Source of the DNA: Patiria pectinifera
Taxonomy: Eukaryota; Echinodermata; Asteroidea; Valvatida; Asterinidae
Assembly: GCA_029964075.1 (NCBI GenBank)
Contig: CM057129.1
Span: 23,427,430 to 23,491,429 of the forward strand
DNA length: 64,000 bases
Direction of reading: 5' to 3'
Shown: piece after piece, positions 1-64,000 of the stretch
How positions within the stretch are numbered: position 1 is the first letter of the stretch
Layout of the letters: each line of letters begins with the position of its first letter
Position numbers and translations under genes: made by a program
Notes under the pieces: generated by a model
Seen by the model: the letters and a program-made list of their open reading frames with translations, nothing else
Database searches by the model: none
Told to the model about the DNA's origin: nothing

Positions 1-322
1 AAAATAAGAACAGATAACAAATTTACATACGAAAAATGCAAAATTAAATCTAGTAAAAATATTCGCAATATTGTCAAGATGGCAGAAACAAAGAATAGTT
101 GAGCAAATAAATAAAAATTATAGTTTAAAAAACTTGTACGGTTGAAAATATAAGACAAACATTTAATCTACAAAAAAAGTTTACTAAAATAATTGAATTA
201 AAAAAAAACAGGTAAAGAGGGAAAGGAAGATAAAAATATATTTGTGTAAAATATCAAAAAAAGTAGAAGTTAATAACTCAAATGTTGCTCAGTGTCTGCA
301 TTATAAGTCTTCATGGACTATG

Positions 323-1245
323 GTAGTCTTAATTCAAGACTGGATTGGGTTTTTTATTGCCTTATTACAGCCCGTCCCTGAAAAGCATCCTGAAGCTGCT
401 GTGGCAGTCTTGGGAATATTGACAGCGTTACCCAGGAAATTCCGAGCATACAGGTACCAAACGTGTGTGCATTAGCTTTAATGCAGCGTGCGTGAGGTAT
501 GCTTGGAGTTTCTTGGGAAACACTGTTTCAGGATCTTTTTGATAGCAAACTGTGCCTCTGTGGTAGCCTAGGTTAGACGATGTCTTCATTGCCTCACTGC
601 CTTGCGACTGACGTCCAGGGTATTAATTCTACTATCATAGCGAAACATATTATAACACTTTTTTCCCCCAATATTTTTACCTGATGGAGAAAGCTGAAAT
701 TTTGTTTACATGTTCTTTGTGTGCGGAATTATGCATCCGCTTGGTTTAGAAAAGGTAAATATGTCATTGGGCGATGTCTTTACCGAAAGTAACCGCAGAT
801 CCAAGCTTTCGTCTAAGACATTCTATGAACTCCCCATGTGAAGGCTGACACGTACCGGGAGGTGCAACACGTTATAGGCCTGCTACAGTGTATGCCATGT
901 GTATGCGGAATGTGCATGCACGCCTGCGCGTAAGTCTTCACACGACATGTTCGTACTGAGGATGTTTTCGACGAAAGTGTGGATCTGCGGTTTATTTTGG
1001 TAAACACGTCGCTCAAGGACATCTTTACCTTTTCTTAACCAAGGAAGTAAACGAAATTTTAGCTTCTTCCATCAGGTGAAAATATGAAAAAAATGTGTTA
1101 AATTTTTTTTTCGCTATACAGCAGACGTTCATACCCTGGACTCCGTCGCGTGTCACAACTGACGTGTGTGGCAGCTTTATTGCGCTTGTCAGGGACCGGC
1201 TGTGTAAAGGAAATAAACCTATTTCTAGTCTTGAACAAAGACTAC
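323..1245. repeat. Long-arm foldback (inverted-repeat) element
   Basis: The left part (323 to about 815) and the right part (about 975-1245) are imperfect reverse complements. Matching landmarks are GGTAGTCTT against AAAGACTAC at the tips, the GTCCAGGGTAT stretch (612) against ATACCCTGGACTC (1132), TTTACCTGATGGA against TCCATCAGGTGAAAA, and GAAAAGGTAAA (749) against its complement at 1024. The centre is a short GC-richer stretch. No coding capacity is seen. It has the shape of a non-autonomous DNA transposon. It is repeated in the right arm at about 36650-37600. Confidence 0.6.
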
Positions 1246-2134
1246 ATGTAGGTCTCTGATAGATCCTGTACAATGTTATAAACCACTGTTTTTAAAATAA
1301 ATTTATTTAAACAAAATCTTAACCACAGAAAAAAAATGTGTGCAGCCCTTAGAGTGCAAACATATATCCATTGCCATATAAAGTCATTTTTCATGTAATG
1401 TACAATGTCCTTTTGTGTTGCGGAGTTTGATGAAAACCACCCCATATTTTTATGATCGATATTCTGTCAATACTTACAAGCTGACTGAGATGATGCAATG
1501 GAAACAAACAAAAATAAATAAATTTGGCTGGATAATCTGTCAAGTAAAAGCTTACTTAGGTGATGCAAGAGAAATAACAAAATATACAAATTTGCCTTGC
1601 TGCGTACATGTTTACTTAGTTCTAGTCATGTGTTAAAATTGTTTGTTCACAACACGTTGTATGTTTACTCTGATCCATCAGCGTATCTGGGTCAGTTACT
1701 GTACGTTGACTTTCTGATATAGTACCAAATCATGTGATACTTGTAATTCACCAGGCTTTATTGAATGATTTCAACAATGAAATGTAAACACAATGGCTTC
1801 ATCCAGTCTTGAATTTTAAACTCCTTCTGTTTAATTTTTTGTTTGTTTCCCAGTGCCCCCCAGTGCCCACGCAGTGCCCCCCAACCCCCAAAAAAACTAA
1901 ACCTGAAATTTGCTGCTTGCCAGGAAGTCTCTTTTTAAAGTATCATTTTGAGTAAATCAAGAAGAGGAATGTACATGTAGGTAGATGACTGCTTTTCCCT
2001 GTTGTTGGGTCCGCCCTTGGTGCCCCCTCATAACATGCTGGTGCCCCTTCCCCCCTCCCACTGAAAAAAACAACAACACGCTCGCTACGCCACTGCATTG
2101 CATACAAAGATATTGACAAATTGGAAAAAACGCC

Positions 2135-2215
2135 AACATAGGGCTGGATAGCTCAGTTGAAAGAGAACACTATGGTTTTATTCCCACTCCAGCCTCCTGT
2201 CAGTTTCTTTGTTCA
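2135..2215 (+). repeat. tRNA-headed short repeat (GGGCTGGATAGCTCAG family), degenerate
   Basis: AGGGCTGGATAGCTCAGTTG resembles a tRNA 5' half with a Pol III A-box. The B-box region is degenerate here. Related copies lie at 21109-21200, 42440-42540, 44444-44545 and 58347-58440, and in the right arm at 35640-35730. Confidence 0.5.
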
Positions 2216-4849
2216 AAGAGAGTAGTGGGTCACTGTTTGTGATGACAAACACAAAATGTGCCCTTGGACAGGATTGCTTATCTGGAGTCTCATGACTTGA
2301 TTTAATCCATTGTCAACTTGATGATAACAGCGCACATGACAAAGTTTCAAAGTGTTCCTGTCATTCCTTGGCCATTGAAGCGTAAATTTATCAATAAACT
2401 CACAACGACATCCTGTTTTGTGTGGTGACAGCTTGTGATTATGCAGTATCATTGTGTGGCGAGACGCTTTGGCTTAGGAATAAAAAAATAGGTTACTCGT
2501 TTTCCAGAATCATTCCTACTGCACTGCAATCAATCTTCTTTAAGAAAACAGGTGGTTTTTGTATTTTTTACTGTATATTGTTTCACAAGTACACCACAAA
2601 GTCGACTATAGTCACAAGTACAAAAATGACAAGTCAGTTCATAAGTAAACAACATTAGCAAACATCAAAAAACAAAACTATCATTTTTATATGAAATACC
2701 TTACTTGACTGTAAGTGAATAATAGTCTCAAGCATCCTGTGAAACCATGGCACCTGGTTTGCTGTCACTTTCAAGAAAAGTGGAAGTTTTGTATCAATTT
2801 TCAACAACGGTCGGCCGACCATCATTGGAAAAAAACCCAACTATTTTTCAAGTACTGTCCCCAATTTACCAAATTTAGTTAGTCCACATTTTGTTTGCAA
2901 TTGGTAATTCGCCTGACATCTGTAAATTGCTCCGTTTCATCTTAAGTAGGGTCAGGGAACCAGACTACAAGAACAGCATTTTTCCTTGATTTTCCAGCAT
3001 TTTTGAACAAACAAACCTTAAATAGATCAGTGTAAATAGTAATAATATTTGCTATAACATACTAACCCCCAAACCTATCCATTTCTGAAAATTACAGAAA
3101 TCACAAGTACCGGTATAGGGGATGAGCTACATACATGTATGTACATTTCGTGTGTATAACAACAGAACGGTTTTTGTGTTTTAAATTTCATGAATGCCAT
3201 TACAAATCGAAAAATACTGTACAAAGTTTTGTGTGGTTTGGAGTTTCCTCTTTTTTTTCTAAATTCCTAGTTGCTTTTTGTCATAATAAATGTGAATATG
3301 TTGTGAATTGACTTGGGACTGGATGAGTTGTGATTAACTTTCAATGGCTTGTGATGCTATAAAACGCTGGAGACTCAGTAAGTAGCGGTAATAGTGTTGG
3401 GTGGATCTGACAGGTATCAGGTTCTGCCCGAGTCCAACATGAGAAGCGGAGCTGCGAGTTCCTTTCAAGAACCGGGTACCCACTAAGCTCAGTTCCAGCT
3501 CTAAAAGAATCAGTGTCAGAATGAATTACCCATTCTCTGTACACAAACCCCGGAGCTTAGAACCAGCTCAATAAATAAGGCTGGGAGCAGTCACTGCAGC
3601 CAGTCAAAACATTGGAGAGGGAAAAACCACACACACTCACACACAGAGACAAACCACAGGACCGAGCCGTTCGCGGCCACGAGTCATAGAGTCATAGACC
3701 GGTTTTTTTTTTTTACCCTGGTTGGGGACTTCGGTTGAACTTGAGTGGAAATAAAAATCGGCCCTATACATCTGTACAGGTGATGATTCCTGACCTCGTT
3801 CAAATTATACATTTTGCTGGTCTACCAAGTTTGCCTGCATGTGTCCGAAGTATATTCAGAACCAGTGTGTAGTATTTGTTGGCTGGAACAATGCACATAT
3901 ATAACTGTGCATCTTCAAGGCCCGATCCAAAACACAATTATTTTTTTTTGGGGGGGGGGGCAAAACCTTTTTTTGTTCTCGGAAAATGCGGGTCCAAACA
4001 TTTTCTGCCCCATATTTAATATGAAAAGCAAGGGGAGGGGGCACTATGTATTACTTTTGTTGAGTTTTGTGGGTGATGTACCGGTAGCAGTGGCTGCCTT
4101 TTTGGCTACATCACTTAAAAATAAAAAGAAGGAAAAAAAAAGGTTTTTGTTTTGTTTGGGGGAGCATGGCCCCATTGGCCCCCCTCCCTCTCCCTCCCCC
4201 CCCCCCCTCCACCATCCGCAGTTGGGAAGTATAGCCTAGTGCAGTGAATCCACACAGTCGAAGATCGTCGGGGTGAATAGACTTTTATTACATGTCGACA
4301 ATACCATATATTAAAACCACAGAGCATGAACTTCACAAGTTGACACTGTTTATACTTTTTACATGCAATTTCAATTGTAGTTTTTATGTGTTTTTTTTCC
4401 ATTGCATTCCCTGGGAGCTGGTTCAACCGGCTGGAACTGCCCAACAAAATCTGTTCCAATTACATTATTCATGAGATGGAATTTGCATCGGGGTGATGTA
4501 ATTTGAGACTCATGAAATTTGAGATGCATTTGATGGTGTGTGTCACATGAAGGATGTGACGTCACACTTTCCCTGGCAGGAAAGTGGTACCGAGTACCTG
4601 CAAAGAGAGCTTATACCATTGCTTCTTCAGTTTATTTCTACTGTGCGCTCGTACAAGCCAGGATCTAGTGTCAAAACAAGACCGTCAAGTGTCCTATTGA
4701 TGCACATTTACAGTGTTTTTTAATCTGGTGTCAAAAACCACTGTTTCTTCACGTGCATGAAGTGGCACAGAAAGCTGTGCCTTTGGTTGCTGGAATCATG
4801 AAAAAGGAGAAACGCAAGATGCGGTAAGAGGAAGCAGATTTGTGCTGGC

Positions 4850-5050
4850 CCCAGAGGGCTAACCTTGTGTCCTTTTTGTAGCTATCTCATTGGCCGACTG
4901 ACTGACTGGATGTGGGTCGGTGAAGAGAACCGGGCAGTGCTGTTGTATAGGATTACCACGTAACACCAATAAATGGGCTAAATCCGGCCCATCGGGTAGA
5001 CCAGAAGCATGGAAAGATGTCCAGTGAATAGCCATTCTGAATCTATTAAA
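4850..5050. repeat. Dispersed repeat with GACTGACTG run
   Basis: A stretch containing CTGACTGACTGGATG, GAAGAGAACCGGGCAGTGC, TAGGATTACC and a terminal AATAGCCATTCTGAAT. It recurs at 9600-9825 and, in the opposite sense, around 13735-13835. The right arm carries its allelic copies (28245-28460 and 32815-33000). It is a SINE-like or low-copy interspersed repeat without coding capacity. Confidence 0.55.
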
Positions 5051-5216
5051 TGTTGTACTCTCTGCCTTTGACTGGTCTAAGGTTTGCCAGGCTCGCCTAT
5101 TCTTGTTTTCACCCGACTGGGATGATTGACGTTGCCGTTCACACCTTTTTCCATCATTTATGTGCATACAAGCTGTTTGTATAATTGCATTTCACCCCCT
5201 CCAGCTTCTATTCCTA

Positions 5217-5593
5217 ACCTTCCAAAATCCTCTTTGCAAAATGGAGGATTTTGCAGGATTGCGGCTCTGTTGCAAAACTGTGTGGCTGATTATGAAGGAT
5301 GCACTTTGTCAAGGTCTTGGGCTGGATCATGTGATGTTTATTCTCAGCCGTGCATAAATTTAAGTCTGGATTATACTTGAGATCCTCAGCACTGCTCCAG
5401 GATGTCACTGGCTCTGCCTCAACATATTGACAGTGATTGCTGGAGGAGTTTGCAGGATTGAGGCAGTGGTCATCCCTCCAAGGATCCCTCCAAGAAATAA
5501 TGGAGCATTTGTATGCAAAAACGTGGAGGCAGTTGGAAGATTTTGCAGGATTGAGGTTGCATCCTAGCAAAAATGTTTAAGGAGTTAGGGTTT
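5217..5593. repeat. Element with CCTCAATCCTGCAAAATCC motif and GTTAGGG end
   Basis: The right end reads GGAGTTAGGG followed by TTTAAA. Internally it carries GATTTTGCAGGATTGAGG repeats. It is the reverse-orientation relative of the element at 15208-15600 and is present in the right arm at about 32193-32580. The left end is poorly defined. Confidence 0.55.
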
Positions 5594-5708
5594 AAAAGAA
5601 GAATGTTATATTTTGTTGCTTTTTATTTATTGAGATATTCTTCTTGTTGTTTTTGTTCAGCAGAAAAACTAAGTTTCGCACTACCTTAAAACTACAGTTG
5701 CTCGAGCC

Positions 5709-5751
5709 GAACGTGCCTGAAACTGCTCCCTCCCCTGAAACTGCTCCCTCC
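5709..5751 (+). repeat. Tandem 18-bp duplication just upstream of the MFSD12 start codon
   Basis: GAAACTGCTCCCTCCCCT occurs twice, head to tail, ending a few bases before the ATG at 5758. The same doubled unit is present in the right arm (32036-32075), so it predates the split between the arms. It lies in the presumed 5'UTR. Any regulatory effect is unknown. Confidence 0.6.
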
Positions 5752-5757
5752 CCAAAA

Positions 5758-8700
5758 ATGGCGGAGGATGGAAAGACTCCAGCGTCGTTACGAGAAAGGA
5801 GGAAAACCATCACAGCGCCGGATGCTCCGTTTCTTCTGAGCTTCCCCCGCCGATTTGCCTACGGCGTCGGCCATGTTCTCAATGATCTGTGTGCCTCCAT
5901 GTGGTTCAGCTATCTTCTTGTCTTTTACCATAAAGTCCTATCCTTCAAGTAAGTATTTGAATATAAGTGAGAATTTAATTTTGGTTAGGCCCTAACCCTA
6001 ACCCCCTAGGCCCTTGTTGCTTACAACCATCCTCAATCCTCCAAAAATTTTCAACTCCGCCTAAATTTTTCAAAATTGTCAGACAGTCCTGCCTCAAAAT
6101 GCATTCATCCTCAATCCTCCAAAATCATCCTCATCCCAAAACTTTGCACTCGTGTTTAAATGAAGGATAACCAACGCCAAATCCTTCAAAATCATCAGAC
6201 AGTCCTGCCTCAAAATGCATTCATCCTCAATCCTCCAAAATCCTCTTGTGCTTCATTCACCATTCATCCTCAATCCTCCAAAATCCTCATGTGCTTCAAT
6301 CACCATTCATCCTCAATCCTCCAGAATCCTCATTTGATTCAATCACCATTCATCCTCAATCCTCTAGAATCCTCCAAACCGCCAGGAGGATTTTGGAGGA
6401 GTGAGGTGGGTTAGGGTTAGCTAAAGCAAGTTTTTTTGTTAAATAATAGAGTTGATAACTTTGATAAGTTTTGTTTTTTTATTCCCCGCAAACATGACAA
6501 AGAAAAAAAATCAAAACATAAATCAAAGAAAACTGTGAGTTTTGGGAAAATTTTGCCCCCAAGAAATGAACTGTTGTGTTAAGCCAAATGCATTTCCTTT
6601 AGTTTTTGAACTTTGCACTGTTGACTATGCAGACAATCTAAAAGGCATTGTTTTTATTTGGCCATTATCGTGGATTCAGAGTTCAAACAAAAAAGTCACG
6701 TCGGGAGAAATTTTTTCTTTCCCGACTTCTGTTTGCCACCAAGTATTTGACCTGAACATCAGATTCAGAAGCCACATAGTCAAAAAATTTGTTTAAATAT
6801 TCTGAACACTTGATGATAAAAAATTGGAAACGATTTCATTTATTCATTTCCTAAGCAAAAAGCAGTTGGGCATGTTCCAGGCCTTGTTGAAAAGTCAAAG
6901 TTTGAAAAAAAAAAAAAATTATATAATTTATATGGAAAAAACAGGTTTGTGCCTTGTAATGCTGATACCTGAAACCAGCAGGATATGATCTAGGATGTCA
7001 GACAGAGGAAATAGGATACCAGATCTTGTCACATGATAATACCTGAGATCAAATAGAACAAACACCAAATGGAACTTTCTGTACGATCTAGTCAATCAAA
7101 GAGGGAATGTGGTTTATGACTTGTGACCCACAACTTGGACCATGATAAACATGGTATCTGACTGGGAGTAAAAGTGAGTGTTAATTGTTGTCAATCAGAG
7201 CAGGAAATGAAGACTTTTTGTTCTGTATGTTCTCTGTAACAACACTCACTTAGGGGAGTGTGTGGCCTAGTGGTTAGGGCTCGTGACTCATGATCAGAGG
7301 GTCCGGGGTTCGAATCCAGCCGCTGGCCATATATTGTGTCCTTGGGCAAGGCAATTCACCCCCACTTGCCCCTCTCCACCCAGGAGTATAAATGGGTACC
7401 GGCATTAGCTGGGGAGTAACCTGCGATGGACTGGCATCCCATTCAGGGGGAGTAGAAATATTCTCAGTCGTTTCATGCCAAGGAAACTGGAGATAAACAC
7501 TGGCCTGATGAGCCACATTGGCTCGGGACAGACTTTACTACTACTACTATTGAAAAAACTATGTTCTCTGTTATGAATTTATCAAACTTCACCTTTTGAA
7601 GTTGAAAATGACTAGAATTGCTGTAAACTGCTTACTGACTGGATCGACCAGAAATACACTAGTAAAAAAAAAATTAAGAGGGGCGTTTCGATTTTAAAAA
7701 GTTGCTAGATTTATTTGGATTTAGCAGGATGCCTTATAAAGGAAAAATATGAAGGGAGTTGGAAGTAACCCTTAACCGAGAGCCTTCAAAATCTCTCAGC
7801 TTTAGAAGATTCTGTAGGATTTAGGAAGGCATATTCTGACATACGTGTATTTATACTTCATCTGGGGTTTATTTTCTTGGTACTTGGTAGAAAATCCTCC
7901 TAAATATCCCGCTAGGGAGATTAACAAGGAGGCCTCCAGAAGAGTGAATCAAATTATAATTTGAACGGCTTATCACATTGTTGTTGCCTATGGGCTCCGT
8001 GCACGTATCCCATCAACGGCCCGAAAAGGAGAGTTGGGGTTGACCTAGACTTGTTCCTGACCCATCCACTGCGTATTTCATATGTATCCAAAGTTATGAC
8101 TCAGAGACCATCGCAAGTTGAATTCGAATGTATTCGTACGCCGACGATGCCTGATGCTCACGCGGCCTGGAGACGCGATGGCTATAACTTTTGCACATTC
8201 AGGAAGTTGTACGTACTTCACGCGCGAACCAGTACAGTACAGTACGCATACGCTGTGTGTCCTGTCCAAGGAGCTCTCGATCAAAAGAGGTAAAAATGCG
8301 CCCTCTTTTGTTGGCGCACGGAGCCCATAGTTGTCACTTAAAGCAGCTGGCGAGAAAGAATCACGATATAAAAGATTGTTCAATACCTTGATGGTTCTTG
8401 GCAAGAACGAGTTTTCAAATGTTGATGTTGAGATATATGGGTTAACTCAAATTGTCCCTTTAAAGTTTAAGTACAAGTTTCAAAATCCTGTTTCCATACT
8501 TCCCCTCCTTACAGCAAGGATATTCTTCATAACTTGATTTACGCCAAATTTTTGAAGTTGACAAAACCTCTCCCTTTTTGTCATAAAACGTTTCCCTTAT
8601 AAACTGTCAGTTGAAGTAAATAGTCAGATGTGACCCTGTACGTCTGACCTTGTTGTCTAGCAACCAAGTCAAAATCCAGTTACCTGGAACAGAGCCAGCT

Positions 8701-11700
8701 GAATTCTACACCAGACCTTTCACCTGTGTTTTCAGGGAAACTATTGTGGAAGGTCAAACGAAACAGATGCTTTTATCCTTGAACACGTAGTTGGTGTACA
8801 TCACAAGCAAAAATTAATAAATTGTACACGAAATGCGGTGAAAGTCTTTGCCAATTTTGCATTGACATAATGTGGCCAATAATTAGAAACCCATGCAATT
8901 AATGAGAACTTTTTATAAAGGCATGATAGATCTCCATGGTGTTTGGGACACACATCAAATTGAAGCTTATTTCAACATCTTTCATTTGCTGTTGAATTTT
9001 TTGGGGTTACCCCTTGACTTTTAGGAGAAAATTCCATCCAAAATTGATCACCCTTGAAGTAGTCCTGAAGCCCATCATCATTTTGAAAAAAAATGATGCC
9101 TGTGCTCCATTGCAATTTTAGGCCCCAATTTCACCCGAAGTTCACAGAAATACGAGCTCACAGTCACGTTCACGGCATCCGCCTTTCTTTTTTACAAACC
9201 CCAAAGTTCATGGCCGGCCCACAAAATATTCTGATAGAAAAAAGAAATTGAGGGTATGCAAATCATGATATGGCCGGCGCAGGCAATTTCGGGCCTATTT
9301 ACTGGCCTGCAACCTGGGGCTCGATGCCCCTGAAAAATTGTAAGAATGTGGCTTGGGTTCCTGTTAAGTTGTGAATTTTGTAGGATTCCGGAGGGTTTCT
9401 CGCAACAATTTTTAAGGGGTTAGGGTTCATCAAGATGCGTCTAACCTCTATGAGAGATCAAAGAATGTTTTTAAAAATTTTGAAAACGATTTCAGTTTTT
9501 TGCTGGTCCCAGAGTGCCTGTCTAGTGTAGTGTGGAATATTCGAATATTAGAATTATCGATCAATGTCAATTTGAGTCAATTATTCAAATTGACTCGGCC
9601 CTAGCCTAGTGTCCTCTTTGTACAGATGATCTCACTGACTGACTTACTGACTGACTATCACTTCTGACGTAGACTGCATGGTTGTAGGCTGGTGAAGAGG
9701 GCCGGGCAGTGCTATTGTGTAGGATTACCCTGTATACCAATGAAAGTGCTAAATCAAGTTCATTGTGCAGACCAGATGTATAAAAATATTTCAAGTGAAT
9801 AGCCATTTTGAATAAACTGAATAGAACTATGTGCGCGCTGCACAGCCAAGTGGCGTCCTTCTTCCTATCTTTATTGTCAGTTGTGACTTACCTTTTCTAG
9901 ACTTGTCTAGTCTCGTGTTTTGTTAATTTTGTAAACTTTTTTTCTCCTCTGTCAAAAACAAGTAATGTGAATGCAGGTTACATGATGCTGATTGGGCAAG
10001 TCAGTGATGCCCTGTGCACGCCCCTGATTGGCTACGAGTCTGACAAATCGCTGGGCTGTCGCTATGGCAAACGGAAAACCTGGCATCTCTTAGGTAAGTC
10101 TCCAGTCACAGACGAGTGATTATGCAATTCATTATTGTTTTCAAGGGAAAAACTTTGCTGGCCAGTACAAAAAAAAACAAGACGACAAAAAAAATCAGTG
10201 CAACTCCGAAAAACTACATTTGGTCACTTTTGTGGTTATGGAAAACATCCATTTTGCTTCAATTAATGATGGAAATAATAAAAAATATATCTGTTCATCA
10301 TTTTCAGTTTATTTTCCAATATGAGGGGAAACACAACATATAATATGAGTTGTCTTGTGGTCAACCTTTTCATAAGTAGATATTTAGTTTGTGCAACCAG
10401 TTTGGATTATTAAAAACTGAAAATGCGGTTTAGTGATGATGCTGGTTGATAGTTTAAATTCAAGTCGTCAGAGTTGAAATTCACAAAATTGTGCAAAAAA
10501 ATTCCTTTTTGAAAGTGTCCTTAATTAGAGCTCTACCTTTCAAGGGAATAAATATGTGCTTTGCCGGTATTAAACAAGTGCATGTACACATGTACATGTA
10601 CCCCTACCTGGCTAGGGGCCTGGACAGGGACAATGGCCCTCGCCTTTTGCGAAACACCTCTCTAGCTATTTGGGTATGGTATGTGCCTCGCGCAGGTAGT
10701 ACTAAAAAATCTCCTTATATGGAGTACGCACGATGTATACAGGCTTTTCCTAGAATTGCTTGCTCCGGATTTGGCCACATGCCCCGGCCACATGCCCCAG
10801 CCACATTTTTCACAGTGCTCGTGGCCGAGGTTGACTAAGCTGCCCTGGTCACCTGACTAAAAGTCACAATCTAATTGGTCAAAGCGCACTGTTTGATTGA
10901 CGGCCATTGACGGCCGCTGTGCATGTTTTATACTGGGTTTGATGAAAGTGTAAAATGAGCTCAGCCTTGTCTAATTTTCAAACCGTCCACCAACAGGCAC
11001 AATCTGCGTCATGAGCAGTTTCGTCTTCATCTTCAGTCCCGTCATCGCCACAGAGCATGCCAGCCAGTGGGCGGAGCTGCTGTACTTCGCTCCGTTCATC
11101 GTCATCTTCCAGTTTGGTTGGGCGTCCACTCAGATCTCGCACCTGTCTCTCATCCCTGAACTGACCAATGTGGCTGCTGAGAGGGTGGCCCTTAATGCCA
11201 TTAGGTAATTCCTGTGTGATGGTCACAAATAGTCCCTATACTTCGTGTTTTTACTCGGACATAGCCTTGGTCAGTTGTCCGCAAACAACAGTAGCTATGC
11301 ACTGGCATGTACTGCACGAAATGCGAACAGCGACGTAGCGAAGGCTACAATATGCAAATCAGCCGGCGCTGAATGAACACCTTGGAACATTCGTGAGCCT
11401 TGGCTTGTGTCTTCTTAATTTTGTCGCTGGATTTCCAACGACGACCCCATATGAGAATAAAGAGGAGATTATTATTCAGTACTTGGTCGTGGAGGCTCAT
11501 TTTTTACATGGACAGAGAGCTAGATAGTGTGGCTACATTCTCCAACAAGTTTGGAGCGTGTGGACCAACTATAACTTCACTATATATATCCAGGGACAAA
11601 ATAACGATAATTGCCCGAAAAAGATAGGTCATGGCCCACAGATGTTCCACGGCATTCTTTCAGCCTCGTCTGATTTGCATATCGTTGCCCTAGTCACTTT

Positions 11701-14700
11701 AGGTTGCTGTACGCGGTTCGTACAGTTCCTGTTAATTGCAATAAATGCATTTCTTTGGCTATCAGGAAGTGATGATTTAATTTTCGTGATGTTGCTGAGG
11801 TGTTCAGAAAGTTGAGGTTTTGCATCCTGCTCAGCCATTGTCAGCCAAGATTCCTTGTCTAATCGAAACTGATTTTGACTGTGGGATTTGCCCTGGTTGT
11901 CTTGATTTTGAAATATGTTTTTATTTTTATCCACAGGTATACATTCACTGTGTTTGCCAACATCTTTGTGTATGGCATTTGCTGGGTACTTTTGAATTCC
12001 ACGGGAACAGACACGCTGTCTCACAACGATGTTCCACAGTTCAGGGTTAGTGAATCTTCTCAATTTGACAAATAAGGAATCAGATTTGGGTCATGAATTT
12101 TTAAGCCGGTCGTGAATATTTAAGCAGGTCATGAATATTTATGTGTTGGCATACATGATATTGTGATCAACATGAAAATCATGCTTCGAAGTTTCAAGAG
12201 CAAGCATAACTACATGTATGTGATATTTGGCCATGGGATATAAAATCAAGGCCACATACATACATGGACTGATTTGACTGATTTGACTAATCCTGTTGAT
12301 TTCTGAGCATGGCGAGTTAAGTATTCTAACTACGTGTTAGCATTTCAAAGGCAATTAATCTGCAATGTGCAACCTTTTTTTTCATGCAATCGGAAAAAAA
12401 GATGGAAATGAATTAAGCACATAAGTTGGATCAATAAAAATATGGTGCAGTCCTTAATTGTTTTGAATTTTGTACTAACCCTAACCCTCCAGGGTATTTT
12501 GGCTAGAAACCCTGCCAAACGCAGCAACATGCAACACTTGTCTAAGTGACAAGCCTGCCCAGTGTAGCAAGATCCATCAGGTCAAAAGTCTCGAGGCCAA
12601 ATTGCCTCAGAGTCTGTGGTCCCCCAACGCAGCAGGATACAACTCGGGCATTGTTCCATGGGACTAGCTCTCAGTGTCTCAGAAGTGGCCGGTTTCTGCA
12701 CTGGTGTTGGTAGCATGTTCCATCAAAGTGCACCAGACTTTTCCACCTGATGCACTGTGCTGCGTCTGGCAGGGTTAGGGCTAACACTAGCATAACAATT
12801 TTTTCTTCCGTTTTGCACCTTAAATTGAAAGGATTTTATTATTAAGTGAAAAACATTAAAAAAAGATTTTTTTCATCGCAAAGTGAAAATCATTAAGTTT
12901 TGATATTCCCACTCACATTTTGAATACCACGTGCTAATTCTAGCTTTTCGTCAATTTTCTCCCTTTTTTCCGATAGTATCTTGCCATAATTGTCGTCGGG
13001 ACGGGCGCCATCTTTTCCCTGATCTTCCACTGTGGGACCAAAGAGCCCACAGAGTCGCGCACGTCTCAGATGCAATGCTGCATCGTCAACAAGAAGAAGT
13101 ATGGCAGCAGTGAGCAATGCAAGATGCTGTGGAAGGATTGGCTCTTTGAGTCACAGTTCTATCAGGTATTTGAAATATTTTGCAGCCAAACAAAAAAACA
13201 AAAACAACCCCCCCTCAAAAAAAACATGGTCCTGAGCACACAAAATTGTATTTTAGTTGAATCAGAGTGGCCAGTCACTAATAATATATATAATATTACT
13301 GGAGTCTTATATAGCACACGTATCTATCAACAATTACATACTCAATGCGCTGTCAGTTTTGTCTATTTGTATAGAAAGGGAAATGAAGTTTATGAGAAAT
13401 ATGCGACCCATTATGTAGCAGCTTTATAAAGGGTATACAAGGTGCTGCGGCGCATATTGCAGCCACTGCCAGAAACACCGGGGCAAATTTCTCTTAGCGA
13501 TAAGTGTTACTGGGGTCTTTAACGTGCATTACACAACACATGGGACCTACGGCTTTACGTCCCATCCCAAAGACGAAGGAATAATGGTAAAGTGCCTTGC
13601 TCAAGAGCACAAGGACCATGTTCCCCGTCTGGATTCGAACCTGTCTATCACAGCGCACGAGTTGAACACCGTTACCATTGGACCACAGCCCTCCACTAGA
13701 AGTCTTTTTATGCACCTGGTGCACACTATGGGCCAGATTTAGCCTATTAGTGGGTAATCCTATATGATGGCACTGCCCGGCTCTCAACGAGGCCAATCCA
13801 TAAGTGACAGTCAGTCAGTCAGTCAGGTCTTAAAGAGGCATATAGACCATTATCATGTTGCGGCCATTTGGATTTTTCCCATTCAAATCAACGTAACCAA
13901 AGCGAGGCTGGAAGGAAAATTAGTCTGGTTCCTTTTTGCACAAAAACCCATCATCATTCAGCACTGTTATTGGATACAGGGAACATGACTGAAATGGTGG
14001 CAGCCGATAAATGTCTTTAGGTTGGCCCTATGGGGTACCAGCAGAAGTTGAAAAATTTAATGTTGATCCCTTTGAATTGAAGAGGACTTTAAAGGTCGGG
14101 AAGTTTTAAAAGTGCGGGAATTGTATTGGGAGTTAGCTATGGAAGGTCAAGTGCCAACTGGGCTAGAGTGTCGTGTTTTATTGGTTTCTTTGTCCGACTT
14201 GTGTGCAGCAGTATGTGGGTTTGAGCCTCTACAAGGTTCATGATGCTTGTGTTCTTTGGCAAGATGCTTTACTTTAATTGCCCTTCTCCTCTGAGGAAAT
14301 TCATTTGATACCTAGATAAGGACTGGGAACAGAATTTTATGTAAAAACAAGACACTTTGGATTTGAAATTGCAACATACCTCATAAATACCTTATAAAAT
14401 TATAGTGTATTTCACGTAAAAAAATTCATTACATTCTTGAAACAAATGTTTATAATAGGTTTTCCTGTTATTTGTCTTCCTTATCATGTTTGTTTCCTAT
14501 TGTTAGGTCGCGATGATATACATGTGCAGTAGACTGATGGTCAACATATCCCAAGTTTACATCCCGATGTATGTAACAGAGACTCTCGGGATGAGCAAGG
14601 TGAGAAAATATTTCTGGATTTCCCCGAGTCCCAGATTATTTTTTTTTATTCTCCAAATTGGCGTATTTATCTAGTGTTATCTGCTATAGAAAAAAAGCAT

Positions 14701-17700
14701 ATTAACCCTAACCCTCCTCAATCCGCAAAAATCCTCCAGGTGGTTTTGGAGAATTTTGGAGGATCGAGGCTGAATGATGAAAAGTGTGGGATGATTTTGG
14801 AGGACGAATTGTATCAAATTTGTAGGCTGTACCCTGCACTGTTTATGTTCATTCATGCATAATTGAGCCCTGCATTATGCTGTCATCCACATTGCTTTTG
14901 AATGTCATCGGCATTGCCTCAACCTATTAACAGGGATCGTTGTAGGATTTCGAAAGATTGAGGCGCTGTTCACCCCTCAAGTGAACAAATTCAAGAAATA
15001 ATGGATGATTTTGGAGGATTGAGGCTGAATCCAATTTTTACATGGTGGCAATTGGAGGATATTGCAGGATTGCGGATGGTTCCTAGCCAAAAGGGCCTAG
15101 GGGTAAGGGTTAAATCATCTATAATTCTGCATTTCTGTGAACTGAGGACCAGTGCTAATGTGTCATAACCTGTGGTCTTATCGCCTTTTGTTTTCTTCTT
15201 AATTTAACCCTAACTCCCTAGGCCTTTTTGCTGGAATGTAGCCTCAATCCTGCAAAATCCTCCAATTGGCCTTGTGGAAAAAAAGCATAAAGCCTCAATC
15301 CTGCAAATTTCTCCATTATTTCTTGAATATGGTCCGTGGAGGGGTGACCACTGCCTGAATCCTGCAAAATCCTGCAGCAGTGACTGTCAATATGTTGAGG
15401 CTTGGCCAGTGACATCCTGGAGCATTACAGAGGGTTTCAAGCATAATCCAGGCCTATATTTATGCATGGCTGAGCAAAAACAACACAAGGTCCGGCCCAA
15501 GACCTTGACAAAGTGCATCCTACGAAACCAGTAACGCACTTTTGCCATCAATCCTCCAAATTCCTCCACTTTGGCAAAGAGGATTTTGAAAGATTCAGGG
15601 CAGTTTTGTTTCTTGAGCAAGAAGCATCACAGCATTTTTCACCGAGAAGTTGCCGCACATGGTATATATTGACTGTATTTCATAAACCCTCAAGTGTATC
15701 ATTAACTTGATACACTAAGTGTTCAGTGCTTATAACATTATATTTGTTAAGGGCAAAAAAAATTAAAGTTAAGGTTATGGAATCATAATGAATGTTCCAT
15801 TCATTTTAGAATTTATTAAAACGATTTAAGAAGTTTGTGCAAAATCTTATGATTGATTAAGCAAATGTCGTTTTCCTTAATTTTGCAGACCACGATTGCC
15901 CTGGTACCGTTAGTTATTTACGTCAGCGGGTTTTTGACTTCATTCTTTGCTGGCATTTTGAATAAACGTTTAGGCCGAAAGGTAAGCGTATTATTCAGGG
16001 TGGTAAAAAAAAAAGCCCCGAATGGCATGCTTCCACTACCCTGAGACTCAAACCACATATACCAATGCATGGAGAAACTTTTTAGACGAAAAATGAAACC
16101 AAGATCGCCTGATTCAGTCCAGTAGTTTTTGTTCTTGGGCCTGTTTTGTGGAGAAGGTTGGGGGTCATATTTGTCCCGATGAAATACTAATCCGCGCCCG
16201 GGAATTTGACTTGCATTGTAATTGATTGAGTTATGTAATAATACCCACGTGAAAGAAGTGCCCTTCACAAAATAGGCTCTGCAGCAAACACTGCTGGACC
16301 GAATCAGGAGATTTTGGGATCATACATGTAATTCTTCTAAAAGGATTCTCTATCATTTGGTACAGGTGGTTTGAGTCTCAATGTAGTGGAAGTATGCTGT
16401 TCCATTTGTTTGTTTTTTTGGACCACCCTGTATACACATTTCATGTGAGGGGAGATTTTTTTAAAGTTAGGATTTATTCAGGAGTCTAAGTTACAAAACC
16501 AAATGTTAATTTCCAGTTGTTTTATATTTGGATGATTCTATAAATATAACATTTTTCCTGTCCCCGTTACCTTGGTACTTTATAATTTTCCATTCAAGTG
16601 TCATTAAGAATGACTTCAAACAATTGTTTATTTGTTCAGTACATGTAGGTACATTTAGTTTGCTATTCATAATCACTCTTGGAGGACGACTGCATTAAGG
16701 ATTAGATCCAAATTTATAAATCATAGATCTCTGATATATAAGGGATAGGAAAAAAAAAAGTGGACCTCAAATTTCTATTTGCATTTGGGAAAAGGGAGCC
16801 TGTCTATTAGATTGAGACCGAAAGGTCAAGGGGCGTACTGCTATGCACACAAAAGTTCTAAAAATCACTGTAAAAGTGTAAATACAACTATAAGCACATC
16901 TTGAATTCATAGAAGGTGCAGTCTTGCAAGGTTTTTATGCTGGAAAGCTCAATGAAAAGAAAACAAACAACTCTTTTCAGTTGGGACTCGAACCTCTCAC
17001 CATCTCTTTGCTGGTTCAAGCATCTCAACCTAAAAGTGTAGCTTTGACACAAAAGGCTCTATGAAAAAAAGATTGTCTTGCAACACGGTTGAGATTTGAA
17101 CCAGTCACCATCTCTGTATAGGTGCAGACACCTCAATCTCATGGCTGGTTTGTACTTCATGCGAACACATTTGCAAAGTGAACCACAACACATTTGCAGT
17201 GATATTATTGCCAGAGTTGAAATGTCTTGAGCTTCTACAAATTCACAGCCCGCATTTGTGTTTTTGCTTTTGCATCGCGCCAGTAATTATTATTATTAAT
17301 CATTTCTGGTAATGAAACCAAGGATTCCTCAAAAGCGCCATCGGCACTGTAGCTCGCAAGCCTGAAGAAACCTGTGGAGAGAAGACAATGAGAGGAATTT
17401 ACAGTTTTAGATGTGGGAGGAAAACCCTGGAAAGATGCTAGGGAAACCCACAGAATCAGGCAGGGACTGAAAACCCAATCCACATGTTGGCCCATGCAGG
17501 TTTCAAACCCGGGTCACAGCGTTGGAAAGGCGGGGAAAGCACAGCGATGGAAGGCTTGAAAATGAACCAGCCTTGATCCATAACAGCAAAGCAACCTGAA
17601 CTTACTGAATATGTCCCAATGATGAGTGCTGTTGTTTTTCTATTCCCACCCCGACAGTTAACATATTTCTTGGCTGTGCTCGTATTCCTTGGTGGCTGCG

Positions 17701-20700
17701 CCTGGCTGTATTTCCCTGACATCGGCTTGCAGGTCTACGGTGCTGCTGCCCTCCTAGGGGCTGGGGGCTCAACGCTTCTGGTGACATCATTAGCATTGAC
17801 GTCTGATCTCATCTCACATAACACGGTGAGTAGAATTACATTAATTTACAGTAGATTTATTATCAAAGGGTAATGGTTTTTTTCTAGCTCTGGCAGGAGC
17901 TTCTACATGTCATTGTCCCGAAAATTGACCAAAAGTATGGTATTCTATGTACCATTGGCGCTGTATTTTTCGGCGTCGCATTTTTCAGCTCTGGCAGGGA
18001 TGGTTTTAATCGATTTCATGCAAGACTTCTTGCAACATGGCCAGAGCTTATGGTGCACTCGCACTTGTTACATTTTCACTCACAAGTCATGTCAGCAGGT
18101 TTATACAGCGTGTGTCAATAAAAACGCAGGATTAGAAACAAAAATATTAAGAATATAAACCACCCCTATTCATCATAATGTTAACCCTCTTTTCAAAGTA
18201 CCTTTCCTTCTCTTCACTATGCTTTTTATCCCATCTCATTTGGACAATCCTGTCCAGAGATAGAGTACATTGAAGAAGGGTTATAAATTCCAAGCTGGTC
18301 TGATTTGTGAAATCACACATACCTAATGAAAGGTTTGAATTCAGTACAGGTGAAAGTATTGGTGGATCACAAAGAAGGACATGTGTGGCAGGATTAGGCT
18401 TACATAATCCTTTAGTCCACAATCAATGTTATTAGTCGATAATTCATGATGCTTTGAAACAATGATAGTCCAGTTATTAAATTTAAGTGATACTTATCAT
18501 CAGTTGTTTCAAAGAAAGTTTTGTTCTGGTTTAATTGTCTTCAATGCATACCTGCATTGTACATAACTGGTCGTTGTGTTAAGGTCATTGAATCAGACCA
18601 ACCCGCTTTAGAAGGGCTTCACAAAACTTGTCATAACTTTTGAACCAAAAGTCCAAATTCCACCAAACAAAAATCTTGTCAAAGATGAAATTATGGACAA
18701 TCAAATCCTTATCAAATTAGGCACACCAGTAGCATAATTTTCTCAGAAAAAAAATGGCTTTGAATCCTGCGTTTTTATTGACACGCGCTGTATTTACAAA
18801 ATTTTAAATGGGGTTTCAGTTTCTTGGTATAATTTTTTTGTTTATGCTCTGATAAAATATTAAAGAACACCATCAAAAATGGCCAACGCATAGAAGTCTT
18901 TTGTATAAATAACCAAAAATTGAATAAAATATTCAAAATGTACATTGAAAATTTGGGATTCCGTCCAATAAGGAGTGGTTTATGTGCATGCTCTTGGATA
19001 TGTAAACATTTGATGAAGTTGATAATATTTGAAATTGGTTATTCATTTATTTCTGGTTTTCATTTTCTGCTAATATCCCAGTAAACGGAAACAATATTGA
19101 TAAATGTGCTTTGTTGCAAATGTCAAATCAGTCAAGCAGTTCAAACGTAACGCCCATTTGAGGATCAAGTTTTGGGCCACCTTAACAGGAAACAGATGAG
19201 CGAAAACAATTCCACAAGGACCGAAACATCAGGCCCTGCAACTTTTTTCACTATTATTAAGTGAAACTTCTTTTTTGAAATGAATTTTCCAGGAGTCGGG
19301 TGCATTTGTCTACGGTGCCATGAGTTTCACAGACAAGCTGTCCAACGGAATCACAGTCATCATTATCCAGTATTGTCATCCATGCGTGTGAGTATGCTCA
19401 TCCAGTAATAACACGCTAAAGTCTCAGATGCAACAGAGAACTGAATCTTGAATAGTTGAATAGTCGGGAGGTTTCGGTCGCTACAGTGACTACAGGGTTA
19501 AGCTATGCGCTTGAATCAGAATGCGCAGCACACTTCAGTACTCGATAGAGGGCGCCTCATGACATGTGAAAGCTCCGAGTGTGGAACACTCTGCGCACGT
19601 GCACCGCATATGGCGCGCAGAGTTCAAGAATCCTGCCCATCTCTCTCCATTGAAGGTGTAGTTGTGCATGGATTTCCCTTGTGATTGCCCTTGTGATTGC
19701 CTTGTGGTGTCTTGTGATTGACTCAAGATTGACGTATATTTGACTTGTGGTTACTTGGGACTGACTTGGGACTGACTTGTGATTGACTTGTGATTGACAA
19801 ATCTTTTCAAAGTGACATCTGAATATGCTACTTACTCAATATGTGTGGGTTTTTAAAATATTTTTTTTCTCTCTTTTTTTTCCCCAATGCCAATCATTTT
19901 TGAGATGTAAAGTGTGTTTGCATTAACACTTTGTGATTTGAATTTTTGTTCCAATCCAGAAACTGTTGTCCAGCTTGCAAGTGGTTCTACAAGGATATTC
20001 AGGTTTTTGTTCCTGGTGGTGCGGCCATAGTTGGAATAATCGTCCTCCTTACTCTGCTGCCAGTCACTGTAGGCGTCAGGAAAAACCCACGTGAGTATCC
20101 TTGCTTCATAATAGTATAAAGGTGGTGCTTTTATAGCAATTGACCTATCGCGGTAGAATCGCGGTAGAATCACTTTGACGCAGCTTGTGAAATATTGTCC
20201 AATTACATGATATACAAATGGACGCGGAACGGGCAAAATCGGAGACGAAAAAAAAATAATGTACAAAAACTCCATAAGGTTGTCTTAGGGCTTGGCTAAC
20301 TCGCAAACGGCGATAGGTCAATTTGTACCAAAAGTCTCAAACCGCTTTGCGATAAGTACCCCTGTTCATAAGACCATGAGACCAGTTTTCTGCAGAAGCT
20401 CGAGAATCTGGTCAGCGCAATCTTGTCTCTACCTTCACCGTTACCAATTTATACTCCTGGGTTGAGAGATGCTATTGTAGTAAAGTGCCTTGCCCAAGAA
20501 CACAAGCACCATGTTCCCCTTCAGGGTTCGAACCCACGTACCACGGTACGTGAGTCGAACACCGTAACCGTTGGACCACAGCGCTCCACATGATCGCAGA
20601 ACTAGTGTTGAGATAGTGTTTTGGAAATATTGTCAAAGCATTTGTGGCACAGATGGTCCTTGCAAGATACAACTCTGAGTGTGAATCTGTTCTAGTCTAA

Positions 20701-21423
20701 ACTTGGCAGTCAGCCAAATCCCCACATTGCTGCTTGATATATCATAAATTCATATGACGTATGCAAGTATTGTCGTGTAACAGATATTTCCCCTTTGAGT
20801 TTTTCTTCTTTGTTTTAAAATATTCCTAAGGGGAGAATGCTAAATTAAAGAGGCAGCAACTCTGAGTTGGCACCTCAAGGTTCAATCTCGAGTTACCACA
20901 CTGCTCGTTTAATTTTGTGTTCTCCCCGTAGCATTTACACAATATGTGTTGCAGATTTAAAAAAAAAAATATTTTTGGTTACTTTTTGGTCACACAATTT
21001 ATTTTCAAGTTGTGAAATGCTTTGGTGTGACCCTTTCGGGCTTGAATTTTTCAAACCTGAAAATGCGCCCTCTTGAAGAAAGACATTTACTTATCGGGGA
21101 AGCACCAACATAGGGATGGTAGCTCAGTTGGCAAAGTGCCAATAGTGTGTTCCGGAAGTCGCCGGTTCAAATCCTGGCCTAGTCAATTTTTTTTTTCAAC
21201 TTATTTATTTTTGGTTATTTGTTTGTTTTGGTTGTTCCGTATAGCGAGGTCATACTCGGTGATTGCGAATTCCGACATGGAAAGTGAGAGTGACATTGAG
21301 CCTTGTGACGAGTGCAAAAAGCTGTTCCCAGTCTCGCGGAGCACCAGCTACAACAACTTAAAGGTCAACGGCTACGGGTCGGTTCAGTCCACACGAGAAG
21401 ACAGCGACTCTAGCAGTTCATAG
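5758..21423 (+). CDS. MFSD12: MFSD12-like major facilitator superfamily transporter, complete, 11 exons
   Basis: Eleven exons join in frame to about 528 residues: 5758-5948, 9963-10093, 10997-11204, 11937-12045, 12977-13165, 14507-14599, 15889-15981, 17658-17825, 19293-19387, 19960-20090 and 21245-21423 (TAG). All junctions are GT/AG and the phases agree. The start is the first ATG of its frame, with A at -3 and G at +4. Conserved blocks seen are [17 protein letters not shown] (residues 38-54), the MFS motif-A loop [18 protein letters not shown] followed by RYGKRK (from residue 75), [51 protein letters not shown] and [17 protein letters not shown]. In vertebrates MFSD12 sits in lysosome and melanosome membranes, is needed for cysteine import and affects pigmentation; the same role here is inference. 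The hydrophobic pattern fits the family's 12 membrane spans. The acidic, serine-rich C-tail (last exon) lies after the last span and is longer than in human, whose protein is about 480 residues. Introns carry many SINE and MITE insertions. Confident of family and exon structure. Confidence 0.94.
5992..6420. repeat. CCCTAACCC-ended element containing a 43-bp minisatellite
   Basis: It begins CCCTAACCCTAACCCCCTAG and ends GTGGGTTAGGGTTAG. Inside, from 6218 to about 6376, a 43-bp unit (CATTCATCCTCAATCCTCCA, a variable middle, TTCAATCAC) is repeated nearly four times. Open frames here come from the repeat and are not genes. The right arm has the same structure at about 31372-31800. Confidence 0.65.
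7238..7571 (+). mobile_element. tRNA-derived SINE with target-site duplication, present in one arm only
   Basis: The tRNA-like head (TGGCCTAGTGGTTAGGG as A-box, GGTTCGAATCC as B-box) starts about 7255. It is followed by a conserved body (CCTTGGGCAAGGCAATTCAC, GGGTACCGGCATTAGCTGGG, GCGATGGACTGGCATCCC) and an ACT-repeat tail at 7536-7549. An 11-bp target-site duplication, ATGTTCTCTGT, flanks it at 7227-7237 and 7561-7571. The matching place in the right arm (about 30570-30590) has no insertion, so this copy is recent relative to the arms' divergence. Confidence 0.9.
7989..8329. repeat. Inverted-repeat element with GGGCTCCGTGC ends
   Basis: The left end TATGGGCTCCGTGCACG is mirrored by GCGCACGGAGCCCATA at the right end. 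The interior is GC-richer than its surroundings and non-coding, giving spurious open frames in several phases. A related sequence (ACCAACAAAAGAGGGCGC after a diverged GGGCTCTGT) lies just after the SNAPC3 stop, at 61465-61500. The allelic copy is at about 29803-30146. Confidence 0.6.
12479..12780. repeat. CCCTAACCC-ended MITE-like element flanked by CTAA
   Basis: The 5' end is CCCTAACCCTCCAGGG and the 3' end is GGCAGGGTTAGGG. CTAA flanks both sides (12475-12478 and 12781-12784). Near both ends AACCCTGCC..ACGCAGC appears in inverted orientation. It is 302 bp long and non-coding. It lies in MFSD12 intron 4 and is related to 53238-53854. Confidence 0.65.
13437..13700 (-). repeat. tRNA-derived SINE, reverse orientation
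   Basis: Read on the - strand, a tRNA-like head (GGGCTGTGGTCCAATGGTAA, then GGTTCGAATCC at 13641-13631) is followed by CTTGAGCAAGGCACTTTACC and a conserved body. It lies in MFSD12 intron 5. A second member of the family is at 20438-20590. Confidence 0.7.
14706..15109. repeat. CCCTAACCC-ended MITE-like element with perfect TTAA flanks
   Basis: It starts CCCTAACCCTCCTCAATCC after TTAA (14702-14705) and ends CCTAGGGGTAAGGG before TTAA (15110-15113). The interior has GATTTTGGAGGATTGAGGCTG motifs. It is 404 bp, non-coding, in MFSD12 intron 6. TTAA target duplication with CCC..GGG tips is the hallmark of piggyBac-type transposition. Confidence 0.7.
15208..15600. repeat. CCCTAACTCCC-ended element
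   Basis: The left end CCCTAACTCCCTAGGCC follows TTAA at 15204-15207. The interior is close to the element at 5217-5593 in opposite orientation (TCAATATGTTGAGGC, CAAGACCTTGACAAAGTGC). The right end near 15600 is eroded. Confidence 0.55.
15996..16430. repeat. Tc1/mariner-like MITE with CAGGGTGGT ends
   Basis: The left tip CAGGGTGGTAAAAAAAAAAG and the right tip (read inverted) CAGGGTGGTCCAAAAAAAC are followed on both sides by CTTCCACTAC..GAGACTCAAACCAC in inverted orientation. The right flank is TA; the left TA has decayed. It is 435 bp, non-coding, and starts 15 bases after MFSD12 exon 7. Confidence 0.7.
17270..17560 (-). repeat. tRNA-derived SINE, reverse orientation
   Basis: GGGAGGAAAACCCTGG, GGCAGGGACTGAAAACCCAA, TTGGCCCATGCAGG and the inverted B-box (TTTCAAACCCGGGTCACAGC) match the copy at 56130-56380. 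It lies just upstream of MFSD12 exon 8. Confidence 0.6.
18106..18790. repeat. Tc1/mariner-like MITE with 28-bp terminal inverted repeats and TA target
   Basis: The left tip CAGCGTGTGTCAATAAAAAC and the inverted right tip CAGCGCGTGTCAATAAAAAC continue to 28 bp with a single mismatch. TA flanks both sides (18104-18105 and 18791-18792). It is 685 bp, in MFSD12 intron 8, with no transposase frame. Confidence 0.8.
19677..19800 (+). repeat. Minisatellite of ACTTGTGATTG-type units
   Basis: About a dozen degenerate 10-11-bp units (CTTGTGATTG, ACTTGGGACTG) run head to tail in MFSD12 intron 9. Similar units occur near 3303-3350 and in inverted form at 22762-22910. Confidence 0.6.
20438..20590 (-). repeat. 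tRNA-derived SINE, reverse orientation
   Basis: The inverted B-box GGGTTCGAACC at 20524-20534 and the inverted A-box side (CCGTTGGACCACAGCGCTCC) precede TAAAGTGCCTTGCCCAAG. It belongs to the family of 13437-13700 and lies in MFSD12 intron 10. Confidence 0.65.
21105..21200 (+). repeat. tRNA-headed short repeat ending in poly-T
   Basis: GGGATGGTAGCTCAGTTGGC, then GGTTCAAATCCTGG, then CTAGTCAATTTTTTTTTTC. The A-box and B-box are clear but the fold is imperfect, and the leader CACCAACAT recurs in other copies, so this is a SINE copy rather than a tRNA gene. It ends about 50 bases before the last MFSD12 exon. Confidence 0.65.
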
Positions 21424-22266
21424 ATACAAAGTGTACGTTCTTAGGAAAATCAAAAAATGGGAAGATTATGGTTTCAGAGCATGAAAGTCTCGCCAGTCCA
21501 TGTTCACATTTTATGTGAACGTCTTGGAACCAAACACTGACCCCCGTGTTTGAATTTACCCAATTGTTATCTGCGTGATCGGTTGAACGGAAGTTAAGGT
21601 CAACAGTTTAAAAAATTTGGAAAAATACTTTAATTTGCAATATTTTTATTGTAAATTGAAACACTGTCTTTTCTTTCAAGGTACCCCTTTATTGCCCTTG
21701 ATTGATGGATGGACCCAGTCAGGACACTAATACATGGTCATGGGCGTCGCCAAGATTTTTTCGGGGGGGGGGGCAATGCACATTTTCCCCCAAAATCCTT
21801 GTACTTTTTCTAGCAATTTTTCATTTTCTAGGGTGAGCGGGGGACATTTACATATTGGAGCATCAGGCTAGACTGCAAGATTTTCTTGTGTGTATATGCA
21901 ATTTGTGCATTCAAATAAATACGATGGCTTGTGGTCATGGACAAAAATCGAACCAGTATGCGCACGCTGTGTGCCCCGCCACTGGAGCGTTGAAAAGCGG
22001 TCAACAGCCCCCTCTTGTGTGCGCATGGAGCTCAGTAATGGTGAAACTATTAGGTCGGCTTTTGCACAACTAACTGCTCTTGGAGGGTTATTCTGGACAG
22101 TTGACTCTGTGCATGAACAGTACATGTGCGGATATAAACAACTCTTCCTCCCCCCTAAAAATTCCCCGATCTGCCCCTGCAATAGATGGCGCTTTGTCAT
22201 CACTCTTGACGAGCTGCAGAGGGGGAGACATGAAGTAGCCCGAGTTGTGACCAAGTCAGTCACAAG

Positions 22267-22760
22267 CATAGAGCTATATTAAATTACTAGAGCGCTAACT
22301 TCGTGTACAAAGTAATGCCTGCTGGGCGCATCCATGTTTGTGCACAAACCTATGAAGACCTAGAAATTTTGTACGTCTTTTGTACGGCTATTTGCATATC
22401 TGCGTTTGTATTCCATACCGGTGCGTTATCGAAGCCAATATGCCCAAAACCGAAATGCATGATCAGCAAATGAGCGTGTCATTTTGCTCTACGCAAACAG
22501 TGCAACGCGTGCGCGTATTCGCTGCAGATGCTTCTTGCCGTCACGTTTTTTTTAACCGTCAATGACGCGCTTAAGTTGTTTGCGTATGTTCTACTTGCGC
22601 GTTGCATGTAAAGTACACTTTCAAAATTCAATCCATCTTATTTCATTGTGTTCTACAAACACGCACATGAATTCAAAATGTCTGCGCACAGGACGGCTTC
22701 AAAGCGTCTCCGCGCGCAGAATGACGAGTTAGCGCTCTAGTAGTTTAATATAGCTCTATG
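22267..22760. repeat. hAT-like MITE with ~40-bp terminal inverted repeats and 8-bp target duplication
   Basis: The left end CATAGAGCTATATTAAATTA continues through ACTAGAGCGCTAACT. The right end is its inverted copy with two mismatches. Flanks are GTCACAAG (22259-22266) and GTCACGAG (22761-22768), an 8-bp duplication with one mismatch, as expected of hAT elements. It is 494 bp and non-coding. Confidence 0.75.
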
Positions 22761-23849
22761 GTCACGAGTCACCACAAGTCCATCACAAGTCCTCCAGTCC
22801 CTAGTCAACTCGCAAGTTCTTCAAATGAACTGTGACAAAGGCATTCCTTTGTTAGTGTTCATCTCTCGTTACTTCTGACCAGACTTTGTGAATGGACTTG
22901 TGATTGACTAGGAGACAACTCTGAAGTACGCACATCTGAATGTGTGTAAACCCCTCGTGTCTTCGCACGAGTGTCGGGCGCAATGGGCAATGCTTCAAAG
23001 TGTACCAATTGTGCCCCCGCTCTGTTTTTGTAAGCATTGAGGGGGTACTTGTGCACGAAGTCTATAGCTGGGAGGTGACTATGATTGTACAGTGTTCACA
23101 TGCTGTGCCTAGAGTGGTTTGTAGGATATGTACACCCATTTTTCGAATAATAATTAGTGGCAGTGCAACTACGCTGTTGCCAATTCACATGGTTCAGGGT
23201 ACTGACTTTAACTAGTTTCTTTTGTAGTATAACAATTATTTGTGAATTTCTGAAAATAAAATATTGTATCTATCTCAAATTACTCAAATTTAGGAATGTA
23301 TTGTATGTATGAAATCTTTGAATATATATTTTAGAAAGAAAACTACGGAGCTAGTTATTTGTGAGAAAGTTGTAAATATCGAAGGTACTGTTTTTCGGGG
23401 TGTTTTTTGTGGTTTTTTTTATTGATTTTCCATTTTTTTTTGGGGGGGGGAGGGTTTTTGTTTTGTTTTGTTTTGGATTTTCCATTATGTTCTATTTTTT
23501 TGGGGGGGGGCTTGGGATGGTGATTTTGTGGGTCTATTTTTCATTTCAGATTTCCTTTTGGGGGATAAATTATCCAAGGATGGTGGTTTTTTTTTGAAGG
23601 ATGGTGTTTTTTTCTGTTACCAAATTTGTATGTGTTTTCTGTATTTTTTTGTTTGTTTAAAGAAAAGTATCAGTACAGTACCATCTACCTCTCTCATTCA
23701 TGTAAAGTACCCCTCCAAAAAATCCAAAACATGCAGATAAGTCTTGACATTTTTAGTGTGCTCAAAATATTAACAAGATTTGATTAGTTGAATGTTATTT
23801 ACTTGTGTTGTGGTTTTTTAGTTTATTGTTTATAGCATGCCTTTATTAA

Positions 23850-24440
23850 AGGGCCCATGAAATGAAGTTTTCTTAGGGATTTTGTGCAACTTTCTACTCT
23901 TAAAAATATGAAAACTGTTTGACATTCCCTTTTTGGTTAATTTTATCATTGAAAAGTGCACCTCTTTATAAAACATGTTTAAAATGTTCGTGCTTTTCCG
24001 GACAAATGAGGCTGTGATTTCGTTTCAGGAAGACTCTTTTCAGTTAATGGGTTTTCTGTTCAAATTGTGAACCCAAATATTTGCTCATTGAAAATGTTAA
24101 TATTTTTTTTGTGAGAAAAGGTTGCTCATTTGCTCACTGCCATGTACTGACACAACAACGAATCGCCCCCCCCCCAAAAAAAAATGAAAATTGATGGCAG
24201 CAAAACATCCACAATTCTGGCAACATTTGATGCTGAAATAGCTGTAACATTTAGATTCTTGCGTGAAAATTCATCACATTTTTTCCTCATGTGAATATGG
24301 AAATTTGCATAAGCATAAAAACCAACAAGGCACCAAAATACCCTTGAAAATGGCAAAACGATAAATGAAACTAAAGCTAAATGGGATAAAGGTGCATTTT
24401 CAAGGATTGCATTAAAAAACATATTACATTGCATGGGCCC
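23850..24440. repeat. TTAA-flanked MITE with GGGCCCATG ends
   Basis: Tips are AGGGCCCATGAAATG and, inverted, GGGCCCATGCAATG, flanked by TTAA at 23846-23849 and 24441-24444. Internal segments (AAGTGCACCTCTTTAT against ATAAAGGTGCATTTTC) are also in inverted relation. It is about 590 bp and non-coding. Confidence 0.7.
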
Positions 24441-24888
24441 TTAATCATTAAACTGTTAATATTATCTACTCCTTGAGTGCAAGTTATGTTGTTGTTTTTT
24501 TGTTATCAACTTTCGTCATTATCACTCAGAAAATTCCTGTAATGTAGTTGTCCGCACAAATAAATTGCATTATGCCTGATTTGCTTTGATATTATCATAA
24601 TTACACAAATAAAGAGTTCCAATAAAGGCGATATTAAATTGCTTAGGTATGACATTTAGTCTTTTTTATCAGTTATGTTTGACTAAAGGTGCACGTATCT
24701 TCTGTGATATCTTTGAAATATGGATAATTGTGGCATTAATATATTCCTATTTTGCTTTACAAGTTACTGCCTGCAAATTCTTGAAAGATTAAAATTGAGA
24801 TTATATGTATTTTGGGAAAATAAAACAGTTCATTCAATGGTAGAAACAAGATCTTGGAGTTTGTTGTCAATTGTTGATGTCTTTAGTT

Positions 24889-25292
24889 TAGGCCAAAAAA
24901 AAAATAAGTCTCCGGTTTCTGGTATGGAGCTTGCCTTTTTGGGCAAGTATGGAGCTTGCCCAAAAAGTGGTGCGGCGACGCGGCTTTTTTTTTTTTTTTA
25001 CCTGATTTTTTTTGCCTCAAATGTCGGCTGATGACTGAAAATGGTGCCCGACTAGACTTAGTGCAAATACATGGGAGTCCAGAGAAGCCACATAAAGCTT
25101 ATTCTCGATCATAACCCCATCTAAAAACACGTTAAAATTGTGCAGCAACAGGATTCCAGTCAAACCAGTGAATTTGGCGGTTTTGAGACATCATCTTTCA
25201 TTGAAAAAAAAACCTTTTTCATTTTGCCAACGCGCATGGCTACGGCGACGCGCGCGCATACCAGAAACCGGAGACTTTTTTTTTTGGCCCTA
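24889..25292. repeat. MITE with GGCC-poly(A) ends
   Basis: The left end TAGGCCAAAAAAAAAATAAG continues with TCTCCGGTTTCTGGTAT. The right end is its inverted copy (CCAGAAACCGGAGAC, T-run, GGCCCTAAA). A related element starts at 63623 near the window end. Confidence 0.65.
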
Positions 25293-25593
25293 AATGAAAG
25301 GGTAAAATATACTTTACATATATTTCTAGCATCTAGACATCGTGGAGAACTCAAAAATGTCTTTGCACTTGCAGAATGGGAACATCTAAATAATGGGCTT
25401 TTCACACCCTTTCCTTTGTAGGCTGTGGTTTGTATTCACCCCTACCCCCCCCCCCCCAAAGCAACTTTGAACCATTAGTGACCCCTTCAAAATTTGAACC
25501 TTCAAAATATAAGTATGGGACTTTTGGTCCAGTGTGATTAAGCTATGTGTTTCTTTTCAATTATTTGTTATGGCCCAGTTAATTACTTTACCC

Positions 25594-26093
25594 NNNNNNN
25601 NNNNNNNNNNNNNNNNNNNNNNNNNNNNNNNNNNNNNNNNNNNNNNNNNNNNNNNNNNNNNNNNNNNNNNNNNNNNNNNNNNNNNNNNNNNNNNNNNNNN
25701 NNNNNNNNNNNNNNNNNNNNNNNNNNNNNNNNNNNNNNNNNNNNNNNNNNNNNNNNNNNNNNNNNNNNNNNNNNNNNNNNNNNNNNNNNNNNNNNNNNNN
25801 NNNNNNNNNNNNNNNNNNNNNNNNNNNNNNNNNNNNNNNNNNNNNNNNNNNNNNNNNNNNNNNNNNNNNNNNNNNNNNNNNNNNNNNNNNNNNNNNNNNN
25901 NNNNNNNNNNNNNNNNNNNNNNNNNNNNNNNNNNNNNNNNNNNNNNNNNNNNNNNNNNNNNNNNNNNNNNNNNNNNNNNNNNNNNNNNNNNNNNNNNNNN
26001 NNNNNNNNNNNNNNNNNNNNNNNNNNNNNNNNNNNNNNNNNNNNNNNNNNNNNNNNNNNNNNNNNNNNNNNNNNNNNNNNNNNNNNNNNNNNN
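25594..26093. other. Assembly gap, exactly 500 N
   Basis: A run of exactly 500 undetermined bases, typical of a fixed-size scaffold placeholder. Unique 3'-flank sequence of MFSD12 lies on its left and the interior of MFSD12 exon 4 in reverse orientation on its right. The distance and the join are therefore both uncertain. Apparent open frames across the N run are meaningless. Confidence 0.99.
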
Positions 26094-29000
26094 TGTTGGC
26101 AAACACAGTGAACGTATACCTGTGGATAAAAATAAAAAACATATTTCAAAATCAAGACAACCAGGGCAAATCCCACAGTCAAAATCAGTTTCGATTAGAC
26201 AAGGAATCTTGGCTGACAATGGCTGAGCAGGATGCAAAACCTCAACTTTCTGAACACCTCAGCAACATCACGAAAATTAAATGATCACTTCCTGATAGCC
26301 AAAAAAATGCATTTATTGCAATTAACAGGTACTGTACGAACCGCGTACAGCAACCTAAAGTGGCTAGGGCAACGATATGCAAATCAGACGATGCTGAAAG
26401 AACGCCGTGGAACATCTGTGGGCCATGACCTATCTTTTTCGGGCAATTATCGTTATTTTGTCCCTGGATATATATAGTGAAGTTATAGTTGGCCTGCACA
26501 CTCCAAACTTGTTGGAGAATGTAGCCACACTATCTAGCTCTCCGTCCATGTAAAAAAATGAGCCTCCACGACCAAGTACTGAATAATAATCTCCTCTTTA
26601 TTCTCATATGGGGTCGTCGTTGGAAATCCAGCGACAAAATAAAGAAGACACAAGCCAAGGCTCACGAATGTTCCAAAGTGTTCAATCAGCGCCAGCTGAT
26701 TTGCATATTGTAGCCTTCGCTACGTCGCTGTTCGCATTTCGTGCAGTACATGTCAGTGCATAGCTACTGTTGTTTGCAGACAACTGACCGAGGCTATGTC
26801 TGAGTAAAAACAAGAAGTATAGGGACTATTTGTGACCATCACACAGGAATTACCTAATGGCATTAAGGGCCACCCTCTCAGCAGCCACATTGGTCAGTTC
26901 AGGGATGAGAGACAGGTGCGAGATCTGAGTGGACGCCCAACCAAACTGGAAGATGACGATGAACGGAGCGAAGTACAGCAGCTCCGCCCACTGGCTGGCA
27001 TGCTCTGTGGCGATGACGGGACTGAAGATGAAGACGAAACTGCCCATGACGCAGATAGTGCCTGTTGGTGGACGGTTTGAAAATTAGACAAGGCTGAGCT
27101 CATTTGACGGTTTCATCAAACCCAGCACAGAACATGCACAGCGGCCGTCAATGGCCGTCAATCAAACAGTGCGCTTTGACCAATTAGATTGTGACTTTTA
27201 GTCAGGTGACCAGGGCAGCTTAGTCAACCTCGGCCACGAGCACTGTGAAAAATGTGGCTGGGGCATGTGGCCGGGGCATGTGGCCAAATCTGGAGCAAGC
27301 AATTCTAGGAAAAGCCTGTATACATCGCGCGTACTCCATATAACAAGATTTTTTAGTGCTACCTGCACGAGGCACATACCATAAACATATAGCTAGAGAG
27401 GTGTAACACCAAAGGCGAGGCCATTATCCCTGTCCAGGCCCCTAGCCAGGTAGGGGTACACGTACATGCACTTGTTTAATACTGGCAAAGCACATATTTA
27501 TTCCCTTGAAAGGTAGAGCTCTAATTAAGGACACTTTCAAAAAGGAATTTTTTTCGCACAAGTTTGTGAATTTCAACTCTGACGACTTGAATTCAAACTA
27601 TCAACCAGCATCATCACTAAACCGCATTTTCAGTTTTTAATAATCCAAACTGGTTGCACAAACTAAATATCTACATATGAAAAGGTTGACCACAAGACAA
27701 CTCATATTATATGTTGTGTTTCCCCTCATATTGGAAAATAAACTGAAAATGATGAACAGATTTATTTTTTATTATTTCCATCATTAATTGAAGCAAAATG
27801 GATGTTTTCCATAACCACAAGAGTGACCAAATGTAGTTTTTTCGGAGTTGCACTGATTTTTTTTTGTCGTCTTGTTTTTCTTGTACCGGCCAGCAAAGTT
27901 TTCCCATGAAAAAATAATGTATTGCATAATCATGCGTCTGCTGTGACTGGAAACTTACCTAAGAGATGCCAGGTTTTCCGTTTGCCGTAGCGACAGCCCA
28001 GCGATTTGTCAGACTCGTAGCCAATCAGGGGCGTGCACAGGGCATCACTGACTTGCCCAATCAGCATCATGTAACCTGCATTCACATTACTTGTTTTTGA
28101 CAGAGGAGAAAAAAAGTTTACAAAATTAACAAAACACGAGAATAGACAAGTCTAGTAAAGGTAAGTCACAACTGACAATAAAGATCTTAGGAAGAAGGAC
28201 GCCACTCGGCTGTGCAGCGCACACATAGTTCTACTCAGTTTATTCAAAATGGCTATTTACTTGAAATCTTTTTATACATCTGGTCTGCACAATGAACTTG
28301 ATTTAGCACTTTCATTGGTATACAGGGTAATCCTACACAATAGCACTGCCCGACCCTCTTCACCAGCCTACAACCATGCAGTCCAAGTCAGAAGTGATAG
28401 TCAGTCAGTAAGTCAGTCAGTGAGATCATCTGTACAAAGAGGACACTAGGCTAGGGCCGAGTCAATTTGAATAATTGACTCAAATTGACATTGATCGATA
28501 ATTCTAATATTCGAATATTCCGCACTACACTAGACAGGCACTCTGGGACCAGCAAAAAACTGAATTTGTTTTTAAAATTTTTAAAAAGGTTCTTTGTTCT
28601 CTCATGTAGTGGTTAGACGCATCTTGATGAACCCTAACCCTAAAAATTGTTGCGAGAAACCCTCCGGAATCCTACAAAATTCACAACTTGACAGGAACCC
28701 AAGCCACATTCTTACAATTTTTCAGGGGCATCGAGCCCCAGGTTGCAGGCCAGTAAATAGGCCCGAAACTGCCATATCATGATTTGCATGCCCTCAATTC
28801 TTTTTCTATCAGAACATTTTGTGGGCCATTAACAGATTAAGGGTTTGTAATGAGAAAGGCGGCCGCCGTGAACATGACTGTGAGCTCGTATTTCTGTGAA
28901 CTTTGGGTGAAATTGGGGCCTAAAATTGCAATGGAGCACAGGCATCTTTTTTTTTTTCAAAATGGTGATGGGCTTCAGGACTACTAAAAGGGTGATCAAT

Positions 29001-32000
29001 TTTGGATGGAATTTTCTCCTAAAAGTCAAGGGGTAACCCCAACAAATTCAACAGCAAATGAAAGATGTTGAAATAAGCTTCAATTTGATGTGTGTCTCAA
29101 ACACCTTGGAGAGTTGTGAGTATTTTCCTGATCTTGGGAATTGGGCGTATTTATCACAGGGGTCTACGGTAGTTTATATACTAGTCTAGTACTTCAAATA
29201 TATCATGCCTTTTAGAAAGTTCTCATTAATTGCATGGGTTTCTAATTATTGGCCACATTATATCAATGCAAAATTGGCAAAGACTTTTACTGCATTTCTT
29301 GTACAATTTATTAATTTTTGCTTGTGATGTACATGTACACCAACTACGTGTTCAAAGATAAAAGCATCTGTTTAGTTTGACCTTCCACAATAGTTTCCCT
29401 GAAAACACAGGTGAAAGGTCCATTGCAGAATTCAGCTGGCTCTGTTCCAGGTAACTGGATTTTGACTTGGTTGCTAGACAACAAGGTCAGACGTACAGGG
29501 TCACACCTGACTATTTACTTCAACTGACAGTTTATAAGGGAAACTTTTTGTGACAAAGAGAGAGAGGTTTTGTCAACTTCAAAAATTTGGTGTAAATCAA
29601 GTTATGAAGAATATCCTTGCTGTAAGGAGGGGAAGTATGGAAACAGGATTTTGAAACTTGTACTTAAACTTTAAAGGGACAATTCAAGTTAAACCATATA
29701 TCAACATCAACATTTGAACACTCGTTCTTGCCAAGAACCATCACGGTATTGAACAATCTTTTATATCATGATTCTTCCTCGCCAGCCGCTTTAAGTGACA
29801 ACTATGGGCTCCGTGCGCCAACAAAAGAGGGCGCATTTTTACCTCTTTTGATCGAGAGCTCCTTGGACAGGACACACAGCGTATGCGTACTGTACTGTAC
29901 TGGTTTGCGGGTGAAGTACGTACAACTTCCTGAATGTGCAAAAGTTATAGCCATCGCGTCTCCAGGCCGCGTGAGCATCAGGCATCGTCGGCGCACGAAT
30001 ACATTCGAATTCAACTTGCGATGGTCTCTGAGTCATAACTTTGGATACATATGAAATACGCAGTGGATGGGTCAGGAACAAGTCTAGGTCAACCCCAACT
30101 CTCCTTTTCGGGCCGTTGATGGGATACGTGCACGGAGCCCATAGGCAACAACAATGTGATAAGCCGTTCAAATTATAATTTGATTCACTCTTCTGGAGGC
30201 CTCCTTGTTAATCTCCCTAGCGAGATATTTAGGAGGATTTTTTACCAAGTACCAAATACATAAACCCCAAATGAAGTATAAATATGTTAGAATATGCCTT
30301 CCTAAATCCTACAGAATCTTCTAAAGCTGAGAGATTTTGAAGGCTCTCAGTTTAGGGTTAGTTCCAACTCCTTCACATTTTCCCTCAGGGCAGCCTGCTA
30401 AATCCACATAAATGTAACAACTTTTTTTAAAATCGAAACCCCCCCCCCCCTCCTAATTTTATTTTTGTTGGTGTATTTCTGGTCGATCCAGTCAGTAAGC
30501 CGTTTGCAGCTGTTTTAGTCATTTTCAACTTCCAAAGGTGAAGTTCGACGAATTCAAAACAGAGGATACAGAACAAAAAGGCTTCTTTTCCTGCTCTGAT
30601 TGACAACACCACTCACTTTTACTCCCAGTCAGATACAATGTTTATCTAGTCCTGGTTGTGGGTCACAAGTCATAAACCACATTCCCTCTTTGATTGACTA
30701 GATCGTACAGAAAGTTCCATTTGGTGTTTGTTCTATTTGATCTTAGGTATTATCATGTGACAAGATCTGGTATCCTATTTCCTCTGTCTGACATCCTAGA
30801 TCATATCCTGCGGTTTCAGGTATCGGCATTACAAGGCACAAACCTGTTTTTTCCATATAAATTATATAATTTTTTTTTTTTCCCAAACTTTGACTTTTCA
30901 ACAAGGCCTGGAACATGCCCAACTGCTTTTTGCTTAGGAAATGAATAAATGAAATCGTTTCCAATTTTGTATCATCAAGTGTTCAGAATATTTAAATAAA
31001 TTTTTTGACTATGTGGCTTCTGAATCTGATGTTAAGGTCACATACTTGGTGGCAAACAGAAGTCGGGAAAGAAAAAATTTCTGCCGACGTGACTTTTTTG
31101 TTTGAACTCTGAATCCATGATAATGGCCCAACAAAAACAATGCCTTTTAGATTGTCTGCATAGTCAACAGTGCAAAGTTCAAAACCTAAAGGAAATGCAT
31201 TTGGCTTAACACAACAGTTCATTTCTTGGGGGCAAAATTTTCCCAAAACTCACAGTTTTCTTTGATTTATGTTTTGATTTTTTTTCTTTGTCATGTTTGC
31301 GGGGAATAAAAAAACAAAACTTATCAAAGTTATCAACTCTATTATTTAACAAAAAAAACTTGCTTTAGCTAACCCTAACCCACCTCACTCCTCCAAAATC
31401 CTCCTGGCGGTTTGGAGGATTCTAGAGGATTGAGGATGAATGGTGATTGAATCAAATGAGGATTCTGGAGGATTGAGGATGAATGGTGATTGAAGCACAT
31501 GAGGATTTTGGAGGATTGAGGATGAATGGTGAATGAAGCACAAGAGGATTTTGGAGGATTGAGGATGAATGCATTTTGAGGCAGGACTGTCTGATGATTT
31601 TGAAGGATTTGGCGTTGGTTATCCTTCATTTAAACACGAGTGCAAAGTTTTGGGATGAGGAGGATTTTGGAGGATTGAGGATGAATGCATTTTGAGGCAG
31701 GACTGTCTGACAATTTTGAAAAATTTAGGCGGAGTTGAAAATTTTTAGAGGATTGAGGATGGTTGTAAGCAACAAGGGCCTAGGGGGTTAGGGTTAGGGC
31801 CTAACCAAAATTAAATTCTCACTTATATTCAAATACTTACTTGAAGGATAGGACTTTATGGTAGAAGACAAGAAGATAGCTGAACCACATGGAGGCACAC
31901 AGATCATTGAGAACATGGCCGACGCCGTAGGCAAATCGGCGGGGGAAGCTCAGAAGAAACGGAGCATCTGGCGCTGTGATGGTTTTCCTCCTTTCTCGTA

Positions 32001-32031
32001 ACGACGCTGGAGTCTTTCCATCCTCCGCCAT
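26094..32031 (-). CDS. MFSD12: MFSD12, second copy, exons 1-4 only, cut by the assembly gap
   Basis: This is the reverse-complement copy of the 5' part of the gene above. Exon 1 is 32031-31841 (191 bp), exon 2 is 28089-27959 (131 bp) and exon 3 is 27061-26854 (208 bp). Exon 4 starts at 26119 and is cut after 26 bp by the N run at 26093. Exon lengths and splice sites match the full copy exactly. Coding differences are few: silent changes in exons 1 and 2, and one Ser-to-Gly change in exon 3 (MSSFVF versus MGSFVF). The reading frame is open throughout, so it is not decayed. It is probably the other allele of the same gene, placed in inverted order by scaffolding. A true partial duplication is less likely because the break falls exactly at a 500-N gap. 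Confidence 0.9.
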
Positions 32032-35000
32032 TTTTGGGGAGGGAGCAGTTTCAGGGGAGGGAGCAGTTTCAGGCACGTTCGGCTCGAGCAACTGTAGTTT
32101 TAAGGTAGCGCGAAACTTAGTTTTTCTGCTGAACAAAAACAAAACGAAGAATATCTTAATAAATAAAACAACAAATAAACATTCGTCGTTTAACCCTTAC
32201 TCCCTAGGCATTTTTGCTAGGATGCAACCTCAATCCTGCAAAATCTTCCAACTGCCTCCACGTTTTTGCATACAAATCCTCCATTATTTCTGGGAGGGAT
32301 CCTTGGAGGGATGACCACTGCCTCAATCCTGTAAACTCCTCCAGCAATCACTGTCAATATGTTGAGGCAGAGCCAGTGACATCCTGGAGCAGTGCTGAGG
32401 ATCTCAAGTATAATCTAGACTTCAATTTATGCACGGCTGAGAATAAACATCACATGATCCAGCCCAAGACCTTGACAAAGTGCATCCTTCAAAAACAGCC
32501 ACATAGTTTTGCAACAGAGCCGCAATCCTGCAAAATCCTCCATTTTGCAAAGAGGATTTTTGAGGAATTGGGAAGGCTAGGGTAAGAAGCTGGAGGGGGT
32601 GAAATGCAATTATATAAACAGTTTGTATGCACATTAGTTTTTTTTGATGGATTTGGCACATTATAAATACACTGTATTATTATTATTATTATAAATGATG
32701 GAAAAAGGGGTGAACGGCAACGTCAATCATCCCAGTCGGGTGAAAACAAGAATAGGCGAGCCTAGCAAACCTAAGACCAGTCAAAGGCAGAGAGTACAAC
32801 ATTTAATAGATTCAGAATGGCTATTCACTGGACATCTTTCCATGCTTCTGGTCTACCCGATGGGCAGGATTTAGCCCATTTATTGGTGTTACGTGGTAAT
32901 CCTATACAACAGCACTGCCCGGTTCTCTTCACCGACCCACATCCAGTCAGTCAGTCGGCCAATGAGATAGCTACAAAAAGGACACAAGGTTAGCCCTCTG
33001 GGGCCAGCACAAATCTGCTTCCTCTTACCGCATCTTGCGTTTCTCCTTTTTCATGATTCCAGCAACCAAAGGCACAGCTTTCTGTGCCACTTCATGCACG
33101 TGAAGAAACAGTGGTTTTTGACACCAGATTAAAAAACACTGTAAATGTGCATCAATAGGACACTTGACGGTCTTGTTTTGACACTAGATCCTGGCTTGTA
33201 CGAGCGCACAGTAGAAATAAACTGAAGAAGCAATGGTATAAGCTCTCTTTGCAGGTACTCGGTACCACTTTCCTGCCAGGGAAAGTGTCACGTCACATCC
33301 TTCATGTGACACACACCATCAAATGCATCTCAAATTTCATGAATCTCAAATTACATCACCCCGATGCAAATTCCATCTCATGAATAATGTAATAAGAACA
33401 GACTTTTGTTGGGCAGTTCCAGCTGGTTGAACCAGCTCCCAGAAAATGCAATGAAAAAAAACAAACATAAAAAAACTACAATTGAAATTGAAATTGCATT
33501 GTAAAAAGTATAAACTGTGTCAATTTGTGAAGTTCATGCTCTGTGGTTTTCATATATGGTATTATCGACGTGTAATGAAAGTCTATTCACCCCGACGATC
33601 GTCGACTGTGTGGATTCACTGTACTGGGCTATATTTTCCAACGGCGGATCGGGGGGGGGGGGAGGGGGGGCCAATGGGGCCATGCTCCCCCAAACAAAAC
33701 AAAACAAAAAAACCTTTTTTTTTTCTTCTTTTTATTTTTAAGTGATGTACCCAAAAAGGCAGCCACTGCCACCATTACATCACCCACAAAACTCAACAAA
33801 AGTAATACATAGCCCCCCCCCCCCCCTTGCTTTTTATATATTAAATATGGGGCGGAAAATTTTGGAACCACATTTTCCGGGAACAAAAAAAGATTTTGGC
33901 CCCCCCCCCCTCCCCCAAAACAAAAAATAATTGTGTTCTGGATCGGGCCTTGAACATGCACAGTTGTTTGCATTGTTCCAGCCAACAAATACTACACACT
34001 GGTTCTGAATATACTTCGGACACATGCAGGCAAACTTGGTAGACCAGCAAAATGTATAATTTGAACGAGGTCAGGAATCATCACCTGTACAGATGTATAG
34101 GGCCGATTTTTATTTCCACTCAAGTTCAACCGAAGTCCCCAAACAGGGTTTAAAGAAAACGGTCTGTGACTCTATGACTCGTGGCCGCGAAGGGCTCGGC
34201 CGTGTGGTTTGTCTCTGTGTGTGAGTCTGTGTGGTTTTTGCCCTCTCCAATGTTTTGACTGGCTGCAGCGACTGGTCCCAGCCTTATTTATTGAGCTGGT
34301 TCTAAGCTCCGGGGTTTGTGTACAGAGAATGGGTAATTCATTCTGACACTGATTCTTTTAGAGCTGGAACTGAGCTTAGTGGGTACCCGGTTCTTGAAAG
34401 GAACTCGCAGCTCCGCTTCTCATGTTGGACTCGGGCAGAACCTGATACCTGTCAGATCCGCCCAACACTATTACCGCTACTTACTGAGTCTCCAGCGTTT
34501 TATAGCATCACAAGCCATTGAAAGTTAATCACAACTCATCCAGTCCCAAGTCAATTCACAACATATTCACATTTATTATGACAAAAAGCAACTAGGAATT
34601 TAGAAAAAAAAGAGGAAACTCCAAACCACACAAAACTTTGTACAGTATTTTTCGATTTGTAATGGCATTCATGAAATTTAAAACACAAAAACCGTTCTGT
34701 TGTTATACACACGAAATGTACATACATGTATGTAGCTCATCCCCTATACCGGTACTTGTGATTTCTGTAATTTTCAGAAATGGATAGGTTTGGGGGTTAG
34801 TATGTTATAGCAAATATTATTACTATTTACACTGATCTATTTAAGGTTTGTTTGTTCAAAAATGCTGGAAAATCAAGGAAAAATGCTGTTCTTGTAGTCT
34901 GGTTCCCTGACCCTACTTAAGATGAAACGGAGCAATTTACAGATGTCAGGCGAATTACCAATTGCAAACAAAATGTGGACTAACTAAATTTGGTAAATTG

Positions 35001-37917
35001 GGGACAGTACTTGAAAAAAAGTTGGGTTTTTTCCAATGATGGTCGGCCGACCGTTGTTAAAAATTGATACAAAACTTCCACTTTTCTTGAAAGTGACAGC
35101 AAACCAGGTGCCATGGTTTCACAGGATGCTTGAGACTATTATTCACTTACAGTCAAGTAAGGTATTTCATATAAAAATGATAGTTTTGTTTTTTGATGTT
35201 TGCTAATGTTGTTTACTTATGAACTGACTTGTCATTTTTGTACTTGTGACTATAGTCGACTTTGTGGTGTACTTGTGAAACAATATACAGTAACAAATAC
35301 AAAAACCACCTGTTTTCTTAAAGAAGATTGATTGCAGTGCAGTAGGAATGATTCTGGAAAACGAGTAACCTATTTTTTTTATTCCTAAGCCAAAGCGTCT
35401 CGCCACACAATGAATGCATAATCACAAGCTGTCACCACACAAAACAGGATGTCGTTGTGAGTTTATTGATAAATTTACGCTTCAATGGCCAAGGAATGAC
35501 AGGAACACTTTGAAACTTTGTCATGTGCGCTGTTATCATCAAGTTGACAATGGATTAAATCAAGTCATGAGACTCCAGATAAGCAATCCTGTCCAAGGGC
35601 ACATTTTGTGTTTATCATCACAAACAGTGACCCACTACTCTCTTTGAACAAAGATACTGACTGGAGGCTGGAGTGGGAATAAAACCATAGTGTTCTCTAC
35701 CAACTGAGCTATCCAGCCCTATGTTGGCGGTTTTTCCAATTTGTTAATATCTTTGTATGCAATGCAGTGGCATAGCGAGCGTTGGGGTTTTTTTCAGGGG
35801 GAGGGGGGAAGGGGCACCAGCATGTTATGAGGGGGCACCAAGGGCGGACCCAACAACAGGGAAAAGCAGTCATCTACCTACATGTACATTCCTCTTCTTG
35901 ATTTACTCAAAATGATACTTTAAAAAGAGACTTCCTGGCAAGCAGCAAATTTCAGGTTTAGTTTGTTTTTTTGGGGGGTTTGGGGGGCACTGCGTGCCAC
36001 GCAGTGCCCAAACCCCAGTGCATGGGCACTGGGGGGAGCACTGGGAAACAAACAAAAAAATTAAACAGAAGGAGTTTAAAATTCAAGACTGGATGAAGTC
36101 ATTGTGTTTACATTTCATTGTTGAAATCATTCAATAAAGCCTGGTGAATTACAAGTATCACATGATTTGGTACTATATCAGAAAGTCAACGTACAGTAAC
36201 TGACCCAGATACGCTGATGGATCAGAGTAAACATACAACGTGTTGTGAACAAACAATTTTAACACATGACTAGAACTAAGTAAACATGTACGCAGCAAGG
36301 CAAATTTGTATATTTTGTTATTTCTCTTGCATCACCTAAGTAAGCTTTTACTTGAAATATTATCGAGCCAAATTTATTTATTTTTGTTTGTTTCCGTTGC
36401 ATCATCTCAGTCAGCTTGTATCGACAGAATATCGATCATAAAAAAATGGGGTGGTTTTTATCAAACTCCGCAACACAAAAAGACATTGTACATTTCATGA
36501 AAAATGACTTAAAAATGGCAATGGATATATGTTTGCACTCTAAGGGCTGCATACATTTTTTTCTGTGGTTAAGATTTTGTTTAAATAAATTTATTTTAAA
36601 AACAGTGGTTTATAACATTGTACAGGATCTATCAGAGACCTAGTCTTTGTTCAAGACTGGATATAGATTTATTCCCTAAATATACAGCCGGCTCCTGACA
36701 AGCGCAATAAAGCTACCACAGCGGTAGACCAGGGTGGACTCCTCCTTTGTGTACAGGCGACGGAGTCCAGGGTATGAATGTCTGCTGCCATAGTGAAAAA
36801 AAAATTTAACACATTTTTTTCATATTTTCACCTGATGGAGGAAGCTGAAATTTTGTTTATTTCCTTGTGTCCAGAATTTTGCATACGTTTGGTTAAGAAA
36901 AGGTAAATATGTCCTTGGGCAACGTGTTTACCAAAATAAACCGCAGATCCACACTTTCGTCGAAAACATCCTCAGTACGAACATGTCGTGTGAAGACTTA
37001 TGCGCGCGCGTGCATGCACGTCCCGCATAAACATGGCATAGTTGACCTAACTGTACGTGTTGCAAGGCCACATAAGTCTCCACATGGGGAGTTCGTAGAA
37101 TGTCTTCGACGAAAGCTTGGATCTGCGGTTTACTTTCGGTAAACACATCGCCCAATGACATATTTACAAGTTTCTAAACCAAGCGGATGCATAATTCCGC
37201 ACACAAAGAACATGTAAACAAAATTTCAGCTTTCGCCATCAGGTAAAAATATTGGGGAAAAAAAATGTTATAATATGTTTCGCTATGGTAGTAGAATTAA
37301 TACCCTGGACGTCAGTCGCAAGGCAGTGAGGCAATGAAGACATCGTCCAACCTAGGCTATCACAGAGGCGCAGTTTGCTATCAAAAAGATCCTGAAACAG
37401 TGTTTCCCAAGAAACTCCAAGCATACCTCACGCACGCTGCATTAAAGCTAATGCACACACGTTTGGTATGCTCGGAATTTCCTGGGTAACGCTGTCAATA
37501 TTCCCAAGACTGCCACAGCAGCTTCAGGATGCTTTTCAGGGACGGGCTGTAATAAGGCAATAAAAAACCCAATCCAGTCTTGAATTAAGACTACCATAGT
37601 CCATGAAGACTTATAATGCAGACACTGAGCAACATTTGAGTTATTAACTTCTACTTTTTTTGATATTTTACACAAATATATTTTTATCTTCCTTTCCCTC
37701 TTTACCTGTTTTTTTTTAATTCAATTATTTTAGTAAACTTTTTTTGTAGATTAAACGTTTGTCTTATATTTTCAACCGTACAAGTTTTTTAAACTATAAT
37801 TTGTATTTATTTGCTCAACTATTCTTTGTTTCTGCCATCTTGACAATATTGCGAATATTTTTACTAGATTTAATTTTGCATTTTTCGTATGTAAATTTGT
37901 TATCTGTTCTTATTTTT
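26094..37917 (-). repeat. Right arm of the ~12-kb inverted duplication
   Basis: Reverse complement of 1-11962. It differs from the left arm by lacking the SINE at 7238-7571. It carries about 100 bp extra near 29107-29203 and a short ATT microsatellite stretch near 32640-32695 that the left arm lacks. It starts abruptly at the gap edge (26094). Its far end in this window is set only by where the left arm leaves the window. Confidence 0.93.
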
Positions 37918-38810
37918 ATAATGTATTTTTTGTGTATTGTACAACTATATGTTTTTAGTGTTTTAACCTAGGGCCCCAAGAAAAACAGTTCTACGACAAC
38001 GGATAATGAATTTGGCACTGAGAAAAACTCCAAAAGAATTTCTAGAACCACCACCAAAGTGGCATTAGAATACCAATTCTTTCAATTAAAACAATTATTT
38101 AAATACAAATTTTAATTGTACCATTGTTGAGATTACAGGCCTGTCTTTTGTTGGTACTAGTGTTTTGTCATTCCGTAATTACTTCTGCAACCTTAAGGTT
38201 TAAGCAATCTGCTGTTCATTTTAATGTTTTTGTTTTTTAGCATGCTTTTGAGCATTTACTGTCATGACTGTGATCGTGGTGTCGGCAGTAATTACCATCT
38301 TTATTTTCATGTTGCAATTTGTCAATTTTTTTCATCGTTTTACTACAAACTTTCCCTAAAAAAACCCATAAAATTTCCCACTTTCCACAAAGATTCATGT
38401 TTGTTTTCATCAGTATAAAATAATTAGGTAATTCCAATACCATGAAAACACAAACAATGGATTTTAGTTATCTTGTAGGAATGGGGTCGGGGCCCATGAC
38501 ATATTTTTATGATAAAAAATAGGCATTCGATTTTGGACCGTAAACCGGTCCCCGATTGTTTTAAGTATTGTACCGGCACAGTGATTGTTTTTTTTTGCGA
38601 ATGAGAAACTTTTACTGTGACAAATCTTTGGTTCTGCGCTAACATTGTCGTTGTGACTTCATGTTTAAACAGATGGGAATCAAACCTATTTTACAATTTC
38701 GGACTTTATTTTCCTTAAAAATAACAAGCCCCCAGAGCCACGAATTAAAAAAAAGATGATGAAATTAAATGTAGGATTTGATTAAAACAATATACATGAT
38801 TAAAGAAGAC

Positions 38811-39049
38811 AATAGCACTCTGCACTAATGACGTCAATTTTGCTCCGCGCAATAGGCGCGCATACCCCGCATGTCAGACAAACTTTGGAACAATCACGCG
38901 CGCACATGCATGCACACCTGGCCGCATACATTCGCATAGAAACGGTGCTGCAAGCGTGCAAGTAATCTTCACATGAGAATTTCGTACAGCATGTTTGTCT
39001 GAGATCCGGGTACTTGCTTTTATTTTTTACATTAGTGCGGAGTGCTATT
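38811..39049. repeat. Short MITE with AATAGCACTC ends
   Basis: AATAGCACTCTGCACTAATG at the left is mirrored by CATTAGTGCGGAGTGCTATT at the right with one mismatch. The 239-bp interior is GC-rich (GCGCGCACATGCATGCAC) and resembles the centre of the foldback element at 323-1245. Confidence 0.65.
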
Positions 39050-42000
39050 CTTATATTTTGGAGACACAGAAAAATAAACTTTCAAAAATATTGGTCACGC
39101 TGGGACTTAAACTCAAGCAACATTGCATGCGAGGCGGGCGCGCTATCCCCTAGCATGCCTAGGCCTCGCGTTCGCTCGCGAGTTATCAAACTCAAGCGAT
39201 ACAGTTTAACTCACCTGCTACAGTCACGCAGACATGGCAGAGTATTTATTTCGCATTGTGATTGAATGATAAAACTTGCCAGACCCCCTAAAGCTACGCG
39301 GTCATGGCGGTCCTATTTCTACGCACTGTACTCGCATTCAATTTGTCATGTTTGTGTGTGACAATGCGCGCGCGTTGAAATAATGAAATAACAAAAGCAT
39401 TTACAACACTTACCAAGGTCTAACAATCACCAACTCAATCCACACTATGCATCAGCTCATCGAAACCCTCATGGCAAATAAATGGAAAGACGAAAATGCC
39501 AATTTTACGACCATTTAAACACGAGATCAACACCCAGCTGTTCGCTTTCACAACTCACGGTCTGTTTCGCGGTACCATACTAAATCTTTCTTATCAAAAT
39601 ACAAGACGAGACCACTGGGCACCATACACAATGTGACCAGTACTACAGTCACGTGGATCGATCTTTCTTTCACAACAACCGGCCATGAATGAAATAAAAT
39701 TTTGTTTAGTTTCAGGATTTATCAACATTTGTACATTCCTCTCGCTTCTGTGATTTGCTTGCTAAAACCTCAACAAAACAATCTTAAGCTCAGATACTTT
39801 ACGTTACACGGAGAGGGAAATTTCTGGACGAGCTTGAGGGGACATTATTAAAATTGTAAAAAATGATGTCTTACGTAAGTAAAAGAAGTAACAAACAACA
39901 TGTTCAATGCTATGGCCATTGAGTGGGGCTAGAACGTCACAGGGCTAGGGGAGTGTAGAGGGCGGGGTGATCAAAACAAACAGAGGGATTTGAATAGAAT
40001 GAATCGTCACGTGCACGAGTTCGGTGGCGTTACGCGTTGTTTTTGAACAAACATTTCCTAGACCTGGCCCTGGCAATTACAACTTGCAAGTAGTTTTAAA
40101 AAAAATTGGAAAGATGCAATTTCATGCACAAACATCCCCCTTTAATTTAATAAGTTGGGAAACACGTTTGCTATTTTGACAACTCGTTACATATCAAGGA
40201 AGGAGATTTGAAATTGAAACTGTTGTTCACGCTAATATTTGTGATAGGATATATATGGAAATAGAGTGTCTATGGAAAGCCTAATATTGTAACAGCTTTT
40301 TTTTTTTACTTGTGTCAATTTAGTAGACTGTTGGGTTTCAAATGGGGGGCGGAACTGACCCCAAAATGGGAGAATTTCAAAGGGATGTCATCCAATTCTG
40401 GTTATCTGTTAATATCACAAATGCGTCCTTTGTGATAGGCTTTTAAAACGTTGATGTCTGGAAGTACTTGATCTATGCATCTATTTTGGGTCGGGGGGGA
40501 CATATGGTACAATTTTTTTTCTCGTAAAAAAGTGGCCTGTATTATTTGTACTTATTAAGGGCGGTGGTGGAGGGGTGGTATTACTACTATTGCCGACTGT
40601 GAGTGCTCGTGATACCATTTGAAGAAAAAGAGTGTGCCATGGGCAGGCGAGTCGGGGTCGGTAGTGGGTCAGCTAGTTGCCCACAAGCTGCCCCCCCCCC
40701 CTGAAAATAAACTCTCTCAATCTAATAAAACCTGCCACTATGCAATCCCAGAATAAGCCTGTTACATTCCCTAAGGAGCATTCCCATCAAAAGTTTATTA
40801 AGAAAGTATAACAAAACACATTTTCCCAGAACCCACACACCACAGATTTATTCCAACCATCCAGAATATCATAGAGTTATTAGTTGTAACATTTGCAGCT
40901 GCTTTTACTTTAAAAAGAAACTAAAATTCTTAACTGTTCTGTGCCCCAACAATCAGCATTGTTCTGCAACATATGTTTACAAACCTCTGGGTGGCCTATG
41001 CGGGTAGCAAATTTATTTCTGGACCGTTCTCGAGTAGGTCATAATATTATCAAAGACCAATAGATAAAAAGTCCACCCAATTCCCGCATTGACATTGAAA
41101 TGTAGATAGTGATCGATGCTGCAAATAAAAACCAATGCAGTAATATATTAGGGTTTTTTTATAATAGTGTTTACTGTCTTCTGGAATATCAAATCTTGTG
41201 ACCTTCAGATCATGGGACCTTCAGATCGTATGACAATTTTGATGATTTTGAAAATCCGGGCTTTGTCTCCAGCTTGGGCCACACATATTATGGCTTCAGA
41301 ATCATTTAGAAGCTTTAATGCTGAAACCAGCTGAGACAATGCCGCAGTTTCGAAACTCCCCTTTATTTACTGTTGATGTCCTCAGTAAAAGGTCTTTGCA
41401 CTTGGAACGAATGCTACTTTTAAAAATGTAGAAAAAAAAACAGAAAACAGTGACATGTAAGTACAAATCAAGGAAATAGTATTTGAAGGGCCTACTGTTA
41501 TTTTCCAAGTTAAAAAAAAAGAAAGAACTAAAATTTAACAAATCCCTGGATAAAGGTTTAGTTATTTTTGATTCAATTTCGTTGCACAAGCAATTTAAAC
41601 TTAACGTTTTTCAAAACAAAGAACTTGGTTTATATTTCGTGTATGTGGGTCAAGCATGCATCACTAATTAATATTCCATTTAATTAAATGGTTATAATTT
41701 AATTCTTACATAATATTACACTTTGAACTAAACACTTCAATTGTAATTTTTAATTTCATTTTCACATCACCAATACAGACCCTAGAATATTTTATTTAAG
41801 CTGCTTTAACATTAAGTTACATTACACACTTGTTTTTTTACTTGTTTTTTTTTTTTACATCACCAAATAAAAACCACCACGCCAAACTTACGATTATGCA
41901 ATTTAAAGTCACTTTGAACCTCAAAACAGTACCTGGTAACATTATAAGTCTTACTTTTTTAGGAGCTATACTAGAATGCTAAATCACTTTTTTTCTGTTA

Positions 42001-42439
42001 AAATTGTTCCTGTGTTACCTTGACAATGAAATTTACATGGGTTAAGCTCCTTTAAAGAGTAATATGCTAAGCCAAGATTTAAAGCGTTCAGCAATTGCAA
42101 CACACACTTGCTTTTTCAATTCCGTTTGATGCTGGTTAGTGATTTGCAGAAATAAAACATTGCAAAGCTCACTTTTCAAATATTTAAGGATTGGGTTGTG
42201 TGTTAAGAATTATTGCTCCGATGTTTTGTGCTGTTGGTGGGTGGTTGTCTAGGCAACACCTTGGCACTCAAAAGTTTTACAGCTGGGAGGATGATAAAGC
42301 TGTTAAAAAAATTAAAAAAATAATGCGTTTGAAAATTACAGATATTGAAATCAAAATAAGTAACACACTGTGCATAATTACAGCCTTAGTGGTACATACT
42401 ATCAAACACACTGTTAACAAATTAAAAGAACTTTTTTTT

Positions 42440-42540
42440 TCAAAGTTGAACAAAATATTAACTGGAGCGGGGTTTGAACCTGCAACCTCCAGATTGCCAT
42501 TGCAGTGCTCTACCAACTGAGCTATCCAGCCCCATGTTGG
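42440..42540 (-). repeat. tRNA-headed short repeat, reverse orientation
   Basis: On the - strand it reads GCCAACATGGGGCTGGATAG, CTCAGTTGGTAGAGCAC, GGTTCAAACCCCGCTCCAGT, then a T-rich tail. The family is shared with 44444-44545. Confidence 0.65.
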
Positions 42541-42720
42541 CAGTTTTCGAATTTGTACATGTATTTGTTCAAGCGATGCTAGCCAGATGTCATAAACCCA
42601 TAAACATATTAAAAGCGATACTATTATTGTACCATTTGCTTATTCTCTCGTAACGTGCAAAGATGCTGCAACTATTTTCGTGTTTTTTTTTAGAAAGAAA
42701 TGTTTTACAAGTCGTCTTAC

Positions 42721-44319
42721 CTTTCTCATAGTAGTCAAAGACGGTGATGACTCCATCGCGAGGGTCCTTCACAAAGATGTCTCGTCTGGCGAGAAAGTCC
42801 ACACAGGTTTCCTCATGACCAAGCTGTAAAAGCAAAATGAGATGGATTATGTCATTGAAGATGGCTAGAAGTTCCTGTAGTATGTCAAACCAAGGCCTTT
42901 CATGACGCTACAGAACTACCATCATCATTATCATCGTTAAGGAGTCGTCACATCATGGCCATAATCACCACAATCTTATTGTCGTGCCAACCACAACAAA
43001 TCACCCCTTCACCAAAACCATCAAAATTACAGGCTTTTCACTTCATTATATTATCAAAGTCACCACTGTGACCTTGTCACAACAACTGCCGCACTCACCT
43101 TCCACCATAACTAACAATTATGCCTATCACCACTGCGATCAATATAACCATAATCACCAAAATCTCACTTTACAAAACTATAATCACTTCGTCACCACCT
43201 ACAATATCACCATCAACCCGGCAGTCATCACCCTTGCCATTACAATAATCACAATCATCACAATCACACCACAAATTACCACCGTTATCACCTACGACCC
43301 TTATAATCACAACCACCATGGCATGGGTGGCTTGTGCATAGAGCGCTCGCCTCTCACCACCATGGCCCTAGCCTTTAGTCAAGTCCCACGCGCTTACCCG
43401 GACCCGTGACGCACTCCAGATGCTGACACGTAAAAAGACTAGCACGAGCGACGAAGCCGCGAGGGCCTTTACCATCTCATGGAGAACGCTTATGTTTTTC
43501 TTTACATTTGTCTATCGATTTGGTAGACATACATAATGCATTACCCGTTGTGAATTGACCAATGAAATGCAGAATAACTAACGTAAATCAGCCGTCGTCT
43601 GGCGCCAGACAGCGCGTGCTGTTGCTGGTAACCGCAAACCACCGTTAGATGATTGGTTTATAATGCTTGATTTATATTACGTGAATAAATGAATAAGTGA
43701 TTAGTTCCACGTGATAGTAAAGGCCCTCGCGGCTCCACCGCTCGTGCTAGTCTCTTTACATGCCAGCATCCGGGATGCGTTACGTGTCCGGATGGTCCGG
43801 GTATAGGCGCGTGGGACTTGACTAAAGGCTACCATGGCCCTGGTTCGAATCCCATCTACGGACCATACATGCCATTTGTGAGTTGTGCGTCGGTTCTCTT
43901 CTGTGCCAAGAGGGTTTTTCTCCAGGCCCTCTGGTTTCCCTCCCTCTGAAAAAAAATCAAACACTTTCGATCTGTGGCTGTGCTCCGTGGTCATTGGGTC
44001 GATGTGGCTCGCTGCCAGAGGTGCCTTTTATACATGCCAGCGGCCTGATCACGTTGTAGCCACGTCCTTCGCAATTCAGCTTCTCAGCTGCAAGTAAGGA
44101 TGATTAGCCTCCCAAACTACCATTTTTATCACCATCTTGAGCTTCTCAATTACCTGATCAAAGTAGAAGAAGACACCTTTTCCTTCTTCCTCGATCCTCT
44201 TAAGGTTTGGCGGAGACAGCGACCTCAGCATACGGATGGCGTTAGCATCCGCCTCAAAGCCCGACACCATGCGCACCTGCAGGACGGCCATGTTGGAAAA
44301 CTCGTCCTTGCCGTTGTAC
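42721..44319 (-). CDS. Alpha-2-macroglobulin/TEP family, two exons of the C-terminal receptor-binding domain (partial)
   Basis: Two - strand exons are visible. The first is 44319-44154 (166 bp; phase-2 acceptor, phase-0 donor). The second is 42823-42721 (103 bp; phase 0 in, phase 1 out, donor GTAAGA). Joined, they encode SNMAVLQVRMVSGFEAD, then a Pro/Leu-rich turn, GKGVFFYFDQ, and ETCVDFLARRDIFVKDP followed by VITVFDYYEK. This matches the receptor-binding (MG8) domain of alpha-2-macroglobulin-type thioester proteins, where NMA..DVKMVSGF and VKVYDYYE are conserved. Family members trap proteases or opsonise microbes in body fluid. The short last coding exon should lie below 42710 on the - strand but I could not identify it. 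No upstream thioester or macroglobulin exons are visible between 44320 and 52 kb. This is either the 3' end of a gene with very long introns or an orphan fragment. The intron holds a CAN-rich simple-sequence tract and a nested SINE/foldback element. Confidence 0.8.
42905..43320 (+). repeat. Cryptic simple-sequence tract rich in CAC/ATC trinucleotides
   Basis: A long run of imperfect ATCACCACAA-like motifs with very low G. It lies in the intron between the two A2M-family exons. The Thr/Ile/His-rich open frame it produces is a composition artefact. Confidence 0.6.
43313..43975 (+). repeat. tRNA-derived SINE split by the foldback element
   Basis: The head (GGGTGGCTTGTGCATAGAGC, CTCGCCTCTCACC) lies left of the insertion. 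The B-box (GGTTCGAATCCC at 43842-43853) and the body (TCTTCTGTGCCAAGAGGG, TCTGGTTTCCCTCCCTC) lie right of it. Removing 43370-43841 restores a continuous tRNA-like head. Confidence 0.65.
43370..43830. mobile_element. Long-TIR foldback element (Mutator-like) inserted in a SINE
   Basis: The left arm 43370-43472 (AGCCTTTAGTCAAGTCCCAC...) and the right arm 43717-43830 are reverse complements over more than 100 bp with scattered mismatches. The 11-bp target duplication ACCATGGCCCT sits at 43359-43369 and 43831-43841. Long terminal inverted repeats with 9-11-bp duplications are typical of Mutator-like elements. The interior of about 245 bp has no gene. Confidence 0.75.
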
Positions 44320-44443
44320 CTACATTTGAGAGAGGTTCGAGACAAAAGGTGAGATGGAATTATCACTTAATTTAACCATCTATACTGGTGCAACTGCCAT
44401 ATTGTTTTCTTGAGATTAAAAAAATTGACAAAGAACCGCCAAC

Positions 44444-44545
44444 TTAGGGCTGGATAGATCAGTTGGTTAGAGCACCAGAACGGTAAACTAGAGGTCGCAG
44501 GTTCAAACCCTACTCCAGTCAATTTTTTTGTTCAATTTAAAAAAA
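44444..44545 (+). repeat. tRNA-headed short repeat
   Basis: CCGCCAACTTAGGGCTGGAT, GATCAGTTGGTTAGAGCACC, GGTTCAAACCC, then CCAGTCAATTTTTTTGTTCA. The B-box is perfect and the tail is the one shared by the family. Confidence 0.65.
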
Positions 44546-44801
44546 TAAAAATCCAAATACAATTATTTTGTTGTATATTGCTTCTATGCATTATTCGAAG
44601 TAGATCCTTTCAAATCAGCTTTCAGGGCAATTTATTTGAAATTTTGAATAAGTTTACAAATTTCAACACTATAAGGCTCCTCTATTCGTATGAACAGAGG
44701 GAATGAATTGACAATTTATGTGGAGATTATCCTTTGGGGGGGATTTGACATGGACAACAGGAGCAATAATTGCCCACTTCTTTTCCTTGCTCTATGCTTA
44801 A

Positions 44802-45335
44802 AGGACAGTCCATCATTTGCAGCTATCCAAAAAGTAACTGACAAAATTATTGTTGAAAAGCAACCATGGTTTAAAGATAGTAACAGCACTAAACTCCCTG
44901 TGAAATTATTCTTTCTGGCATGCTGTCATTTTGAAGAAAACAATAAAAGAAGGTCATTTCCAAAGATGCGTCTAAAGACACATTTTTGAAAGTTTCTGTT
45001 TGTTCGTTATTAACTTGGCGAAGCCGTGAATGGGTACGCGCAAGCACATGACAAGACGCACATGTGAGCGCAAGTTGCCATAATTCGTCAGTTCAGTGTG
45101 TGACATCGCTTGGCTGCAATCGGCTAAATGTGAATGTGTCCCATTACTGATTTCAGGCGCAATTCAAAACATGACTCAACAACATTTGAATTGAAATCAA
45201 GATCCCAGAATATTGTTTTCTTGGAATATTGCAGCAGTTACTGAGTTAGATGTTAAGCAGCCTTCTTTAGATTTTGAGCACTTTTGTTGCTTCAAACGAA
45301 ACAAATGCACAAATGACAAATGATCTGCCCTAACT
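44802..45335. repeat. TTAA-flanked MITE, AGTCCATCATTTG family, copy 1
   Basis: It starts AGGACAGTCCATCATTTGC after TTAA (44798-44801). It ends ACAAATGATCTGCCC plus a few bases before TTAA (45336-45339). The interior matches 56465-57038 in the same orientation and 59715-60237 inverted. Confidence 0.7.
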
Positions 45336-46248
45336 TTAACAGAAGAGAAAAACAAATGAATTAACTGACTAACGAGTGACATGCATCTTCTCATTATATC
45401 CATCCATAGACACCACAAATGATTACAAAAAGCATTGTTTGCTTGATTCATTGGTTCTATTTGTCCAAGTGGTCAACAAAGGTTCCACTTTAATGGAGCC
45501 GATTCTTTGCCTACATGAAATTTAATCGATTCTGTTTTCTCCAAAGGACGACACTTGGTTCTGTCCCCCAAAAGGAATACATCAAACAGTAATCACCTTG
45601 TCATACATCATTTCGGTGAAAACAACAGCCATACCTATTACGGCTTTGTTAATTTTATTTATAGCCGTAATTGGAAGTGGAGGCATTTGGCCACCAAAGG
45701 GCCATTTTGATCTTTAAAAATATACACAAAATTTTAATTTTCACTCAATCAAGATTAATTGACATTTAAGTGCTTTTGGCACTCACTGGAGCTTTCGTGT
45801 GAACACTCATCCATCCAATAAGTGAACTATCACAAGAGCTACAGCATTTGCATTCATCATGTTGGTCAATGAATACTCTTGGCACTGTACACAGTTAAAC
45901 AATTACGGCACCTTCTTTGTATTTATTCAATTTTCCTAAATTTGTTAAAAGAGGCACTGTCATCGGTAATGAAGCTCATATATTAAGTTGTTCTGACACT
46001 GCTTGCCATCAGTATACATAGAGCTGGTACAGCGGACACCAGGCTATTTCAGTCCGTAATTCCACTTGCACAGATGCACATCCCAGCACCCAAGAGCCCA
46101 CATTTTGAATTGGCAATCACATACACTGCGCAAAAATTTGGCATCGCTTCACTGTTATCACAAGATTTGACAATTGAAAGCTTCTTTTGACATTAAGCGT
46201 TGTCTATAACATCCTCAACTTGCTCCAAAAATCTGACAGTCTAGAATC

Positions 46249-46995
46249 ATGCACTGTGTACAAATTTTACTCTGCGGTTTCTTCGTTTGGGTGTGTGGTT
46301 CTCTGCTCTGCAATGGATCGACAGAATCTGATGACTGCAGGTGTTCTGAAGGATGGGCCGAGCATGACAAATCTTGCTACAAGATATTCACCGATCGCCA
46401 GTATACCTGGTCCCAGGCGAGAGAGATGTGCTCAGAAGGCGGTGGGTGGCTGGTGGAATGTACCTCCGCGACGGAAACCTGCTTCATCACGAGCGTGGCG
46501 AGGGATGCCAACGTCTCCGTGTGGTATGCAGTCAGTGAAGACGGGTGCTCGATGGATCATAATCAGGCGGCTTTGAAACTGGGCTCTGACAACTGCACCG
46601 TCATGGTTGTCACCACCAACCGGGTAGGCAGCGAGCTCAAAAGTTGTTCCAGCAACTACTACGCAATCTGTGAGCGCAACGTTCTCCAACCCATGGCTTA
46701 TCTCCACTGCTTTGCTGTGGCGGGCGTCGCGGATGCGGGGAACGGTCGGAACGGCACCGACCGTTTCCCCTGCCTGATGAACCACACCATCATGGAAACC
46801 AGCGTGGCCCACCCCTTGCAGTGCTGCACAGCTTGCTCCAAGGAGCCCGCCTGCCGCTCCTTCAACCTCCTGAAAGATCTTGGGATGCTGAAGTGTCATC
46901 TTAACAACGCGACCATATCTCAAGCCAGCAGTGAGGACTTCACCGCACGGCCCGACTGCCAGAACTACGAGTACAACTTTGACATAAAAACCTAA
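46249..46995 (+). CDS. Secreted C-type lectin-like protein with PAN/apple-like C-terminal domain, intronless
   Basis: A single uninterrupted frame of 248 residues starting at ATG 46249. Residues 1-22 look like a signal peptide, with a hydrophobic core ILLCGFFVWVCGSLL. Residues 30-143 form a long-form C-type lectin-like domain: CRCSEGWAEHDKSCYKIF, then WSQAREMCSEGGGWLVE, and cysteines 61, 116, 133 and 141 in the canonical C1-C4/C2-C3 layout, ending YAICER. The calcium/sugar motifs (EPN, QPD, WND) are absent, so classical calcium-dependent sugar binding is unlikely. Residues 150-248 have a PAN/apple-like cysteine pattern (C154, C192, C193, C196, C202, C216, C237) with ACRSFNLL and KCHLNN. Five N-glycosylation sequons are visible (N88, N115, N168, N178, N220). 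There is no membrane anchor. The frame is clearly GC-richer than the flanks, which supports real coding. The partner or ligand is unknown; an immune or adhesive role is inference from family. Confidence 0.85.
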   Translation: MHCVQILLCGFFVWVCGSLLCNGSTESDDCRCSEGWAEHDKSCYKIFTDRQYTWSQAREMCSEGGGWLVECTSATETCFITSVARDANVSVWYAVSEDGCSMDHNQAALKLGSDNCTVMVVTTNRVGSELKSCSSNYYAICERNVLQPMAYLHCFAVAGVADAGNGRNGTDRFPCLMNHTIMETSVAHPLQCCTACSKEPACRSFNLLKDLGMLKCHLNNATISQASSEDFTARPDCQNYEYNFDIKT

Positions 46996-47039
46996 ACTGG
47001 TATGACTTTGGATTTCTTCTCTTTATTCTCAAAAGATTT

Positions 47040-47280
47040 TGGATGAGTAACAAACGATGAAATGGATTTGAACCCAGAACTTCTCAAATAGGGCTCCAGT
47101 GACTTGACCAACCGTACGTCGTCTTTATATATTGGATAAGGATTCAGAACATGGCCACATGCCAGCAAATAATTGTGAAACTTGTTGCAAATCGGAAACC
47201 ACAGATAATACAGGATGTGAACCTGAGACTTCAAGATCACAGTACCCATGCTCTATCAACAAGAAACTCTGATAAGGTGC
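47040..47280 (-). repeat. SINE-like repeat with two tRNA-like B-boxes, reverse orientation
   Basis: On the - strand, GTTGATAGAGCATGGG..GGTTCACATCC and, further on, AAGTTCTGGGTTCAAATCC resemble tRNA box motifs. It starts just after the lectin stop codon and is probably a dimeric or degenerate SINE. Confidence 0.4.
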
Positions 47281-47717
47281 GTCATTAATTTTGAGTTCAC
47301 GCTTGAGGTTGTCTTGGTCGCAGGCATCAAAGGCTCTCTGTATGTACTATAGGGTCTGGTTGACTGATGACTTGATGCTGGGGTGATGAAACGACCGCTG
47401 GTGTTGATAGCGGTCGGTGTGGGTTGGTCTCCTATACCCTACGTCCTCCCTCTACGGAGACTGCAACCCTATACTGTTCCACTTCAGTGGGCACCAAGCT
47501 TGCTCTAGGATCCCAGCTACTTGGCATCCACACAGGATGCAACTTCACACTTCATCGATTTCGCTTTGCTACTTAAGTATTTACTTTCTTGGCACTCTCC
47601 TGAAGACGGTCAGAGCATACTAACCGGAACGTCGAGCTTATATCTCTGGTTCTTTTCAGAACCATTCTCTTAGATGAGAAATTATTCGCACATGGTGTTT
47701 CTGCAAACCTTTCATTA

Positions 47718-48845
47718 TTTGGTACACTTTTTGGTAAAACCCGCATATTATATAAAAAAAAATTGATTACGTGGCGGATCCATCTCATTCAGCTGAAACC
47801 AAAATAGAGTGCAGCCGGGCCACCACTCTTTTAAGATGTCATTGTCGGCAATTTGACTGCTTCTCCTACACTGGCTGGTACACTTTGTCTCAATATTAGG
47901 CATAATGTTGTTTATCCGCAAAATGCTATTTTTTTGTACGAATTTTCCCAGGACAAGTATCACGTGATTCAAAGCTGCCCTAGACTAGCCTCCAGTCCTC
48001 AATAACTGACCATCAAACATAGTACTGACGTGTTGTGTTGTTGGTACACTTTTTGCTAAAATCATTAATTCTTTATTATAAGAACAAAGGTGAATTTGGC
48101 GGTGAAAGCCCATTTTGCAATGCCATTGATCACGTGACGGATCCATCTCGTACAGCTGAAACCAAAATAGAGTGCAGACGGGCCACCACTCTTTAAGATG
48201 TCATCGGCGATTCGACTGCTCCTACACTGCTTGGTAGGCCTACACTTTGTCTGAAAGTTTAATAGGCATAATGTCGTACAACCGCAAAATGATATTTTAG
48301 TACGAATTTTCACAGGACGAGTATCGCGTGATTCATAGCTGCCAAATCTGAAACCAAAATAATTTATATGAAGTCTATAGTCCTCAATAAATGACCATCA
48401 AACATAATTCTGACCAGTTGTATAAGTTTTTGGTACACCTTTTGCTTAAAAATCCGCATTAAATATTGCGGTGAAAGCCCATTTTGTATTTACCATTGAT
48501 CACGTGACAGATGCATTGTATACAGCTGAAACCAAAATTGAGTGCAGGTGGGCCACCTCTCTTTAAGATGTCATCGGCGATTCGACTGCTCCTCCTACAC
48601 TGCTTGGTACACTTGGCTCGAAATTTACCTTATAGAGTTTAATGTTGTAAGCCTACAACCGCAATATGCTATTTTAGTACGAATTTTCCCAGGAGGAGTA
48701 TCACGTGATTCATAGCTGCCCTAGATCTGAAACCAATATAATTTATAGGAAGCCTCTAGTCCTCAATAACTGACCATCAAACATAATACTGACGTCCTTC
48801 ATTTTAAATTTTAGGTGCACTCCTTGATGAAATCCGCATTAAACA
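47718..48845. repeat. Tandem array of ~365-bp units, about three copies
   Basis: CAGCTGAAACCAAAATAGAG recurs near 47790, 48155 and 48520. GGTACACTTTTTG-type starts recur near 47721, 48046 and 48431, with a diverged fourth near 48813. Each unit also holds a GATCACGTGACGGATCCATC-like block, TTTAAGATGTCATCGGCGAT and TACGAATTTTCCCAGGA. Copies differ by a few percent and small indels. Confidence 0.75.
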
Positions 48846-50020
48846 GTCATACGGTTGCGAAAGGCGATTTCTAAAAGTTACGTAACACTTCATGTTGAAT
48901 GAAACTACATGTGCACACACATGTTGGCGTTGGCAGGCTAAATCTTTGAAAATTAATTTCTCCCGTTTGGAAGACCTTATCTTCATGCAACTTTCAGGGT
49001 TTACTTTCCTCATAATGGTCCAAGTATGTGCTAAAAATCGTTGTGATGTGTTCATTACTTTCGTTGAAATTGGAAAAATAGGCCTGGCTACGTGCATCAT
49101 TGAAAGTTGTAACACTGACGTTTGCAATAGCTGTCCATCTTTTCAAGCCTTAACAAATATTAATACGGTTCCTATCCATTATGGTGTGCAGTAAACATTT
49201 TGAGAAAATCCTCCTTCACGAGTTATTAATTTATAAATATCAACCTTTTTGCCGGCTTCCATTGGTCGATACCGAGACCCACGCCAAAACACGCCGAGTG
49301 ACGCTAATGAATATGCTAATATACAATACGATATTGTGTGACTTGGCCGAAATCATCGTCGACATTTTCCATGGAGATCGTTCAAATTGTAGCACTGGCG
49401 TTTGCAACAACATATTAAGCTAAAATTCGGAATATACTTAGATGATAATTATAAGTGTTCAACTGCTAGTGAAATAACAATTTTGAGAAATTCCTAGAAA
49501 TGAGATTTGGGGAAGTTTTCAAACGATTTCTTCCAGACCTGAAGGTTAGCTATACCAGTAACCAGTATTGACGTTTCGGCATCGATGACGGCGATTTTTT
49601 TTGTCCCTAACATGAAGCTAAGAATTTCTTCTTCCGATTCTTCCAGCTATCTAACTTAAACAAAGCGCGGTGGAATGTAAAACTCCGCCGGCTCGCTACG
49701 CCCTTTGCATAGTTTAAAAAGTAGCGGGCAAAATTCTGGGTGGCGCGCGCTGTGCTAAAAAAAGTTTAGTTGGCCGCAAGAGGGCGCTAGGCAAAAAGCA
49801 TGTTCGCAATGATGACTGCTGACATGTGTACACTGTGGAATGACAAACACGGAGTTTACAAAGGTTGTGAGATGAATGCTGGAGTAGGGAACCTGTCGGG
49901 TAAAAGTAAGTACTGAAACCCGACCTGGTTACAATAGGGCTGAATTAGGAGCAACTATAGAATGCAGGGCCACGCCGGTAAAGGTTTTTTTCTTTCTTGT
50001 AGTTGGATGCGGTTGGCACA

Positions 50021-50790
50021 ATTGCACATTTGTAGACCCGTGAACGTGGCTTGTAAACTACGCCACGTTCTTGTGTCATTTTGAACCTGGCGAAATTGTC
50101 CCTCTGACTCCCTCCGTTACACACACTGGATGTTATTTTGCCCATGTAATAAGTACTCACATATGAAGCTGTATTGAAATCCGTTTGCACGGCAAAACTT
50201 GCATTTGACGAAATTTGAGGAAAATTCTGGCCCCGATTTTCCGGTTTATGAAGTCCTGCTAGCTGCCATTTTCTCCCAAGTGACGCATGCGCATTGCGTT
50301 TTATTGTACCGTCCTTCGTATAATTCTGCGGCTGTTTACTGTCGCAGCTAAAAGAGACATCGTTTTAGACAAGTTTCAAGTCCTTTCCTCTCTCACCGCA
50401 CCGCACGCTGGCGCACGTGCGCCCACGTGCGTGAGCGCACACGTACACGTCATGAGCCGAACAGCCAATCGGGTGCGGGGTTGTTTTTTCGGGGTTGCGA
50501 CATGAAACAGCCGTCAATCTGTCCAAGCGACTCGTCCGGGGTCATTTGTTAGGGTCACTTGTCGTGTAAAAATGAAATTTCTGTACACGTTCGTATGGGT
50601 CTTTACCGATGGGCAAATTTCGTCGAAATTACACAGCCTGAACAATCGGACGGGAAAATTTAGATTTCTAGGTGAGTACTCAACACCCATACGGAATTAT
50701 GTAGCCGGATCGATATTCGCTAGGTTCAAAATGACACAACAACGTGGCGTTGTATACAACGCCACGTTCACGGGTCTAGCACATTTGCAG
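50021..50790. repeat. Foldback element with a perfect 28-bp palindrome in one arm
   Basis: The left arm (50021-50096) and right arm (50714-50790) are inverted copies (GACCCGTGAACGTGGC..ATTTTGAACCTGGCGAA and the reverse). Inside the right arm, 50741-50768 is a perfect palindrome with half-site AACGTGGCGTTGTA. The left arm has a decayed version at 50043-50069. Short open frames inside are not protein-like. Confidence 0.65.
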
Positions 50791-50869
50791 AATACCCCGC
50801 CACTCGATCACCGTACCTATCTCCCACCTCGTATCCAGATACGCGGATACGGAGTCACGCTTGGATGCT

Positions 50870-51560
50870 CAACCAAACCACACGCGTTCACGTCCTCTAA
50901 AGTCCACCCCGTATCCCCGTATCCGCGTATCCACTTCCCGGCACCTACTTTGGACTTACAGTCTAGACATTTTTCCCCTGCTCCCCATTCAAATCACGTC
51001 GTTGTCTCTGCCTTTGTTATTTTCCAACATGGATATGGCATGTGTATGGATGCCTCATTCTGGAAAATATTTTCCTCCGTTAAAAATAAAGTCCACCCCG
51101 CATCCCCGTATCCGCGTATCCACTTCCTGGCACCTACTTTGGACTTAGATTTACTTAACCCCTGCTCCCCATTCAATTCACATTGTCCCTGCTAGCCGCA
51201 TTTCTTATTACAGGGAAATAACGCCCTCTTTAGACCCTCCAGCGCTCAACTCCACCCCGTATATTGTATCCGCGTGCTTTATTTACCCCAGGACCTTCTA
51301 CTGTATTTACCCTATAGGACCCACTAGGCCTACTCTATAAACCAACCCCAACCTACCCACTCATACCGTCTTGGATGCGTGGATGCGCGGATGCGGGGAT
51401 GCGGGGTGGGCATGAAGTAAATTTCAATCAATAGAGGGCGGGTTATTGGATGCCTGGATGCGCGGATGCGGAGTAGGCATGAAGTAAATTTTAATCAATA
51501 GAGGGCGCTATAAAAAAAAACGACTGCGCATCCACGCAGCCATGGATGCCAGATATGGAA
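50870..51560. repeat. GC-rich repeat block with CCGCATCC/GGATGCGG motifs in both orientations
   Basis: CCCGTATCCGCGTATCCACTT-like segments followed by GGCACCTACTTTGGACTTA occur twice (about 50915-50965 and 51105-51148). GGATGCGCGGATGCGGGGAT and GAAGTAAATTTCAATCAATAGA occur twice in the opposite sense (51375-51440 and 51448-51510). It looks like a degenerate foldback or local duplication. No gene is seen. Confidence 0.5.
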
Positions 51561-51629
51561 TGGAGTGGCCCTGTATTCTATAGTTGTGCCCTGAATTTAT
51601 AAGATATATTAAATTACCACCAACGGTTG

Positions 51630-51735
51630 TGTAGCACCCTTGGTTTAATGGATAAGCAACGGATTTCACGAGTGGGAAGACCCTGATTCGATCCCTATCC
51701 CCGCTGGCGACATTTCTGAGTTTTTTTTTTCACCA
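51630..51735 (+). repeat. tRNA-derived repeat
   Basis: GCACCCTTGGTTTAATGGAT, AAGCAACGGATTTCACGAG and ATTCGATCCC resemble the A- and B-box regions of a tRNA. A Pol III-type T-run follows at 51721-51730. The acceptor stem does not close convincingly, so it is called a SINE head, not a tRNA gene. Confidence 0.45.
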
Positions 51736-52633
51736 TCCCCCCAAAATAAGAATATTCTTCTTTGATTATTTTAACGTGTCTCAAACATTTTATTGCAGAG
51801 TATTATTTTCTTTTTCAGATTTGTGGCACTGGAGGATATTTTTAAAGGGAAATAAAGTCCGAAATTGTAAAATGGTCTGATTCCCATCTTGTGAATACGA
51901 AGTTACAACGATAATGTTGGCATGGAGCCAGACTAAAATTAGTCACAGGAAAATGTCCAAAGTACAAAAAAAACAGTAACTGCGCATGTTCAGTGCATAT
52001 CCGGCAAGCTAACATTTACTCAAGGTTTGCCGTCTCCGGCTAAAAATCCATTGCCTTTTCTTAGCAAATTTAAGGTTTTTTTTCAACGACGATGGGGTCT
52101 TTTTACTCTGCAGTATAGTTTTGAAGCACCCTCTATCGAACCACTTTAGTATGCCTCCCAGTCCCACACATATTTTTGTAAATTTAGATATTAAATGATT
52201 TAAATTTTAAGGTGTTTGCATATACATGTATGTCAGTATTGGCCTTTTTGAATTATAATTCAAAGACATTTTAAAAAGATGACCAGTTTTAAGTTATATG
52301 AGTATGAGCAAACAACAAAAAGAAAAAAAAACAACGAGACCAATTCGTCATTCTTGTTTCATAAATTTATGCATGTAAATTGTTATTATATAGGCCTACA
52401 AATGTTCTCAATTATGGTGAACTTTTTTTATGCATGGAGTGTCTGATTTACTGCTATGGCTGTAGGAGCAGTGAAAATCATGCTAATCAGCATATTTGAT
52501 TTTTATTTCAACGAAATAATATTGCCCTTTTTTAATTGCTGTGTGATCCTCAAACCCACAACCAGTGCAGAAATCTGGCAGCTTGGTGACAAGTGTCGGC
52601 TGGCTGGTATGGTGGTGAAGTTGTTACGCCCCC

Positions 52634-52750
52634 GGGGCCAACTAAAGCACCGCCCAAACTATAGTTGGGACGGCCCAACCATAGCTTTGACTAACCCAAA
52701 TTATTGTTTGATTCATCCCAACTGTAGTTGGGGCCATGCTATAGTTAGGA
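52634..52750. repeat. Cluster of CCCAACTATAGTTGGG-like inverted motifs upstream of SNAPC3
   Basis: CCCAAACTATAGTTGGG, CCCAACCATAG, CCCAACTGTAGTTGGG and CTATAGTTAGG occur within about 115 bp, ending some 150 bp before the SNAPC3 start codon. The outer parts (CCCCGGGGCCAACT and GTTGGGGCCATG) also pair. It could be a small foldback element or a promoter-proximal motif cluster. Confidence 0.45.
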
Positions 52751-52902
52751 CGCGACTAAGTAGGTGGAGTCAATAAGCAGAAGTTGATATTAAACTTAAT
52801 AATATACATCTCCCTTGCGTAAAAAAAAATATTGATTTCTTTTTGCAGGTTGAAGTCCCATTCTTTGCTGGCTTCTAGTCCGTGTTCCATTCCAGAGGCA
52901 AG

Positions 52903-55900
52903 ATGGATGATAATGATGAAGACGTCATGCCAGAAGACATGTACAGGGATGAGTCAGGATTCGTTGTGACTCCCTTGGTACACGTCGGCGACTTCTTGAC
53001 GGAGTGCGAGGGAGTTGTGGGATCAGAAGAGCTCATGCTGCCTGAGAAGATTCAGAAGTCCAGCGGGGAGATGGCAGAGATGATGGAGACAACGGCAGAG
53101 GTGGTTGAGGAACTGGAGAAAGTCTGCAGGTCAGTCAATCCGGCTGAGACTGTCGACTGTACTGATACCTTGCTGACTTGATTCACTCTGAGCCTGACTT
53201 GACCCACTTGTTTATCCAAGAAAATCCTCAAGTATAACCCTAACCCTCCGGGATATTTTGCTTAGAAACCCTGCCCATCATGCAACACTTGTCAAAGTGA
53301 GAAGCCTGCCCAGTGTAAGACCCATCACGTCTAAATTTTCATTGCCACACTGCCTCAGAATCTGTGGTTGCCGACTGCAACACCGGAGGCGTTGCTCAAC
53401 ATGTTCAATGGTACTAGCTCCCACCATCTCAGATTTGGCCATGTGTTTTACTTTATATGTTGATCGCCCAATGCTTCTTGGTCCGCACTCAGAGTTTTAC
53501 ACCTGTTGCACTGTGTTGTGTCTGGAAGGGTTCGGGAAAGCACTTACCCTGCCAGATGCAACACACTGCATCAGGTGTAAATTGTCTGTGGGACCTTGCT
53601 GCACGGAACCACCAACACCAGTGCATCAACGGCAAATTCTGAAACAATCGAAGCTAGTCCCATTGAACAATGCCACAGTTGTATCCTGCAGCAATTGGGT
53701 GACCACAGACTCTGGGGCACTTTAGCCTATAGAGCTTTTTGATCTGATGGATCTTGCTACACTGAGCAGGCTTGTCATTTTGACGAGTGTTGTGTTTTGC
53801 TGCATTTAGTAGGGTTTCAAGCCAGAATACTGAGAATACCCTGGAGGGTTAGGGTTAGGGAGGCTACAAGGACATGATGAAGTGAACAAAAGTTCTGTAT
53901 GCTTTTGAACTTTTTTTTCTGTAACTAGATGACAATTCTTTTTCTGTGTTGAACAGTCCTGAAATGCTGCACTCTCCAGCTGAGGATAATCATCCACTTG
54001 ACATAGGGTGCTCTCTAGGCACATCGAAAGGCATACCAGAAGGAGCAGAACACCTGAGAACATTACAGTAAGCAGCTACTTTATAGACTGCGGTAACCCT
54101 CCAAGACAGGGTGACTGTAAGGTCATGGCAAAATTCTGCTAAATGCACTTCAAAAATCTGTCAGAGATATATCAAAAATCTGCCAAATTCCCCAGAATTA
54201 ATCGAAATACACTATAAACACTTAAAATCACATACATGTTTGTAGTATTGCCTTAATTAGGGTTCAAATTACATTATAAACAATCTATAGTCACATAAAG
54301 ATGTTGTGAAATTATTGCGTAAATTTCAGGCAAAACGCAGTTGCGTCATGACGAGGTCCGGTTCCCAGTGAAACTCAGCACCTACACCAGCCAACCTGTC
54401 CCATTATGCAAGGGTTTTTTTTAAAAAGACTGAAGCTTTTTGAAACACATGTACCATATGTTTTTCAAATTTGCTATGGTTTTCTGTCGAATAACCATTT
54501 TTGTAGAATTCTGCCAGATATTTGCCAAAAAAATCCTTTCTGTCAAATTTTCTGTCAAACTCGTTTTTAACAAAAAATCTGTCAAAGTCAGCCGAAAATC
54601 GGCTAAAATAGTCACCCTGATCCATGAATATGTGACCTGTCACCAGGAAGTGATCCTGAAGTCACATATTGCCACGTTACAGCACAGAGAAGCCAAAATA
54701 ATGGGGGTTTTTGGTTATAGATGAACCTCATCCCTGTAATTCCTTTACCTGTCCCCAGTTTAAAAAAAAATTGGCTTGAATATAAAATGTAATTTAACCC
54801 ATTCATTAGTTGGCTTTCTTCGGTCCCTGAAAATTTTGTGGGAAAAAAATTTAAGCGTGTGAAGCCTCTAGATACAATGCACATTCCCAACTCAATTTCG
54901 ATAAAGTTGGCATTCTTTGTCTGAAGAGTTTTTTTCTGAAATACGATATAACCTTTTGATAAAAGTGAAAAATTTGCATGGTTATGAAAATTAATAGAAT
55001 GTGCACAGTATAAACAACTGTTTGTAAAGTACATTTTTCGTTCTTTGGTTGTTTTTAAAAAAATTAATTAAGTACATAACAGCTGTCGAAACTGGTTTTT
55101 TGCAACCAGGAGGGGGGGGGGGGGGCCAGGATTCTAAAAGGTAACAAATTGGCAAATGTTGTGGGAAACAAACTCTTCATTTCCTTCATTGATCTCAGTA
55201 CCGCAAATGTGAAATAACCATTAGAAAGCTGTTGTGCAGAAATCAGAAATTCAAATATCTAAATTCTTAAGAACAAATCTGTCTTTGAGCTCATTTTGTG
55301 GTGACAACTCGCGTATCTGCACAACATGGTCAAAATGTTCAGTGAAGTTATCCATCACACACAAATCTGTTCTACACAGGTTTTCTTTTAACTTATTTTT
55401 GTTATTCTTCCTTGTTGTATTTTTTGTATTTTTGTATTTGTATTTTTGTAACTATTCAGGAATTTTTTGAAGGAGTTGATTACTAGAAATTTCTGTTGTA
55501 AAAGTCTGCAATTGGAAAGACAGTTGCAAGTACGGTGAACTTGCTACAAACCTCAAACCTCAACACTTGCAATCGCTCTCAAATTTGATAAGTGTTTGAG
55601 ATGAACTTATCTGAATAAATTTTGGTTGTTCCCCAGGTTACGACACAAAAAATACGGAAAGATGGACAAGCGATATAGAAAGACCGACGTTTCTCGCGTA
55701 AGTGAGACAAAAATTATTAAAAAATTATCAAAAGATTATTAAAACAACTGTCTTGCGGGTCAAGTAAACAAATTGAACAAACAAGTAAACAAACAAAAAT
55801 AAAATGGATTCCAAGCATATCATAGGTACCAGACATGTTCCCTGACCTAAAACTGGGGGAGGGGGTTCGTATCACCAAACCTAAAAGTAGAATTATTCAC

Positions 55901-58900
55901 ATTAAAGTCCCTGTCGTGTACAGTGTGGTGCGTATGTGAGCTGCATTTACTGACCGAATCAAAAGGATATTCACTGCGTATGTATAATGCATCATACTGG
56001 CCTGTTGTGTACATCATGTGTTCTGGTTGTTGATCTTAAGCAAAACAATGTCAACTTTTTCGCCATCCTGTGCCATCAGCTGCTGTATTTCTGCATGGTA
56101 AATCAGTCATTTTACTACATTCATTTATTTATTTCTTATTTTAACTGGTACAGCCCATTCAGTGGAATCCACTGGTCTCCCATGGGGCCCAGTAAAGAGA
56201 AGACAGTGTGAAGAAATTACAGTTTTAGAGGAAACCACAGAATAATCTGGGGAAAACCCACGGAATCAAGTAGGGACTGAAAACCTAATCCACATATTGG
56301 CCCAGGCAGGAATCGAACCCGGGTCACAGCATAGGAAAGAGAGGAAAGTACCGCTACGCCAACCTGACTCCCCTTAGTCCCCTAGAGAAACGTTAGTCCT
56401 TGAGTAAAACACACACACACAAAACATGACACTTATTATGAACCCCCTAACTTGTTTTCTTTAAAGCTGGAGTCCATAACTTGTTTTCTTTAAAGCTGGA
56501 GTCCATCATTAAATTTGCAGCTATCCAAAAAAGTAACTGGCGTAATTCTTGTTGAAAAACATACTTGGTTGAAAGATAGTAAGGGGACTAAACTCCCTGT
56601 GAAATTATTCTTTCTGGAAAGCTGTCATTTTGAAGAAATCAACAAAAGAAGGCCTTTCCAACGGTGCTTCTTAAGACGCACCATAGGAAATTAAATTAGT
56701 AGTTTGTTTTGTTTTGCAGCGAAGCACGCGCAAGCATTGGCATGATGCACATGCGCGCGGTTGTTATAATTCGTCGGATCAGTGCCCGACATCGCGTAGC
56801 TGCAATCAGCTCATTGAGAATGTGTCTCAGACGCTGAATTCAGGCCCAATTCAAAATATGATTCAGCAACTTTTGATTTGAAATCAAGATCCTAGAATGC
56901 TGTTTTTCTCGGAATATACAGCTGAAGCTGAGCTGAAACTCCATCAGGTTAGTTGTTCAGCACCCTTCTTTAGATTTTGAGCATGTTTGTTGCTTCAATC
57001 AAACAAAATGCACAAATTACAAATGATGGATTATACCTTTAAATGCTTCCGATCTTATCGTTTGTTTTTTGTGTGTAAAGGATTGCTTCAATGCCGCCAT
57101 TGACGATGAGGAGGAAATCTGTGTCAAAAAGCCCACGGCCGTTCTCTCTGTCACATTTTTCAGAGCTTCACAAGCCATTCATGTAGGTAGCCTCAAAACA
57201 TTCTCCATTTATGTCATTATCTTACTTAAATACTCCTTTTTAAGTGTTCAGTCAGTGATTTTTTGTTTTGTTGTGGAGGCTACAATGTTTATGCATATTT
57301 CAGTTGCTGTAAGATTACGGGTAACTTTCAGTGATGTTTGCCTTTTTTCCTTTGTTGAATGCACTCTTGGGCTACAAAGTTTTCTTTAAATGTAAATAAC
57401 ATTTAGTTGAAATGTGGTGTCATGCAGTTTCAAACAGAGTACGATTTCACAAAGGAGTGTTTTCCAAAGTAATGACAGTTGTCTTTTAACCCTTACCACC
57501 CCAACCCTTCAAAATCCAACTGCAGGGTTTGTTGGACTCTGTTGGAGTGAGTACTGCACTAGTAAACTGATTATGCTTTACATGGGGTCAGGCATACCAC
57601 CATAATCAGAGTCCAACAGTTTGGGTGTTGAGTTTACCATATGGTGTTGGATTTTGCAAGAGTGAGGAAGGTTCCTAGTAAATCACTCAAGGGGGTTACT
57701 CTATCTGGAGTTTTCAGGAAGAAACTGTTTCATCCCGCCGTCCCTCTCTCCTCACAGCAATCGAATGTCTACAGGCCCTATTTCGTCGACCGGGAGATCC
57801 TTGTGATGGCCGACCAGAAACTCACGGCTCTGCGGGACAAGATCATCTGTGCAGCGGACCTGTGCGTGGCATCGGGGGAGTACAGCCAGGTCCCCGACGC
57901 TCCCCAGGAACCCAAGCAGCAAGACGTCTACAAGTCCTCCTACTTCGTGATCGAAGACACCTTCTACAATGACCACCGTGACCCTCTCAGCCGAGATTTG
58001 AGCAAGTAGGTCACCGGTCAACTTTTCATTAAGACAAGATATGTTTGCGGTAGCACCCTGTGAATAAATCTCTTTTGTGAGTATGTGTGGTTCTGAAAAG
58101 AACCGGAGGGACTCGACGTTTCGAACAGTATGTTCTGCCCGTCGTCAGGAGAATGAGGGATTCCAACGATGATGCGATGTTATAAGGATGGGTGCGGTGA
58201 GGCGTGAGAAGGATGCAAGTTGACTGAGGGATGCTGGATGATCATTCTTTTCATTCACAATCCCTGCTTGTATTTTTGACTTCACAATACTATGTCGTAA
58301 ATATAATTAGTAGCGTCTCGACAAATTTAAGGACTGCCATTTGATAAAGGGCTTGATAGTTCAGTCGGTAGAGCACAAGTATGGTATTCTGGAGGTATTC
58401 TGTTCAAATCCTGGTTCTGTCAATTGCTTTGTTAAAATTGGGTTAAGTGAAATATGGAGACAAAGAAATTCATGTATCGGCTTTTGTTATGTAGATTTGA
58501 TATTGATTTTTTTCCCCAGGGTTGTCCTAGACTGGATGAAACCCAAGAAGACAATGCAGTCCAAGTCCATGGATGACTTCACTTTTAATGACCTCGACAT
58601 CCGTCTTGGCTATCCCTACCTGTACAACCATCTCGGGAACTGTCAACACATCATGGTGTTTACTGATCTCAGGTAGCGACCACTATTTGAAAATTGTGAA
58701 GTATAGTATACAATTATGAATGTTTGTGAGTGCAATAGTAACAATAATTTCATGAGGTGACAGATGAAATGTTCCATTCCACGAGGCAAAGCCGAGTGGA
58801 ATGGAACATTTCATCTGTCACTGAAATTATTCTTTCCATTGCACGAACGTGAAACATTCATTATTTGTTTTATATAACACCTGAATAAATCCTTGTCATC

Positions 58901-61442
58901 TGATTGGTTGACTTTTAATAGCCAATTTATTCAGGTTAAAAACTGTTTGAAAGTTTGACAAGGAAGTTCATCATATTTAATTTATGCAAACTGGTTGAGA
59001 ACCATCATATTCAAGTAATCTCGATTTAAAACAGCGCCACCGCCAGCAGCGATGACACCGTGCAATGGAAGTTCTATTCACCGTGCAATGGAACTTCCAG
59101 TGCGCTGCGCTGCGCGCGCCGTGCGTTGGGACAAATAATTCAATAACATATGATCAATGATCCACCAATCAGATGACAGGGATTTATTCAGGTGTTGTAT
59201 AATATAGTCTGATTCTGCTCAATTCCAAAGTCTTGCAGAAATGCATTTTGTGTTTTGAGTTACCAACATCATTAATTACAGACAGTCACAAATTTCTTCC
59301 ACCTCCTCTGCCGCGCAGTTGTATACTGGTTAGTAAAAAAAAGCCGATCACATTCATGTAAACACTGCAACTAGTCAAATTCAATCAACAGACAAAAGAG
59401 GTAACTGGTAGGAACAGCTGGCATATCGTTGAAATGCACATCAATTAACCGGGGGGAAGGGGGGGGGCTATGTGAACCTTTTATTGGTAAAAAAAATGCA
59501 TGCCAATTATAACCTTTGCATGGCAGAAAAGAAATCGCTAAGAGGCCAACATTCAACAGAAAGTTGCCTTTCCTTTTTTTTCAGGTTACTGACCAACACT
59601 GACTGTCAAGATCCCAGTATGTACCCAGTACTGATTCACAAACCAGGCTGGAAACGTGTCATCTGTACCTGCTGTAGTGTTTATACTTCCAGGTGAGTAT
59701 GTTAAACAACTTAAAGATATAGTCCATCATTTGTAATTTGTGCATTTTGTTCGCTTGAAGCAACAAAAGTGCTCAAAATCTAAAGAAGGGTACTGAACAA
59801 CTAACCTGATGAAGTTTCAGCTCAGCTTCAGCTGTATATTGCGAGAAAAACAGCATTCTAGGATCTCAATTTCAAATCAAAGGTTGCTGAATCGTGTTTT
59901 GAATTGGGCCTGAATTCAGCGTCCGAGACACGTTCTCACTGAGCCGATTGCAGCTACGCGATGTCGCGCACTGATCCAATGAATTATAGCAACCGCGCAC
60001 GCGTCATGCCAATGCTTGCGCGCTTCGCCGAATAACAAAACGAACTACTAATTTAAATTTCCTACGGTGCGTCTTAAGAAGCACCGTTGGAAAGGCCTTC
60101 TTTCATTGATTACTTTAAAATGACAGCTTGCCAGAAAGAATAATTTCACAGGGAGTTTAGTCCCCTAACCAAGTATGTTTTTCAACAATAATTACGCCAG
60201 TTACTTTTTGGATAGCTGCAAATGATGGACTATAGCTTTAAGTCACTGTCTCAGTAAATGACTCAATTCTGTGGAGGCCTAGAATGAAATTGAGAGATCA
60301 GGAACCAGTCTATTCACTCTCACTTTCAGGCTAAGCCAAGCCTACCCCGCAATTCACAAATTTTAAGTGGTGAGTGGGATAGTGAACCAGCTAAATTTTG
60401 TTGCAATCCGCTTTGCCTACATGGTTTAAGTTACAGGGCGAGTCCAAAAAAGCGGAACCCAAACCCCAACAATTTTATTTCATATTTAACAAAAAAAGTA
60501 GCACCAAAAAAATAATACTAACTGGAAAGCCAATTTCATAGGGTACTTTTAGATGAAAACATGACTGAAATTGGTCAATCCGTTCAGAAAATATCACCAT
60601 TTAAACACAATGACCCTATAAAACCTGTCTCGTCCAAAAACATGCAATTTCAAGAATCGTCGTACCAATTGTCTTCAAACATCACAGTTTACAAAATCTC
60701 AGTTTAAACGTTAAAAACGTTCAACAGAACCCGTTTGAAGGCCCGTCCTTTAAAAAAAGTAGATTTTATAAATCATATTGTTAGCCTAACCAGGGTTGTT
60801 AATAAAGATATTGTGTACTACAGTTGGTGACAGTTGTTGAAACAAGTATTCTATGTCATTTTCTTTGTTGTTCCAAACAGAAAAAACACACAATGAATGT
60901 TTTTGGGGGTTTTTGGGACGAGACAGGTTTTAGGGTCATCGTGTTTAAATGGTGATATTCTTTGAACAGATTGAGCAATTTCAGTAATTTTTTGATCTTA
61001 AAGTAGCTTATGAAATTGGCTTTCCAGTCATTATTTTTGGTGCTACATATTTTTTTAAATATGAAATATATGTTATGGGGTTTGGGTTGACCAGTGTTCT
61101 CCAACCTGTAAATATAACCTGGTGCCCCGCCAAGCTTTCTGAGGCACCCGCCAAGCTTCAAAATTTTCAAAGTTGGAAAACACTGGGTTCCATTTTTTTT
61201 TACTCACCCTGTACACATATTTACTTGTTACACAGAGCAGTGATTTGTTACATATAACATTTAACTTATATTTCCTCTCTTTTGTGTTGGCCAGGTGGAA
61301 AACATATGCAGACAGCTTCTCCAACGTGGATCCGAGCTTCTACTGTGAGAAGTGCTTCAAGATGCTCCACTATGACAAGCACGGCGACAAATTGGGTTCC
61401 TTCACTGCCTACCCCTTTGTAGACCCTGGGATATTCAGCTAA
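52903..61442 (+). CDS. SNAPC3: SNAPC3 (SNAP50), snRNA-activating protein complex subunit 3, complete, 8 exons
   Basis: Eight exons join in frame to about 385 residues: 52903-53129, 53957-54067, 55637-55697, 57081-57182, 57758-58005, 58520-58672, 59585-59692 and 61295-61442 (TAA). The start ATG has A at -3 and G at +4. The acidic N-terminal third is poorly conserved. From residue about 168 the match to animal SNAPC3 is strong: [51 protein letters not shown] and [12 protein letters not shown]. The C-terminal cysteine/histidine set is C328, C330, C331, C354, C357 and H362 ([12 protein letters not shown]), ending AYPFVDPG. In other animals SNAPC3 is a nuclear subunit of SNAPc that helps bind the proximal sequence element of U1, U2 and U6 snRNA promoters for both Pol II and Pol III. 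Human SNAPC3 is about 411 residues. Introns 1, 4, 6 and 7 carry inverted-repeat elements. The first two exons rest on splice sites and open frame more than on similarity. Confidence 0.93.
53238..53854. repeat. CCCTAACCCTCC-ended MITE-like element in SNAPC3 intron 1
   Basis: The left end CCCTAACCCTCCGGGATATT and the inverted right end CCCTAACCCTCCAGGGTATT continue with GAAACCCTRC..GCAACACTTGTC-like sequence on both sides, giving about 60-bp imperfect inverted ends. Flanks are ATAA and TTAG. It is 617 bp and non-coding. It shares ends and interior with 12479-12780. Confidence 0.7.
56130..56385 (-). repeat. tRNA-derived SINE, reverse orientation
   Basis: On the - strand, GGGGAGTCAGGTTGGCGTAG and the B-box GGGTTCGATTCC form a tRNA-like head. 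They are followed by CCTGGGCCAATATGTGG and a body that matches 17270-17560. It lies in SNAPC3 intron 3. Confidence 0.65.
56465..57038. repeat. TTAA-flanked MITE, AGTCCATCATTTG family, copy 2
   Basis: It begins in a doubled stretch (CTTTAAAGCTGGAGTCCAT twice, 56459 and 56488) and ends CAAATGATGGATTATACCT before TTAA (57039-57042). The interior matches copy 1. It ends about 40 bases before SNAPC3 exon 4. Confidence 0.65.
57490..57690. repeat. Possible CCCTTACC-ended element in SNAPC3 intron 4
   Basis: CCCTTACCACCCCAACCC follows TTAA (57486-57489). CCAACTGCAGGGTTTGTTGG and an inverted CAGAGTCCAACAG/GTTGGACTCTG pair follow. The right end is unclear. Confidence 0.4.
58757..58821. repeat. Perfect 26-bp inverted repeat (hairpin) in SNAPC3 intron 6
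   Basis: 58757-58782 and 58796-58821 are exact reverse complements separated by 13 bases. After a 4-base bulge the pairing resumes for 10 more base pairs (AATAATTTCA with TGAAATTATT). The stem motif is CAGATGAAATGTTCCATTCC. Confidence 0.85.
58869..59206. repeat. MITE with AACACCTGAATAAATCC ends in SNAPC3 intron 6
   Basis: TATATAACACCTGAATAAAT at the left is mirrored by ATTTATTCAGGTGTTGTATA at the right. The match continues through GTCATCTGATTGGT on both sides. The interior is GC-rich near 59100 (GCGCTGCGCTGCGCGCGC). It is non-coding. Confidence 0.65.
59715..60237. repeat. TTAA-flanked MITE, AGTCCATCATTTG family, copy 3 (inverted)
   Basis: Tips are AGATATAGTCCATCATTTG and, inverted, AGCTATAGTCCATCATTTGC, flanked by TTAA at 59711-59714 and 60238-60241. 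It is the cleanest of the three copies, in SNAPC3 intron 7, starting about 20 bases after exon 7. Confidence 0.8.
60434..61211. repeat. Long-TIR Tc1/mariner-like MITE with a second element inside
   Basis: Tips are CAGGGCGAGTCCAAAAAA and, inverted, CAGGGTGAGTAAAAAAAAAT, with TA at 60432-60433 and 61212-61213. Inverted arms of about 200 bp or more (TTTAAACACAATGACCCTAT against its complement near 60940) surround a short centre. A 96-bp insert at 61091-61186 has its own inverted ends (CCAGTGTTCTCCAAC and GTTGGAAAACACTGG). Confidence 0.75.
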
Positions 61443-63622
61443 CCAGAGTTGGTTGACCAATGGGCTCTGTACACCAACAAAAGAGGGCGCCCTTTTACCT
61501 AGCAACGACGTCCCATGGGCGGGACAGTAGCTGGTTGACGCGCACAGTTCCTTGTACTTTGTGTGTGACGCACGTACACCAGGGGATTTGTACTATGTAC
61601 ACGCAGTGCTAGTGGTACGGCCGTGCGTCGCGGCAAAATTGCAGTCAGGCAAGATGGCGTCAGTCGGTCACCCCACACTGTGCTTTCTTTGCCGGTAAGG
61701 GGGTACTTGTGAACGGAGCGGATACAGTGGGAAGGACAAATAAGAGGTTATGAGTTTTTGTGCAGGAATCATTGTGTTGCCTATTCAGGATAGCGGAGTG
61801 CATGAGGACAATGTTGTTCTCTTGTGTGCCCGTGGTGTGGTTAACATCAACTTCAGGACATATGCAGCACAGTGTGCAATAACCAATGTTTCAAAACTGC
61901 AGCTCATATATTCTGCGCTCACAGACGGAAATAAGCAAAGATTGTGAGTAGCTTACCACATGATCAGTGCACATTTGTACGTTCTGTGGATGCATGTCAT
62001 TTGCATGCAGAACTGTGAGCCCTAGGTCAGCAGTAAGACAATACCTGTGGAAGGAGAGCTGAAGGAAACTAGCCTTCAGCAAAATGGGCTGAAAAAACGA
62101 GTTGTCATTTCATGGTAACCAATGTAAGCAGTGGAACCAAACTGGACAACTCAGTGTTGTAGTCGAGCACATTTTCATGAGCACGAGTACTTTCCCTTAA
62201 GTATAAGAACAATGATTTTTTTTCTCCACGAGTGCGAGTACATTTCCACGAGTATGAATACGAGTACTTTCCATGGGTTCAAGCACATTTTAATCAGTAG
62301 ACATGTTTTCATTGGCTTTTTGTTGTCAAAGTAGGCATTTAATGAATGAAAAAGCCTCCCAAACCGTAAGAACTAGTTCTTTTCTTGAATGTACCTCTTA
62401 AAAGAGGTATAAAATTTTAGTGGAAGAATATTTCCATGATTGCAAGTACATTGTAGTATACTTCTTGCGAGTATGAGTACAAGTACATTCTCATGGGCAA
62501 TTCCACGGTTACTCACGTTGCGAAAATGTAACGTGAGTAACCAATTTTGTGCGTCTTGTTTATCATACATAACACATTTTTCTGGATGTCATCTTTGGTG
62601 CTTAGGTAGGTCTAGGTCTACTCTATCTACCATGGGGATAACAGTTATTAAACCTTTTCAGTAAGGTAATTACAGCCCAAGGAAACTCAAAAGTACATCA
62701 AAAATGTAACGCGAGTAACCGTGGAATTGCCTATATGCATCCCAGTTTGAAAAAATCTACTTGGGTAGGAGTATGAGTACTACACCACTTAGTTGGAATA
62801 CAACCAGCCTGGATGTTCTTAAACCTCCCTTTCATCTAGAGCGCAGCTATTTCATTTGTATTATAAACTGTGCCATTTTGTATTTGTTACTTCTGTACAG
62901 AATATATATGATTAAAACAAAAGGAAGCACTCCTTCATGTTTGTTAGCTTTGGGTTTTATTTCAAACCTACAATGTACTCGTATTTACATACTTAATTAT
63001 GGGATGTGGTCACGTGAAGCAACACTTTTTTCAAAACAAAACAATGGTTTGGTTTTAGCTACAAGTATTAAACTGTCAACAAATGTTAATTTATACAAAG
63101 AACAAGATTAATTCATACTTTAGACTGGAGATTTAATTTCATCTCTGCCCCTGGGACCAGTCCCATGTGCATCACAAACGGCCTCAAATGGCGTTAACAA
63201 TTAACGTCTTACACCACCAGAGGGGACATTTAAATAAGGCAAAGTAAAGCAAGAATAGTTACTTGTTCAAGCTTTTTTATAAAGGGAGGAGTCGCCCCCC
63301 CCCCTTTTGTTTATCCAAGATGGTGGATTTGCCAAGATGGATTCTCCCTTTTTCTTGTCTCTTTTGCCGAGACATTTGGGTCTAAAGGAGCCGCCCCCAA
63401 TTCTAAACTTGCATTCATAAAAAAAGGGATGTGACGGGGGAAAAAAGAAGTGGGCGGGGACGAGAAATTGGTTTATTGTTTTACTTGGCTACGAGTCAAT
63501 ATAAATGTACTGCTGTTTCATGAGTTGGACAAATTAAATACCTGTAGTAATAATAATAATAATGTGTATTTATAAAGCACAGTTATCCACCAGCATTGGT
63601 GCTCAAGGCGCTGCCTCACTAT
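61443..63622. other. SNAPC3 3' flank, no further gene seen
   Basis: A GGGCTCTGT/CAACAAAAGAGGGCGC segment (61462-61720) related to the element at 7989-8329 follows the stop codon. Then comes a stretch with repeated ACGAGTACATTTCCA-like units (about 62160-62490). Paired AATGTAACGTGAGTAACC (62526) and AATGTAACGCGAGTAACC (62704) segments lie 178 bp apart. Short frames do not look protein-coding. Confidence 0.5.
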
Positions 63623-64000
63623 TAGGCCAAAAAAAAAATAAGTCGGTCTCTGGTCAGCGCGCGCGTCGATTTTAATCATGCGCGTCAATCTTTTTTTTTT
63701 CCAAAATGTTCCGCGGTAGCTCCAACAGCGCCCTCTATTGCTGCACCTCCTCAATTTTTTCTACCAAAGAGCACCAAGGAATGGGAAATTGCACCAAGGC
63801 AAATGATCGAGAGCACCAAGGCAAATTATGGAGGACACCAATGTACATGAGGACACCAAAAAAGCAAAATAGTACCCCACCTTGTCTGTACAATCCAAGC
63901 TTGAAGAAAAAAAAAAGCCCCCCCCCCAAAAAAAGCCGCATCGCCGCGTCAATTCCGGAACTTTGGTCTGACCAGAGACCGACTATTTTTTTTTTTTTGG
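63623..64000. repeat. MITE with GGCC-poly(A) ends, running to the window edge
   Basis: The left end TAGGCCAAAAAAAAAATAAG continues with TCGGTCTCTGGTCAG. The last bases of the window are its inverted copy (CTGACCAGAGACCGAC-like, then a T-run and GG). The ends resemble 24889-25292; the interiors differ. The right tip is probably just past position 64000. Confidence 0.65.

Follow-up and report, generated by a model that had tools for sequence, protein, structure and literature searches.

Genes and repeats of the locus

The window, that is, the whole stretch of 64,000 nucleotides analysed here, contains a single run of N, a placeholder of exactly 500 letters that separates the end of one contig (contig A) from the start of another (contig B). 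Contig A carries a complete MFSD12-like gene, the 11 exons of which have GT-AG borders and encode a protein of 527 aa in a single open frame; for the start of exon 9, one of two possible AG sites was picked. Contig B begins with a part of such a gene on the opposite strand (Table 1). The name MFSD12 is that of the first-pass annotation; it is putative and agrees with the human protein in general features.

A Pfam scan places the 527-aa protein in the MFS family, with MFS_2 at 110 bits (cut-off 27) and MFS_1 at 73.7 bits (cut-off 33.4). Matches in the PDB are weaker than those in Pfam, the best being the melibiose carrier (melibiose permease, E 1.5e-6), with MFSD2A at E 1.4e-5; exon 3 alone has no match in the PDB up to E 10. 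Among genome contigs, 12 stretches fit the pattern of the 527-aa protein, and among viral contigs 27 fit that of exon 3, none of either set being confirmed as relatives.

Further along contig B, one long reading frame at 46237-46992 encodes a C-type lectin domain (Lectin_C, 23.7 bits, cut-off 22.6), followed by a PAN-like stretch that scores just under its cut-off (PAN_1, 20.9 bits, cut-off 21.4). A SNAPC3 exon lies at 57632-58006 (52.8 bits, cut-off 23.8) and is flanked by two copies of a three-copy repeat of about 530 bp (56490-57042 and 59711-60241), which are inverted, approximately 2.7 kb apart and 89% identical (93% without gaps); the third copy lies at 44807-45324. On the minus strand, 58064-58109 strongly matches the histone 3' UTR stem-loop of Rfam (40.5 bits, gathering 34), but visual inspection of that strand over 58050-58900, in all three frames, showed no histone frame. 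The stem-loop is flanked by sequence that reads like a retroelement end, and the motifs CTGACGA and GAAACGTC beside it resemble those of a hammerhead ribozyme; this candidate near 58.1 kb, suggested by eye, was dropped, as Rfam gave nothing for it at E values up to 10. Rfam also matches tRNA at 42459-42531 (minus strand, 46.6 bits) and 44448-44521 (plus strand, 39.1 bits), the former being the only one called by ARAGORN, as tRNA-Ala(GGC). Both may be either tRNA genes or the heads of tRNA-derived repeats.

Table 1. Features of the locus, with positions given in the window.
Feature	Position	Strand	Remarks
Left arm, in contig A	1..11962	+	self-comparison and global alignment; outer end beyond the window
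Right arm, start of contig B	26094..37917	-	96.4% ungapped identity to the left arm in reverse complement
Blocks of the inverted match	left 1-5161, 5160-7228, 7566-8931, 8931-11962; right 37916 down to 26094		self-comparison
Complete MFSD12-like gene, contig A	5758..21423	+	11 exons, 527 aa; MFS_2
Exons 1-6, contig A	5758-5948, 9963-10093, 10997-11204, 11937-12045, 12977-13165, 14507-14599	+
Exons 7-11, contig A	15889-15981, 17658-17825, 19296-19387, 19960-20090, 21245-21423	+
Partial MFSD12-like gene, contig B	32031-31841, 28089-27959, 27061-26854, 26119-26094 (span 26094..32031)	-	exons 1-3 complete, plus 26 bp of exon 4
SINE-like insert	7226..7571	+	body 7238-7559 between 12-bp direct repeats 7226-7237 and 7560-7571
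Placeholder gap between contigs	25594..26093	.	exactly 500 N
Remainder of contig A	11963..25593	+	shares with 37918-64000 only three matches of dispersed repeats
Remainder of contig B	37918..64000	.	predicted counterpart of the sequence before window base 1

Two inverted arms and the gap between them

Self-comparison of the window confirms that an inverted duplication is present in the assembled sequence. The match falls into four blocks of 93.5-96.6% identity, and global alignment of the left arm with the reverse complement of the right arm runs from end to end, with 11,112 matches, 409 mismatches (228 transitions and 181 transversions) and 65 gaps. Without gaps, the arms are 96.4% identical, and mismatches amount to 3.55% of the 11,521 ungapped columns. 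In the same self-comparison (alignments of more than 150 columns), the other repeats of the window reach at most 847 columns and are 66-89% identical; therefore, the 12-kb match differs from them in kind and is not due to chance. The first-pass annotation, which had read 1-11962 and 26094-37917 as reverse complements of each other, is borne out by both comparisons, whereas the 12 kb that it gave as the size is a minimum that the window edge dictates, since homology in the left arm extends to window base 1 (with 2 differences in 494 columns over its first 500 bp) and position 37917 is set by the edge of the window.

Two further repeats lie within the arms. A 43-bp tandem repeat of 3.7 copies is present in both (6218-6374 and 31415-31571), where the arms differ at 2 of 500 columns. 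A foldback-type repeat at 36757-37319 (and 604-1149) also occurs in both and lies in one of their most divergent parts (about 8%); like the foldback-type sequences at 14747-15568, 15992-16434 and 58712-58865, it is 66-80% identical to its own reverse complement.

At its inner end, the right arm opens at 26094, the first base past the 500 N, and this base lies inside exon 4, just as had been noted from the sequence at first. Exons 1-3 measure 191, 131 and 208 bp in both copies and align without gaps, with conserved splice sites. Of exon 4, 26 of 109 bases are present on the right. The gene copy described as truncated does stop in exon 4 as assembled, but it runs there into the placeholder gap, and its truncation may belong to the assembly rather than to the genome. 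On the other side, contig A continues for 13.6 kb past the homology without a counterpart. A plain end-overlap of the two contigs is ruled out, as 11963-25593 and 37918-64000 share only three repeat pieces (E 1e-10).

As assembled, the sequence does show inverted arms, and assemblies tend to break near inverted repeats. One reading is a real inverted duplication, in which paralogues on one chromosome, with arms of at least 12 kb lying approximately 14 kb apart, would have become a mosaic via gene conversion, and the inner end of the right copy would be hidden in the gap. The reading frames of both copies, which are intact as far as visible, are in line with it. No duplication breakpoint is seen within contiguous sequence, one end being the gap and the other lying beyond the window. 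A point against this reading is that a real duplication would require the gap to coincide exactly with the visible limit of the homology, with contig A continuing beyond that limit without a counterpart.

Coding change and insertion dimorphism

Between the two copies, 6 of 556 coding bases differ, and only one of these changes is a replacement (Ser114Gly). The corresponding dN is 0.0024 and dS is 0.039, the latter close to the overall mismatch level of 3.55%. Neutral evolution of one of the copies from the split onwards would predict 6.4-7.5 replacements in the 425 non-synonymous sites, against the one seen (P about 0.005-0.013). This deficit bears on the possibility that the right copy is a real, truncated and non-functional one (exons 1-4) that has drifted since a duplication. 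Its end in exon 4 as assembled is what such a copy would show, yet that stop coincides with the contig end, and together with the replacement deficit this disfavours a long-dead copy, which we regard as very unlikely.

The arms also differ by a SINE-like insertion. The insert and its 12-bp target-site duplication are present in the left arm and absent from the right arm near 30566, where a single, slightly altered target sequence forms an empty site. The tRNA-like head of the insert was judged by eye and is reported by neither ARAGORN nor Rfam at gathering. The differences between the arms, namely silent-biased coding change with one Ser/Gly replacement, 65 gaps and the presence or absence of a SINE-like insert, appear to be of the allelic type that the first-pass annotation had ascribed to them.

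Foldback artefacts, too, give inverted copies, and a chimera of this kind could arise from one molecule through a missing adapter or a template switch. Its arms would match except for read error, whereas those seen here are set apart by 409 substitutions, 65 gaps and the dimorphic insertion, and their coding changes fall preferentially at silent sites. Because of these differences, an origin of both arms from the same molecule is practically excluded.

Divergence between the arms is a mosaic

Under random mating, alleles should show a geometric type of local divergence; gene conversion between real paralogues also produces mosaics. Across the 24 bins of 500 bp in the arm alignment, divergence ranges from 0.2 to 8.2%. 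The variance/mean ratio of the differences is 5.72, 6.92 and 9.57 at bins of 100, 250 and 500 bp, respectively, against maxima of 1.4, 1.75 and 2.3 in 1,000 shuffles, and the longest identical run between the arms is 558 bp, against at most 327 bp in 300 shuffles. A geometric distribution fits better than a Poisson distribution by 108, 120, 103 and 78 log-likelihood units at 50, 100, 200 and 500 bp. When columns within 8 bp of gaps are dropped, which lowers the divergence to 2.99%, the geometric fit is still better by 73, 73, 58 and 50 units at the same bin sizes.

Five old repeat pairs of the window served as an in-window control. At 50 bp, their variance/mean ratios are 0.59, 2.27, 2.13, 1.64 and 1.24, compared with 3.86 for the arms; when the arms are cut into 188 overlapping pieces of 550 bp, however, the median ratio is only 2.0. 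Therefore, short-scale dispersion alone does not discriminate, and over-dispersion at 50 bp was dropped as a sole proof of alleles. Part of the short-scale clumping may have causes other than allelism. Gene conversion between real arms can also yield a mosaic and in this respect counts against an allelic origin, the alternation of near-identical and divergent blocks being what patchy conversion would leave. We consider a real inverted duplication improbable. Also improbable is a genuine near-palindrome with at least 12 kb per arm and two working MFSD12-like genes, in which the 0.2-8.2% mosaic would reflect repeated conversion between the arms in an outbred animal.

The level of divergence can be set beside that of alleles in other animals. 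Lancelet alleles are described as having 4.39% SNPs and 0.98% small indels with a geometric local distribution (Huang et al. 2014, PMC4284660), and a heterozygosity of 3.2% is given for an oyster (PMC7992393). The divergence of the arms falls within the range known from animals.

Probable placement of a second haplotype in inverted orientation

Taken together, the gap between the copies, the homology that reaches the contig end, the silent bias, the insertion dimorphism and the mosaic support the haplotype misjoin that had been called probable from a first reading. We propose that the contig at 26094-64000 very probably represents the second haplotype, scaffolded next to its homologue, contig A, in inverted orientation. 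The window would then join two contigs that represent two haplotypes of one locus: contig A, ending at 25593, would bear the whole MFSD12-like gene, and contig B, starting at 26094, would be the other allele, with its start in exon 4 reflecting a chance contig end. A divergence of approximately 3.5%, together with the indels, may have kept the assembler from collapsing the alleles, and the scaffolder, seeing both at the same place, would have put contig B next to contig A the wrong way round, with a placeholder gap between the two.

Turned round, contig B would overlap 1-11962 and extend leftwards, whereas contig A would extend rightwards. The union of the two would measure 51,538 bp and contain one transporter gene. 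The true locus would thus span about 51.5 kb and contain a single 11-exon MFSD12-like gene, 5' of which the lectin and SNAPC3 genes would lie; the additional half-gene of the assembly is probably spurious. If contig B is the other allele of the contig A locus, the sequence before window base 1 should therefore match 37918-64000 reversed.

Implications and comparison with known systems

The number of MFSD12-like genes, the order of genes on the two sides of the gap and any inversion called here are probably in error, which makes the result a practical warning about the assembly rather than new biology. Allele-like signs, such as silent-biased change, an insertion with an empty site and a geometric pattern of local divergence, make it possible to recognise a likely false duplication in the sequence of one assembly, without reads.

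The arms of young palindromes are often more than 99% alike. Inverted arms of several kb that carry gene copies are shared with real sex-chromosome palindromes undergoing gene conversion (PMC7023750, PMC5591018). Unlike in real palindromes, no breakpoint or spacer junction is seen here, and a gap abuts one arm.

Several reports bear on the proposed misplacement. Hi-C scaffolding of fragmented assemblies is stated to produce orientation errors frequently (PMC6719893), and contigs set in the wrong orientation within a scaffold are what we propose for this locus. In one assembly built with 3D-DNA, contigs were joined by 500 Ns (PMC10320752), a joint of the same length as that seen here, which does not identify the scaffolding method. 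High haplotype divergence is further reported to defeat alignment-based purging of haplotigs (PMC12376112).

The closest likeness is to the false heterotype duplications described for the Vertebrate Genomes Project, which are marked by half depth, a gap between the copies, discordant read pairs and one-copy k-mers (Ko et al. 2022, PMC9516828). Among these four marks, the gap is the one assessed from sequence alone, and it is present, separating the duplicated pair on one scaffold and abutting the right arm. That the copies differ as alleles do is a sign of our own, outside those four marks, and gene conversion could mimic its mosaic part. Distinct from those cases, the second copy is inverted here, and words beginning with "inver" or "orientation" occur 0 times in the main text of PMC9516828. 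As in those cases, two divergent alleles would here have been retained as if they were paralogues, on the same scaffold and on either side of a gap, and would leave a false partial gene copy (PMC9516828).
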